Assembly (NCBI GenBank): GCA_022478985.1
Contig: JAKSZP010009458.1
Location: 1-64,000, forward strand
Length of the DNA stretch: 64,000 nucleotides
Source: Massospora cicadina
Taxonomy: Eukaryota; Entomophthoromycota; Entomophthoromycetes; Entomophthorales; Entomophthoraceae
Reading direction: 5' to 3'
The first letter of the stretch is position 1. Each line of letters opens with the position of its first letter. Below the pieces are notes generated by a model, which had not been told where the DNA came from, did not search any database, and saw only the letters and a program-made list of their open reading frames with translations. Of the stretch, positions 1 to 64,000 are shown one piece after another. The translations under genes and the position numbers were made by a program.

Positions 1-450
1 GGAATTCTTAGCCTGATGTAGAAGACCATTGAGGTAGAGACGTTATAGGAAAATTCAATGGCAATGGCTGCCATTTCATGGTTGAGGTGCCAACTGAGGA
101 GTTGGGTGCCAAATTTTCCCTATAAATTCCCCTAGTAATGTTTTAATAAAGCAGATAGAAGAAATCAAAGATAGAAAAGATCCAAGATAGAAAAGCTTAA
201 TATTAGTTTTAAGTCCAAATCATCTTAATTTATCATTGTTGTAGTACAATAATTGTAGACTCTTTTGTGAATTAAAGAGTAAGGATCAGATATAATTAGA
301 AGAAAAGCAGACCTTTGATGTGTATCTCCGCTGACTCAGCGTGATGGTAACTAAGTCTGGGAACCTCCAAATCTGAGAGTGGATTAAATCAAGCCAGTAT
401 AGGGAAAAATATCTAATTGTTGAATCAATACCTCATGGATTATTCCAAGT
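1..450. repeat. unassigned AT-rich segment, possible LTR fragment
   Basis: No coding match is visible. A TATAAATT box near 121 and AATAAAG near 146 are spaced as in an LTR, and the segment precedes reverse-transcriptase remnants of element B. The outer boundary lies outside the window and I found no second copy, so an LTR identity is only a guess. Confidence 0.2.
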
Positions 451-559
451 TTAGTGTTTGACCACATCCAGTTTGATTATTCAACTACAGATAATAGTTA
501 TCATGCTAATATCGCTCATATATATCTATCAAGCAATGTGTTATGCACATAACCAAACC

Positions 560-1400
560 TGTGCAAATAAAATCTGGGAACAATTGGCCAAGACCCAGTT
601 TTGTCAGATTATATTATGGTGTTCTCCTCTGAACAAGAGTCTTATGCAATACTCCTGAGGCAAGTGATGGAGAGTTTAAGAGAGCCAACCTTACGCTTAA
701 AAGCAGTAAGTGTGAGAGCTTCAAGTCCTGAGCCACATTCTTTGGAAAAGCCACGTTGATTAAGGACATATGATAACCATAGACCAGGAGAAGGCGATCT
801 GGGAGTGGACCACATTAACTTGGTCAAAAAAATGAGGAGCTTTTGGGGACATGTACGTTCCTCAAGAAATTCATGCCAAATTTTTCTGAGGTGGTGGCGC
901 CCTTGTATAAGGCGAGTGTGTTAAAATTGCTCCAGTGGTCCCCTGTTTTTCAGGATGAATTCCAAGAGGTAAAGTGCACCCTGATAGCTATGTCCGTTCT
1001 TAGCCATTAAATTTTAAACCTTATTTGAGGTGGGCTGACCTAGGGATGATACCGCACCAATTATGGAAGTGAAGCAAATGGGAAAGGAGGATAAAACCCA
1101 GAAAACCTCCATGCGCGATGTATGATAGACCAGGAACTCCATGGACCGCATTTGCTATTTGCTATCTCAGTTCAGGGCATTGGTGCGCAAAACCAACACA
1201 GTCAAAATCGTCCCCTACCCAAAGTCCATTACCAGGATCGAACTCAGGAGGCAGTAGTGGAGGGTCCATACTCTACCACTGGGGTATCCTCCCTTTCCGT
1301 TCTTAGCCATGTAGATCTCAAAAAGGAGTTTATTGTGGCTACTGATGCCTTCAACTTTTTAATAGTGGCTGCCTTGTTACAAGTGGCGGAGATAGAATAG
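560..1400 (+). pseudogene. element B reverse transcriptase C-terminal part and start of RNase H, broken by a SINE
   Basis: In shifting frames the plus strand reads as the end of a Ty3/gypsy reverse transcriptase. LSDYIMVFSSEQESY (about 575-640) stands where the YLDD catalytic box belongs, followed by a LREANLTLKSSKCE-like stretch. Then RSFLGTCTFLKKFMPNF (about 830-880) is the conserved thumb motif. The run ends MSVLSH at 1007 and resumes VDLKKEFIVATDA at 1311 after the SINE, which is the usual junction into RNase H. The catalytic aspartate pair is damaged, so the enzyme would be inactive. Confidence 0.8.
1008..1295 (-). mobile_element. tRNA-derived SINE, copy 1 (288 bp)
   Basis: Flanked by a perfect 15-bp target duplication, TCCGTTCTTAGCCAT, at 993-1007 and 1296-1310. 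On the minus strand the head contains an A-box-like stretch (ACCCCAGTGGTAGAG) and a B box (GTTCGATCC), the internal RNA polymerase III promoter elements of tRNA genes. Its 3' tail on the minus strand matches the LINE at 49040-54312 and the family 1 elements. Ignoring the insert rejoins the host reading frame exactly, so the boundaries are secure. A second copy lies at 25536-25821. Confidence 0.92.
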
Positions 1401-1429
1401 AGCATCTGTTATGATTTTTTCCAGTAAAA

Positions 1430-1740
1430 TGTCCTTATCAGAGTTAAACTACGTCGTTTATGACAAATATTTATTGGAAGTGGTTGAGGCGCTGACCTAT
1501 TGGCGTCATCAATTGCATGTATCATCCTACCATTCCACATTTATACAGATCATTGTGCTTTGTTATACTACCATGCATCTCATGACCTGACTCTATGGAA
1601 AACACACTGGCATGAGAACATGGTTCAACTTGTGTTCTCCTATGAATACAATAAGGGCAAGGAGAATGGTTTGGCAGATGATTTGAGTTGCAACTTTGCG
1701 TTAGCTCCAGATCCTAAGGAGGTAGAGGTACACAATACTC
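1430..1740 (+). pseudogene. element B RNase H domain remnant
   Basis: The translated stretch reads FHIYTDHCALLYY, then LTLWKTHWHENMVQ and YNKGKENGLADDLS. This is the standard Ty3/gypsy RNase H pattern (TDH..L.Y, a tryptophan-rich middle, PGKEN..ADALS). It sits between the reverse transcriptase and integrase of the same element, with one frameshift upstream. It would remove the RNA strand after first-strand cDNA synthesis if intact. Confidence 0.8.
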
Positions 1741-1884
1741 ACTTAATGAACCCGCCAGGTAAGATTGTCTCCCAACATCCCTCTCATATGAAACACGTTT
1801 CAGCGCTTGATCCTCTGCAAATGCGTAGGAATATGGTATGTTCAGAAAGGCGGTCCTTAGACAGCTCTTTCCACAGAATATAAT

Positions 1885-2132
1885 ATGATCCTTTCCAAGA
1901 GCAAGTTAAATTGGGAGAATATTACCAGGGGTTATCACGTCAAGGATGAGATGGTGTGGTTGCAGGGATGCCTATGGGTTCCTGCCAGACCACTTCGCCT
2001 AGAAATCATCTGGGACCATAATGATGGGAGCACCATTGGGCACCCTGGAAAGGCAAAGACTCTAGAACTAATTTGTTGCACTTATAATTGAAAGTAATTA
2101 TCTGCAAAGGTTGCCAGATATTGTAAGGAGTG
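1885..2132 (+). pseudogene. element B integrase N-terminal zinc-binding domain, cut by element A
   Basis: The text contains GHPGKAKTLELI preceded by a His pair (WDHNDGSTIGH) and followed by CRYCKEC, which is the HHCC zinc-binding module that precedes the integrase core. The second cysteine pair ends exactly where element A starts at 2133. Reading resumes at 8459-8466, where GGAGTG is repeated and the same zinc finger continues with NKMKKYQPLAG. Confidence 0.82.
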
Positions 2133-2644
2133 TGTTGTATATGCAGCAGAATGGCTTATGAACCACTTAATGGTTTGCACAGGGTTATACCCACTGAGCA
2201 ATGGATTGATGATATGGATGTCGCTGACCTTAAATAAACTACAATAAAGTTATATATATAGGCAGCAATCGCCTCTGTGACACCTATTATCTATCCTATA
2301 TATATTATTAGCAGCCTTCTACTGCTGACTCTTCTTATTTCCAACTATCTCCCCACTTTCTCCTGATAAACGACCTCATTTCTTTATGTTTACGTTCCAT
2401 TCATATCTTCATTATTTTGGTTGTTATTGACCCTTTGGCTTAGCTACTAACATTTGACAGACTTTTTTTGGTTTTGCCTCATTACTGGAGGCTTCTGTCG
2501 AATATTCTTGCTAGAATGGTATTGCTTTTTCGCCTTATTTCAAAGCGCTCAAATATTCATATATAATTAAATAGTTTTTGACAGATATTGCCAATCCGCA
2601 AAACTATCTAGAGCTTATCATCCAGCCAAATCAATATTTCAACA
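2133..2644 (-). repeat. element A 3' LTR (512 bp)
   Basis: It aligns along its length with 7949-8458. On the minus strand it begins TGTTGAAATATTG and lies just downstream of a polypurine tract (2645-2655, GGGGGTGA on the minus strand). A clearly shared stretch on the plus strand is GGCAGCAATCGCCTCT. Many differences between the two LTRs indicate an old insertion. Confidence 0.88.
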
Positions 2645-2689
2645 TCACCCCCTTGACTGGATGATAAGCCTCCCTTTGCTTATACGCCC

Positions 2690-3850
2690 AAAGGAACTTT
2701 GTACTCAATTAACAATTTGACCACTCTCAGTGTCCTTGATTATGTAGGCATCAACGCCTGTTTCCACTAAAATTTTAATCGTCCCAATCCAGATGCTGGT
2801 CTACTTATGCTTTCAACCAAACTCGTGCTGGTCATGAAATAAACCATCTCTCCTTCTTAGAACTGGACTAGCCACTACGCCATATCTGATTGACGGCCTG
2901 ATTCTTTATCTTTTTGGCCAATCTGGAAGAGTACACTTCAGTTTGCAGCTTAATTAAAGTGCTTGCCAGGTTGGTCAAATAACGTTGTGGATCCATTCCA
3001 ACAGTATCTTCAATGCAAGCATAGAGCAGTGCACTAAGAGCTGGGTACTTCCATATAGTAACTGTAAGGGACTCTTCTCATGGCAGAATGATAGCTTTTA
3101 CTGTAATTGAAGATGGCGGTGTAAATGATGGAGCTCCAATCTTAAGGTCAATTTATTACCAATTTCTGGAGTATGTTCATCAAGGTCCCATTAACATTTT
3201 CAACCATACCATTTGATTTGGTGTGATATCGGGTCATCAGAACCCCAAAGATGTCCATCAGTCTATTTAGCTTTAGAAGGTGTGAGAGGAGAAGTTGGTT
3301 CTGTTATCATTAAGGATGGACTGAGGGCAGCCATGTCGCTGGATTATGTATTACATTATAAACTTGGCCACTATGAACGCCTCCAGATCTTGTATTGCCT
3401 GTGCCTCAACCCACCTGGTCACGTGAACAATCATCACCAGAAATACTTGGACCAGTTTGCTCCCATCAGCAGGGGCCCCAAAACATAAATGGAATCTGTA
3501 TTCTAGACAAAATGTGGTTTTATTAACCTTAAGAAGTCTTCGGGTGTAACAGCTTTTTCACTTGACACTGGTGATATCAGGAAATTGTCTCAAGCACGTT
3601 GAAGTGCATGCTCTCCTAGTAATACTGGGTAGAAAAAATTTAAAACTTCCTGCATAATCTTCCAAGTTCTACCACCTTATGCACGCTCTTAAAATACTCA
3701 GCTATGCTGAGGGTCTGGGGAAGTTCATCATAGAATCTCCAATGCATTTATACAGCTCATAGTTCCATTAAAAGGTTTGGCTCGCATCTCATTTAGCACC
3801 TTTATAACTTGAAGCAGTTTGTCATCATATCTTCCACTAAGCATATCGTT
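2690..3850 (-). pseudogene. element A integrase region, heavily decayed
   Basis: This is the expected integrase interval between RNase H (about 3900-4200) and the 3' LTR. Short pieces of integrase-like reading appear on the minus strand, but stops and frameshifts break it everywhere and I could not place the DDE residues with confidence. The assignment rests mainly on position in the element. Confidence 0.5.
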
Positions 3851-3889
3851 TTACAATACATCGCTTAGCTCTGCTAATGTCAATTTTTA

Positions 3890-4200
3890 GTAACCTCAAT
3901 AGACAATCCGCAATCTGGTGTCTTGCTCCAGGTTATTGAAGTATTTCGAAATTGTAAGCCTGCAGTTTGAGAGCCCATCATGCTAGCCGCTCTTCAGGCT
4001 CTCTAGGATTCTTCAATCAGCGTAACAAAGCATGATCTGTTACTACTTTAAACCTCACTCCATGCAAGTACGCCCTAAATTGCTTATATGCATAGATCAC
4101 CACTAAGCACCTTCGCTCAGTCACAGTATAATTTGTGTTTGTGGCGGTTCAGGCTCTGACTGCAATATGCAACAGGTTGCTCCTCCCCTTCATCATCCTT
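3890..4200 (-). pseudogene. element A RNase H remnant
   Basis: The minus strand reads FKVVTDHALLR, then LKNPREPEERLA and WALKLQAY, ending PGARHQIADCLLRL near 3930. This is the Ty3/gypsy RNase H signature, and the same module is better preserved in element C (44520-44870). It follows directly after the reverse transcriptase. Confidence 0.75.
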
Positions 4201-5030
4201 ATGGGATAGAACCGCCCCAACAGCTGAAAGAGAAGCATCCGTCTGAATAAAAAAACTCTTTATCAAAATTTGGGTAGCGTATCACTGAAACACTAAGTGC
4301 CATCTGAAGTATGTCAAAGGAGCATTTTTGGTGTTCCGCCCATTTGAACACAGCATCTTTTTTGTAGCTCAAATAACGGGCCCTAGTACAGCTGAAATTG
4401 GGGATGAAGCGCCAGTAGTAATAAACCATTCCCAAAAATACCTGTATGTCGCACTTAATATTTGGTGGAGTCATTCTCTGGATGGCCTCCACCTTAGCTG
4501 GGTGAGGTTTTAGCCCCTTCACGTCTACCATAAACCCTAGTTATTCTAGTTGGTCCTTGAAGTAGTGGCTTGTGGGGCTTAATAACAATATTGGAATCTG
4601 TGAGCTAGTGGAATACTTCCTACAGATGGACAAGATTCTTGGAAAACGTTCATAAGAAGACATTAATTTTGCAAAGTACATGAGAACACATAACAGCTTC
4701 AGGTCGCCAAGTATAGTGTCTATAGCCCGTTGGAACGTAGCTGGGGCGTTACACAGCCCATAAGGCATATGTGTCGGTTGGAAGAGCCCTTTGGACGTAG
4801 TAATGGCGCATTTATCCTGCTCTGCCATAGGCAACTTGATTTGCCAATATCCTGATAACAATTCCAATGCTGAGAAATAATGGCTCTGCCTAAGAAATTT
4901 AGGGCATCATCAATCTTTGGCAAGATATATAAGTCCTTTTTGGAAATGCTGTTGAGCTTTTGGTAATCTATTAGTACCCAGTTAGTACCGTTATTCTTTT
5001 TACAATTAGGACGGGCAAAGCCCATGGACT
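4199..5030 (-). pseudogene. element A reverse transcriptase remnant
   Basis: On the minus strand, NGTNWVLIDYQKLNSISKKD (about 4990-4930) is RT motif 2. SGYWQIKLPMAEQDKCAI and MPYGLCNAPATFQRA cover motifs 3 and 4. FLGMVYYYWRFIPNFS (about 4430-4380) is the thumb motif. The YLDD box has decayed to MYFAKLM near 4690. At least three frame breaks separate the pieces. Confidence 0.85.
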
Positions 5031-5963
5031 CTTTGATGGTTCTAGCATCCCTTGCTCCAATAGCTTCCCAATTTCCTAAGTAACTTTTATTCAGCTGCTC
5101 TCAATAGGTTGATCAGCTGAGACCTAATGGGAGGATGATCTCCAGTGTCCAATTGATCAACCACCCCAAGCGCGTCCCAAGCCACGATCATCAACAGCAA
5201 AAATTTCTTGTTTTTCAAATAAATCTATCGCCTGGTCCTACTGCTCTTCTGATAACCCCATGAAATTTTCACGTGGAACCACCTCCATTACTCTGGATTG
5301 GGGTTTGACAGAAGTCCAAATTTTTCTAGTGATCCAAATTCATGAAAATGGATAACCTTCTTGATGCGGGTCAAATGTAGTTATGCCAATACTTGGTGTT
5401 GGCGGACCTGCAATGGTTCATTCTGTAATTTGCTAGCAAAGCTTTGATCTCCTTGTTTTCAGGCAAGATGTTGCCTGGAGCAGCATGGGGCTCAAACCGT
5501 TACTACTGGTAAGGCCCAACAACCTTTTTCATAAATTATTTGGGTATTTCAACATCTAGCTCTATACATATTATAACTTGGTGACCATAGGAAACTATTA
5601 TGGGTCCAGCGGCTTGTAGGGGCAACCCTTGATACTCATTTATCTGCTGTATGAGAGCCTGGGTTACTTTTTTAATCAATGGTAACAACTAGGGATTACA
5701 CCATCGCAGTATGCGAGAATGACCTGCCCCATATGGACAGGATCATTTGGCACTTCTGGAGGTAAAATAAAGTAAGATCTGCTGTCCTAGCATCTTGAGG
5801 GTTTCATCCACCATATTGACTACTGCGCCAAAGTGACACATGAAAGCTGTTCCAATCAGCAGGTCATAAGTATTATTTAGTAACGGAATTGCTGGTGCTA
5901 CAACCACAATTGACCCAAACTGTAAGGGTAGTGCACTGTACGCTCCCCCTTAAACTGTGCTGT

Positions 5964-6161
5964 CTATCCAGCAGTCCCATACACCATTTGATTCTCTATG
6001 TCAGGTTTTAACGCCAACTTAGCTACCAACTTGATTGAAACTATGTTGACTGGTGCACCAGTATCTTCAATGGCGCGGATTTGGGTCTTTGCTACAAAAA
6101 TGGCACAATATGTATAATCGGAATAAAAAGAGTTTTGATTATCCATGACGTGAATGTTCAA
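5964..6161 (-). pseudogene. element A aspartic protease remnant
   Basis: A 65-residue minus-strand frame contains RAIEDTGAPVNIVSIKLV, the retropepsin active-site motif (D-T-G-A after a hydrophobic strand). It would cleave the Gag-Pol polyprotein. It lies between the Gag zinc knuckle and the reverse transcriptase, as expected. The rest of the domain is out of frame. Confidence 0.8.
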
Positions 6162-6549
6162 AGAGTCTCTCTTTTGTGAGGAAATTCATAATTCCCTAAT
6201 GACTGTGGGATATTCTTTAGCAATAGTGTTATTTGCATAGTGATGGATACTTCTTTCAACGTAGGAGCATCCAAGGAGGGTCAAGGCTAGTCCACCAAAA
6301 TTTGTTAAAAATATGGTAGATATAGGGTTTTGATTTCGCCTGGAGGCCCCCATCTACCGCAGCATTTTTTTACTTGTGCCTGAGTCAACACATGGGCCTC
6401 CACAGCCGGCTCTGACAGAACAGTATCTTATTGAACTGAGGTACTTTGAAGGAATATACTTTATTAGGTTTGGGTGGGACAGATGGGGTTGGAATAGAGG
6501 AGGTAGAGGGTCCCATCTCTACTCTGCTCTGTTTTTTACATGGACGTAC

Positions 6550-7783
6550 TGGTCTGACTTCACAAAATGAACCTGACTCTTAGGGAAATTATGCGCAAGG
6601 TGCCCAGAATGACCACACCCATAACATCTTGGCTCATAGGACTCCCAATCCTCAGTTGTTATGAGAAGGGCCAAGCTAATAGCTATACTGCTGCTTGTAG
6701 TCTGGCTGGGGACGAGTCACATATATATGATAGGGCTGGGAATTGTTAAGCGGAATAAAATTCAGTCAAGAGACCCACTCAAAGAAGACCTTCCTACAAC
6801 CCCAATTGGGTTTTGATACAAATTGGGTGGATTAAATGTTGCTGATAGATGGCGCAAGTAGCTGACGATTTTAAGCAGGGTTACATCTTCCTGCAAGGCT
6901 GGAGCTATAGCGGTAAAAAGTTCATGGTATGGATTCACTGCAGAAGTCATTGCAACCCCCATGTCAGCTTTGGATAACGTCCACGCTCCTACTAACACAT
7001 GTGCTTCATCATTGAAGTGGTCAGTGAACTCTGTGAGAGACTTAATTCGCTGGAACCCAATAGTTAAGAACTCGGCCTTCCACTGTGACATCTTTTCTAT
7101 GCCTCCAAACAACCGCACACAATTACCTTCACCTCCTGGTAGGTAACAGAGTTGTTCAAGAGATAACACTTAACATGGTCAGCGTTTCTGATGTCTAAGG
7201 AGGTTATCAACAACTTAGCCTTACACCAATCTGAAGCTCCCGCCACTGAAAATTCAAACTACATGAAAAATCCATGTATTTTTCCAACACAGTTAAATGG
7301 GGGCAGCTTTTCAATGCAGACCACTTCACCCCTCCATGCTAAGAGCCTTGGGAGTGAACTGAGGAACCGTGTAAGACCCATAGCAACATTCCCAGTGAGT
7401 GATGGTCTCAGGAAGCACGGCAGAGTGTGGCTTATACACCGCTTTAGGTACTGAGTGAGCCTCTTCAGTTGGCAATAATGCCAGTATGTGAGGATATTTT
7501 TTGAAGAGACATACTCATCCTCAGAGCTTACCTCAGGAGAGGAGTGAAACAAACTACCTACGTTTCCAGACAAGAGCCACTCTCCCTGGTATACGTTGTC
7601 ATGTCCATCATAACATGACCCCTCACTAGTAACCCTATCAAATTTGTGCCCTGCGCAATGTAGCCACTCCATAGTGTCATCCAAGCGGTTAACCAATTGT
7701 CTGTTTTGGCAACCAAGCAGATGCAGTTGGTTGAATGCCTTGTCAAGCTGATTTATTATAACCTTACGTTCTTGAAGAAACAT
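6550..7783 (-). pseudogene. element A Gag remnant with zinc knuckle
   Basis: Minus-strand frames 7783-7259 and 7169-6762 carry a Gag-like capsid region (WKAEFLTIGFQRIKSLTEFT and similar). Near 6660-6560 a knuckle reads CYGCGHSGHLAHN, a C-x2-C-x4-H-x4-C box whose last cysteine is now asparagine. The N-terminal part (about 7780-7640) could form a coiled coil. Gag would build the virus-like particle and package RNA. Two frame breaks are present. Confidence 0.7.
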
Positions 7784-7931
7784 ATCTTGAATATGGGTAA
7801 TTTATCCAGGACAAGTTTCATTTCTTCATATTAAGATAACTTGGGAAACAGAGGCAGTGCCCCATCAAGTTGAGCCTGTTGCGCCTTAGCTTACGGCTAT
7901 AGAGCTTTGTTGGTGGTTGATTAATGGGCCA

Positions 7932-7947
7932 CTTGTAGTGAGCACCA
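7932..7947 (-). other. element A primer-binding site (tRNA-Ile type)
   Basis: On the minus strand, TGGTGCTCACTACAAG follows the end of the 5' LTR at 7949. It is complementary to a tRNA 3' end including CCA. The match is to the tRNA-Ile(AAU) at 20926-20999, with mismatches at the distal end. The same site is present in C and D, and in a mutated form in J. Confidence 0.75.
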
Positions 7948-7948
7948 C

Positions 7949-8458
7949 TGTAGTAAAATCTTGCGGACGGTTTATGAATCGCTTAATGGTTTGCACAGGG
8001 TTAAACCCAATTAGCAATGGATTGATTATATGGATATCGCCAACCCTAAATAAACTAGAATAAAATTTTATATATATAGGCAGCAATCGCCTCTATGACA
8101 CCACTTTATTTATATTATATATATGATTAGCAGCCTTCTACTGCTGACTCTTCTTATTTTTAATTATCCCCCTCTATCTCCTAATCAAAGACCACCATTA
8201 CTTCTCTTTACATTCCACTTATATCTTCATTGTTTTAGTCAGTTTCACTCTTTGGCTTAGTTAGTTTTCATTTTCCAGAACTTTTTTGTTTTCCTCATTA
8301 TAAAAGCTTCTGGTAAAAATTCATGCCAGAATGGTATCGCCTTTTCATCTTTTTTCAATGTGCTTAAATATTTGTATACTATTAAATTGTTTTTGACAGA
8401 CATTAGCCAATCTGCTACAATTGTTTAGAGCATATCGTCCAGTCATATCAATATCACA
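7949..8458 (-). repeat. element A 5' LTR (510 bp)
   Basis: Partner of 2133-2644. On the minus strand it starts TGTGATATTG and ends next to the primer-binding site. The outer edge abuts the resumed integrase of element B. Confidence 0.88.
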
Positions 8459-9140
8459 ATGGAGTGCCTGGTCTGAAACAAAATGAAAAAATACCAGCCC
8501 CTCGCAGGATTTATTAGTACCCCTTCAAAAGGCTGAAGGGCCCTGGACTTCCTTATTGATGGTATTTATTTTGGAGTTACCTGCATGTGATGGCTACAAT
8601 GCCATCATGGTGGTGGTGGACCGTTTTATGAAGTTTTCTCACTTTATTCCCTTTAGAACCACTGTAACTGCGGCAGAGATGGCTAGGATCTTCGTGTCTC
8701 ATGTGTTTTCCTTTCATGGGTGCCCCAGAAATTAATTAGTGATCATGATCCCCGTTTTACCTCCTTCTTTTGGGAAAAGTTATGTAAGTCTCTAAATTCG
8801 CCCCTGCCATTCAACTGCCTATCACCCCAATCATATGGGCAGACTGAACAAATAAACCAGTGTTTGGAACAGGTCTCGCGGTGTTACACTACTAAGGACC
8901 ATTAAGATTGGGCTTCCTATCTTCCCATGGCCCATATTTAGCTATAACAAAGCTCAACATGCATCTATTGGTTGTTCCTCATTTTTTTGGCAACTATGGT
9001 TTTAACCCCGCCTTCAACATGGAGTCCAGCTGTGGATCCAAAGTAGAAACGGTTACAGACTTTTCTAAGACTATCAAGGAAGTACACCAGGGAGTTAACA
9101 CGAATTTAGATGCATCTATGCAAGCTTATAAGTAACGCTG
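8459..9140 (+). pseudogene. element B integrase catalytic core, decayed
   Basis: After a broken start (PWTSLLMVFILELP, about 8535) the frame reads AIMVVVDRFMKFSHFIPF and then LISDHDPRFTSFFWE (about 8730-8780). It continues SYGQTEQINQCLEQ (about 8830-8870). These are the three blocks of the Ty3/gypsy integrase core: the first acidic block, the D of SD.xP.FTS and the E of GQTE. The first catalytic Asp has become Val in LMVF. Frameshifts near 8700 and 8905 inactivate it. Confidence 0.87.
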
Positions 9141-9222
9141 ATGGTAAGAGACAGGTAGGTCCTGATTACAAGGAAGGGGATCTCATGATTCTTGATGCTA
9201 GAAATGTACCAATTAATCAGCC

Positions 9223-9660
9223 ATGAAAAAACTGGGACCAAAAAAGATAGGTCCTTACTGCACTGTCAGAAAAGTGGTCACGCCTCATACCAGAAAGATC
9301 TTCCCCTCATCATTCCAGATCTTTGACGTCTTTCATGAAAGTAAGCTGACGTTGTTTGAGGGCCCCCACCAGAGATTCCAGAGGCCTATATCATTAATGG
9401 GTCTCCAGAGTGGTATTTGGAGGAAAATTTTAGCTTCTTGCTGTGTAAGAAGAAGCCTTGAGTATCTGGTATCTTAGAAAGGGATTTGATGCAGCTGAGA
9501 ACAGTTGGGTACTAGCGCGCTATTGTGCCCATGCCCAAGATCTAATTTAATCTTCCACGAGTATTTCCCTGAGGCAGCAGGACCCAAGACGAAGCAAAGT
9601 ATAGCCGTCATGAAGCTGGCCCCTTCCCACAAGAACTTCTCTCTGGATGAAGCCCTTATA
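9223..9660 (+). pseudogene. element B integrase C-terminal region with chromodomain-like end
   Basis: KKLGPKKIGPYCTVRKV, then FPSSFQIFDVFHESKLT is the GPY/F module typical of chromovirus integrases. A stop and a 1-nt frameshift near 9478 separate it from DAAENSWV and FHEYFPEAAGP (about 9490-9590), which match the aromatic-rich end of chromodomains (YLV.WKG....NTWEP). Such domains direct integration to methylated-histone chromatin. The copy is non-functional. Confidence 0.8.
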
Positions 9661-9699
9661 AGGGAAAAGAGCTCAAACAAAACGGGAGGGTATTTTTTT

Positions 9700-12600
9700 G
9701 GTTACATGACATAATTGAAGGTACAGATTGTAGAAACAAGGCTGGGCATGAGGAGGCCAAAAGATTTAAGTTGGAAGGCCTTTCTGACCTGAAGCATCCC
9801 TGGACCAACGCTGGGTACAGGCAAGATATGCCCAAGTTGGTCCTGGGGGTGCATGTGATGGTCAGTTCTGAGTTACATCGTGGGCGTTAAAACGCACCAG
9901 CCTTGTTACTAATGCTGATAATTTCATTACGTTTGCTTGGATAACGGGGTTTCATAAACTGCTTATATTACAATATTTCTAAATTGGGAAGAATTCAGTT
10001 GCAATAATTAACTCAAATTCAGACTTTCTTGAGCTACAGTATCATGGCAGATAGTAGTGTGCGCTTATTGGTTCGTTTAGCTTTGTACCACTCTCACAGA
10101 TTAATGATTCTCCTTCCAATGTTTATTAATAATTCCATGAGACCAACCTTCCTTGTTGCTTGTTTTGCTTTATAAACCCCATTAGTTTTACGCTTTTGCA
10201 TGGTCTATTAGTTGAACCTGTGCATGGATCTCCTCAAGTTGGTCTCCAAACAATATAGGGCATATATTATATCTAAAATTAATGTCTGAATCTGGTGCAC
10301 AACTGGGCCATCCCGGTCCCCTCCAGATCGAGGCACCCAAGAACTCCAACACTGATCTGCAATTGGTTATGGACTCCTCCTTGAGGTCCAACCAACTTAT
10401 GTCGTTGATTGTTTATCTAATTTATATATTCATTATTGTACACCCTGTACCTGGGTCATCTGTGCTCCTGCACCTTCTAAGGTACCTTTTTACCACTCTT
10501 AATAGTGACTTCCTTTGTGTTGTGGCTGTGTATCCTGCATTGACTCGCTGGGAATGAGAGATTTACAAACACTCTCTTGACAAGTAGACTGTGAACTCTT
10601 GAGATTGGTCAGATCAACATGGCAAGGTATTGATCAGCATCACTGTCTGTATCAGTTATTCTGAGGCACTTAACAACATGACTGAGGTAAGTGCCTTCAT
10701 AAACTTGAGTATTGTCAGTATTTTTGACGTTCAAGTTGTCTGGTAAGGCAAGCCCACTGGGTGAACCTAATATATAATAACCAGTGACCTTGTAACCCCC
10801 TTTAAAGCTGTCACTGGATTCATTCTCAATGCATGTGAGATGAGTGATAGGCAAAGTTTCATTTTCAGGTACATTGGGTCAATCACTTTTGAAGTACCTG
10901 ACCCTAAGCTGACCTTCCATTTCCCTGCTTGTCAAGGTCATAAGCTTCTTAAAACACATGTCCTCAGTATGGTTGTTCTTGCAATGCTACAATTTGGCTT
11001 CTCCTCCTTTTAGACTTGGCTTCTTCCATGGTATACACTCTGGGTTTTATGGAGGACTTTCAGGAGGTTTCTGGATTGTGTGTATTAACCAAATTGAGCA
11101 GGGCTTATTTAATGTCTATAGCAGAATTTTATCTTTGTGTTGACAGACATGACGTGCATGGCTAGGGTGGATTAATATTTAAAATTAGCAACAAAAGCAG
11201 CTACAGCATCATCTGATTTAAGCATATTTAAGGTCAAAAGGGTTTAGCCTGAATAAGAAGTTATTCACAAATTTAACCAGGGTATCATTTTGGCAAAGCG
11301 CGATTCTCTTAAAGGCCCATTTCTTCATACTCAAGCTTTTTGGACCCAAATTCTTTGGTGAGTGTCCCTTCAATTCTCTCCAGGAATTTAAGTCGTCCAT
11401 ATGAGCCAACGTTAACTTTTGAGCAATACAGCCTAACCATGACAAAATATGCCTACCTTTTAGATGATCAGTCACACACTCCATTGCAGCTTCATAGACA
11501 TAGAGGAAATATACAATACTCCTTTCTCCAGGTATAAAATTATCCTTGAACTTGGTCTCAAAGGTAGTGACCTCCAATCCTATCAAAGATGTAGTCTGGG
11601 ATATTAAATTAAAGTTTCAGTATATGTGTTGCTTTGTTCAACCTGACACACAAGTCAATATACTTGGTCTTATATAGGATCAATGCTGCTCCATTTCCTC
11701 CAGGGTAAGTCTTGGCGTAACATTCATCAAAATAATTCTACTTTTTGAAAACAAACTTATTATTCACCAGGTTCTTATGCGGATGTCTAGAACATGCATT
11801 TGTTGGCAAGTTAATTAACAGTAAATTCACAAAAGCATGTTTTCATCCTCTAATACTCCAATGCGCTAGTTCAAGTCCTTCCTCATCTCTTTGCATTCAG
11901 TACTCTGAGGTGGCTGATCAGTCTTGGCTTTCAAATTTTCTGTAAGAGTGTTTCAACGTTACTCAGCTTTGTTGAGGCGATTATAGACCTGATTAATGTC
12001 TTCACACTAGGCTATTTGCCTCACATGTTGCTCTATAATTTGTTGAATTGCTCAGTAGTTGGAAAGAATATATGCCTGGGTTTCATGGGATGTCATACCT
12101 TGTTTTACATGGGCCACTTGAAAATTACTTTGAGTTACTGATGGGGTCTCAGGGGTTCAATGGGTTTTAAATCATTAATTAGTCGTAGGGCTTGCTCTAA
12201 CCAGGCCTTGAGGAGGGTGATCTGTTCCTCCTCATGTTGACGGCTAGTAAAGAATTGAGCTGCCTTTTTGCTATAAGCTTTATATATTGTCTTTGGATCT
12301 CTTCAGTAAAGGTGCTAGTAATATTTTTATTTTTTGTTTAAATATGAGATGGCCTTTTTGTAAAAGCTTAATAGCTTCCTCCACATCTGATAACACCAGA
12401 ATCAATAGTCCCCATTTGATTAGGGAGTTGAATTATGTAGGAACAGTTCATTTTAATTAAAACAAGGATGTCCCCTATACTTTTTTTGCTAAATTATATA
12501 CCTATTCATATGTCATCCTTAAATAGATTTGGTATTGACATGATGGTGGAGTTTCTTGTTTTTGAAATCCTAGTAATTTTACAATATGATAGAGCGCATG

Positions 12601-12990
12601 GTGTACAGATCATAGGATATAGCAAGAAAGATTTTAATCAATCCATAACTCTCTGATAGAGCACTGGATTCATATAGGTTCATGAGAGTCCTGTCCACGG
12701 TGAATGCCTTTTAAAGCTGGCATTTCTCCTGGTTTAATGACTCCATGAAGTAAGTCTTGAATTCTTCATTGGAAATCCATGTTTGATGACGAAATTTGGA
12801 AATCTCCTTACTATTTTTTTGATCTTTTTAAAATGTGATGATGGGCGGACTTCCCATTTTGGCATTTTCTTCAATGTTCCCATTGTGAACTCAGTGGGTG
12901 TAGCTCTCAATTAGGTTTTTTTTCATGGTGTAATCAATTAGGTGCAGGTATCATTAAGCATTGGCTGAGCTTTCTGTAGTAAGCATCATC
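9700..12990 (-). mobile_element. LTR retroelement J internal region remnant
   Basis: Minus-strand coding remnants include a Gag-like stretch (11586-11218) and a knuckle (about 11000-10950), preceded by a mutated tRNA primer-binding site at 12971-12988. No reverse transcriptase or integrase was recognised. Toward 10600-10850 an 81-residue minus frame is open but I do not recognise it. Either J lost pol or the rest is too decayed to read. No 3' LTR was found. Confidence 0.55.
10950..11586 (-). pseudogene. element J Gag remnant with degenerate zinc knuckle
   Basis: A 122-residue minus frame (11586-11218) contains FETKFKDNFIPGERS and FKRIALCQNDTLVKFVNNF, which resembles Ty3/gypsy capsid Gag. Downstream, near 11000-10950, HCKNNHTEDMCFKKL fits C-x4-H-x4-C of a zinc knuckle. 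The first cysteine is not visible and a stop codon lies just before it. Confidence 0.6.
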
Positions 12991-12991
12991 C

Positions 12992-13738
12992 TGTTTGCTT
13001 CCATTTTTAAGCTCAATTGTGATATATCTAAGAAGCATGACAGTTATTACTAAAGCTGTTTAAGATGCCTGACAAGTATGTTTTAAGAGTGTCAAGTCAC
13101 TGATTATGTCCAATCAACTAGAGTGCTTTCCTATGGTAAGTACAGATAACTGTAGTTAGTATAGTCAAGTACAAAAGTGAGATATAGAATTGATGATGTA
13201 ACTTTATTGCAGTATAAAACAGGGGCTTTAATATGTTATATATAACAATATAAACCCAAAGGGAAAATGGTTAAAAAACCATGAGAGGTGACATTCAGAA
13301 TGAAGCTCTTGATCAGGCGATGCATTCCATATGGTATAATGACATTGTATCATATCTTTGATAGGGAAAATTTTGAGTTGAATAACAAGTCAAATGAGAC
13401 TGAGGTCACTTAGGTTGAACATTTGGCAGATTCTTAAATCTTGACCATTTACAGGTTCTATTAATTTAATGCCTTGAGTGCCACCTTGAGTAGATGTTTC
13501 TGACCTTCAGATGATCCTTCATTCTGATTAGGTAGGATCACATCTTGGGTATCTTAGGATCAAATTGATCTGATGGAAGTTTCCTAGCATCATTTTGAGC
13601 CATATCAGCTATTGATTTTTCTGTTTGATTAACTACAATAGTTTTTTTAACCCCTTCTTGGTTCTAGGCATTGATTCTGTCATGAAAATCAAATGGTCAA
13701 TATTCTTTCCATCATGTCTGATATCCTGATATCTGACA
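12992..13738 (-). repeat. probable 5' LTR of element J
   Basis: On the minus strand it begins TGTCAGATATCAGG, similar to the start of the element D LTR (TGTCAGACATCAGG), and ends beside the primer-binding site TGATGCTTACTACAG (12971-12988). It is about 747 bp. No matching second LTR is in view, so the limits rest on these two signals. Confidence 0.45.
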
Positions 13739-14022
13739 AGCATACTATATATATGTTGATATATGTGAATCTAATTTTTATAAAGATATCAATCAAAAGA
13801 ATATACTAAAGGCTCATCTGATGAGTGAATAAGCTCTACAAGAAAAGACTTATCAGATGAATCTAAAAGCATAGTGAGACTAATTTCATTAGAAAACATC
13901 TTTAGCCTTTCAGATAAAACCATAGGCAGTTATAAGAAGTACAAATCTAGTCATCAGATTTACTTAGAAGAGGTTCCAAATACTAAATCATAGTTAAAGG
14001 ATGAATCAGATCCAAATGTCTT

Positions 14023-14078
14023 TTTTTTTTTTTTTAGTACTAGATGGTCCCAACCCAAGGGGGGGGGATTCATCGATG
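14023..14078 (-). mobile_element. micro-insertion: family 2-type 3' tail only (56 bp)
   Basis: TCAGATCCAAATGTCTT occurs at 14006-14022 and again at 14079-14095, a perfect 17-bp target duplication. Between them lies a poly-T run, TAGTACTAGATGGTCCC, a C-rich stretch read as eight G on the plus strand, and a few extra bases. On the minus strand this is the last ~40 nt of a retroposon ending in poly-A, the result of an extremely 5'-truncated target-primed insertion. Confidence 0.88.
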
Positions 14079-14493
14079 TCAGATCCAAATGTCTTAATTT
14101 TAGATACAGTAATATTTATTCAGATAAGACAATTTATCAAGTAATTACTTTATCAACTCAAAAAAAATATAGACATCACTTTTGAGCGAATTTATTAAAA
14201 AGCATTCATTAATTTCTTCGCCACATACACTGTATCAGTTTTCCATTTATGCCAGCGGATCCGCCACCTGCTACCCCAGCGTGGAGCAGTGGCACTCTAC
14301 CTGCTAGCATTTTCTGCCAAGCAGGCAAACTCATACAGACGGGTTCATCCAGCCCACCAAATGCATCAGGCCAATTTGTCCCTCCAAGGGACTATTTTTA
14401 CACTTAGCACGAGTCCACCCAACCTGCCCCCACCCACTTGCTCTACCCCAATCCAATATTCGCTTTTGCCTCCAAGTTGAATATGGGCATCTA

Positions 14494-15010
14494 TTGTATG
14501 CTGACAAAGTGATAATTGAGCTGGCAATGACCACGTTTTCACCAACGGGATTTATTGACTTCCACCCTTATAAGGGTTATTTTGATATTGAATTTCCCAC
14601 TGAAGAGGACGCAGCTGCAGCAGCAACTATGCCCTTAATATATAAAAACACACCTATTACCACAACTCATACACGCCTCCCCAGTGACATCACAATGGTG
14701 TTGACCTTTGCAAACTTTCCTTCGCGCCTCCCCCCTCAAACACTCTATGAAGAATTGATGATGGGGCTGTCCAAATATGTTACAAACCCCATCCTCCACT
14801 TCCTTGTCCTGAGCGGAGTAGAGCGGTTAGTGGCACCACAGGCAATGGCCACCATTACCCCCCCACCAGCCAACCATAGCCCAGCATATCACACCACGTG
14901 CCCATATCCCATCTGCACCAGATCACTTCTTTTGGGAAAGTATTGACAATGGCTGAACCGTTTGCCCCCTCTGCCATGAGTTGGATCATTCCAAAAAAAA
15001 TTGTAGCTAC
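14494..15010 (+). pseudogene. family 1 ORF1, Gag-like with CCHC knuckle
   Basis: The frame holds GFIDFHPYKGYFDIEF, TEEDAAAAA and LPPQTLYEELMMGLS, then shifts to CPLCHELDHSKKNC (about 14962-15003), a perfect C-x2-C-x4-H-x4-C knuckle. Layout and knuckle parallel ORF1 of the LINE at 49135. The first part looks like an RRM-type fold as in other LINE ORF1 proteins, but that is inference. It probably coats the element RNA. At least one frameshift separates the knuckle from the body. Confidence 0.75.
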
Positions 15011-15315
15011 AATTCAAAACAAGCGGAATCTGCCAAGCACACACATTATGCCACACAAACATCGTTTGAGTGGGGATTCTGGCTTCCCCACCCCCTCCAG
15101 CTGAACGCTCAAAAAATCAGCAAAACCTTTGCAACCAAAGCCCAAGCCAGCTTAATTTCTCACAATATAATCAATCAGAGCAGGTTTGGACCCAAATTCA
15201 ATCCAACAATTTTACATCCCAAAACTTACCCAACCAAAACCACATCCCTCTGAATCAATCTTACTCAACCAAAATCCTTAGGATTTATTGGATTTAATAA
15301 CTGAATCTGGGGAAA

Positions 15316-15920
15316 TTGTCCCACCTCCCAACTTTAGAAATTAATTTGGAACTGTATCTACCTTCATATTTCGATGCCTCATTCCCACCCAAGGAATATG
15401 TCCCCAAACCTACTGCTACCCCATTCTTGAGTGACCATCAACTTGTCAAGGATGCAGTAGCCTCTCCTGATAGCTGCCATCTCTGTGTAGCTGTGGCACT
15501 CTCTATCACTGAATTTAATGAAGGGCTGCATATAACCGATTTCCCTGCTGATTTCCCTGAGGTTGCAAAGAAGTAAATTGAATGATTAAGGGATACCGCC
15601 ACCTCTGCTGTCAAGCAAGTTGTTTCACTGGCATAATTTTCCCCCACCACGCGCATCACCAGAGCCAATATAACTGATTTTCCCAGCTTCCTAATGCACG
15701 CATACAAGCTGAACACCATTTTGCCAAATTCCTAGAGCCTGTTCTCCAGGCCCAGATTGTTAGCAAACACCTTAACCCTTTTCTAATTTTCCTTAACCCA
15801 CATCCCGCGGATGCCCCAACCCCCTTTGCTCTCAGCTTTGATCCACCTCTTCAATCATGAAGATGAAATCAATAATCCACCTGATCCCCTCTCCCCCTCC
15901 GCCATGGTAGGATAAGCGGT
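15316..15920 (+). pseudogene. family 1 C-terminal domain, uncharacterised
   Basis: Conserved pieces include FLSDHQLVKDAVASPD, CHLCVAVALSITEF and ITDFPADFPEVAKK. Further on a decayed stretch corresponds to the block ending DAPTP in other copies (here DAPTPFAL, near 15810). The same order of blocks is found in family 1 at 33650-34250 and in family 2 at 40560-41070 reverse. Function unknown; it is predicted to be mostly helical from composition only. Confidence 0.6.
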
Positions 15921-16079
15921 TCATGACTGCTACACCTGGTAGGTTAATTTTCCTTTTTGTTTTGGTTTTTTGCCACTCATTTGGGGCTTTTGTTTTGTGT
16001 TTTTTCAGTTGTTATTTTGTATTGGTAATGTCCATCCTCTGGTCATCTTACCTTAAATAAGATTTATTTTCAAACTATA

Positions 16080-19000
16080 ATATATCTTTTCATAGCAATT
16101 TTAACTAACTTAAATTATTTTACTATTATCTAGATCCAAAACGTATGCATTGATGCACCAGTAATGTTCATTAGATATACATAAGATCTGTAATAGAGAC
16201 CTAATATTCATGCTATACAAAACCATCAAAACATCATAAACACCTCCAGAGTATTATATAGTCAATGTTCATTTAAATATTTTATCACATGGGAAAAGCC
16301 ACCTTAGATTATACATGCCTTTCATATATTATTTTAAATCCTAATTAAGTCTTTATGTAATTACTACCATATAAGCTTTTATTAGGTTATCAAATAAATT
16401 ATACTTTTCTTATAATATCAATATTGTTCTACTTTAGTCTTTAATATTACTAGATTACTTTATAATTTTACCTTGTATATATACTGCTGGATCTCATCAT
16501 TAAAGCAAATATTGAGTCAATACCCCAAGTGAGATCTAACAATATTGGTAGATGTCTGTCAATAGGTTTAATAAGTTTTTAGCCTTATAAATTAGTTATT
16601 AAACTTGATAACAACTTAGCTGATATATAAACAACATCATCTATGCTTTAAATATTATAACTAACTGATTATCTAAGACAATGCTTTTAACTAACTTAGT
16701 GTAACTTCTATATCAGTAAGTAGCTATTGATAATTTTAGGAAGTAATTAAACATATTTCTTAACTAGGTTCACCCAAACCGCATAGTAAAATTATTGGAT
16801 CAATCAGATCAATCAAAAACCGCTAATTACTTAACTAAAAAAGATTAACCTATCAGATCAAATGATCATCAACTCTTGACTAAACCATTAAAAACTATAG
16901 AATCAATTTAAAACCACTAAACACTTAACTAAAACCTACTGATATATTAGATTAATTGATTAATAACCAATCTGATATCCAAAATCTAATGCATCAACTG
17001 GGGTGTAACCAAACCATGATCCAAAGTCTGATGCAAAAATGATGTGAAAGTAGTATTCTACCAAGCATATCATTTATATATCAATCAGGACACTTCTCTT
17101 TATATATATTTCATATTAAATTAATCAAACTAACTGAACAAGAAACCATTTAGAAAAGTTAGTGAATTTATTGTTCAGCGGAATAGCAACTAAGGCCAAT
17201 AGCCAAAGTGATGGTGCTGAAATGATGTTATAACAAGAATTCTACTAATCATTTTACAAATCAACCAGAAAAGTTTTGTATTTATTAAGATAAAAAACAA
17301 ATTTGTGCTAATTATTTTAAAAATGGTCACTAGAAATGATGTTTGACCTTTTTTACAACTACTCTTTATAACTATTAAGATAATAAAATTTATTCGTGCA
17401 ATATTTCTATCATATTGGAATATAATACTAGTGGGCAGAGCTAACATAGTAGGAACAACGTCCAACTATCACCTCTCATAATTATGGTCAAGATTAATTT
17501 GTGGCAGAAGTTAATATCTGTGCTAGTGCTAAGAGGATAGAAAATACATGTAAAGTTGCACACCATGCCTCAGTCCAGACAAATGAATCAATGAAGTTAG
17601 ATTATATAATCCAGCCTATCATATCATGTTCAGTAAGATTTTACTCCCAGTACTTATAAATTGTCCTTCCTTTCTATACCTCTACTCCTTGTCCCAAATT
17701 GGTGTGGTATATCTGTCCCAGGGTAGACCCACCTTAATTTATTGAATAGAATATATTACTATTGCTTTATCATTATGGAATAATTGGGTTTAAAGCTTAA
17801 AAAAGATAGCTGTTATACTTTTGGGTAGATCCTTACCTATAATTGTAAGTTAATTATTAGATTTGAAAATGATAATTTTATATTTTCTGTAGCATAACAC
17901 TTGAAGAAAAACTTTATACTCTATATTTATTTTATTGTAATATAGAAAGGAATATGATATATGCTATTATAAAAAGTCTATTAATCAAGAAAATATATAG
18001 CTTAATGACAGTATTATCCAGCTAATTTTTAGTGAAAATCAATTTGATCTCTAAGAGGTAATAAATTACTTATTTATGGTATGTCTATAAGTACTTAGTA
18101 GGCAAACAATTTAGATACTATGACTTTTGTTTAAGTTATTATGTAAATTATAATTTAATTAAGTTAGAGAAAAAACTATTATCACATGGTCTTCTAATTA
18201 CAGTTCATAAACTTCTTAATAGTTTAAAAAATAAAAGTGTATACTTCAACTCTAAGTTTAAACAATTAAGTAAAATGATTACTACATATAAGTTGTGATT
18301 TTGCTATAAAATGTATTCAGAATGGTCTTCAAAAAGTATGTACCTGTTACAGTCATCATCTAGTGTATGATTGTAGTTTATGTAACAGGGCAAAAACTGA
18401 TATAAGAAAACATCTGTAGCTCAAAAAAAGTTTACTACTATTGAAATATGCTTAAAAGTGAGATAAGTTAATAATACAACATTTATGTATAAAATTAAGT
18501 TGCTTGATCATGCACCAAAACATAATTGCAGATAAAATGAGTAAAAGCACACTATCCCAAAAAACATGTGCAATTAGTAATTCAATAAGCTCATAAGAGT
18601 AATAATAATACCACTTATAGATATTTTTATACTGAGTAAGACCAGGGAGTGTAAAAGTTTTATAATTAAGATAATATATTGATAAAACTCTGCGGTCATT
18701 CATATATATGTTTATGCACTTTATATGCAATTTTATTAAAAAGTTTTTTTCAAATCTGATATACCACCCCAACCTCCCAGAAACTCACAACAACACATCT
18801 CCTTCCAGAAGCCCTATATGTGGACAAGTAAAACATTTTGAACTCCCATGGTCCCACTGCAATTGTGGGAATCCAGCAATTTTTATGCTTGCTGGTGCTG
18901 AATTCAGCCATTTTTCACAAAACACTTCAAACTAAAATTTCTACTTTTTTATAAAAGTAAAGATTGGTTTTAGAGGTTTTTTATTAGTTGCATCTCAATA

Positions 19001-20925
19001 AAGCAAACTACCTTGATATCTACCGCTTAATATTTAAAGAGTATTGAGGTTTAAAGGGAAATCAGTGCTAAGTTTGGATTAGCTTAGTAATGTCCAAATT
19101 AGGGAACATGGGGATTTGACCTATCAAAGCTCTGGAAACTCGCCTTGCTTTTGTGGAATGGCTTATGGAAATTGGTTGCAGGTAGAATAAATTCATTGGG
19201 CAAAGATTTGAAATATCTGATTAATCACCATGAGGGGAAAATTTTACACCTGGTGGGACCCCCTCTGAGGCTATAAATGGGGGTGGTCCCCACGTAGGTG
19301 GTTTGACAAAGTTGTTAATGTAATTGAGAGGAACCTTGGATGGAATCACCTGACTCCGCTGCATGGTTAGTTCAATCCAACTGCCCAAATTTGTGCTATT
19401 TGCCTGAGAGGTATTAACAAAAGTGTTACCCCAATTTGAGGGTTCCACCAATAATAGACTTGGGCTTTTGGCCAATAGTATCAATATTTATGCTTAAATT
19501 GCTTTTATCCCAATATCATACTTGTAATGGTCTGACATTACCCCCTTTCAGCCTATTGTCACCCAAAACATTCTTCTCTCAAAGCTGAGAGGAGAATTGT
19601 CTGACAACCATCTAAGAAAACTGACAAAATATTACTTATGAGTTTCCTTGATCCAAAGGAATTATCACTGATCGTGTGAAAGCTTAACTTGGTATTAACA
19701 GTATTATAAAATAAATTTCATAATTTTTGCTATAACGAGAGTTTTTTAAAAGTCGCTCATGATCAATTTTTGTGCATAAAATTAGCCTTAACATGATGAT
19801 GCAGCAGGCATTATACCAAACTGGGCCTTGTTGCCTGGTAGGCTTCACAGGGGTGCATTCAATTGGTGCTAAACCAACCTCAAAAAACTTGAGCCAAGGT
19901 GCAGTGGTATTCATGCTGAGATGGCCTTTAGTCACCTGCAACAGCTGCAATGATGAGCTAAAACCCTCACACCCTCATAGGGTCCCTTATAGCAAGGTTT
20001 TAAGGTATCTATAAGTTTTGGTTGGCTTGGTCTTTCCTGCTATGACAACATATATTGATATTCAATACCATCGTGAGATTCCAAGACTTGGCATCCCATT
20101 AAATACCAGGCAAAAATTTATATATATATAAAATAAATAAATTTAAACTAAATTTTTATATGAATGGGCTTTTTTGAATGCCTAATTAGCATTTTAGGTA
20201 AGGAAAAGAGGAGCGCGTTCTTCCTAATGTAGCCCAACAAGAGATATAAAGATTGTTAATTATTTATGTTTTTGAGATTAACAAAACCCACCATCTCAGT
20301 GAGACACCAGCTAGTTTATTATGAAATTATAAATTAACTAAAATTTTTGAAATGTTTGATTTTTTAAATTACCCTAGAGTACAACTTGGCATTCAAGACT
20401 TGTTAGAGCTATTGGGATTCCAACCATTGTCATAGGAGACTTTAAAAGTCACAAACTAAGGAAAACTATGTAAAATTACCAATTATAACATCAAATTTCT
20501 CACTAATATACACTCCAGTTCTTATCCTTAGAGCATTTAGCATCCTTGACATACTTGACCTAAATCCTCAGTTATGCTAGTTCATAGCTGCCCTCATAAA
20601 GGCTAGTGGAACCACATATCCTAACATTCTACATCAGAGGGTGAGCTTTTGTACATGACTATTCAGTAAGTTACTGAAAAAAATAAAATGAATTTTTTAA
20701 AAATTACATAAAGATATAATTTTGTATTAATGCAAGGTATTTAAAATTTCACATCACTTGTTATCAAAGCATTTTTAAAATCCTTCAGTCGCATCCTAAA
20801 ATTAAAATAGTATACTGTGTTCTATATATTAGTTGTAGGACTAAAGAATATAATATATCTATAGGTTGTTGTTGATAGCTTACTAATTGTAATTATTCTA
20901 AGAATTACTTATCAGTCAATAAATA
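16080..20925. other. AT-rich stretch without recognisable gene
   Basis: Very AT-rich sequence with no coding match I can support. Short open frames at 18708-18935 (+), 19221-19484 (-) and 19684-19950 (-) have plausible amino-acid composition but no family I recognise. They may be old transposon debris. A short TA run lies near 20120. Confidence 0.5.
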
Positions 20926-20999
20926 GCTCGCTTATCTCTGTTGGTGAGAGTGTGGTGCTAATAACGCCTAAGTCACAGGTTCAACCCCAGTAGTGAGCA
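20926..20999 (+). tRNA. tRNA-Ile (anticodon AAU), possibly degenerate
   Basis: A 74-nt cloverleaf can be drawn. The acceptor stem GCTCGCT/AGTGAGC pairs at all 7 positions (one G-U), the D loop contains TTGG, the anticodon loop is CTAATAA, and the T loop is TTCAACC with B box GGTTCAACC. GTGCTAATAACGC matches the yeast tRNA-Ile(AAU) anticodon arm. A T-run follows at once as a polymerase III terminator. Two stems carry one mismatch each (27-43 T/T; one A/A in the T stem). The A/A would become a proper pair with the base found in the retrotransposon primer-binding sites, so this copy may be mutated. Confidence 0.75.
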
Positions 21000-21007
21000 T
21001 TTTTTCT
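21000..21007 (+). terminator. RNA polymerase III terminator
   Basis: A run of T residues begins directly after the discriminator base of the tRNA-Ile gene, the usual polymerase III stop signal. Confidence 0.65.
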
Positions 21008-21369
21008 CTTCGCTATAGTCATATAGGTGTAACTTCTCACTGTTTATTAAGTTTAAATTCCATTTACTTTGTTCCTTTTACTTTTTTATTTTTGCTTTAA
21101 AATCTTACTTCAATTCTTTTTCTTTTTTATTAGAATCATCATCCCTTTTAAAAAATCCATCCCTGAGGGCAATCCTCTTTCCCCCTCTCTCACTCACTGC
21201 AGCTGCAGCTCCTTCTGTGGCATCAAATTAGGTTATGTCTTTACTAAATGTACAGTAGTCAATATTTTCTTATGTACTAAGTCAATCAACCTTGAATAAT
21301 GGTTCAATGTTCTTCTGCTCCAGTATATAACCAATCAAATTCTGTAACTAGCATGTGTTTACCCATTTT

Positions 21370-21981
21370 CAACCCATACAATTCTCTTAAATAAGTCATT
21401 GAGATAAAGGCAAACCTTTTCTCACGAGCTCAAGTTTGATTTCCAGAATTATTTTGGCTTCCTAGACCTACTACTCCATTCCATATCTGCCATTGCCCAG
21501 GCTTTATGGCATATTGGACCACATTATTAGCTCATTGTTGAGGCAGCTGCCACCCCACCAACATTCCCCCATCTACTAAGCTCTCTATGTAGCTATGGAG
21601 CCAATTGTCAATGGAACCTTATCCTATTTTACCATAAGAATCTTGGATAAGTCCAAGATGACATTGTAAACTTCAAAGTTGCCACGTGTTACATGTGCTC
21701 CAATGCCATCAAGATGGCAATGGTTAACCCCAACTACTTCAAGCATGTCAATAATTCAAAAAAATTTCTGTATCACAGAACACATAAAATATACTGAGCT
21801 TCAGATTGGCTAGTGTGTTGAGGCAATGCACACAGCATGCTTAATTAATGAGGATAATATGACTTCATTCTACCCTCTCAACATACTGATGATTTCACCA
21901 CTTCCATTTGTCTAACATGACATATGTCCTCAGTTATATGCCAAACAAATAGTCCTCAACCTACTTTCCCCTTCTGATATA
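21370..21981 (+). pseudogene. family 2-like ORF1-only element K, left part, split by element E
   Basis: The plus strand near 21680-21740 reads CYMCSNAIKMAMVNPNYFKH, which matches the family 2 block ACINAAKTSLFNPNYPKTH (40.8 kb, reverse). It ends CTTCTGATAT at 21980, and element E follows. The text resumes at 48488 with ATATGGCAGCTTGG. The intact family 2 copy has CTTCTGATATGGCTTCCT at the same place, so E inserted there. The 5' limit is not clear. Confidence 0.65.
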
Positions 21982-22905
21982 TGTCAGGGACTGGTATATT
22001 ACTGAGCTGGCTGGTGGTAGCTAACCATGAGCTAGCATATTCAAGGGTTTTGATCCAGTATGACAAGGACACTAGAGGCGCCCAGATATAAGAAATGTTG
22101 GGTATTTTGGTATGGTAGTTGCCTACAGATATGATTTTAAGAGGGTAAAGGTGGAAAAGAGTCTCTTGTAGGTTGGTGTGGTAGATCAGAATTAATAACT
22201 CTTTATTAAATATCTTTAAGAAGATTTTCATAGTATAAAAATACATTTATTGACCACAAAGATAAAACATATGAATGTCTTAGTTATATATCTCACCCAG
22301 CTTCCTGGACTAACCTAAACTTAGTTGATTTTTGGACATAGTATTCTTCTTCTTCTGAGCTTCTATAGTTGCTCCTTACATATGATTTAAAGTTATTAGG
22401 GACCACCTCTGTAAGGACCCCAGCTTCACCCATAAAATTGTTTGGTTGATTCACCCCTTATCAAAGAAGGGGAATGTTCCTGAGCCCTTCTTTTAAAAAT
22501 ACCTAATTTAGGGCACACCCTTGACAAGCAGTGGGTTTCTACTGAGCCCCCTCATCTTGATTTAACAACAACTTAAATAGTGGAAGGGGTTGATTTTTAA
22601 TGAAATCAATTCAGCCAAAGCCTATATCATAAAAATAGAAAAATATGCAACAAAACCTAAGTATGATTGGGTGAATCAAGACTGAAGTCCTGACAGGAAT
22701 GCTAGCCCAGAAATCAACCTTGAAAAGATCCATCAGAGGATAAAGAAATTTTTTTTAGAAAATTGTTAGATATGATGGCATGATGGAATCCTGACAGAAG
22801 TGAAATTTCAGAAACATGAACCGCAAATTGAGGCACCCAAAATGTCTATGCTGATCCATGAGCAAAAAACCCAGCATCTTTGAGAATATTCGTGCATCCT
22901 TTTTT

Positions 22906-23221
22906 CACTAGTGGTGCCCAACCTAAAATGGGGAGCCACCACGCATCTTTATTTGTAAATAAGCTAAACAAAGGGATCATCATAAATTAAAAATATCCCA
23001 ATATGGCACCTCAGCCAAAGTCCTAGGAAGCCATATAAGAAGGTAAAGAAGCTTTGTGGAGACTTTTGTCCGGTCCCACTTTAGCTGGCAGATCATGGTT
23101 GACAACATTTGTGTAGAAGCATCAGCGATATGTGGCATATTGAGGTATAGTTTTGGGTTTTCTTCATTTATGAGACCAGTGGTGTTTATTGCCTCAACTT
23201 ATTAAGCAATTTGATGCTCAA
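22906..23221 (-). mobile_element. 5'-truncated family 2 retroposon
   Basis: From the 3' tail (CACTAGTGGTGCCCAACC on the plus strand) it aligns for about 315 bp with the 3' end of family 2 at 40435 and 59561. It stops abruptly inside the C-terminal domain, as expected for target-primed insertions that end early. TTCGTGCATCCT and TTTGTGTTCCT on the two sides may be a worn target duplication. Confidence 0.75.
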
Positions 23222-23439
23222 ATGTTTGTGTTCCTGTTGTAAAAAACATTTCACAGTAACTACCCCTCTTTTCCCTTCAAATATAAAAACACAGTGCTCT
23301 TAGGATGGTAGAGTGCTGGGTTATATTGTCATATCCTTTATAAAACTTTAAATTTGCTAGAATTTCTTATTTTTTTGTAATATATTAACTAGTCTGGATG
23401 TCCCAAGGGAATCACTACAACCAATAGAGGGTCCTCACT

Positions 23440-24187
23440 CATTTGTATCATTAATGATCATGTCTGTATCATTGGTTATATCAGAGATTGCCATTCTCAG
23501 TGCGGAAAATCTTAAAAGTTGTACCCTACAAGTTTCCCATAATTCTCCTGTTCATAATAATGAATATTGAGAGTATCAAAATGAGTTTAATAACCAACCT
23601 CTCAATTTAATATGTCATAATTATAAAGAAAATAAAAATGATAATTCAGTGGTCACTACATGGGGAGACATCGATAGTATTAAACCTGAAAAAGAATTTA
23701 TACCCCTCAGTACCAAGTGCACATTCAAAAGAATCAGGAGTATGGACAAAGGTAAGCTAAGGATGCAGATCGACCCATCACTCAATCCAATCAACCCTGA
23801 TCATGGAGGAAATGGGATGTCAATTTGATGGATGCTACTCAAAGCAAAACTGTTGGGATCAAACCTTATTAAACAACTGTTACTGCACATTATCAAACTT
23901 GTATCCAAATGAGTCAGGAGTATGACCCTGAATGCAAATCTTGGATGAATAGAACAATCCCCTCTTGCTGACAGTGGCAGTTTAACCATACTCTAATCGT
24001 GGTCAATATTAATACCAGCACTCAGCTTAGTAATCATAGCAAGAATGATGTTGTTAGACTAATAATTTCTGCATCTATCCTTGTGTTGTTCTTATTCACA
24101 TATTATTATTTTGGCGATGCCTTGTGGACTTTAAATCCTATCATAGGTGGCGGATTACCCCCTGATGGAGGACAAGTCTTTTCTTAG
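23440..24187 (+). pseudogene. cysteine-rich single-pass membrane protein remnant in element F
   Basis: Three plus-strand frames together read as an extracellular-type region with many cysteines (CQFDGCYSKQNC, then CYC, TC, EC and SC). N-glycosylation-like sites follow and then a hydrophobic stretch, LIISASILVLFLFTYYYFG (about 24060-24115). A short tail ends at a TAG at 24185-24187. Such a layout recalls envelope-type or receptor-type proteins, but I recognise no family. Several stops and frame breaks make it a pseudogene. It lies entirely inside F. Confidence 0.4.
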
Positions 24188-24415
24188 AACATCAGTTGTC
24201 TTACAAGCTCAATATCATTGAAAATACGTTTTTTACAATTGGTTTATTTAATATCATCATAATAAAAGTAAAATTAAGCGATTAAAGAACTAATCTTACT
24301 GCAATTATGGTTTGGTATGCAAGTAATAGACCTAAATTAACACATATCTTCTTGATCTGGCGGATATAATATTTGTAATCTAGTAATCCAACTTATGTCA
24401 GGCTTTACTCTGACA

Positions 24416-25950
24416 TTATTCCCACCAGGGCTGAAGCTACCTGCTAGGCCTTCTTCTTCCATGTCTTCAACAGCTTGTATGCATTCTTTAAGTTCTCCTT
24501 AGGCCCTCAAGTGTTTTTATTCTACGGCATATCCAGCCTTCTTAACCAGAAATTTCACTTTACACAATTCTTACGTCTGCCATTGATGCCTCTACCTCAT
24601 ACTAAGAACATGGACCATCAATTAGAGGGGGAGCTTTTAAGTTTCTGATGTAATAAGGAATACCATCCTTATTATACATGATTGATTAATGAAAAACATC
24701 ATGATCTTTTATCCTTCAAGTAGAGCGACTCGGTAGGCAACCTTCCCAATGACCTTCTTTATTAGATATTATCCTACACGCCAATGGGCAAGTTTCCAGC
24801 ATAGTACATCCTAAGGAACATCGCATTCATCCAGATAAAACTTACTTCCAACTTCCAATGTCTTCCCGGATTCTATTTTTTATCTGAAATGCTTGTAAGT
24901 CTTCACTGCTCAAGTTAAGTTTACTAGACATAGTTCATGGGTCTGGTAGATATCCTTCAGAGAAGCTTGCTGATGGGTTATCAGCTTCATTACTTGGCAG
25001 CGAATTCTAAGTCACATTATGACTTTAGTTAGCTTTAAATGGTTACGTTCCAATGAAGTAGTGGTCTATGTTGTTGTAGCAGAACTGTGGCATTAGTAAC
25101 AGCTTGATTTAAATATTCTAGTCAGCATTCACGTAACCCCTCAGGTATTGCTACAGCACCTGATTGACCCGCTCAGTTTGTTCATCTGTATTGGGGTGAT
25201 ATGCAGTAGACAGGTATCTCTTAATTCCAGAGCTTTTTTAACCTGCTTCCAAATTCTGAAGTGAACTGTGAACCTCTATCAGAATAAATTCCTTGGGTAT
25301 TCCATGATACAAGAAGGCTTTTTTTGTAATAGCTGGACTGTTTCTTTTGCTGTGACATTGGTGGTCTTAGGAATGAAGTGAACCATTTTTGTGAGCCATT
25401 CAACTATCACCAATGCTGCATTATACCTCTGAGACTGGGGCAACTCAACTATAAAATCTATAGAAATTGACTCCCAAGGATCTGAGAGAACTTTAATAAA
25501 TTCTAACTGACCTTAAGGATGCCCCTCCTAATCTTTTTTAAAATTTATTCAAGGTGGGCCAACCTGAGGACAATACCGCACCAATGAGGGGAAGTGAAGA
25601 AAATGGGAAAGGAAGATAAAACACAGAAAACCTCCATGCGCAGCTCATGATAGGCCAAGAACTCCATGGACCGCCTTTTTGCTATTCGCTATCTTGGTTT
25701 GGGGCATTGGTGCGCAACTCAAACACAGTAATAATTGTCCCCTACCCAAAGTTCATTACCAGGATTGAACTCAGGGAGGCAGTGGTAGAGGTCCTTATTT
25801 CACCACTGGGGTATCCTCCCCTGCCCCTCCTAGTCTTAGTACACTAACAAAACTCACATCATGCCAGGTACTTCCTGACATCATTAACTAACCCAGACCA
25901 ACGGTAATTTCTTTGGATGAGTATTACTATCTTTTTATTTCTAAGATGTC
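24416..25950 (-). pseudogene. element E integrase remnant, split by a SINE
   Basis: On the minus strand the zinc-binding part MSGHLRNKKIVILIQRNYRW and the cysteine pair CEFC (about 25880-25850) precede the SINE at 25536-25821. After it the core reads PWESISIDFIVELPQS (about 25475-25430, first catalytic D), WLTKMVHFIP and YSDRGSQFTSEF (about 25290-25250, second D). Near 25190 remnants of the block with the catalytic Glu (QTERVNQ-like) appear out of frame. The enzyme is broken by stops and shifts. Confidence 0.82.
25536..25821 (-). mobile_element. tRNA-derived SINE, copy 2 (286 bp)
   Basis: It aligns along its whole length with the copy at 1008-1295. A 16-bp target duplication with one mismatch (TGCCCCTCCTAATCTT, 25520-25535, and TGCCCCTCCTAGTCTT, 25822-25837) flanks it. 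The B box reads GTTCAATCC on the minus strand. Its AT-rich tail (minus strand) carries the LINE-type 3' end. It lies in the element E integrase between zinc finger and core. Confidence 0.92.
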
Positions 25951-26079
25951 CAGACATGCCTGAGTCATGTTATTCACATAATATTTTAATCATTGGGACC
26001 TTTCAGGCATAAACATGCATTTCTTCCAACAGACCAAGTGTCCTTTTAGAGGATATTCTTTCAGGTGCCATCTGCTATT

Positions 26080-26620
26080 CAGTTTTGGCTCAGGTCAGCT
26101 CCCACACCTTTACAAAATGTATCCTCTTTCTGGGCCTTCGAGATGTCATCATCCCATCTCATAAGAATTATGAGATAGAGCTGATCCACTGGGTTTATGT
26201 CTTTAGTAAAACCCTTGTGTTATATTCTGTAATCTCCCCTTCTTCAGGCATCAAGTTAGGGCATCAACTTAAGGATTCTAGGACCATATTAACCTTCCCA
26301 GGTTTGTATTCAATTTTCAGATCATAATCAGCAAGGATAGAAGCCCGTCTAGCTTGTCACTGATTTAGATGCCGAAGAATGAAGTATGTCAAGATCTTAT
26401 GGTCAGTCATGATCTTCACGAGGTGCTTTGCCCACACAATTACCATCTCCAGTGTTTCAGGGTCTGAACAATTGCAAGCATCTCTTTGTCATAGATGGGG
26501 TAGTTATGTTCAGCAGGGAAAACCATCTTGGAATATTAGGCCTTAGGATACAGCTTACTATAATCCCCCTCCTGTAATAAAACCCCTCAAGCGCATATCA
26601 AGAAGCATCAGTATCAACCG
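26080..26620 (-). pseudogene. element E RNase H remnant
   Basis: The minus strand reads HLVKIMTDHKILTYFILRHL, then QARRASILADYDLKIEYKPG and LMPEEGEI. These are the TDH...L, QAR...L..Y.F and PGK motifs of Ty3/gypsy RNase H. Reading is mostly in one frame with two stops, directly upstream of the integrase. Confidence 0.8.
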
Positions 26621-27479
26621 TAAAAGGCTTGCCATAGTTGGGCATTGATAACATTTTTGCATAAACAAAGGCAGCCTTTGAAACAGAAACGATTTTACTG
26701 TTGTTTGTTACCATTTATATGGAACATTTTTTGATGTAATCCAAGTAAGGGTGTCAGACATCTTTATGTTCAAGATGGGGTAAAGAGTAATTTGGATAGA
26801 TTACCTTCAGTACTGCGCAAAAACCCCTTATTGACTCTCAGTGGAATCCCTCAAATTAAGGTAGTATTCTACCCAAACTCCTCAGCCAAATAGCCCTTTT
26901 TGAAATTAGTAGGGTTACACCAAACCTGAGGTAGAATCATAGGGGTCATTCTGAGGTTCTCCCCGTCATGTCTGCAATTTAGTTTAACTCCTAAGCAGAA
27001 ACCACACCCTTTTATAGACCCAAGGGGATTTAGGGGATAAAATTATTTTTACCACCAATCATCAACTAGGAGCTGTGGTAATCAGCTGAACTACCAACCC
27101 TTGCCAGATAGCTGATTAGCATTTTATAATAAAATGCCACCTATTGTTATGTCATTACAGGAGTTGATCTTGTACCTACAATATAAGCTTTATTAAGATG
27201 ATATGGCTCTCCAGACCAATGAAAGGTTAAATCATCATTTATCCAAATTGGGAAGCCCCTTCTCATATTCTGAATTCCGCCGCCCTTCTCATTTTTAGCT
27301 TCAATTAATTTGAATATAAGGGGTCAACATTACAATAGGGGATCACTTTTCCCCCAATATTACTGACTAATAAAAAGTTATTATATATAACATCTCTTGT
27401 TTTATTAAACCCCAGGGCTATTACTGCCCCCATTTCTAATATTAAACTTTATTTTATTGTAATCAATTTAATCCATTGA

Positions 27480-28510
27480 AATTCTTTAATAACAGATGAG
27501 AGTTCCAACACTCCCACGCCTGCTAAATTGTTGAAATCCTGTGCAAGAGCACTGGCAAGCATTGTCCTTGACAGAATTCCAACAAAGGGTAATGCAATAG
27601 AAATTTTTCCTTTGATAAACCTGAAATAGTTTTCTAAGCCTAAAAACTGCGAATGTCCTTCCAGCTATTAGTTTAGGCCAAGATGTAATGTTATCCACTT
27701 TTCTAGGTGTCACGGTAAACATATTCCTGCCCACATCATACAAAGAAATATGACTTCCTCCTGTGCAAACTCACATTTTGATAGCTACAAACGAAAGTTG
27801 TATTTTCCAATCTGCTCAAAGGCTAAATTCAAGTGCAGTAAGTGTTCCCCCTGAGCATTGTTATAGATAAATTGTCATAACGTAGGTTACTCTGAAGTCG
27901 TCCATGTAGCCACCAGCACCTTATTAATTATTTGTTGAAATGTGATAGGTGCGTTTAACAACCTAAATGGCATCACCAGATATTCTAGTACCCATATCAT
28001 GTCTTAGATGCTGTTTTCCAATCATCACCTTCTTTTATTCATATCTGGTTTAATGCGTCCTTTAAGTCAACTTTGAAAGATATTGTAGCTCCAGAAAATT
28101 GGTCACTCAGATGATCAGCATTAGGTAAGAGATACCGTTTCTTTAAGGTTATATCTTTGATCATATGGTAGTTTACACATGTCTGTAGACCATCATCCTT
28201 CTTACTAACAAACAACAAGGGCGATGAACTGGGATAACAGAACTTCATAAAAACCCCCTTTCAAGTATTGTATCCAGATTTCTCTCAGGGAAATTTGTTC
28301 CCTTTTATTGCAACTGTAAATAGGTCCACGGGTGGGATGCTTCCTTTCTATTAAATAAATTGTGTGATCAAATGATTCTTGAGCTAGTAATTGCTTAACC
28401 TTCTCCTCTCCAAACATTAAAACCCATTTTTGAGAGATACTTAGGAATCTTCCTTTTGTATGGCTCCAAAGGCCACCCACAAAAAATGGTGAAGAAATTT
28501 CCAACCCTTT
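27480..28510 (-). pseudogene. element E reverse transcriptase remnant
   Basis: SSSPLLFVSKKDDGLQTCVN and ITLKKRYLLPNADHLSDQFS (28230-28090) are RT motifs 1 and 2, followed by FKVDLKDALNQI with the first catalytic Asp. The palm with the YADD box (about 28000-27890) is only faintly readable. TPRKVDNITSWPKLI (about 27700) is the connection before the thumb. Frame breaks separate the parts. Confidence 0.8.
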
Positions 28511-28639
28511 ATACCCTTCTAACGCACACTCATGAGATTATCCTTCAGCTTAATTTGATAGAGTTCCTATAATGTGCTGGAGTTCGCTTTTGTCCACCAA
28601 GGATACTAAAGAATTCCAGGATGTGGTGAACTAGGCAGG

Positions 28640-28840
28640 ACCCAAGACTCAACTTGCATTTCACTTACACCAAACTTCAAGTCAATTTGATGTAAGCATT
28701 GTAAAGCTAAAGGCTGCTTATCATTTCCCAAGGTTACTTTCATCAAGGGCTTCTTTGCACGCAAGCCCACCATTTTCACTGCATGCTCTAAGTTGAAGAT
28801 TGTGAGGCCCCACTGTCCAGAAAAGCCATATTTTCAGTTT
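28640..28840 (-). pseudogene. element E aspartic protease remnant
   Basis: Near 28830 the minus strand reads AFLDSGAS, the retropepsin active site D-S-G-A, followed in another frame by VTLGNDKQPLALQ. It lies between Gag (28845 upward) and reverse transcriptase, as in other Ty3/gypsy elements. Confidence 0.7.
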
Positions 28841-28844
28841 TTTC

Positions 28845-29118
28845 CTAATATTTAAATACACACTTAATATTATATAATATTCTTATTATTTTTAATGAGG
28901 AAATAAGGGTCTGAGGTTTTTCCTTGTGGTACATTCGATCCCAGAATTCTCCTTGTTTGTCAATACCCAATATAAGTCTCTGAGTGATCTCAATAACTTT
29001 TTTAAGGATAGCGTGATGGGGTGTTATATGATCAAATCTGCTAAGTGAAATTATAACCCTTTGTTGAAGTAAAGCACTCCATTTCCTCATCTAATTCTGC
29101 CTTTTGAATGATCTCCAA
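28845..29118 (-). pseudogene. element E Gag, middle and C-terminal part
   Basis: The minus frame reads RFDHITPHHAILKKVIEITQ and QGEFWDRMYH, typical of the Gag region after the capsid core. It rejoins, across the family 1 insertion at 29136-30854, a frame reading INFQQEGQIFEEYTHKF (about 30935-30880), and further upstream, across element D, the capsid start near 39700. Confidence 0.7.
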
Positions 29119-29562
29119 GAACTTATGAGTATATTGATATATTCAGATTTATTTGAGGTAAGCTGACCAGGGGACGGACATTACTGAAACTAAAAATTAA
29201 AATAAAACCTAACATAACTAATTGATTCAAACAAAACGCCCAAACTGAGTGGATTGAATGATACACACCAAACGAAAACAACCAACCAGGTGGGGCAGTG
29301 GAAAGCTGCTTATCTGACCATGACGGAAGGGGAGGGAGGATTGGGGGGCTCAATTTTGACAGAAGCTTCCTCATCCCAGAGTAGGGCACAGGTCAAGGTG
29401 GAGAGCAAGGGTGTCAGGGCATTGGTGGAATGTGGTTCAATATCACTAGTGATTGGTATCTCATGAAAATTTCCAGCTATAAAATGGCGCTGATATACTT
29501 GGCTAAAGCTTTTTAGCTTTAATGTGGGCGTCTGGGAGTTTAATAAATGTGGTAATATTGGT

Positions 29563-30027
29563 TCAGGTAATTTTAGATTTAGGATTTTTTGCTTCAGTTA
29601 CCACGTTCTGGATAGCGTTGTTGACATCTTTATGTACTTGATTTATTGTATTATTACTTTGTAGCGTGAGGGTTGAAAGGATAACAGTAGGGGGAGTACC
29701 CCCTGTGAGCATTGCCACTGATTTAGTGACAGCTTTGCGGAGGGGGTGACAATATGACGTGGCAGCTGCTTTAACTGCAAGCTGGTGGTCACTGCAAAAT
29801 GGGTCAGCATTTAGATGTGGGGCATATAAATAAGGGAGTATTTGGCGCCCATTCTGAATTAATGAACTTCTTAATTTGTAGAGATATTTCTTTTTTGAAA
29901 TTACCTGAATTGTCAATTTCAGCCAATAACTCCACATGGGTTCTGGTTGAATTAAATTGGGGAATCGGTGTATGGCTGAGCTTTGGTTGGTTTGTTGGAG
30001 GAAGCATGGGAGTGAACTGGGGTCCAA
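29563..30027 (-). pseudogene. family 1 copy 2 C-terminal domain
   Basis: A 154-residue minus frame contains PYLYAPHLNADPFCSDHQLA and CHPLRKAVTKSVAML, matching the second half of the family 1 element at 15400-15500. It ends near 29563, before the 3' tail. It is open but probably frameshifted relative to ORF1. Confidence 0.6.
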
Positions 30028-30090
30028 GTTGGTGCTTGATTGGAGAGAGCATATATGGCACTATGGCGAGGAGGAGGCTGATTGGTGGCT

Positions 30091-30700
30091 TCAGGCGCAG
30101 CTGCAGCAACAGGCTTTTGGGGGAGGGGAAGGTAGGATCGTACCCCATACCAAAACTGGCATGGGATGGGTGGCAGCTTGGAATCTGACAGACAAAAAAT
30201 CAGAGCTTTTGGAAGCAGCTAAAGAAGGGCACTTATATTTTGAGTGGTCCAATTCAAAATAGGATGTACAGATTGTCCGCCTGCCCTCAATGTGGGCCCA
30301 GAACGGATGGTCATAGGCAGAATGAATGATGGCACGAAGGGGAATTGACAAGGCAATTTTACTAAATTCAGGGCTAATTGTGGCATATGCCCAAGGTCGA
30401 GAAAGGCTTGTGACCCCGTTTGGGATCACAAATTTTAAGATGGGGTTGAAGCCATAGGCTGCCAAACCGTACATCAGCTCCTGGTGGAGCACCGGAGGGG
30501 GGAGGTGGGTGGACAAACCAGCGAACTGAACCAACAAAGTGGAGCCCTTCTAGGAGCTGGGTCTGAATTGTGGGGATAGGGGTACTCTGGAAAACTAGGG
30601 GCATAGTTGCCGCAGTGGTGGGGTCAGCTTCACAGGTGAAGCTGAGATCAAAATACCCCTTATAGGGGCAGAAATCAATAGAACCGGTGGGAGTCATCAC
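30091..30700 (-). pseudogene. family 1 copy 2 ORF1, Gag-like
   Basis: Minus-strand frames read TPTGSIDFCPYKGYFDLSF (about 30695-30640), VLHQELMYGLAAYGFNPIL and DHPFWAHIEGRRTIC, then SYFELDHSKYKC. The last is a knuckle whose second cysteine is tyrosine. The DHPFWA...IC block is shared with family 2 (56000-56100) and, loosely, with the LINE ORF1 (THPFWVTV at about 49830). One frameshift lies near 30530. Confidence 0.78.
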
Positions 30701-30998
30701 TGCCTGAGCTATTAAGATAATGGCTTGGTCATGTTAAGGGAAAAGTTTCCCATAATTTATCTAAGGCTGAAACGCTTGTTGCTCTGGGGGAGCACCAGAG
30801 GGCAACAAGGCACCACTTGGGTACAAGCAAGGTGGGCGTCGAGATCCTTGGAAGGAACTTATGAGTATATTCCTCAAAAATTTGACCTTCCTGTTGAAAG
30901 TTTATCAGGGCAATCCTCGCCTATAATCTGGTAACAGTGATAGTCACAGCAGCTAACAACTGGTATTTGAATATCTCAGAACTGGGAATATATTCAAC

Positions 30999-31528
30999 TG
31001 TCCAAGTTTTACATTATCAGGGCAATAGGAAATTAGTCAACTTGCTGAGGAATAAGAAATAGAAAGGCTCAAAGCTATAAATCCAGGAGACAGGATATTA
31101 TTCAACAAGTATTTATTGAAGAGTCACTTAATGAAAGTAAATTGAAATAATCTTAAGATAAAACAAGTAATTTTTTTTTAGTACTAGATGGTCCCAACCC
31201 AAGGGGGGGATAAAACAAGTAATTTTAATTTTGTTAAAACTTTGTATAAAAATAGAAATTTGGGATTGCCTTTGACAAGGTGGAAGTCTAAGCTCTCTTC
31301 ATACAGGATCTCTCATCAACCACTGTTTAGATGTTAATTTAAATGATTTCCTAGAGGAAATTATAAGTTGTCCATTTATATCAAAGGCTGTAGCTTTGAG
31401 TTAGCTGAATATTCTGCAATTTAAGGATCAGGTGTATAAGCAACTCCTTCATGAATTTATCTATCACCAGGGAATCTATTCAGGAAGTAGAGACAATCTT
31501 ATCTCCATTATTATCCTGATGTCTGACA
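30999..31528 (-). repeat. element D 3' LTR, with a micro-insertion
   Basis: It ends (plus strand) GATGTCTGACA, so it begins TGTCAGACATC on the coding strand, next to the purine-rich GAGGGTGGGCG. It contains the 34-bp insertion at 31175-31208, which the other LTR lacks. Confidence 0.82.
31175..31208 (-). mobile_element. micro-insertion of a family 2-type tail (34 bp)
   Basis: GATAAAACAAGTAATTTT is duplicated at 31157-31174 and 31209-31226. Between are a T-run, AGTACTAGATGGTCCCAACC and seven G. The sister LTR of element D has the uninterrupted site (GATAAAACAAGTGATGG, about 39277), a direct empty-site comparison. Confidence 0.93.
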
Positions 31529-31599
31529 ACGCCCACCCTCAAGATCCTGTTGAAGAGGGACATAGGGCATAAGAGATTGAGCATGAACTCAATTGACTA

Positions 31600-32494
31600 A
31601 GTATCCATGGGCCAAATTGGCGATGGAATATTCAAAGTTGACTGTGTTATAACCTGACATGGACCAACCCAAGTGATATCAAGTTTGTTGGATCAACATT
31701 CTGGTTAATGATGGTAAAACATAACAAGATCTTGTAATTAAAATATGGGTAGTGCAGGTTATCTGGCATTTGATTGTTTGGTTTCTTTAGAGGTTGTGTC
31801 ATATTATTTCTTCCATAGCAAGAGCCTGTAACTAAATTATCTCATCCGCTAAATCTCATGGTTAAATCAGCGTTATCTGGCACAGAATTATCTAGCAATA
31901 TTTGTAAATTACTTTTCAATTTGGGTTTTCTCCTATACAAATCCTGGAAGAGGGTACATCATAATAATTTGGTCATAAATTATTCTGTTAGCCATCAATC
32001 CACTAGGAAGGTAATGATTCCAATAATGAGAATCTAAAGTTTCCATCTTTCATAGGATATGAACCAATTTCCCATTAACACTCACAACTGCTCCATTAGA
32101 TGAAGGATTGTAAATTGCAACAAAATGATTAGTATTAAACAACAAAGTCATATCCCATATTAACATTGATGCGAAATTGAGGCCATTATCTGATAATAAT
32201 ACCTGAGGGCACCCATGATGGAAGAAAATGTGTTGAATTAAAACATTGCCATGGCTTTAGAAGTAGCGGCTGGCACCAAAATGGCCTTTGTTCATTTAGT
32301 TAAAAGGTCTATGGCCAAAAGTATATATTTAAGACAATGGAGATCCATCGTTAAAGGCCTACTACATCTATACAAACACATGGAAAGATCCTGAAGGGGC
32401 CACAATTTGATGTTGATATCAAGGTTCAGGCCATTCATGATTCCAGCAAATAAAGAACGACTTGAGCACTGCATGAAAGAGTTCTAACATTTAT
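31600..32494 (-). pseudogene. element D integrase remnant
   Basis: The minus strand reads LKYILLAIDLLTK (about 32330-32292) and ALRYYYQIMASI-like text near 32190, corresponding to the first and second blocks of the Ty3/gypsy integrase core. The catalytic blocks are frame-shifted. A family 1 element (32508-34412) lies just upstream. Confidence 0.65.
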
Positions 32495-32839
32495 TTCCAA
32501 TAGTGTCTTTTTTCTTTCCACTCAACATCACTTTTGAGCAATTTTTTAAAAAAAACAGTTAATATTCCACTGCTGCCTCACTGCATCAGTTTTCCATCTA
32601 TGTTCTCGAATCCTCCACCTGCTTCCCCAGTGTGGGGCAGTGGTGCCCCACCTGCTAGCATTTACCACCCAGCAGGCAAACACGTGTGGACTGGTTTGTC
32701 CAGCCCACAAAATACATTTGGCTGATTTGTCCCCCCTCAAGACTTAGCACTACACCTTGCGTGAGTCCACCCAACCCACCCCACCCTCTAGCTTTACCTC
32801 AATCCACTATCCACTTTTGCCTCTGCGTCAAGTACGGGT

Positions 32840-33370
32840 TTCTCTTCCCATATGCCACATAGTAATTATTGCTCTGGAAACGGCCACCTTAACACCAGCA
32901 GGGTTCATTGATTTTCACCCTTACAAGGGCTATTTTGATATTGGCTTCTCCACTGAAGAGGATGCAGCCGCTGCAGCAGCAACGCCTTTGATATGCAAAA
33001 ACATACCCATTACCACCACCCAAACATGTCTCCCCAATGATACCACACTCATGATGACCTTTGCAAACCTTCCATCACATATTACCCCTCAAACGCTCTA
33101 TGAAGAGTTGATGTAAGGGATGTCCAATTATGGCACAAACATCATCCTCCAATTTCTAGTCCCAAGTGGTGCTGAGCGCCTAGCGGCACCTCAGGCAATG
33201 GCCACCATTACCCCCAACCAGCTGAACATGCCCAGCACATCCCACCATGTGCATATATACCATCCGCACCTGACCACTTCTTTTGGGCCTGCACCAACAA
33301 TGGTCGCATAATTTGCCCCTTTTGCCATGAGTTGGACCATACAAAAAATTATGTCGTTACAATTTAAACC
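32840..33370 (+). pseudogene. family 1 copy 3 ORF1, Gag-like
   Basis: The frame contains AGFIDFHPYKGYFDIGF, STEEDAAAAAA and ITPQTLYEELM, broken by a TAA at about 33114. It goes on as a knuckle reading CPFCHELDHTKNY near 33315-33355, with the last cysteine changed to tyrosine. It is the best match to the 14494 copy, and together they define the family consensus. Confidence 0.77.
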
Positions 33371-33649
33371 CTGCAAACGCTGCCTATTCCACTCATGAGG
33401 CCATACCAACAGCGTTCAAATAGGGATTTTTCTGCCCCACCCCCAGCCATGCGCTTGATGAATTAGAAGCAAAATCTAGCAACCCAAACACAAGCCAGCC
33501 AATTTGCACCCATGCCAACCAAATTGGGTGAAGTTTTGGACCCATGTTCAATCCAAAAAACTCCTGCCCCATAACTTAGCCAACCACAGCCAATTATCAA
33601 CAAATCAATCCAAGTCAACCAAAATCCTTGGGATTTACTGGTTTTAGTG

Positions 33650-34250
33650 TCTGAATATGGTGAAATTGTCCCACCTCTGGCTAAATAATTTTAATTTAGA
33701 CCCTTATATGAATTCAGACCTTGATGCCCCACTCCTTCCCAAAAAAAATGTCCCCAAACCAAATGCTATCCCATACCAAAGCGACCACCATCTTGCTGAG
33801 GGTGTGGTGGCCTCACCCAAAATTGCCATCTTTGCAAAGCCATGGCAAAATGAGTCACTAAATTAAGCATGAGCTGCACATCAACCAGTTCCTGATTTCC
33901 CTGCTTTTGCAAAAGATGAAATAAAACGCCTAAATGAAACTTCATTATTGCTGTCAAATATGTCACTGAACTGGCAGCTTTTTCCACATGCACATGCATC
34001 ACAATAGCCAACATTGCAAAGTTTTCCCAGCTTCCTGACGCACGCATCCAAATGGAACAACAGTATTCTGAATTTGTAGAGGCTATGTTATAGGCCTAAA
34101 TTCTCAGTCTCAACAAATATCTGCTTCACCTTGACCCTCATCCCACGGACGCCCCAACCCCCTTGCTATCAGAATTGATACAACTCTTCAATGCTTAAGT
34201 CGAAATTGATAATCCTCCTGATCCCCCTCCCTCCACCATGGTGGGATAAG
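33650..34250 (+). pseudogene. family 1 copy 3 C-terminal domain
   Basis: PNAIPYQSDHHLAEGVVASP is followed by decayed text corresponding to FPAF, FVEAM, LLHLDPHP and DAPTPLLSELIQLFN (about 34060-34190). The EAM...DAPTP spacing matches family 2 (IEAMDIASL...VADAPTPIMST at 40800-40630, reverse). The family ends its coding part near PSTMVG and a TAA at 34248. Confidence 0.6.
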
Positions 34251-34639
34251 CGGCTTGCTGCTGTGCCACCTGGTAGGTTATTTTATCATATTTTGTGTGT
34301 CCCACTGCTCGTTTAGGGAGTTTGATTCAAGTTTTCAGTTTCTTTAGTTTTGGATATTATGTTTTGGTATTGTCCATCCCCTGGTCAGCATACTTCAAAT
34401 AAATTTAATCCTTTCTAATAGTATCATGTCTTCAGCCATTCACTAGTTTTCTTAAAATCACCATGGCCAATTACATTTGTCCTATCTATAATTACTTCCA
34501 TATTGTGAAGAGGGACATATATAGGGGATCAATTTACCATTGATAAGTTTATAGAACAATCCTTATCAAATCTGAAAATTTTCAGTCTTCTTACATGTTC
34601 ATCCTGTATTTCTTTAGTCTTAAGAGCCCATTTTTCTAG

Positions 34640-35010
34640 TCAGTTAATAAGATCATAAGATTCTATACTCTTCAGGAGTAAGAACAGAAAGATGGGCATC
34701 ATGGATAGACCATTTGCATTTTGACAGATAGTACCAGCATGGTGTTCAATAAAGAAACATAAATTCTGTAAGCAAAGGGCTCAGTGTGCCAACCGTCCAT
34801 TAAGGTCCTTCATTTTTTTGTAGCCACTGTAATGAGGCATGATTAATGACCACAGTAAAATAGTATCAATACAGATAGGTATGGAACTGTTTAATAGCTA
34901 ACAGGACAATCATGCATTCTCACTTGGGCAATACTATAATTCCTCTCCACCTTACTTAGAGTTTTACTTTAGTAAGCGACTAGATGGTCTGCCTTATTGT
35001 TATCATGTTG
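34640..35010 (-). pseudogene. element D RNase H remnant
   Basis: The minus strand reads TVVINHASLQWLQKNEGP (about 34855-34800), the histidine-containing RNase H block, and further on a decayed LSKCKW-like PGxxN.AD stretch near 34720. It lies between the RT and the family 1 insertion. Confidence 0.6.
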
Positions 35011-35549
35011 ATTGAGGATTACCCCAACTGTGACATCACTGACATCAGTAATTAATATAAAAGCTGATCAAACAAAGGATGTATTAAACTTGGCTGAGTA
35101 CACAAGGCAGCCCTAAGCGAGTTAAATTTAGTTCTTGTTCAGGTTTTCACTCAAGAGGTACTCCTTTTTGTAATAATTAAGTCAAGGGTTCTGATAAATC
35201 AGCAAATCTGAGGATAAATTTTCAATAGTATCCAACCAGAGCTAAAAATATATATGTATATCTCTTCAACTAGCAGGCTGGGATTTCTTCTTAATCACAT
35301 TAATCTTGTCAGGAAGAAGTAGAATTCCTTTCTTTGATATCCAATGCCTAAGAAACACCATTTTATTTTAAGAAAATAAACACTTTGATGGTTTCAATTT
35401 TAGCAAGGCTTATAAAGGGCAATAGAATACTTATCACAGTTGTTCCATATGAGATGTGAATGTCTTTGAGAATACAGTCATATAATTGAGGTAAAATAAG
35501 ATTCAGGAAAGTTTGAGATCACCTAAAATCCCATCCATTACTTGTTGAT

Positions 35550-35930
35550 AGGTATCCAGAGCGTTACACAATTGCTGCGGCATTTTGGTGGGCTCAAACA
35601 ATACTTCATTGGAGGTTAGAGCACATTTAGGTTGGTATTCTGGTTCCAGTTATATTTGTCAATAACCATTTTCTAGATCCACAGCCAAAAATTATTAGGC
35701 ACCAGCAAGTAACTGGAAGAGAATTGTCAATGTGAGTAAGGGGATAACTATCCTTATTAGTAACAGCAATAAGGCATTGGTAGTCCATCACCACTCTATG
35801 ACTACCATATTTTTTCAGACTAATAAAAGGGGTGAATCCCAGGGACCACGGGATGGAACCAAGGACCATAATATCCAATAACTGTTTAAGTTCAACTGTC
35901 ACCTGAGCTTCTTTGACCTTACTCATTCAT
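35550..35930 (-). pseudogene. element D reverse transcriptase remnant
   Basis: A minus frame reads ELKQLLDIMVLGSIPWSLGF, FISLKKYGSHRVVMDYQCLI and NKDSYPLTHIDNSL. These are the N-terminal RT motifs of Ty3/gypsy. The palm near 35700-35560 is frame-shifted and the YLDD box was not found. Confidence 0.78.
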
Positions 35931-35999
35931 TATTGTCAGGAGAGAAGTGGGATGCTTCTCCAGATCTACTTGATGTAATTCACCATTCACTTTACCAAA

Positions 36000-38900
36000 G
36001 TTTATGTAGAAGTTGAAAAAGAATCAGAATATTCCTCCAATAATTGACTTACTTTATACGCTGATCAGTAGTCAGTCCAGGACCAATGGAAGGGCTAGTA
36101 TGGTCAATGGTCAGGGATGTTCAAGATACATATCTCTTAATTACCCAAATCTTTAAACATCTTCTACTTTGTCAATAGCCAAGGGCAAATGAAAGCAATT
36201 GGGTATTTGGTCCAACATTCGTTGAAGTATCTGTTAAGGTTTTAATAAAACCAGAATAGAACCAGCATATACAGGATCAAAAATTTCCAGGACAAGTCAA
36301 CGCTTCTCTTACCAAAGGTTTTTGATGTCCATGAATTTCTGATAGTTGTCCAGAAGGTATAGTAACATTTATTTGAATATACACAATAATTTGAGAATTG
36401 GGAGGAACAGCCATTGCATTGGGTGAATAGAGTGGCATACCTTAATACCCATCTACTTATTTAGAAGACAGTCAGACTTTAGACCCACGTACATGATACT
36501 CTACCTGATTGATATTTTTCAAGTAGACATGACTGAGCTCAAATTTCAGTTTCATCAGGAGGAGTTTCAGAAATAATTGGCACTTAAATGTCTGAGGAGA
36601 GAAAACTTACTTTAACATAATTGATAATAGCTACTCAATCCCCTAAAATTGTGTACTGAGCTTTAATTCATAACTTGAATTATCTAAGGCAACAGTGGAG
36701 GTAGGTATCAATAATTTTCCAAATTGTGTAGGTAAGGACGAGTATGCTCTAATAGCTCAAGTGCAGAGAGGACCAGAGGTTCCATACTCTGTATAGTGAG
36801 GTACATTTGAAGTCATCATAATCCGCTTCATAAGTTTGAAAAGTATGTCATTGACAGGTGAGACACTATCCACAAGGTTTAAAACTGGACTATTCTGAAC
36901 CTTTACTGTTATTTGAGTCACTAAGCTACTAAATTTTGGGGGCAAAGTGAAGAACATAGATGTCTCATCTACTGAGGAATAAGATAATTTTAAAATCTTT
37001 AATATTATTTGAAGACCTAATAACCCCTCTGATTCCAATTGAATAACTTGCTCAATACCATTAGGTAAATAGGCTTAGGTTGAGGCTTAGTGGTATCGTC
37101 AACATGAAGAGCCTCATCCTTCATATTGACCCCTCTTTAGTCCGCCATATCAGAATGTAGTTTCCAACAATTAAGTGCCTGATGATGATTCAATTACAAT
37201 TAGTACACCAGATCTCCTTTTTTTGACTCTACTGCATGTACTTTGGGTCAGTTAGAGGTGGTAGAACTTTTGTGAACCCATGTCAACAGTGGGATTTCGA
37301 TAAAAACTTCCTTAATATCTGGATACAACTAGAATTATGTTTCAGGCCAATCATATGGAGTTTGAATTCAGTACATTGTTCTAAGGCTGAAATTACTGCT
37401 GTGATTGCATCATCAAATTAATTCTCTTAGGAGTCATCAAAGGTAGAGCACTGGCAAAGAAATGGATAGAAAAATACAAGGGACTTTCTCACTTGTTCAA
37501 CCAGATGCCTATAAAAGCCTGCTTCTAGCTCAAAAGGATTCAAACACTTCCAAAAACTTAAAAATGAGCTTTTTAAACTTATTTACAATATTGGTATTTC
37601 CAGAGGTGAGGGGTCATTATCTCTTGGGCAGAACTACTTAAAACAGGAATAAATATTTTTGGCCTTTTGATGGTCAGTTTACTCTTCCATCGCACTCTCT
37701 AAGTATGCAAAAATGAAGCAATACTCTTCTATCCCAGGACAAATTTTTATTTTGAAACAAGGTCTTAAAGAAGAAGTTGCCAGCGCTAATAAAGTATTAA
37801 TGCACTTGACCATGCTAGAGGAAGAGTATTCAATGTCAGTTTCACTTAGTGGAGTCTTAATGGTTATTTGTTATCAGATTGTCCTTATTTCTTTTTGAGT
37901 TTCTCTCCAAATTTGATCTGATGAGAATGCTGAAGCCTTTTGATTAAGCTGTTCTTTCAAAGTCTGAATCTCAATTTGATGGGCTCATAATTGAGCTTCA
38001 CATTGGCACACTCAGTCATCAAGGCGTTTACAGCTGTCATCTAACTAGCTTATATTTCCATCAACAACTTCAATAAATGCAGCAAAGTTAACCATTTCAG
38101 CGGACAAAACACTCAAAGTAAGTCGAGGGTCAAAATTTCCATTGAGAAGGACCTTGCATCCAGTAGTCACCTTTTCCAATTGATACTTAAGTTAGCTATA
38201 ACTTTGGATATATCTTTTTGACACGAACAATCATCAACAGATAAGGGGTAGCTGGTCCTGAAAGTCCTGAATGGCCCTTCTCTTCAATCTGATCTGGAAG
38301 GACCTTCAGGCCCCCTGGGCCCAAGAGCCCTTCCCCAACGTCTTGTTGGGTCAGTTCCTGACAAAGTTGTTGCAAAAATCATATTGTGACTTCAATTTGA
38401 TTAATCCTCTAAGCCCAACCAACATCATGTTCTTGGACTCTGTGATTAAATTGATCAAGATACCCTGAGATCCAACTATTAGTTAAGGTAAGTTGTATTT
38501 GAGCTTCATTTATCAAGTGTCAGTTGTCCAGAATAACATCTCTGTTTTCACAAACACAGGCTGAAGCAGTATTATAAAAATTTATCACTGCCAAGTGTAA
38601 TTCGTGAGACATTCATAGTTGTCTGTTTAACTCAGAATGATGTAATCTAAGGATCTGAAGAAGATGATGATGTAACGCGTGATATAAAAAATGGAGAAGA
38701 TAACAATCAGTACCCATTACCAAATAACTAGCCGTTAATTGGTTTGTCCATACAATATGCGCAGTGTAGAGGGCACCATGGAAGCTCTGGAGCAGAGATA
38801 ACGATCTCCATTGAAATAAAATAACATTAAGTAATTGCTGAATTGTATTTCCAAAATCTTTGACATGAACTCAATACTGACGCTGATCAAGATTAGGAAC

Positions 38901-39060
38901 AATTAATTCCAAAGTAGCCTGGAAATACAAGGCTTTAGACTGCAAAAGAGTTACATTGTATTTATACGTAGTAACCATTTAGTCACACTTCTGGAATGAT
39001 CATGTGTATTTTTTAGACTCTCGTTGTCAATAGCGTGATGGACGCTTTTACTTGCAACAG
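36000..39060 (-). pseudogene. element D protease and Gag region, heavily decayed
   Basis: This is the expected place of Gag and protease between the primer-binding site (39071) and the reverse transcriptase. Minus-strand frames such as 37038-36757 are open, but I recognise no motif with confidence, and no intact zinc knuckle or D-T/S-G box was found. Confidence 0.4.
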
Positions 39061-39070
39061 CTTGGAGCTC

Positions 39071-39086
39071 CCTGTAATGAGCACCA
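39071..39086 (-). other. element D primer-binding site (tRNA-Ile type)
   Basis: TGGTGCTCATTACAGG on the minus strand abuts the 5' LTR. It is complementary to the 3' end of tRNA-Ile(AAU) (AGTGAGCA plus CCA) with one C-to-T change. Confidence 0.78.
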
Positions 39087-39087
39087 C

Positions 39088-39598
39088 TTTATTATCAGAA
39101 CACGGTAAACTAGTCAACTGGAAAAGTTTGATATTTCTCAAGGAAATGGGAAAGTAGTCAACTGGCCGAGATATCAAAAATAAGAAGGCTCAAAGCTGTA
39201 ATGTCATAATACAGGATATTATTTAACAAGTAGTTTTTGAAGATTTACTTAATGAAAGTAAATGAAATGATCTTAAGATAAAACAAGTGATGGTTATTTT
39301 CGTTAAAACTTTGTATATTTATAGGAATTAGGGATTGTCTTTGATGAGGTGGATGTCTAAGCTCTCTTTGTACAGAGTCTTTCATCAACCGCTGTTGAGA
39401 TACTAAAATCAGGATGATTTCCTAGAGGAAATTAGAGGTTGTCTATATATCATAAGCTGCCACTTTGAGGGCAGTTAGGTATTCTGAAAATAAGGGCTTG
39501 TTGTAGAAATGAATTCCTAATTAATAAACCATCGCCAAGGGAGTCTAATCAGGAATTAGTCAATCTCATATCCATAAATATCCCAATGCCTGAAAAAA
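39088..39598 (-). repeat. element D 5' LTR
   Basis: Partner of 30999-31528. It begins beside the primer-binding site and ends near the TATTCAA duplication. It lacks the 34-bp micro-insertion. Confidence 0.82.
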
Positions 39599-39990
39599 TA
39601 TTCAATAATCTTCACAAAAATTATCATTCTCTTCTACCCCTATAAACCAACTCAGAGCGTCACTAGTGAGTTGTGAACACAATGCCATAATTTTCTCATG
39701 CACCATCCAAATAGGTATCAGGATAAGATTTGAAATACGCCCAACAATAGCCTTCTCTCACCTAAGCTAAAGTTAATTTCTTAAGCAAGGGTTTGTAGAG
39801 TAATTCATAGTTGTGCAGTTGGCAACATTCACTGTATGCATCTGATTGGGTCCAACTGCTTCTTTATAAGTTGTTTCATATTGCTTTACTTGGGACATTC
39901 GCACCAGTAATTGGTAACTTTTTATCAACAGGGCAGATATCAAAGCTCTGAATAATAAAAACATGGTAGTATATTAATCATAATTTTTGG
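39599..39990 (-). pseudogene. element E Gag, N-terminal part
   Basis: The minus strand reads YFKSYPDTYLDGA (about 39730) and QLTSDALSWF (about 39670), the standard capsid start (F...P.....A....KI..L...L.G.A..W). The remainder continues across element D at 30998-30872. It lies immediately inside the 5' LTR of E. Confidence 0.72.
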
Positions 39991-40557
39991 AGGTCAAATT
40001 GTCAGGAACTAGTATACTACTGATCAGTTAGAGGGTATTTAACCGTGAGAAAGCATAAGTAAGAGATTTTAGCTAGTATGACAAGGACGCTAAAGGCGCC
40101 CTGGTACAATAAATGGTGGGTATGTTGGAATGGGAGTTGCCTACAGATATGATTCCAAGAGGAAAAGATGGAAGAAAATTTATGTAGATTGGGGTGGTTG
40201 ATCAGGAAGAATAACTCTTTAATAAAATAACTTTAAGAGAATTTGCATAGTATAAAAATACATCTATTGACCACAAAGATAAAACATATGAATGTCTTAG
40301 TTATATATTCTATCCATCTTCCTGGACTTACCTAAGCTTAGTGATTTTTAGATGTAGTACTAATCTTCTTCTGAGCTTCTAGAATTGCGCCTTGCATATG
40401 ATTTTAAAGGTAGTAGGAACCGTCTCATTATCATATTTTAGTACTAGTGGTGCCCAACCCAAAAGGGGAGTCACCACGAATCTTTATTCTCAAATGGGCC
40501 AAACAAAGGGATTATCATAGATTAAAAAATTCCTAATATAAGCCCTAGGTTATCAGC

Positions 40558-41070
40558 CTAGGAAGCCATATCAGATGGCAAGTAGGCTTTGAAGAAACTT
40601 TTGTCTGGCGCCCACTTTAGCTGGTAGACCATGGTGGACATAATTGGGGTGGGAGCATCAGCGACATAGGGCATAAGGAGGTATAGTTGGGGGTTTTCTT
40701 TGTTAATGAGGCTGGCGATGTCCATCGCCTCAATGTATTGAGCAAGTTGATGCTCAGCAAAATTGATGAGAGCTGGCACACAAGTAAATGACTTGATGCA
40801 CCGGTGGGTTTTGGGATAATTGGGGTTGAAAAGAGAAGTTTTTGCTGCATTGATGCAAGCACTGCTCGCATCAAAAGCAAGCTCCTCGATTTCATACTTT
40901 ACATCTTCCTCAAAATCATGAGGAAAATTGGGGATAGGAATACCCTCAACAAGGGGCTCCATTGCCCCATGGAGTTGGCGGCAGAGGAGGGTATTGGCCA
41001 GGGCAGCTGCAGCCATAACTACCATATCATTAATATTTTTATAAATGGGAAACCCATTTTTTTTGGACAA
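40558..41070 (-). CDS. family 2 C-terminal domain, open frame (170 codons)
   Basis: This is the best preserved copy of an uncharacterised domain: IPIPNFPHDFEEDVKYEIEE, then CINAAKTSLFNPNYPKTH, FAEHQLAQYIEAMDIASLIN and DAPTPIMSTMVYQLKW. The last block matches family 1 (EAM...DAPTP), so two tail families share the domain. The composition is helix-forming and acidic and shows no catalytic motif. It may multimerise or bind the element RNA or the LINE enzyme, but that is speculation. The start is uncertain because an upstream frame (41249-41019) overlaps it. Confidence 0.6.
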   Translation of the reverse strand: MSKKNGFPIYKNINDMVVMAAAALANTLLCRQLHGAMEPLVEGIPIPNFPHDFEEDVKYEIEELAFDASSACINAAKTSLFNPNYPKTHRCIKSFTCVPALINFAEHQLAQYIEAMDIASLINKENPQLYLLMPYVADAPTPIMSTMVYQLKWAPDKSFFKAYLPSDMAS

Positions 41071-41079
41071 AAACAGTGG

Positions 41080-41716
41080 GAATGTGATTTGGGAGGGTCA
41101 ATGAAGAACTCCTCCAAAGCAAAATTGGGTTTCATGTGACATGGCTGTTCATCCTCCTCAATCCATTTGAGAGCCTCAAATGGATTGGATTTGGCTAGCG
41201 CTGGGCCAGCCACAGGAATTAGGGGCTGTGGCCGGAGCTGATTGGCCACATGCTGTCAACCATGGCAGCTCAGCTGAAACTGGTTCAGCCATTGACTCGA
41301 GATTCCAAATTCTGGTCAAAGTTCCAAAATTTTTAGATTTTCGTAAATTTAGATTGGTTGCTGCTTTGGAAGCAGCGCCAGAATTCCCTGACGTTGGGGG
41401 TGATAGGATTGAGCCCAATTTTAAAAATTGGGTTGAGGCAGCCACTGGGGCAGCGCCTGAGCCCAGAGTGGTGGATGCAGCGGAAGCAGCAATGGTGGGG
41501 AACTTTCACTTTAAGTGGTCAATTTTGAAGCACAAGGGCAAATGGTGCGGCCATTTTTGATGTGCGTCCAGAATTGGCGATCAGGGCAGATCTGATCACG
41601 GCACAGGGGGTAATCATGAGATGAGAGTTGCAACGAAATGGGTGGATCATTGCAAAGGTGCGAGGCCCTGCCAACTAATCTGCCCCATTAAGAAAAACAA
41701 ACTGCAACACAGGGTC
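41080..41716 (-). pseudogene. family 2 middle coding region
   Basis: Minus-strand text reads PCHMKPNFALEEFFIDPPKS (about 41140-41085), found again at 56440-56500 on the plus strand (VKLHFASEEFSVDPPN). Before it, an Ala-rich stretch (AAATNLNLRKSK region, about 41370) has low complexity. It links ORF1 to the C-terminal domain, and element C interrupts it at 41717. Confidence 0.6.
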
Positions 41717-42854
41717 TGTTAAGTTTTCAGCCGATGGTGCAAGCTAAAATGGCTTAACAATAAATTCAAGGATAAAAACTTGCTTTTCAATTAAAACTCC
41801 TGCTTGTAATTGGGAAGTAGATTTATCAATAATCCCAGATAATAGCCTAGTAACTACGGTACTCTCACCATTCTTTAGTCTACTGGCAACAACAATTATG
41901 AGACCTTCTGTCTTCATACAAAATTAGGAAATTATTCCTCTTTAATCTGGACTACTTCTCTGGCAAGTATCTATATACTTCTCTTTGGGAAGTATAAATG
42001 CATACAACTATCTAATATATATGTAAAGGCTACAGATACATGTATCAGACAGATGACAGATGGATAACAATAATTAATAAATTAAGCGACAGTAGTTATT
42101 AATGATCAATATTTAGATGGTAAATGATGATGATTTATTAATCAGCTAGGTGCCGGTACTATATAACTCTTGGGCATCTCCTGGCTGAACTCATCTATTA
42201 GATGAGTTCATTCATATTATGCCAATCCTCTGCTGGTCATGGCAGTAATTATAAAAAATCCCCAAGTCAATATAAACCATGAATTGACTAAAAATAACAA
42301 TCATTTCAGCCCAAAAGAAGGCAACTTTACTCTTGTAATAGGGATGATTTTGGGTTGCAAACTCAACAACAAAATCTTCCTGATTAGAGCTATGTCATAA
42401 CTCGACGTCTAACAATAAATGGGGAATAAAATATATATGAACATAAAAGATGACGCACCCCTAATTGGGACATCAGCAGGCCTCTCAATAGCACTAAGTA
42501 TGCCCTTATTTGGGACATCTATGTTTAAGTTCTTAATAAATCAATTTCATTAATAGAACCCAACTTCCGCCTTAATACATTAAGATTAGTGCACTTTTTA
42601 GGAGGTGCAATTTAGTTAATGATGTGAGACCACTTTGCACCCAAGTGGACCCATAATCAGCCATAATATAATTATATCAAAGCTATCATTAGCTATGATA
42701 ATTGGGACAATTTAAGTAAAATTGAGGTGGTTTTGGAATGAATTTAGTTATGCAGATAAATCAGGAAAGATCAAAGGAACCATCAATGGGATTAATCTAT
42801 TAGCATTGATGGTTTTCTTAAGGGTTTTTTTGAGTCAACCACCAAAATCTAACA
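41717..42854 (-). repeat. element C 3' LTR (1138 bp)
   Basis: It aligns with 46472-47610. The last ~430 bp (42421-42854) are nearly identical to the partner, while 42200-42420 is clearly more diverged. It begins TGTTAGATTTTGG on the coding strand, directly after the polypurine tract. Confidence 0.93.
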
Positions 42855-42866
42855 TTTCCTCCCACT
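42855..42866 (-). other. element C polypurine tract
   Basis: GTGGGAGGAAA on the minus strand lies directly upstream of the 3' LTR, the priming site for plus-strand DNA synthesis. Confidence 0.8.
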
Positions 42867-43382
42867 TGACTAAAATATAAACACTAAGTTTCCCACTTCT
42901 TTCTTCATATTTGTAAACAACACCACTTCAGCATATCAAAAATTTGTCACTGCTCTTATTTCCAAACAATGTTATCATTTTAACTAATTTGACCAAACAT
43001 TTTATATGAATATGTTTTCAGATTGTTCAAAGTCCTGGATAAAGTATCATATTATTTTTCTCCATTTTTAATGATGTCTATTTGGCCCTGTTTTTTTCCA
43101 TTCAACTGCTAGATTGGGCTAAATTGGCTCACGAAGATATTGAATTAGTTTCTGAGTCACCTCCCCTTGAAGCGGAGGAATAAAATTCATTTTTATTATA
43201 AAAATTCACAATTTTTCTATTTTGGAATACAAAATCTTATTTTTTTTACTATGTATATAGATGATAAATAAACTTTTTTCTTTTACTACTATTATATTTT
43301 TTATATTTTTTTCTCATAACTATTATTTTCAATTATTTGTATATACTTATGTTTAATTTTTCTCTTCTAATTGGCTCGCTTC

Positions 43383-44403
43383 CTAGATTTTCCTTTGGAA
43401 TTTAGCATGGACTCTATTATAGACATGCCCCAAATTTTTCTCCTTAATAGTATAGGAAAATTTTGAAGTTTTCTCTATAACATCAAATGGGTTAACCCAA
43501 ATGCTATTTAACTTGTGCATTTGGCCCAAACCATGGGTATTACAAAATAATACTTCATCTCCCACAGCAAATTTGGGCAGATCATATCAGGTTTTATGAT
43601 CTTTTTCATGTCAGGCCTTACAAAGTTCAAAGTTATTCTTGAAAGCCTGGGCTTGTAGTCTAATTAAGGTTTCTGCAAGCCTCTTGACATATTGAGAATA
43701 ACTCAATTCTTGGGGTTCTTGTAGCAAGGAATATATAATGGCGGTAAGGCTGGATGCTTCCTATATAGAAGTTTAAAAGGAGACATCTTTGTGGCCAAAT
43801 GGTAAGAGATGTTGTAAGAAAAAATGGCCAAACTGAGGAATGTACTCCATTTGAAGGGCTTCTGAGAAGTCAGTTTCCTTAGGATATTGACAAGTGTTCC
43901 ATTAACTCATTCCACTGCACCATTTGTTTCTGGGTGGTATGAAGTTGACAGAACACCATGCACCCCCATTAATTCATTGAGCTTCTGAAGAATAAGTGCA
44001 GTGAAATTTGTGCCATTATCCATTAATATGAATTGAGGACATCCATGCCAATGAATAACTTGCTCCAAGATAAATTAGCAGTTGTTGAGGCTCCTAAGTC
44101 CCAAATAGTCCTGGCTTCAACCCATTTCATCAAGTGATCGATTACCACAATAATATATTTGGCTTTTGCATTGCTGGTTGGGAGGGGTCCAACCACATCT
44201 ATGGATATAGTGTGACAAGTGAATTTGGGCCGAACAAGCTGGTATGAAGTAGCTTTTTGAAAGGGTTTTTCCCCTTGGCACTCTTGGCAACAACTCAAAG
44301 TTTCTTGGATATCAAAATGCATCGATTCCCAATAGTAATTTTGCTTGAGCTGCTCCTTTGTTTTCTTAAAGCCTCCATGGCTGGTGGCCTTATGAGCAGC
44401 CAA
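43383..44403 (-). pseudogene. element C integrase, few breaks
   Basis: 44403-44023 reads ATSHGGFKKTKEQLKQNYYW and CCQECQGEK (HHCC zinc binding), then SIDVVGPLPTSNAKAKYIIV (first catalytic D). Downstream in a second frame [20 protein letters not shown] carries the second D, and [17 protein letters not shown] the Glu block (about 43930). 43565-43383 (VLFCNTHGLGQMHKLNSIW) is the C-terminal region. Only a few frame breaks separate these, so inactivation is recent. Confidence 0.87.
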
Positions 44404-44519
44404 AATTAGATTTGCTCAAGCTGAGGGACGTGGAAATATATATTTCTTCCCATCAATAACCTTGAATAAGACTCCATTTTTAGTAAGAATATCCTTACTT
44501 AATTCAGAGAGAATTTTTA

Positions 44520-44870
44520 TCACTTATTCAGGCTCAATGGCAAAAAAACTCTAACCATCTTCTGAAACAAGGCATCCACAGGCTGGCAGAGGGTTGCCAC
44601 GACGGGCAGACGGGACAAACAATCAGCATTCTGATGCTTAGCACCAGCCCGGTGCTTGATGATATAGTCATAAGCTTGCAGCTTAAGTGCCCAGTGAGCC
44701 AAACGTCCTTCTGGCTCCTTCAAGTTGTTAAGCCAGCTCAGGGATGCATTATCAGTAACCACAGTGAAATGCACTCCATGAAGGTATACTCAGAATTTTT
44801 ATAAGCATATATAACTGCTAATCACTCTTTTCTGTCACAGTATAATTTCTTTCATGGGCATTTAGGGTCC
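44520..44870 (-). pseudogene. element C RNase H
   Basis: FTVVTDNASLSWLNNLKEPE, then GRLAHWALKLQAYDYIIKHR and GAKHQNADCLSRLP are the complete motif set of a Ty3/gypsy RNase H domain in one open frame (44774-44520). The N-terminal portion above 44775 is frame-shifted. Confidence 0.87.
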
Positions 44871-45075
44871 GACTTACATAGGCTACTGGGTGCTCTTCAC
44901 TATCTTCTCCAACTTGGGACAAAACGGCTCCATCCGCCATTAATGACGCATCTATTTAGAAATAAACTCCCGGTCAAAGACAGGATAGTGCAACACTGGT
45001 GCAACTAATAAGGCTGAATGGAGGTGGTCAAATGCCTCCTGGAAGGCCAAATTTCACTCAAATGAGACCTTATCC

Positions 45076-46000
45076 TTAAGTAGATAAAATAAAGGTTCTC
45101 CAAATTGAGCAAAGTTGGCAAAAAAGGCAATAGTGCCCAATCATGCCCAAAAATACTTGAATATCCCGCTTGGATTTGGGCCTCTTCATTTTAGATATTG
45201 CTTCTAATTTGGCCGGTTGTGGCTGAAGACTTTCTTTATCAATTACAAACCCAAGGTATTCCAGCTGGTCATTAAAGAATTGACACTTCCAAGGCTTGAT
45301 CTTTAAGTTTGCAGCTGCTAACCTCTTGAAAACCTCTTCCAGGTGTTCCAGATATTCATCAAAGGTATGACTGAATATGTTTATATTGTCTAGGTATACT
45401 AGTACACATGACAATTTAAGATCGGTTAGTATAGTATCCATCACTTTATGGAAGGTTGCTGGAGAATTACAGAGTCCGTGGGGCATCCTCGTTGGTTGAA
45501 ATAACCTTTCTTGTGTAATAATAGCGCACTTTTCTTTCTCAGCTTTGGGCAGATCAATTTGCCAATACCCGCTATTTAAATCCATTGCTGAGAAGAACTT
45601 TATACCCCCAACCTGTTTAGGGCATCGTCAATATGTGGAAGAGGATAGGAATCCTTTTTGGTAATGTTATTAAGCTTCTGGTAGTCAATAACAACCCTGT
45701 TGCTCCCATCTTTCTTTTTAGAATGAGAATTGGGGCAGCCCACAGACTCTTAGATGTCATCAACATACCACAGTTGAGAAGTTCCTTAATTTCCTTTGAC
45801 ACAACCTCTTCAGCAGTTTTTGAACGCCTAATTGGCCTCAATCAGATAGATAAATGGTCCCCAGTATCTAATGTATGCGTTACTCCTCTTGCACATCCCA
45901 GGTCAAAATCATCCTCAGCAAATATCTCATGGTATTTATCATATATCTCTCGAACTCAGTCCTTTTCCCAATCATTTAGTTCCTCTTAATTGGCAACAGG
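45076..46000 (-). pseudogene. element C reverse transcriptase
   Basis: The start is at about 45990 (WEKD..REIYDKYHEIF), then RPIRRSKTAEEVVSKEIKEL (45841). A frameshift near 45700 leads to MDLNSGYWQIDLPKAEKEKC (45585), MPHGLCNSPATF and CVLVYLDNINIFSHTFDEYL. The YLDD box reads YLDN, a loss of the second catalytic Asp. It continues KPWKCQFFNDQLEYLGFVID and FLGMIGHYC. It is nearly full length. Confidence 0.9.
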
Positions 46001-46451
46001 TATGGCATTATGCACAAAATAACTCATCATTGGGAAGCCCTAGCTCATCCAGGGTTCCAAAATCGTGGAAAGATTCAATCTCCATTATAAGAATCAATTG
46101 GAGATAGGCAACCACCTGGTGCCTTTTAATAAAAATTGGCTGATTCTGCATTTTTGCACAGATGACTTTTATTTCTTGATGTCCAGGAATAGTTTACCCA
46201 GGCGCCACATTAGGTTTGAGTTGAGTTTGGGACCAGGGTTGATAAACTTTGCCATAAAGTCCTTCTGGGATTTTATATTTTTAGCCCAGTTAATATAAGC
46301 TCTAATGAGTACTTGTTCCCTTCCTCATTGTCAGAATGATTTGATATAAAAATTTCAATAAACTGAACATCTCTTGTTTCCATATCATTGTTGCTGTATT
46401 TTCTGACTTTTCTGAAAGCTCATTGCTTATGTCCATATTAGATAGTTGATC
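46000..46451 (-). other. element C leader without Gag
   Basis: About 450 bp separate the primer-binding site from the reverse transcriptase. Only short minus-strand frames are present (starting MDISNELSEKSENTATM near 46435), none resembling capsid, zinc knuckle or protease. Gag and protease appear to be deleted. Confidence 0.6.
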
Positions 46452-46468
46452 CCCTGTAGTGAGCACCA
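46452..46468 (-). other. element C primer-binding site (tRNA-Ile type)
   Basis: TGGTGCTCACTACAGGG on the minus strand follows the 5' LTR after 3 bases. It pairs with the 3' end of the tRNA-Ile gene at 20926-20999 plus CCA, with a single mismatch. That base is the one that breaks the tRNA gene's own T stem. Confidence 0.85.
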
Positions 46469-46471
46469 AAA

Positions 46472-47610
46472 TGTTAAGTTTTCAGCCAATGGTGCAAGCT
46501 AAAATGACTTAACAATGAATTTGAGGATAAAAACTCGCTTTTCAATTAAAACTCCTGCTTGTAATTGGGAAGTAGATTCACTGATACTCCTCAATAATAG
46601 CCAAGTAACTCCAGTTCTCTCACCATTCTTAAGTCTAATGGCAACAACAATTACGAGACCTTCTGTCCTTGTAAAAAATTAGGAAATAATTTTCCTTTAA
46701 TTTGGACTACTTCTCCGGCAGGTATCTATATACTTCTCTTTGGGAAGTATAAATGCACGCAACTATCTAATATATATGCAAAGGCAACGGATAAGAATAT
46801 CAGACAGACGACAAATGGGTAACAATACTTAATAAGCTAAGTGACAGTAATTATTAATGATCAATATTTATATGGTAAGTGATGATAATTTATTAATTGG
46901 CCACGCGCCAGTATTGTATACCTCTTGGGCATCTCCTGGCTGAACTCATCTATTAAATGAGTTCATTTATATTATGCCAATCCTCTGCTGGTCATGGCAA
47001 TAATTATAAAAAATCACATGTCAATTTGGCCCATGAATTAACTAAAAATAACAATTGTTTTAGCCCAATTGAAGGCAATTTTGCTCTCATAATCAGAACG
47101 ATTTTGTGTTGCAAACTCATCAACAAAATCTTCCTAATCAAAGCTATATCATAACTTGACGTCTAACAATAAATGGGGAATAAAATATATAGGAACATAA
47201 AAGATGACGCACCCCTAATTGGGACATCAGCAGGCCTCTCAATAGCACTAAGTATGCCCTTATTTGGGACATCTATGTTTAAGTGCTTAATATATCAATT
47301 TCATTAATTGAACCCAACTTCCGCCTTAATACATTAAGATTAGTGCACTTTTTAGGAGGTGCAATTTAGTTAATGCTGTGAGACCACTTTGCACCCAAGT
47401 GGACCCATAATCGGCCATAATATAATTATATCAAAGCTATCATTAGCTATGAAATTGGGACAATTTAAGTACAATTGAGGTGGTTTTGGAATGAATTTAG
47501 TTATAAAGATAAATCAGGAAAGATCAAAGGAACCATCATTGGGATTAATCTATTAGCATTGATGGTTTTCTCAAAGGGTTTATTTTCAATTCAACCACCA
47601 AAATCTAACA
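46472..47610 (-). repeat. element C 5' LTR (1139 bp)
   Basis: Partner of 41717-42854. It is followed by the target repeat GGGTC at 47611-47615. Confidence 0.93.
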
Positions 47611-47615
47611 GGGTC

Positions 47616-48240
47616 TACACTGTAAATGGCAACCCTCCGTGAGCTTGTGGTGGAGGCATTTGGGGGAAAGGAAAGAGGGCAACTGGCGAACTGGACCTCC
47701 AAAGTGGCCTCATCTGGGAGCCAGGTGAAAATGGTGAGCAAAGGAATTTTTAAAAATTAATGGCTGCTTGGCTGCTGCCACTGCATCAGCTTTTGAGTGG
47801 AAGCCAAGGTCAAAATACCCCTTAAAGGGGTGGAAGTCAATAAAGCCAGCGGGTTTGAAAACTGCCATGGCTATCTCAATGATGGCCACGCTTGCATATG
47901 GGAAGAGATTCCCATATTTGACCCAGAGGCCAAAACACAAAAGGCACTATGTGAGCACCAAAGGGCTCTGGAGCACTGCCTGAGAGCTGGCAAGGTGGTG
48001 GGTTAAGTCCGGGGGACATAATGCCCAGTAGCATTGTGAGGGCTAGCAGAGCCAGCCCAGGTGCGCTTTGGTGGCATCCAAAAGATGCCAGATGGCGGCG
48101 CACCACCACCCCAAGCTGGAGCAGCAGGTGTCAATTGCATCGACATTGGTAAGTTTTGGCTTGATGGAGTGGTTGTTTTTTTGTATTTGTTCAAAAATCT
48201 GAATTTGGCTTCAATTTGGGTATTGAAGTGAAAGAAAGAT
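47616..48240 (-). pseudogene. family 2 ORF1 start, Gag-like
   Basis: Minus strand: IIEIAMAVFKPAGFIDFHPF and KGYFDLGFHSKADAVAAAKQ (47890-47770), the same RRM-like block as family 1 (GFIDFHPYKGYFDIGF...EEDAAAAA). Text nearer 48190 reads MQLTPAAPAWGGGAPPSGIF, matching 55340 onward in the plus-strand copy. It continues toward element C, where it is cut. Confidence 0.75.
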
Positions 48241-48260
48241 CCTACTGTCTCATTATCATT

Positions 48261-48278
48261 TTTTAGTACTAGATGGTC
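48261..48278 (-). mobile_element. 18-bp micro-insertion with 15-bp target duplication
   Basis: TGTCTCATTATCATT at 48246-48260 is repeated at 48279-48293 with only TTTTAGTACTAGATGGTC between. The inserted bases are the last 14 nt of the family 2-type tail with four A (minus strand). The target is the same one already duplicated by the family 2 element at 40435-48245, so the site was used twice. Confidence 0.87.
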
Positions 48279-48487
48279 TGTCTCATTATCATTAAAAATA
48301 CGTTTTTTGTGATTATTTGACTCAATATCATCACATTTAAGGTAATTTAAGCGACAATTGAATTAATCCTATTGAAATTATGGCCTGGTATGAAATCAAT
48401 AGACCTACTTAAAAGCATTTTTTTCTTGATCTGGTGGATATTTTCTCTAATCTTAAAATCCCAATCATGTCAGGCTTTAATCTGACA

Positions 48488-48608
48488 ATATGGCAGCTTG
48501 GACTAGTCATTAAGGCGCCATATTGTTTTTTACATTTCAGATATATTTGTCACCCACATATAAAGATGCGTGGTCATCCCCTCTTATGTTGTTCCCCACT
48601 AGCACTAA
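48488..48608 (+). pseudogene. element K right part (family 2-like 3' end)
   Basis: ATATGGCAGCTTGG...AAGGCGCCATATT continues the interrupted element K. It aligns with 56998-57045 of the intact family 2 copy (GATATGGCTTCCTAGG) and ends AGATGCGTGGT...CCCCACTAGCACTAAATAG, the family 2 3' tail. The central part of the tail is worn. Confidence 0.65.
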
Positions 48609-48650
48609 ATAGGTAATATCCATCCTTGGTCAGCTTCCCTCAAAACTCAA
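48609..48650 (+). repeat. isolated LINE/family 1 3' tail
   Basis: GTAATATCCATCCTTGGTCA and the following GCTTCCCTCAAA match the shared 3' tail of the LINE and family 1. It is joined directly to the family 2 tail of K. Either K is inserted near the end of an older family 1 copy or this is a chimeric retroposon. Confidence 0.55.
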
Positions 48651-49026
48651 GTTTGAATTGAAGTATATGAATAATTCTTATTTATATTAAGAAGCTTTCC
48701 TATTTAAAGTTTTAGCAGCTACAGAATGATTTAAGTGCAAGTATATACAGGCTCTAACTTCTCTTCACATTTATTAGTTCCTTCTGTATATAAAGAAATA
48801 TGCAAGTCATTACTGATGTGTAAAAGTCATGTTAAGTTTTGCAGTCTTTTAACCTTAACCAAAAAAGGTCCCTTTCCCATTTGTCATTAGTAAAATAATT
48901 TAGTGTTAAAATTCAAGAAATTAAATAGGTTATTTGAAATGTCAATAGTGGAATTTGTGTTAGATATAACACAGTATAAAAACTAGGAGGGCAAATCCTT
49001 GAAATTTTAACAGTAATGTATGATCA
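48651..49026. other. AT-rich spacer without recognised feature
   Basis: No gene or repeat I can support. It precedes the LINE target duplication at 49027. Confidence 0.5.
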
Positions 49027-49134
49027 TTAATTAATTATGACGCTTTTCTTTCTCGTTGTAATCACTTTTGCAACTTATTCAATTCAAGACTAAATCTAGT
49101 TTGATAATCTCATAGAGGGGATTAGTCTGCGCCC

Positions 49135-50262
49135 ATGTCTGGGAGCAGTTGGGCAAGCAAGGCAAGAGGAGCAGGCGGAAGGCCCGCAGCCTCTAACATT
49201 CGAAAACGCCCCAGAAAATCTGATGGAATAGAAAAAAATCTAAAAAAACTGGCGGTCACAATTTCCCCAGAGATACTCGCATGGCAAGCACAATGCAACC
49301 AGTACATTAACACACCACATTCCCAGCTACTTTTGTCGGTGGAATTTGGAGTCCGTGTGTATCTGGACATCCAAAAAATGGCCCTATGGGAAAAATTTTG
49401 TGAAGATGTACACAAAATTTTCCCAACCGCGGTGTACGTTGTACCTCACTCCATGTCACGCGGTTGGCTGGACCTAGGTTTCAAAAGCAAAATAGCAGCA
49501 GACGAGGCTGCAGCAGTGCGCATAGTGGTCAACCTCCCTGAAGGGCAATGGGTCATAAAAACTAAACGCACCAGATGGACAAAATCAAACCAAATTTTCC
49601 TCACATTTGACTTTTTGCCTACTGCGGTAAAACGTGACATTTTGGAGCAACACCTGAAAGATGGTCTCACCATATATGGCGAAATACAATCTTTCAAAAT
49701 GCAACGTTTCACGCTGATGCCACACCCTTGCACTGGCAAAGCCATTGCAGTTCTGAACCCAACTGAGGAGATCGTGAAGGACCTTTTCCAGATCCTGCAC
49801 TCCACCTTTATTGACATCGCAGGGCATACCACCCACCCATTCTGGGTAACCGTGGACAGCGCGCCCCCCATTTGCACCCACTGTGATGTGTTTGGCCATA
49901 AGGTGCACGCATGCCCCATCAAAGAGGGTGTCACATTCCAAGAGCACCCCTCAGCGGCCATGACCAGCGGAGAGGCGCACTACGAACCAACTGCAAGCAC
50001 CAAGGAGGCTTTCCTGTGGGGAGCACAAGGCTGCTACCTATTGGTAAAGCCCATCTCCCCGCAGGAGCAGAAGAAGGCTAAGCATACCCATAGGGCCGCG
50101 GCCAAGGAAATGGCCAAGGCCAACACAACCATCCCACACTCATAATGCCAAAAGGACATGGAGACCTTCACGGCGGAAGCAACTTGGGAATCCATCACCC
50201 AATCAGATTGGGAGGCCCATGCCGAATGGGCCACTCAATCTGAGGATCTGATGGAGATTTGA
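49135..50262 (+). CDS. LINE ORF1 protein (Gag-like, CCHC knuckle), one in-frame stop
   Basis: An open frame of 336 codons (49135-50145) starts MSGSSWASKARGAGG, a basic N-terminus. The middle (residues about 60-230) has two alternating strand/helix regions, possibly RRM folds (WLDLGFKSKIAADEAAA; IFLTFDFLPTAVKRDILEQH). PPICTHCDVFGHKVHACP at residues about 244-261 is a C-x2-C-x4-H-x4-C knuckle. After a TAA at 50143 the same frame stays open to a TGA at 50260, so that stop is probably a mutation. The product should bind element RNA. It resembles the ORF1 of families 1 and 2 in block order. Confidence 0.88.
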
Positions 50263-50553
50263 TCTCACCCAATCGCTGCACCCAAGCCCCGGTCAAAACT
50301 GACTTGGGACCTATCCCAACTGAAAATTTTTCTTTGCCCCACTCAACGGTGCACCGAACATATCCGCACCGCAAAAAATTCGTCCAACATCAGGAAAACA
50401 AAAAGCGAAGGCCAAAGCCAACATGACTCTTTCCGCAAAAATTAACAAAAACCCCAATAGCGTTGCTGCTAATACCCATGCTGCTGTGAAAGCCCGTGGG
50501 GACCTGGAAGAGGCTGGTGGGCCTGGGGGCCCACCCCTCACACCTAAGGTGCG

Positions 50554-51730
50554 ATGGGGGAAACCTTCACTCTAGGGACACTGAATATCGCCAGACTCAA
50601 GGCCTCCCCATCCTGGGCTAGGAAACTGAGTTTTTTACAAAACAATTTACCTGTGGATATCCTGGCCATCCAGGAGTCCCACTGTCCATGAGGTTCTGAG
50701 GAAGCTTGGAAAACAATGCTCCTACCATACCTATTCTTTTGGTCAAAGCACTGTGGGGTGCTAATTTGGAAAAACAATTTTTTCAAGTTTACATCTTCAG
50801 AAACATTCCTAAATGGCCAAGTGCTCATTGTCACCTTCTCATAGGCTGATGTTGCACACACAATTGTCAACATTTATGCCCCAAACGGTGCACATGAGTG
50901 TCAGGAATTTTTCTCATCAGTCAAATCCCTCCCGCTACCCCCCAATTCTTTCCTAGTTGGCGACATGAACTGTTGGCTAACCTCACCAACGGACCGGTGG
51001 CCGCCCTCACCCCATGCCCCACAGGGTCACGTAGAACTACGCGTTCTAAAAGCCACCCTTGGGCTAAGGGATGCGCTGCCGCGACATGCCCCAATGCTCA
51101 AAAATATGATGCATCCCCACGTCCATAATGGCCAATTAAGGTCCATGACCCGCATCAACCTTATTCTAGCACTGGCGAAATTCCAACCCCACATCTCCCA
51201 CTTCAAAACAATGAAAATGGAATTCTCCGACCACCAACTGGTCTCAATAACATACCACTTACCCGTCACAGTTGCAAAGGCCTCACATTGGTGCAAAATC
51301 TGGCCCCCTGAGCTCGCGTCACCAGGATTTTCCATGTGGGTGGAAGAGGCAACTTTGGCAAAATCATTTGTTGCACCGTTTTGCATGGACCCCATTTCCA
51401 CATGGGCAACTTTCAAAGAAGACACCATCCGCCACTATTACCATCTCTCCTCCAGGCGCTCACGAGCCACATCGGTGGTTATATCATGCGCGCTGGCAGA
51501 ATTGGCCCATTTGGAGTCCAACATTCCAGCCACAGGATATAGCCCTGCATGGGGCCAGAAGTGGGCGGAGGCAGCCGCCCACCTCAACGCACTCAAAAGA
51601 CAACACAAACATTGGGTTTGTGTCCAATACAGGGCCACACGCATCACTAAAGGTGACAAGTGCACTTCATACTTCTTCAAAAAAAATTTTGCACCACACC
51701 AGAGCGTGGCCTGCACACAGGTGTGAAGAT
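50554..51730 (+). pseudogene. LINE ORF2, endonuclease domain and linker
   Basis: From ATG 50554 the frame reads FTLGTLNIARLKA, then ILAIQESHC (catalytic Glu), VNIYAPN, FLVGDMNCW (G-D-M-N) and SDHQLVSI (catalytic Asp-His, about 51220). RINLILAL stands where RIDYIL is usual, so that Asp is Asn. Two stops (about 50688 TGA, 50845 TAG) and a TGA near 51724 break it. The domain nicks target DNA for target-primed reverse transcription. Confidence 0.9.
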
Positions 51731-51849
51731 CAGATAATTCCATTGCGGACACACTGGCTGAAGTGGCAATCAAAACGCAAAGATATTACTCTGAGTTATA
51801 CCGAGCTGAACCGATTCAGCCAGCTGAAATGGCGGAATTTCTCGACTGA

Positions 51850-53160
51850 GCTCATATCCGCACCATTTTCTGATACCCGGAAATAATGAATTTAATTACT
51901 CCAAACGAATTATGGACAGCCATTCGCGGTGCGCCAAACCAAAAATGCCCAGGCCCAGATGGCATTCCATATGAGTTCTACAAAAAATATTTTTAATATA
52001 TATCCCCATTGCTGCTAGCCTCACTCAAACAAAGCCTGTTGGAAATGCGCCTCCTACCAGGAGGACAAGAGGCCTTTACTGTCACACTTTTCAAGAAAGG
52101 GGATAGGCTTGACTTAGCCAACTGGCGCCCCATTTCTCTAACAAACACAGACACCAAAATTTTAACCAAAATCATGGCTAACCATTTAGGGACTGTAGCA
52201 TCTGCCACCATCTCCCCAGAACAATTCAGTTTCATCCCCAGAAGGTCGATTTGGGATAACGTGCACTCAGTGGCTAATGTGTGTCAGTCCACAGCCTCTG
52301 GGGCTCTTGTATTCTTGGACCAACAAAAGGCCTATGATAAAGTAAACTGGGAATACCTTAGGGCCTGCCTCCATCAATTCCGCCTACCCCCCGCTTCATT
52401 AACTGGGTGATGCTGCTCACATAATCTGCAACAATGGCAGTGCGTGGACCAGGCTTCCTAACAGAAGTAGTCCGCCCTCAAAGGGGCCTGCGACAAGGGG
52501 ACCCCCTCAGCCCACTCTTATACAACTTCAGCCTTGACCCACTACTGCGAAATGAGAATGCCCACCTCACTGGGGTCCATGTGCTAGGCCAAACCCCAAT
52601 CAAGACGATGGCATTTGCAGATGATTGCGTAGTGGGGGTGTCTAATAACAAAGATGCACACGCGCGTTTGAAGCCCTCATCCAGGAATATTCCCAGGTAA
52701 GCAACGCGGCACTGAACGCCTCCAAAACCGAAATCATCCTCCTTGGTCGGTTTCAGAACTGCTGGGCCCCAGCAGGTAGTTCCCAACCCGGCCCATCTGC
52801 TCGCCCACGTCCACGCCTTACTAACTCAAAACACACTGCTCCACTGGTGCTCCCCTTTGTGCCACGTCCTACCATAGGACCGGTACGCCATCTGGGCGTG
52901 TGGATGGAGGCAGGCGGATACGCGTCAGCAGTAATGGAGTGCTGTATACTGGACAACGTGACTAAGCGAATCGCCTCTCTTGGAGCCCACCCTACTACCC
53001 TCACTGGCAGGGTTGTTCTTGCCAACTCTATGCTCCTATCCAAAGTTTGGTTCAGTGCCCACGCCATCCCCTTCTCCCAAGCTTCTTCAAATCCCTGTAT
53101 GCTTTGCTACAAGGATGGCTTTGGTCAGGCCACCCTCCACAAGTACGGCTAGAGGTCATG
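51850..53160 (+). pseudogene. LINE ORF2, reverse transcriptase domain
   Basis: Motifs in order: KCPGPDGIPYEFYKKYF, then KKGDRLDLANWRPISLTNTD, FSFIPRRSIWDNV, ALVFLDQQKAYDKVNWEYL (first Asp), LRQGDPLSPLLYNF and TMAFADDCVVG (F-A-D-D catalytic box, about 52615). A frameshift falls at the CCCCCC run near 52390 and another near 52660, after which LNASKTEIILLGRF continues. Stops lie near 51830, 51885 and 51995. All catalytic motifs remain recognisable. Confidence 0.93.
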
Positions 53161-54255
53161 TTTGGCCCTCATCATCATGGTGGCATGGGACTGCTTGACT
53201 TCAAAGCCCATGCCGCCAAGATCCTGGGCACCTGAATCGCGGCCGTCACTGCTCCTACACTCCCATCCCAACACTGGTCCCGCGCGGCCCGCTCCAACTT
53301 CTCCCAAGCCTTGGGCCTCAACAATCCATCGAACCCCACTCCCTGATGAAATACCTCGCATCACACACATCGGCCACAGGTCCTCACGGGATAAAAACCC
53401 ACTACAAACGAATCCAACTCTCCATGCGAAGCGCAGAGTGGAGAATATGTATTAGTGAACATACAACCCAAAGAGGCCTCCCCTCTCCTCAGTTCACACA
53501 AGAGGTACAGGGGCTACTCATCCATGATGGCGTGATCCCCATTCGACCCCAAGTCCTATCCAGGGTGGACTACCTGGACATGATGGACATCCCTTATTCC
53601 ATTGAAACCCAAAAGACTATCTGGAAATACGCACACCATCCTCTGTTGCAGCCTCAAGTCTGCTCCCATGCGTGGCGCTGCCTGAGGCGGGTGTATCGTA
53701 CAGCTGAGCGCTCTAACGCTTTACACTCATCCTGTGTCATGTGTGGCCAGTATGGAACGCTGTTCCACCGCCTGGAGAAGTGCCCCACCTCTAAAGTGAT
53801 ATGGCGCGAAGTCCAACGTCTGCTAGGCCAGGATCAAACGCGTCTTCCCTCTGTCAAGAGATATGTTTGCTTCATCAATGTCCTCCCCCTCCCACCCTCC
53901 CTCCATGCTCTGGTGGTTGCAATCGCCATGTGGACTATCCACACGATTGTCTTGGATGCCATCGCTGGATCTATCCCCACCCTCCCTGAAGCTGTCCACA
54001 GATTCCAGTCTCATTTGGTGGACCACTTTCAAGCGTAGATGTTTGGATATCTCCCACCGCGTCGCCGACAGCTGGTCTCCTCCTTGTTCCCAGTCTGGTT
54101 CATCAAATCAGACCCCTTCCTTCAACGTATTCAATAGTGGCTACGGCCCCTTTACACGTTCCCTCCCCCTCCCCAAAAGTGGCGTTCCCGCTGGCAACAA
54201 GAGATAGCATCGCTTCTCTGGGGTGCCTCCCCTGGTACTATGTTTTGTCTCATCT
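53160..54255 (+). pseudogene. LINE ORF2 C-terminal region with zf-RVT type finger
   Basis: HHGGMGLLDFKAHAAKILG (about 53180) and then a 230-codon frame (53346-54038) with CVMCGQYGTLFHRLEKCP (C-x2-C...H-x4-C, about 53735-53790) and an aromatic WREV just after. This is the zf-RVT module seen at the end of many LINE ORF2 proteins. A TAG at 54036 is followed by more open codons to about 54255. The domain likely binds the element RNA 3' end. Confidence 0.85.
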
Positions 54256-54312
54256 GAGTCATATTCGGAAGAGTCCATCCCATGGTCGGCCTTCCCCGCA
54301 ATAAATTTAAAT
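54256..54312 (+). other. LINE 3' UTR tail, shared recognition end
   Basis: GTCCATCCCATGGTCGGCC and AATAAATTT correspond to the ends of family 1 (16030-16070, 29150-29190 reverse, 34371-34410) and of both SINEs (1008-1050 and 25536-25580, reverse). In known LINE/SINE pairs such shared ends are what the LINE reverse transcriptase recognises. Confidence 0.8.
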
Positions 54313-54325
54313 TTAATTAATTATG

Positions 54326-55220
54326 TCCGTTTTGGTAGGAGGGTCACAAGAACAACTCTAAAGATAGGAAAGAAAGAAAGTAAAAAAAAGAAACTTAGAA
54401 ACCCCAGGACAGTATTCAAAAGACCCTAACCCTGTTGTTATAAGATAAATATTAAAATAACACTTACTCCAAGAGGAGGTAGGTAAGTGAGTGGATTACA
54501 TAGATGGAAGAAGAATAGTTTGATTTATGAATCATTTAGACTTTTAAGACTCAATGGTGCGGCTCTAATTTAATAGCATGGGCTAAAAAAACTACCATCA
54601 GAAGTTTTGGGTCAGTTGGTAGCAATAGTGGTATATTTCTTCAGCCCATGTTAGGGATGCAGTGTTGATGGCCTCCGTAACTAAAGTATGAAATGACCAA
54701 GAGGCAATGGATATAATAAAATAATGGATGGGTATAGGATTTGGTAACTCATTTATATAAAAAGAAAGTCACAGGTAAGTAAGAAAGAGCTGAAATTAAG
54801 AAGACAAAGTAGCTGAAAATTTTAATTAAAGTTCATGGGACATGAGGAAAACATTAAAATGTTGACATTAAGTGTAAAGGCCCCAATACAGGAATGATAA
54901 ATAGAGATATTTTATATCCTGCATTGTGACATGCCTTGGTGAGCACTTCTACATGTGAGATTACATATTGAGGTGAAATAAAGGGTGGTAGACATAAAAT
55001 CATCTTCATTTCTACTCAGGGACAGAGTATGGGTTATCTAAATTGTCTAATAAATCAATTATGGCCATTGGGTGGGAAGGTTGATTTTATATGTGTTGGT
55101 AGTTATAAGTTTACCAACGTGCAAAAAGATTAGCTTCATAATAAGATGCCTCAGCACCAACAGTAGGTGCTACAAACAGCTAGGTACCGCTTCACTTGTA
55201 TTATACAAAGTATTGGGTTG
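54326..55220 (-). other. unresolved retroelement remnant, left of family 2 insertion
   Basis: Short minus-strand frames with ordinary amino-acid composition but no clear motif. The family 2 insertion at 55240-57133 separates this stretch from 57153 onward, where an integrase-like zinc finger is visible, so both parts may belong to one minus-strand retroelement. Confidence 0.3.
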
Positions 55221-55539
55221 AAAAGAGATAGTCGTGTGAAATCTCTTTTGCTTCACCATCAAAATCAAAGCCAATTTTTTTAAAAAAAATACAAAAAATA
55301 ACTGCTTAATTGAGCCAAAACTTATGAATGTCGATTCTCTTGACGCCTGCTGCCCCAGCTTGGGTTAGTGGTTGCCACCATCTGGCATATTTTGGCCACC
55401 ACCAAAGTGCACCCAGGATGACTCTGCTAGCTCCCCTAATGCTACCTGGCGTTATGTCCCTCTTGGGGCTTGGCCCGCCATCTTTTAAGTTCCCAGGCAA
55501 TGCTCCGGAGCCCTTTAGGCTCCCATGGAGCAATTTGCA

Positions 55540-56100
55540 TTTCAGCCTCCAGGTCAAATATGAGAACCTCTTCCCATAAGCAAGTGTGGCCATTATTAAG
55601 ATGGCCAAGGTGTTGTATAAACCCGCTGGCTTCCTTGATTTCCGCCCTTTAAGAGCTAATTTGAACTCAGTTGTGTTCTAAGGCTGATGCAATGGCAGCA
55701 TATAAGCTGCCATCAATTTTTAAAAATATTCCCCTTCCTACCATTTGCACCTGGCTCCCAGATGATGCCACTTTGATGGTCAGTTTGTTGGGTTTCCCTC
55801 CCACCCTTCCCCTGAATACCTCTGCCATGAGCTCATGGAGGGTTCGTCCATTTATGGTGCAGACCCCATGTTGCAATTCATGGTTCTAAATGGGGCAGAT
55901 CATTTGGCAGGGCTGCGCACCTTTACGAAAATATGCCCATTCCATCATGACACTCACCTTGAAATAACCCCTCACATGGTGATCATATATACCCCTGATC
56001 ACCCATTCTGGGCATGCGTTGAGAATGGCCACGCCATTTGCCCCTAGTGCTTTGAGCTTGATCACTCAAAACACAAGTGTCCTATGGCTTCCACCTCCTC
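55540..56100 (+). pseudogene. family 2 ORF1, Gag-like with knuckle
   Basis: Frames read KADAMAAYKLPSIFKNIPLP and TLMVSLLGFPPTLPL (55680-55810), then IIYTPDHPFWACVENGHAIC and FELDHSKHKCP (55985-56090). The knuckle C-P-stop-C has a TAG between its first two cysteines. DHPFWA....IC.....LDHS is shared with family 1 copy 2. Two frameshifts are present. Confidence 0.75.
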
Positions 56101-56285
56101 CACTTCTGCCACTCCTCACTCCAAAGTTGAGTCAGCAGCCAGTTCAGCCCAATTTTTAAAAAGGGGCTCAATCCTCCCGCCCATAACCTTGACAAATTCT
56201 GGTGCACTTCCAAGACGGAAGCCAATAAAAATTTAAAATTTTTAAAAATTAAAACAATTTAACTGGATTATGGAATCCTGAGTAG

Positions 56286-57035
56286 ATGGCTGAATCAGTT
56301 GCAGCAAAGCTTCTGTGGTCAACAGCACATGGCCAATCAGCTCCTGAAACTGCCCCAATTCCAGTGGCTGGCCCAATACTGGCTGAATCCAATAAATTCA
56401 AGGCTCTTGAATGGATTGATGAGTATGAATGGCCATACCATGTGAAACTACATTTTGCTTCAGAGGAGTTCTCCGTTGACCCTCCCAATTTGCATCCACA
56501 CTGCTTTTGACCTCAAAAAAGTTTTCCAATTTACAAAAATATCATTAAAATGGTAGTTGAGGCTGCAGCTACCCCTGCTAAGACCCTACTTTGACAGAAA
56601 CTTTATGGGGCGATGAGGATCTTGTTGAGTATATTCCTATCCCCAATTTTCCCCACAATTTTGAGGAAGATGAAAAGTATGAAATTAAGGAGCTTGTTTT
56701 TTGTGTGAGCCACGCTTGCATTAGTGCAGCAAAATCTTCTCTTTTTGAACCCAATTATTTCAAAACCCACTGGCAAATCAAGACATTCACTTGTATTCAT
56801 GCTCTCATTACTTTCTCTGAGCTCAACTTGCTCAATACGTTGAGGCAATGGACACTGTCAGTCTCATCAATGAGGAAAACTCACAACTATATCTCCTTAT
56901 GCCATTTGCCGCTGATGCCCCCACTATTATGCTATCCGCCATGGTCTGCCAGCTAAAGTGGACGCTGGACAAAAGTTTCCCAAAGCTTCCTCACCTTCTG
57001 ATATGGCTTCCTAGGATGTTAGCTGAGGTGCTATA
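56286..57035 (+). pseudogene. family 2 middle and C-terminal domain
   Basis: VKLHFASEEFSVDPPN (about 56440) and then VEYIPIPNFPHNFEEDEKYE (about 56620), CISAAKSSLFEPNYFKTH (about 56720) and LNTLRQWT align with the open frame at 41070-40558. Frame breaks fall near 56515 and 56825. The coding part ends just before the 3' UTR at about 57010. Confidence 0.78.
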
Positions 57036-57152
57036 TTAAGTTTTTTTATTTTTAATAAGCCCTTTGTTTGGCCCATTTGCAAATAAAGATCTGTGATAGC
57101 TCCCCCTTTTGGGTTAGGCACTACTAATGCTAAAAAAGAGATAGTTGTGTGA

Positions 57153-57240
57153 GGTGTGATATTATCATTGGTTGATGGGTTTCTATGTTGTTTCACTTTC
57201 TTAGCTTCTTGGCAGTCCATGCAAACAACATATCAGCCAT
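57153..57240 (-). pseudogene. integrase zinc-finger fragment of an unresolved retroelement
   Basis: On the minus strand (57235-57153) WYVVCMDCQEAKKVKQHRNP fits the C-x2-C end of an HHCC integrase domain (V..C..CQ..K). The family 2 insertion follows. The rest of the element (57250-58000 upstream) is too decayed to assign. Confidence 0.45.
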
Positions 57241-57249
57241 CATCATTAA

Positions 57250-58700
57250 CATAACTTAAAATAAAATATGAGGCCCCTTTATATGACTCATTTATATTTT
57301 AAGGGGTATTGTAATATCTAAACGTTTTGCACATTTTAAAAAGAATGTTATTTGGGATTTTAGGATAAAAAACCCAACAACCAACATCAGAGGGTGTTGG
57401 GGTCTATAGCTGAACATTGGAAAGAGGCGGGATCAGACGTATATTATGATGGTAGAAATATATCAGCGCTATTCTAAAAAGGGTCTAATGGGGTTTTAGA
57501 TGTAATATTATATTAAAACATCAACTATATGGATTTTATCATCCAACGTTATTCTGAAAAGGTTCATTACTCATAGAAGATATCAGATTTCACTTTGGCA
57601 TTATTTAATCTTAATGACTTGATTGACTTTTAATTTTGTAACTTTTAGTCAAGTCTCCTTTAGTGTGAAATCTGGTTCACAATATCCCTTTAACTGAGGC
57701 AGCTTTAATTATCTTTTTTACAACTGACCAGGCCCCCTGATTGGGACCCTTTACTATGGAGAGAAATCCACTTTTAACATCAATTTTTGCCATTTCCCTC
57801 ATCTCATCACAAACCTGGTTGATTCTACCTAAATAAAACTCTTCTATCTTAGTATATTGGTTGTTTTGAGGTTGGGACTGTATACTTTTTACGGTTCATT
57901 GAAAAGATTTGAGGTGTGAGTTGAATAAATTATTGATCAATTAAATAATTAGGTTTATAATAGTATGAAGAATATTATACTATTTGAGCTCTACACAACC
58001 AAATTGAGTATGCCTTCAATGCTATACAGGTGCTAACGCTCTATCTTATGATCCTTGAAGGTACTTCAAATCTTCCAACAAGGGAAAGCCTATCCATTCA
58101 GAATTTCCTCTAAAGTTGGCAACTTCTGGACACAAGGGAACTTTTTTCTTCCTCTATCAACACAAGAGATCTCAAGAACTTCAAAAACAAATATAGACAA
58201 AGGTAACTGTTATTTATTTCTAATCACAAGAGTACATTAAAAAGTAAAATAGTCTAAATATTTATGTAACTTATCAAATCTTTTGTTTATAAATCACAAA
58301 GGGAGATTTATAACATTAGTAAAAAGTAAGGTGACTCATTGTAAGAAATAGGTGATTGCTAGCGTGTGGCAACATCTAGCCAGTCATCTTCTCTATAGTT
58401 GATTCCAATCCCAATCAGTTATCATCCTGAAATAACAAGATGGTTTGATGTAAGAAACAAAGATTTACTAATTTTTGACAACATTTATCTATCAAGTCTT
58501 CTTCATAATTAATATCACCTTATCCAAATATTTCTTACATAAAAGTGATTTTAAACTCATTAAAAACTACCTGAGATATAAACCAGTGTCTGTCACAGAT
58601 AATAAATAATAGGATCTTCTTAGACAATATCTCTGATGAATTTCTTAATGTTTGTATTCCACCAGGTCAGGTGAGAAAGTTATCTTTTTTACACTTATCA
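57250..58700. other. AT-rich debris, probable retroelement remnant
   Basis: A short minus-strand stretch, INQVCDEMREMAKIDVKSGF (about 57820-57760), looks protein-like but I do not recognise it. Nothing else can be supported. Confidence 0.3.
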
Positions 58701-58739
58701 AATTTGCTTTATTAATTAAAATATTAAGAAATCTATTTA

Positions 58740-59389
58740 AGGAAAACTGACGCCCAACTCTTCTGTAAACGCCCCAAAGTAAAATCATCTGTCGCCAATT
58801 AATTTAGCCCTTATGAGTCATCCAAAACAATGATTAATTTGTCAGTCTAGTCAGATTTTAACACTGACTAGAACACAACCCCTCCTAGGTTGAGTATCTG
58901 AAGAACATGTCCCAACGCCTTCACTTAACCCCAGAGGATTATCCTTGTTAAGCTAGCAACATGCTTAGGTAATGGGACCTTTTACCCATTAATAACAGGT
59001 TGCATTGCCAATTAGGGTAACCCACAAGTTGCTTCGAACTACAGTAATGTCAACGCTCAGCAAATGCCAATAAACCCTCATCAATTGGCGAAAAACTCCA
59101 AATGATTTATACAAGATAATTAAATTTATTATTTATTAAATTAATAGTTGAGCCACTTTGTAAAATTATTGGGAATTCTCTCAATTGTACATCAGATTTC
59201 AAGGAATCTAATCTTTATAAATTAATTAACATCCCATAAGAAATTAAAAACAACAAATATTTAACATTTTTCTATGTTGGCTACTACGTCCACAATAAGT
59301 TTCTTAATGTAAATCACCCTAGCGGATATGTATATGATATTATAATCAATTAAGCTGGATGTTGTGGGCATTTTTAAAATCCCAACACA
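58740..59389 (-). repeat. probable 3' LTR of element H
   Basis: It ends (plus strand) CCCAACACA at 59389, so the coding strand begins TGTTGGGATTTT, directly after the purine-rich CAAATGGGAAA. That is the polypurine tract/LTR boundary pattern seen in A and C. The other limit is a guess, since the partner LTR lies beyond the window. Confidence 0.45.
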
Positions 59390-60019
59390 TTTCCCATTTG
59401 CCAGATTATCGAGTGAAGATAGATTTTGAAGGTAGACACCACTTTATTCCAGGGCCTGAATCATCCAACACGGTTTTTTTACAGTTTTAGGAGTAAATTT
59501 CTTTTACCTTGCACATTGTGTTTCGATGTGCCCATTCTCCCAAGTGTGTTTCCTCTTCATTTTTTAGCACTAGTGGTGCCCAACCCAAAAAGGGGAGCTG
59601 TCACGCATCTTTATTTGCAAATGAGTCAAATAAAGGGATTATTAGAATAAAAGATTTCTAATATAGCCCCTAAGTTATCAGTTTAAAAAACCATATCAGA
59701 TGGCGATGAAGCTTTGGGTAACTTTTGTTCAGCGCCAACTTTAGCAGGCAGACTATGGCTGATATTATAGGAGTGGGGGCATCAGCAGCAAATGTCATAA
59801 GGAGATATAGTTGAAGGTTTTCTTCAATTAGAGGTCTGCAGTGTCCATTGCCTCAATATTGAGCAAGTTGATGCTCAGAAAAAGTGATGAGAGCAGGCAC
59901 ACAAGTGAATGACTTGATGCACTGGTGGGTTTTGGGATAATTGGGGTTAAAAAGTGAAGTTTTTTGCTGCATCAATACAAGTGCGGCTTGCACCAAAAAT
60001 GAGATCATCAATCTCATAC

Positions 60020-61198
60020 TGTGATGGATGGGGTTTCTGAACACTGCCACAAAGCAGTTAGTCAAGAGTGCCCAGGTAAGTGTCCACAGGCAGGATAGTC
60101 CTACTGTGGAACTATCCCTAATCTGACTGTTTGAATTCCACTTTGTTAAGAAAGTTTGGGCTACAGTCAAGACTATACTGGCGCACAGCAGGAGGGTCTG
60201 ACACCCAGAGAGGGCATACAAAGACTGGATGGCCTTATCAAAGTCTGAGCTGCTGTCCATGTGTGGTTTCCTTGCTTGCTTTAATAAAACTGATTTCCAA
60301 ACTCAAAAATTTATTTTGGTTTTTATTAATATTCTAGAAGACAAAACTGCTTTACACAGTTTCGCCAGCTCAGATTTATACTGAGCTTAGTGGGGAAGAG
60401 TGGGTCCTGTTCCCCGCAGAGTCTGCGGGCATTTTCTCAATGGTGGGCATTACTCGAGGATCTAGACCCTTGATTCTGTTGAGGCCCATTCTCTAATTTG
60501 GACTGGGTACCCTCAGGATTGCGGAAACTTTTCCACATTTATTTTTCAGCTTCGATTTGTTCTCAAAGCCCAGGCCATTCTCTTCATCCATATTCCTCAA
60601 TATTGCCTTCTGGGGCTTGGTGGTATCTGATTGGTCAGAGCGCCATTCATGAGGGTTATCCTCATTGCCCCTTTTGGCAATATTTTGTTTGGTGAGATCT
60701 GGCTGGCCAGAGTGCCATTTGCAAGGATTTTCATCCTTGTTGATACTCCCAAGGATATCAGGTTTGGCCACACCTGATTGGCTGGAAATTTGGGTCCAGT
60801 CCACTCTCTCATCGCCACATTTAGTAATATTTGATTTGGCAGCATCTGGGTGGCCAGAGCGCTATTTGCAAGGATCTTCATCCTTGTCAATACACTTTTG
60901 GGCGTCGAACTTAGCCATAACAGGCTGGCCAGAAATTTGTGTCCAAGGGTCCAATCCCTCATCGCCAAATTTAGTAATATTATATCTGGCAGCATCTGGT
61001 TGGCCAGAGTGCCATTTTTGAGGCTTTCCTTCCTCGTCAGCCTCACAATTTGTAATTTTCTTTGATTTCAGGGCATCTGATTCATCAGAATGCCATTATT
61101 GAAAATTGTAGCTGTCAAGCCCTTTTCCCTTGGCCTTGACTATCGCCCTAGGGAAGACTAGGGCAATGTGATGGTCAGGCAACGCCTTGACCGTTACA
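60020..61198. mobile_element. element G, 1179 bp, TGTGATGG...CCGTTACA
   Basis: The family 2 text breaks after ATCTCATAC (60019) and resumes TTTGCATCC (61204). Two uninterrupted family 2 copies have ATTTCATACTTTACATC (40.9 kb) and the equivalent at 56.67 kb, so the limits are secure. CATAC (60015-60019) and CATAA (61199-61203) are a 5-bp duplication with one change. The ends form TGT...ACA. No LTR pair is found, so a solo LTR or an unknown short element are both possible. Confidence 0.78.
60493..61085 (-). pseudogene. tandem Trp-repeat frame inside element G
   Basis: Read on the minus strand from about 61085 to 60493, one frame with a single internal TAG contains about seven imperfect repeats of 21-27 residues, each starting with Trp. 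Examples are WHSGQPDAARYNITKFGDEG, WTQISGQPVMAKFDAQKCID, WTQISSQSGVAKPDILGSIN and WHSGQPDLTKQNIAKRGNED. The consensus is W-x2-SGQPD-x2-K-x-NI-x-K-x-GDE. Function unknown. The same repeats could be non-coding enhancer repeats of an LTR. Confidence 0.5.
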
Positions 61199-61699
61199 CA
61201 TAATTTGCATCCTTTTCAAAATCATGTGGGTAGTTTGGGGATAGAAATACCCTCTATCAGGGGTTCCATCGCTCATGGAGTTGCTAGTGGAGTAAGGTGT
61301 TAGCGTTTCCTCTTCATCTTGTTCTGACTTCTGTATCCTTTAAGCACAGCTCCACAGCTCCGCATCACACCAGGATTAATATATTTTATCTTGAAATAAT
61401 ACGTTCCTGAACGCCTGTATTCCCCCAGGCTGTGCTTTTATGATTTCACGCCATACATTGAGCTTTTCAGTCATTATTATTAATAAATTCCTTAATGTAT
61501 GTAATCCCTCAGGTCAGGCTCTTCATTTTTGATCAGGGTGTTTTTCTAACTCACCTTCCTTGTACCTCTTCGTGATGGACCCAGTTTTAACATGAACTGA
61601 TCCTGCCATGTGTTTAAACTTCTTATTCAATAATGTTGTCATTGTTTATCACTCTTTTTACAACAAGTCCATGGAAGGTGGGAACACCTCTTGATACTC

Positions 61700-62900
61700 T
61701 TGATTGTGGAAGAAAATAAAAACCAATATTATTTAACATATAATTTCAATTTTTGATATTTTTTTCAAGGATAATCACTTTGTAGATACCTTTTTCATAT
61801 AATTTTATTTATTTTAATTTTTTATATTTGTATTTTATCCTACATTATATATGTTCTTGGATCCAATAATTTAAGTATTTGCTATAAACCTGATTCAATA
61901 TATGACTATCAGTGGTGTTTTTAACTTATAAACATCTGTTGCCATTTTGGCAATAATATTGAACAGACCCAATCATAAGGCGACCAACTTGTTCCATCTT
62001 CCAAATCCAGAGTATTTCAATGGGCTACCCTATAGCACACATGGTACTATTTGAGCGCTTCAATTTTTATCGTCCTACTTCTTTGGTGTAATCCTACTAT
62101 TCAACGTCATTTTGAATGCTTAAGCGTGCAACTTGTTTCATTATGTTCACCAGTCAAGTTAGATATGCTCTGAGATCACCCCCAAAGCTGATTCTTTTGC
62201 TGAATACAAATTTGGCGGTAGCGAAGCTATTATCCATATAATAATTTGTTTGGCGTTTTCCCTGTCACTCTATGATATCTGATATTGTACATAAAAGTGA
62301 TGAACTCAGATAAGATCCCAAATAGATTATTCCCCACTAACAAATTTCACAGCGTTGTGGCCAAAGTTCTTTGAAACTCTCTATCTTTCTGTTCATTTCT
62401 GGATGGTATGAAATGGACACCACTCCTCAGATTCTTATTGTTCATTCAGTCTTAAAACATATAGGACGTAAAATTGGTTCCATTATCACTTATTGATACT
62501 TATAGGCATCCATGATGGCACATTACTTGGTCCAGTATGAATATCGAAGTGCTCATTGCGTCTATTTTAATCAAGGCTTTCATTTCAGACCATCTGGTCA
62601 GATGGTCTATTGCAACTATAATATACTTTAATACTTAGTAATACACTCAATATCCCCATAACATCTATTGACACCGTGTGCTAAACAAAACCAGGCATAT
62701 TAGCCAGTATCTTGTCACATTCTTGTGGGCTTATGGAGTTGACATTCCATGCAAAATCCTAGATAATCTGCAATGTCATAATTGATTGATTCCTAATAGT
62801 AATAATAGCATAGATGATCCATTGTTTTTCTTATATCACTATGCCCTACAACTTTGTGAAAGCTTGTATAAGTTCTGAGCGTTATGACAGTTTAGAAAAT
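61700..62900 (-). pseudogene. element H integrase remnant
   Basis: Minus strand: HGCL...SISDNGTNF (about 62515-62460) is the second core block with catalytic Asp, and MSVDVMG (about 62665) carries the first. A decayed zinc-finger part lies near 62800. It is frame-shifted repeatedly. Confidence 0.65.
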
Positions 62901-63049
62901 GAGTAGTATTTTCCTTTCATTAATTTCTACAGCTGTCCATTTTTCTTATCAGTATTTCCTTTGTTTTCTTCAGTGCGCTTTTAATTCCATATGGCTTATC
63001 CCTGATATCTACTTTGATCATCCATTATAATAGTTCATCTGCTTTCTGG

Positions 63050-63420
63050 TACATGACTTGAACGGCAGGTAACCTTAATAATCCATCAACAATATGATGT
63101 GCTTATCCTGCTCTGTGTATAGTTTTTAAATTTGTAATTTTGCAGCTTTGGAGCTCATTAAGCCAATCATTCCTATGGACTTTAAGTTTTAGCAACCAGG
63201 GTAGAGATGAGTGGTCAGTCACAACCTTGAAGTGTGTTCCATGAATATACACTCAAGTTTGTTTTAGGCATATATCACCGCTAGGTATTTGCTCTATGTC
63301 ATGGTGTAGTACTTTCTGCTGGCGTCAATGTTTGCTACATATGCCACCAGGTGCTCTTCCCCATTACCATCTACATGACTTAAAACAGTTTTCTTGCCAT
63401 TAATGAGACATCAGTCTGAA
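63050..63420 (-). pseudogene. element H RNase H remnant
   Basis: Minus-strand text near 63240-63200 (FKVVTDHSSLPWL) is the TDH..L block of Ty3/gypsy RNase H, followed by fragments of the rest. Several stops. Confidence 0.6.
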
Positions 63421-63479
63421 TAATAAACTCCTAATTAAACTTTGGGTACTTCAGAATAGGATTCATTATCAAATATCTT

Positions 63480-64000
63480 CTGAGCTCATCAAACGCTTAG
63501 TTGGCCTCTTCATTCCACAAAAATCCTTTTTAAATTCCTCAGTGGACGAAATAGTGGTTTGTAATTTTCATCAAAATCCTTGATAAATCAGTAATAATAA
63601 CTAACCATCCCAAGAAAGACTTGTATGCCTCAAACGCTCTTTGGAAGTGACATCCATTTAATGGATATTATTTTCTGCGGCTGCAATTGTAATCCACCAG
63701 AGTTTATCACAAACCCCTTATATTCAAGCTCTTTTTTACAGAAATGACTATCCTTAGCTTGATCTGCAGATTCATCATTGCTAGGCTTTGAATAATTTAT
63801 CAAAGTGTTCCAGGTGATCAATTAATTTCCTACTGAAAAAGTTGATGTCATCCGAGAAAACCAAAATGCAAGGCAACTTAAGGTCACTCAAGGTAATATT
63901 CTTTGTCCTCTGGAAAGTAGTTAGCGCGTTACATAATCCTTGGGGAATTTCCATCGTCTGGTATAGCCCTTGTGGGTAATTATTTCACGTTTCTCCTGTT
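63480..64000 (-). pseudogene. element H reverse transcriptase remnant
   Basis: Near 63900-63840 the minus strand reads LSDLKLPCILVFSDDINFFS, with F-S-D-D in place of YLDD, then DHLEHFDKLF. KKELEYKGFVINSGGLQLQP (63735-63680) is the block after the palm. The window ends inside the domain. Confidence 0.8.

Follow-up and report, generated by a model that had tools for sequence, protein, structure and literature searches.

The question raised by this locus is which tRNA primes the LTR retrotransposons of the window (the whole 64,000-nt stretch of DNA that was analyzed), tRNA priming of reverse transcription being a known mechanism. The initial annotation assigned primer-binding sites (PBSs) to four elements, C, D, A and J, and named tRNA-Ile(AAU) as their primer in place of initiator tRNA-Met. 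The PBS sequence CTGTAGTGAGCACCA was seen at all four sites, with no mismatch in C (46454-46468), one mismatch each in A (7933-7947, minus strand) and D (39072-39086, minus strand), and two mismatches in J (12974-12988, minus strand). No LTR pair for J was found in the window and, therefore, its site is PBS-like and J itself is unconfirmed as an element. With up to three mismatches, CTGTAGTGAGCACCA occurs at nine places in the window, compared to 1.12 on average when the sequence was shuffled 100 times.

Element C lies on the minus strand between two LTRs that are 90.5% identical. Its 5' LTR (46472-47610) has the ends TGTTAG...TTAACA and its 3' LTR (41717-42854) has the purine stretch GTGGGAGGAAA before it, and the 5-bp target-site duplication GACCC is found on both sides of the element, after the 3' LTR as well. 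Pfam identified a reverse transcriptase piece (45076-45627, RVT_1, E 1.7e-25), an RNase H piece (44523-44789, RT_RNaseH, E 2.8e-9) and an integrase zinc-binding piece (44023-44415, Integrase_H2C2, E 2.2e-13), an order that fits Ty3/gypsy. The span between the LTRs is about 3.6 kb, and no gag-like piece was recognized from the PBS to the reverse transcriptase in the part of the frames searched. In A, LTR parts at 2153-2637 and 7969-8454 could be aligned (K2P 0.182) and an RVT_1 piece was found at 4544-4906 (Pfam, E 5.4e-8). The aligned LTR parts of D, 30976-31529 and 39095-39596, are more diverged (K2P 0.237), and two pieces of D and one piece of J gave no Pfam match. A protein search with the reverse transcriptase of C found 39 relatives, mostly in short contigs, and the same kind of search with a LINE piece found no match.

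The window also holds a tRNA-Ile(AAU)-like sequence at 20926-20999 (plus strand), which had been annotated as a gene. It scored 39.6 bits with the tRNA model of Rfam (RF00005) with non-standard pairs, compared to 60.8 bits for an intact sibling. ARAGORN at default settings called no tRNA in the 64-kb window; allowing introns and lowering the thresholds produced just noise among the output listed. We found 13 identical intact tRNA-Ile(AAU) genes in the genome, the tRNA survey covering 63 scored candidates of 86,732. The window copy differs from these genes at positions 10, 14, 20a, 43, 57 and 63 in our numbering. The changes at 10, 14 and 63 deprive it of the intact stems and A box of a functional tRNA-Ile gene. 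The tRNA-like sequence thus stands, but because of the six differences it is most likely a decayed copy, probably a pseudogene. Base 63, A here and T in the intact genes, is both the mismatch with the PBS and the break in the T stem, as had been noted. The prediction that a functional sibling would fit the PBS perfectly also held, since the 13 intact genes with CCA added match element C at 18 of 18 positions. The match of 15 nt given at first is, therefore, real but too short, and the PBS of C extends over 46451-46468. The tRNA-Ile 3' sequence CTGTAGTGAGCA is present in these 13 genes and in two further loci (L010 and L024), whereas L025-L029 deviate from it by at least one base.

Genome-wide, the exact tRNA-Ile PBS 15-mer occurs 29,375 times and its reversed control does not occur. 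Forty-six PBS sites, which fall into 11 clusters by upstream sequence, were sampled to see how far the match extends. Bases 16, 17 and 18 match tRNA-Ile in 43, 44 and 43 of the 46 sites, and base 19, which lies opposite A58, matches in just nine. A CA is found 1-4 nt upstream of the PBS in 41 of the 46. The PBSs are, thus, complementary to the CCA-bearing 3' end of the mature tRNA and adjoin an LTR, as in priming by a full-length tRNA, and the edge after base 18 is as expected from a stop at m1A58, judging from the position of the edge. A scan of viral contigs with the 18-mer gave no matches. CACCA was considered as a general second tRNA-binding motif and dropped, since it follows the PBS within 40 nt in six of 45 ordinary sites.

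In some PBSs, the match to the tRNA runs on past A58 and reaches nucleotide 27. The loci fetched were a chosen part of the first ones listed among 195 places, namely CCA-bearing loci and a few members of a palindrome group. Such read-through copies account for 41 of the 84 PBS loci examined, the other 43 being below our threshold for read-through. Sites where the PBS is followed by a GGGGTTCAACCCC-like palindrome (e.g. L111-L116 and L118-L128) were left out of this count, and six of the 43 loci below the threshold that by eye look like read-through copies with indels (L109, L154, L161, L171 and L189 with G34, and L157 with T34) were excluded from all counts. Nucleotide 27 matches the tRNA in 39 of the 41 copies and nucleotide 26 in seven; one copy, L155, extends to nucleotide 1. 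An ordinary relative could be aligned with 10 of the read-through loci, and in these about 11-163 nt of the leader is missing and the tRNA copy stands in its place.

One possible explanation of the edge between nucleotides 26 and 27 is recombination, either at a 7-nt inverted repeat within the tRNA or at ACCA in the leader, instead of a stop at a modified G26. Nucleotides 27-33 are indeed the exact reverse complement of nucleotides 70-76, and ACCA stands at the junction site of the ordinary relative in six of the 10 aligned loci. Also in favor of recombination is L190, which has the look of two LTR ends facing each other with a tRNA copy in between. However, the relative lacks ACCA in the other four loci (L133, L148, L150 and L167), and these are among the 39 of 41 copies with the sharp edge. 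We therefore regard recombination as a rather unlikely source of the edge, although one to be taken seriously. The edge can be partly a product of microhomology, given the inverted repeat, and both causes may act together, with the stop giving the 3' end and the microhomology giving the priming site.

Base 34, the first base of the anticodon, was then compared among the 41 read-through copies. It is G in 35, T in three and A in three; when one-base indels are allowed, G34 is found in 37, and two copies with A34 and two with T34 remain. A-to-G change is therefore seen in 35 of 41 cases at base 34 versus three of 533 at the 13 other A positions of the same copies. A34 is present in each of the 33 tRNA-Ile genes and pseudogenes that were read and that lack CCA. 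The simplest reading of these sequences is that reverse transcription copied the mature tRNA and took its inosine-34 for G, and some element copies appear to keep a tRNA stretch that marks chemical editing of RNA. In the literature, we found no description of an inosine footprint that is inherited. The read-through copies are few and non-independent, which counts against the mechanism proposed below; the 41 copies form 24 flank clusters, 21 of which include a G34 copy. Changes of the A57 and T56 type in these copies were considered as copying errors, but CpG decay was preferred as their probable cause, because the observed/expected ratio of CpG in the window is 0.32 and the same changes occur in tRNA pseudogenes.

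Another source of G34 could be a tRNA-Ile(GAU) gene. Since the assembly does not cover all short contigs, such a gene could be missing from it, and the tRNA survey was partial, as given above. A query carrying G34, with the 5' half and anticodon region of the tRNA, found 35 places in the genome, of which 34 have A34, one has T34 and none has G34. The 13 identical genes all have A34, and in eukaryotic nuclear tRNA-Ile A34 is normally edited to inosine. A GAU gene is, thus, an improbable origin of G34. It is even less credible that what is read here as read-through represents tRNA genes or SINE-like repeats that adjoin LTRs by chance. A repeat with 5'-truncated tRNA-Ile copies was indeed found (L030 and L035-L037), but these copies have A34 and no CCA. 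The read-through copies, by contrast, contain the CCA that is added after transcription, with few one-base exceptions, pass into an LTR-like end, mostly begin at nucleotide 27 and mostly have G34.

Since the longer tRNA-Ile copies reach the anticodon and are joined to CCA, they name the primer directly. Full-length tRNA-Met is given as the commonest primer in the primer data of a plant survey (PMC6317226), and initiator tRNA-Met genes exist here (six exact places; four of four fetched were called tRNA-Met), but the PBS 15-mer for initiator tRNA-Met occurs five times (reversed control two) versus 29,375 for tRNA-Ile. The T-loop motif joined to the exact tRNA-Ile 3' end was found at 50 places in the genome, 20 of them tRNA-Ile genes or decayed copies and 30 PBS sites, and no other isotype has this 3' end among them. 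A coincidental match to tRNA-Ile, with initiator tRNA-Met or another tRNA as the true primer, is consequently extremely improbable, and it is refuted by the copies extending into the anticodon region for sites with the tRNA-Ile 15-mer. The tRNA-Asn PBS does exist: its 15-mer occurs 1,145 times, and the one place read (L034:523-540) is an 18-nt match adjoining an LTR-like end. By this match, tRNA-Asn is a second, minor primer for some elements. The original claim thus holds for tRNA-Ile(AAU) over initiator tRNA-Met and needs widening for tRNA-Asn, and the sequence data support priming on tRNA-Ile(AAU) by LTR retrotransposons of many LTR families here.

We consider the following mechanism highly probable. 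The primer would be mature tRNA-Ile with the anticodon AAU (IAU once edited), and reverse transcription would start from its 3' end, as read from the PBS match and the CCA-bearing copies. Usually, plus-strand strong-stop DNA would copy 18 tRNA nucleotides and halt before A58, which would set the PBS length at the 18 nt observed. Occasionally, copying would pass A58 and the anticodon, with inosine-34 read as G (the A34-to-G change), and stop once nucleotide 27 is copied, short of G26, with m2,2G26 as the probable cause (the 26|27 edge). The over-long 3' end would re-prime farther down the 5' leader, sometimes through microhomology with its last bases (ACCA), and the 50-nt tRNA copy would thereby replace part of the leader, as missing at the 10 aligned loci, and be inherited. 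From these features, we infer the stops, the re-priming and which modifications are involved. It is somewhat more tentative, though still probable, that LTR retrotransposons naturally record how their primer tRNA was modified, over-extended strong-stop DNA having been repeatedly rescued by leader re-priming and fixed. The inherited footprints would then be those of m1A58, as a stop and perhaps as misreading, of inosine-34, as an A-to-G change, and of m2,2G26, as a stop.

These elements resemble Ty3/gypsy elements with a full-length tRNA primer in having LTRs, a PBS starting with TGG a few nucleotides past the LTR, an 18-nt complement and, in C, the order of reverse transcriptase, RNase H and integrase. 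They differ in that tRNA-Ile(AAU) is the primer; full-length primers named in the plant survey are Met, Arg, Lys, Asp, Asn, Ala and Trp (PMC6317226). The same survey describes the plant Ty1/copia element Bianca as using tRNA-Ile with the anticodon A changed to inosine (PMC6317226). By that description, Bianca shares the inosine-containing tRNA-Ile but uses a half-molecule primer, whereas the PBS here begins opposite the CCA of a full-length tRNA, and inosine would be visible only in rare over-extended copies. Retroviral plus-strand strong-stop DNA is described as normally ending at m1A58, with over-extension known and matching sequence in many HIV strains and in spumaviruses (PMC13191261). The normal end and the over-extension are thus alike, but the functional retroviral products in that account end at 58, 55 or 54, whereas here nucleotide 27 is reached and the copies replace leader sequence in the aligned cases. 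Self-priming Tf1/Sushi elements are also LTR elements of fungi and animals; the present elements are set apart from them by PBS sequence, as their PBSs open with TGG, for the CCA end, and match a tRNA.

Among the tRNAs tested, the main primer of the LTR elements in this 1.5-Gb genome is hereby named, and the claim is provable from DNA alone, through the CCA, the 18-nt edge and a putatively edited base that is encoded by none of the genes found. The same search is applicable to any genome rich in LTR elements. Over-extended plus-strand strong-stop DNA had been expected to be a dead end. If the inosine reading is true, strong-stop products regarded as non-functional can be inherited, and the genome holds a record of past tRNA editing.

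The initial annotation had placed primer-binding sites (PBSs) in the LTR retrotransposons C, D and A and at a PBS-like site, J; all four positions were confirmed, with 0, 1, 1 and 2 mismatches to CTGTAGTGAGCACCA. In element C, the two ~1.14-kb LTRs share 90.5% identity; the element also shows a GACCC duplication, has a purine stretch 5' of the 3' LTR and carries an 18-nt PBS. The LTR pairs of A and D are older than that of C (K2P of 0.182, 0.237 and 0.096, respectively). An LTR pair was looked for at J and none was found. The window also holds a decayed LINE (49126-54038, + strand), which comprises an ORF with weak zinc-knuckle and endonuclease matches, plus a stretch of reverse transcriptase at 51997-52410 (Pfam RVT_1, E 2.2e-18); L1 LINEs are given as 6.3% of the Massospora cicadina genome in the accessible part of one paper (PMC11105155). 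A repeat of unassigned type lies at 22896-23220, 40436-41436, 56144-57135 and 59557-60020, in both orientations and 75-81% alike. Across positions 1-64000, CpG is depleted (observed/expected 0.32), a pattern that methylation-driven decay would give.

The tRNA-like sequence in the window (20926-20999, + strand) is a decayed tRNA-Ile(AAU) copy that scored 39.6 bits, has several non-standard pairs and received no tRNA-Ile call from ARAGORN. A genome DNA search returned 46 candidates, 40 of which were scored, giving 40 tRNA-Ile-like places. Of the 30 taken from these as loci, the window copy among them, 21 received a tRNA-Ile(aat) call from ARAGORN. Thirteen loci (L011-L023) carry identical intact tRNA-Ile genes. 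Their 3' end is CCCCTGTAGTGAGCA, and with CCA added it is complementary to the PBS of C at 18/18 bases, bearing out the prediction that a functional sibling of the window copy would fit the site perfectly. At L030 and L035-L037, 5'-truncated tRNA-Ile copies are preceded by an A-run and by ~500 bp with 86-90% identity among the copies; here a repeat carries part of a tRNA.

Genome-wide searches covered 16,968 contigs and 1.47 Gb, from C1 (1,107,499 bp) to C16968 (10,011 bp), with the window as contig C8187. The published MCPNR19 assembly is described, in the available portion of its report, as 1,488.88 Mb in 19,694 scaffolds, the longest 1,107 kb, with transposable elements (TEs) making up 92% of it and LTR Ty3 elements 73% of the TEs (PMC9584336). 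The exact 15-mer of the tRNA-Ile PBS was found 29,375 times (14,766 + 14,609; reversed control 0), with a chance expectation of ~3 by our own arithmetic for even base composition. We inspected 46 of the sites listed; these lie on contigs C1-C11 and hold the 15-mer by selection. The match to the tRNA continued at base 16 in 43/46 sites, base 17 in 44/46 and base 18 in 43/46, and base 19, opposite A58, matched in only 9/46. A stop at m1A58 is known to give rise to PBSs of 18 nt (PMC13191261). CA lay 1-4 nt upstream of the PBS in 41 of the 46 sites. The upstream sequences formed 11 single-linkage clusters, two of them large (19 and 13 sites), so the tRNA-Ile primer appears to be common to several LTR families, as judged from the upstream flank.

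Other primers were considered in a partial survey of tRNAs, in which 63 of 86,732 candidates were scored. At L034:523-540 (contig C3747), 18 nt next to an LTR-like end match tRNA-Asn(GUU) with CCA added, and the genome-wide count of the tRNA-Asn 15-mer is 1,145 (597 + 548; reversed control 0). This is evidence against exclusive use of tRNA-Ile and, going by sequence, tRNA-Asn is probably a second primer for some elements, ~4% as common as tRNA-Ile. A T-loop pattern joined to the exact tRNA-Ile 3' end was found at 50 places, comprising 20 tRNA-Ile genes or decayed copies and 30 PBS sites, where CCA follows the 3' end in 28 and differs by one base in two. The choice of tRNA-Ile in the initial annotation was thus upheld against rival tRNAs sharing this 3' end, as no other species was present among the 50 places. 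For the Lys, Phe, Cys, Thr, Arg and Val tRNAs, no PBS-like 15-mer was seen outside their own tRNA genes in the 244,533 bases examined. The initiator tRNA-Met pattern had six exact genome places and one with a mismatch (tRNA-Met was called by ARAGORN in 4/4 fetched initiator loci), and its PBS 15-mer occurred five times, with two occurrences of the reversed control. Separately, tRNA-Lys(UUU) and tRNA-Phe(GAA) genes adjoin, with at most a few nt between them, in 10 of the 11 tRNA-Lys(UUU) loci read (L039, L041-L049), as do tRNA-Asn and tRNA-Val genes at L062; such pairs may be transcribed together.

Some PBSs are read-through copies, running on past A58 into the tRNA-Ile body. A 29-nt pattern for nt 48-76, allowing up to 3 mismatches, gave 195 genome places (91 + 104; reversed control 0), some of them tRNA genes and others forming a palindromic group. 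With read-through defined as at least 9/12 matches at nt 37-48, 41 of the 84 PBS loci examined are such copies. In an ungapped reading, 39/41 copies match at nt 27, 7/41 at nt 26 and 3/41 at nt 24, a sharp edge that could come from either m2,2G26, reported in many tRNAs in the available part of PMC11417395, or microhomology. One locus, L155, has a nearly full-length copy at an LTR-like end; it reaches nucleotide 1, carries CCA and G34 and is altered at bases 24 and 26. For ten read-through loci, an alignment to an ordinary relative was possible, with the flank beginning at the junction. These loci are missing ~11-163 nt of the leader immediately following the PBS, some figures varying with the relative chosen. 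At the position of the AGCACCA end of the tRNA copy, a relative has ACCA for six of these loci but not for the other four. Such copies probably arose from over-long plus-strand strong-stop DNA that re-primed in the leader. The similar LTR ends but unequal leader losses of L147 and L163 suggest separate events. At L190, a read-through copy seemingly lies between two facing LTR ends, as fold-back or inverted joining would give.

An ungapped reading of base 34 in the 41 copies gives 35 G, 3 T and 3 A; with one-base indels in L117 and L176 read by eye, the counts are 37, 2 and 2. A-to-G changes were seen in 35/41 at this base vs 3/533 at thirteen other A positions. The copies are non-independent, forming 24 groups by flank clustering, and a G34 copy is present in 21 groups. 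All 33 of the tRNA-Ile genes and pseudogenes without CCA that were read have A34, and a genome search with a G34-bearing query returned 35 places (34 A34 and one T34), with no G34 gene among them. In tRNA sequencing, inosine appears as G (PMC11417395). The simplest account of these sequences is that the template would be mature, edited tRNA with inosine-34, which is also indicated by the CCA in the copies, absent from tRNA-Ile genes. A58 is altered in 7/41 copies vs 7/492 at other A positions, with few groups behind the figure; these changes may be m1A misreading.

A term search of "LTR Retrotransposons in Fungi" (PMC3248453) for PBS, primer binding and tRNA gave 0 occurrences, the available part of a fungal Copia paper (PMC5445492) does not mention isoleucine, and "primer binding" is absent from the Entomophthora genome paper (PMC11105155). 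In our literature search, which covered few subscription journals, we came across no description of these fungi using tRNA-Ile as a primer, nor of LTR elements bearing an inosine footprint; these negatives are weak evidence that both are novel. Work on Ty1 reportedly concluded that the primer tRNA sequence is not inherited. Among plant elements, the accessible text of PMC6317226 names Met, Arg, Lys, Asp, Asn, Ala and Trp as full-length primers and mentions tRNA-Ile solely as the half-molecule primer of Bianca copia elements, whereas the PBS here matches the full-length tRNA-Ile 3' end plus CCA. Over-extension is known in retroviruses, where products past position 54 are described as unusable in the available part of PMC13191261; in contrast, the inherited copies found here reach nt 27.
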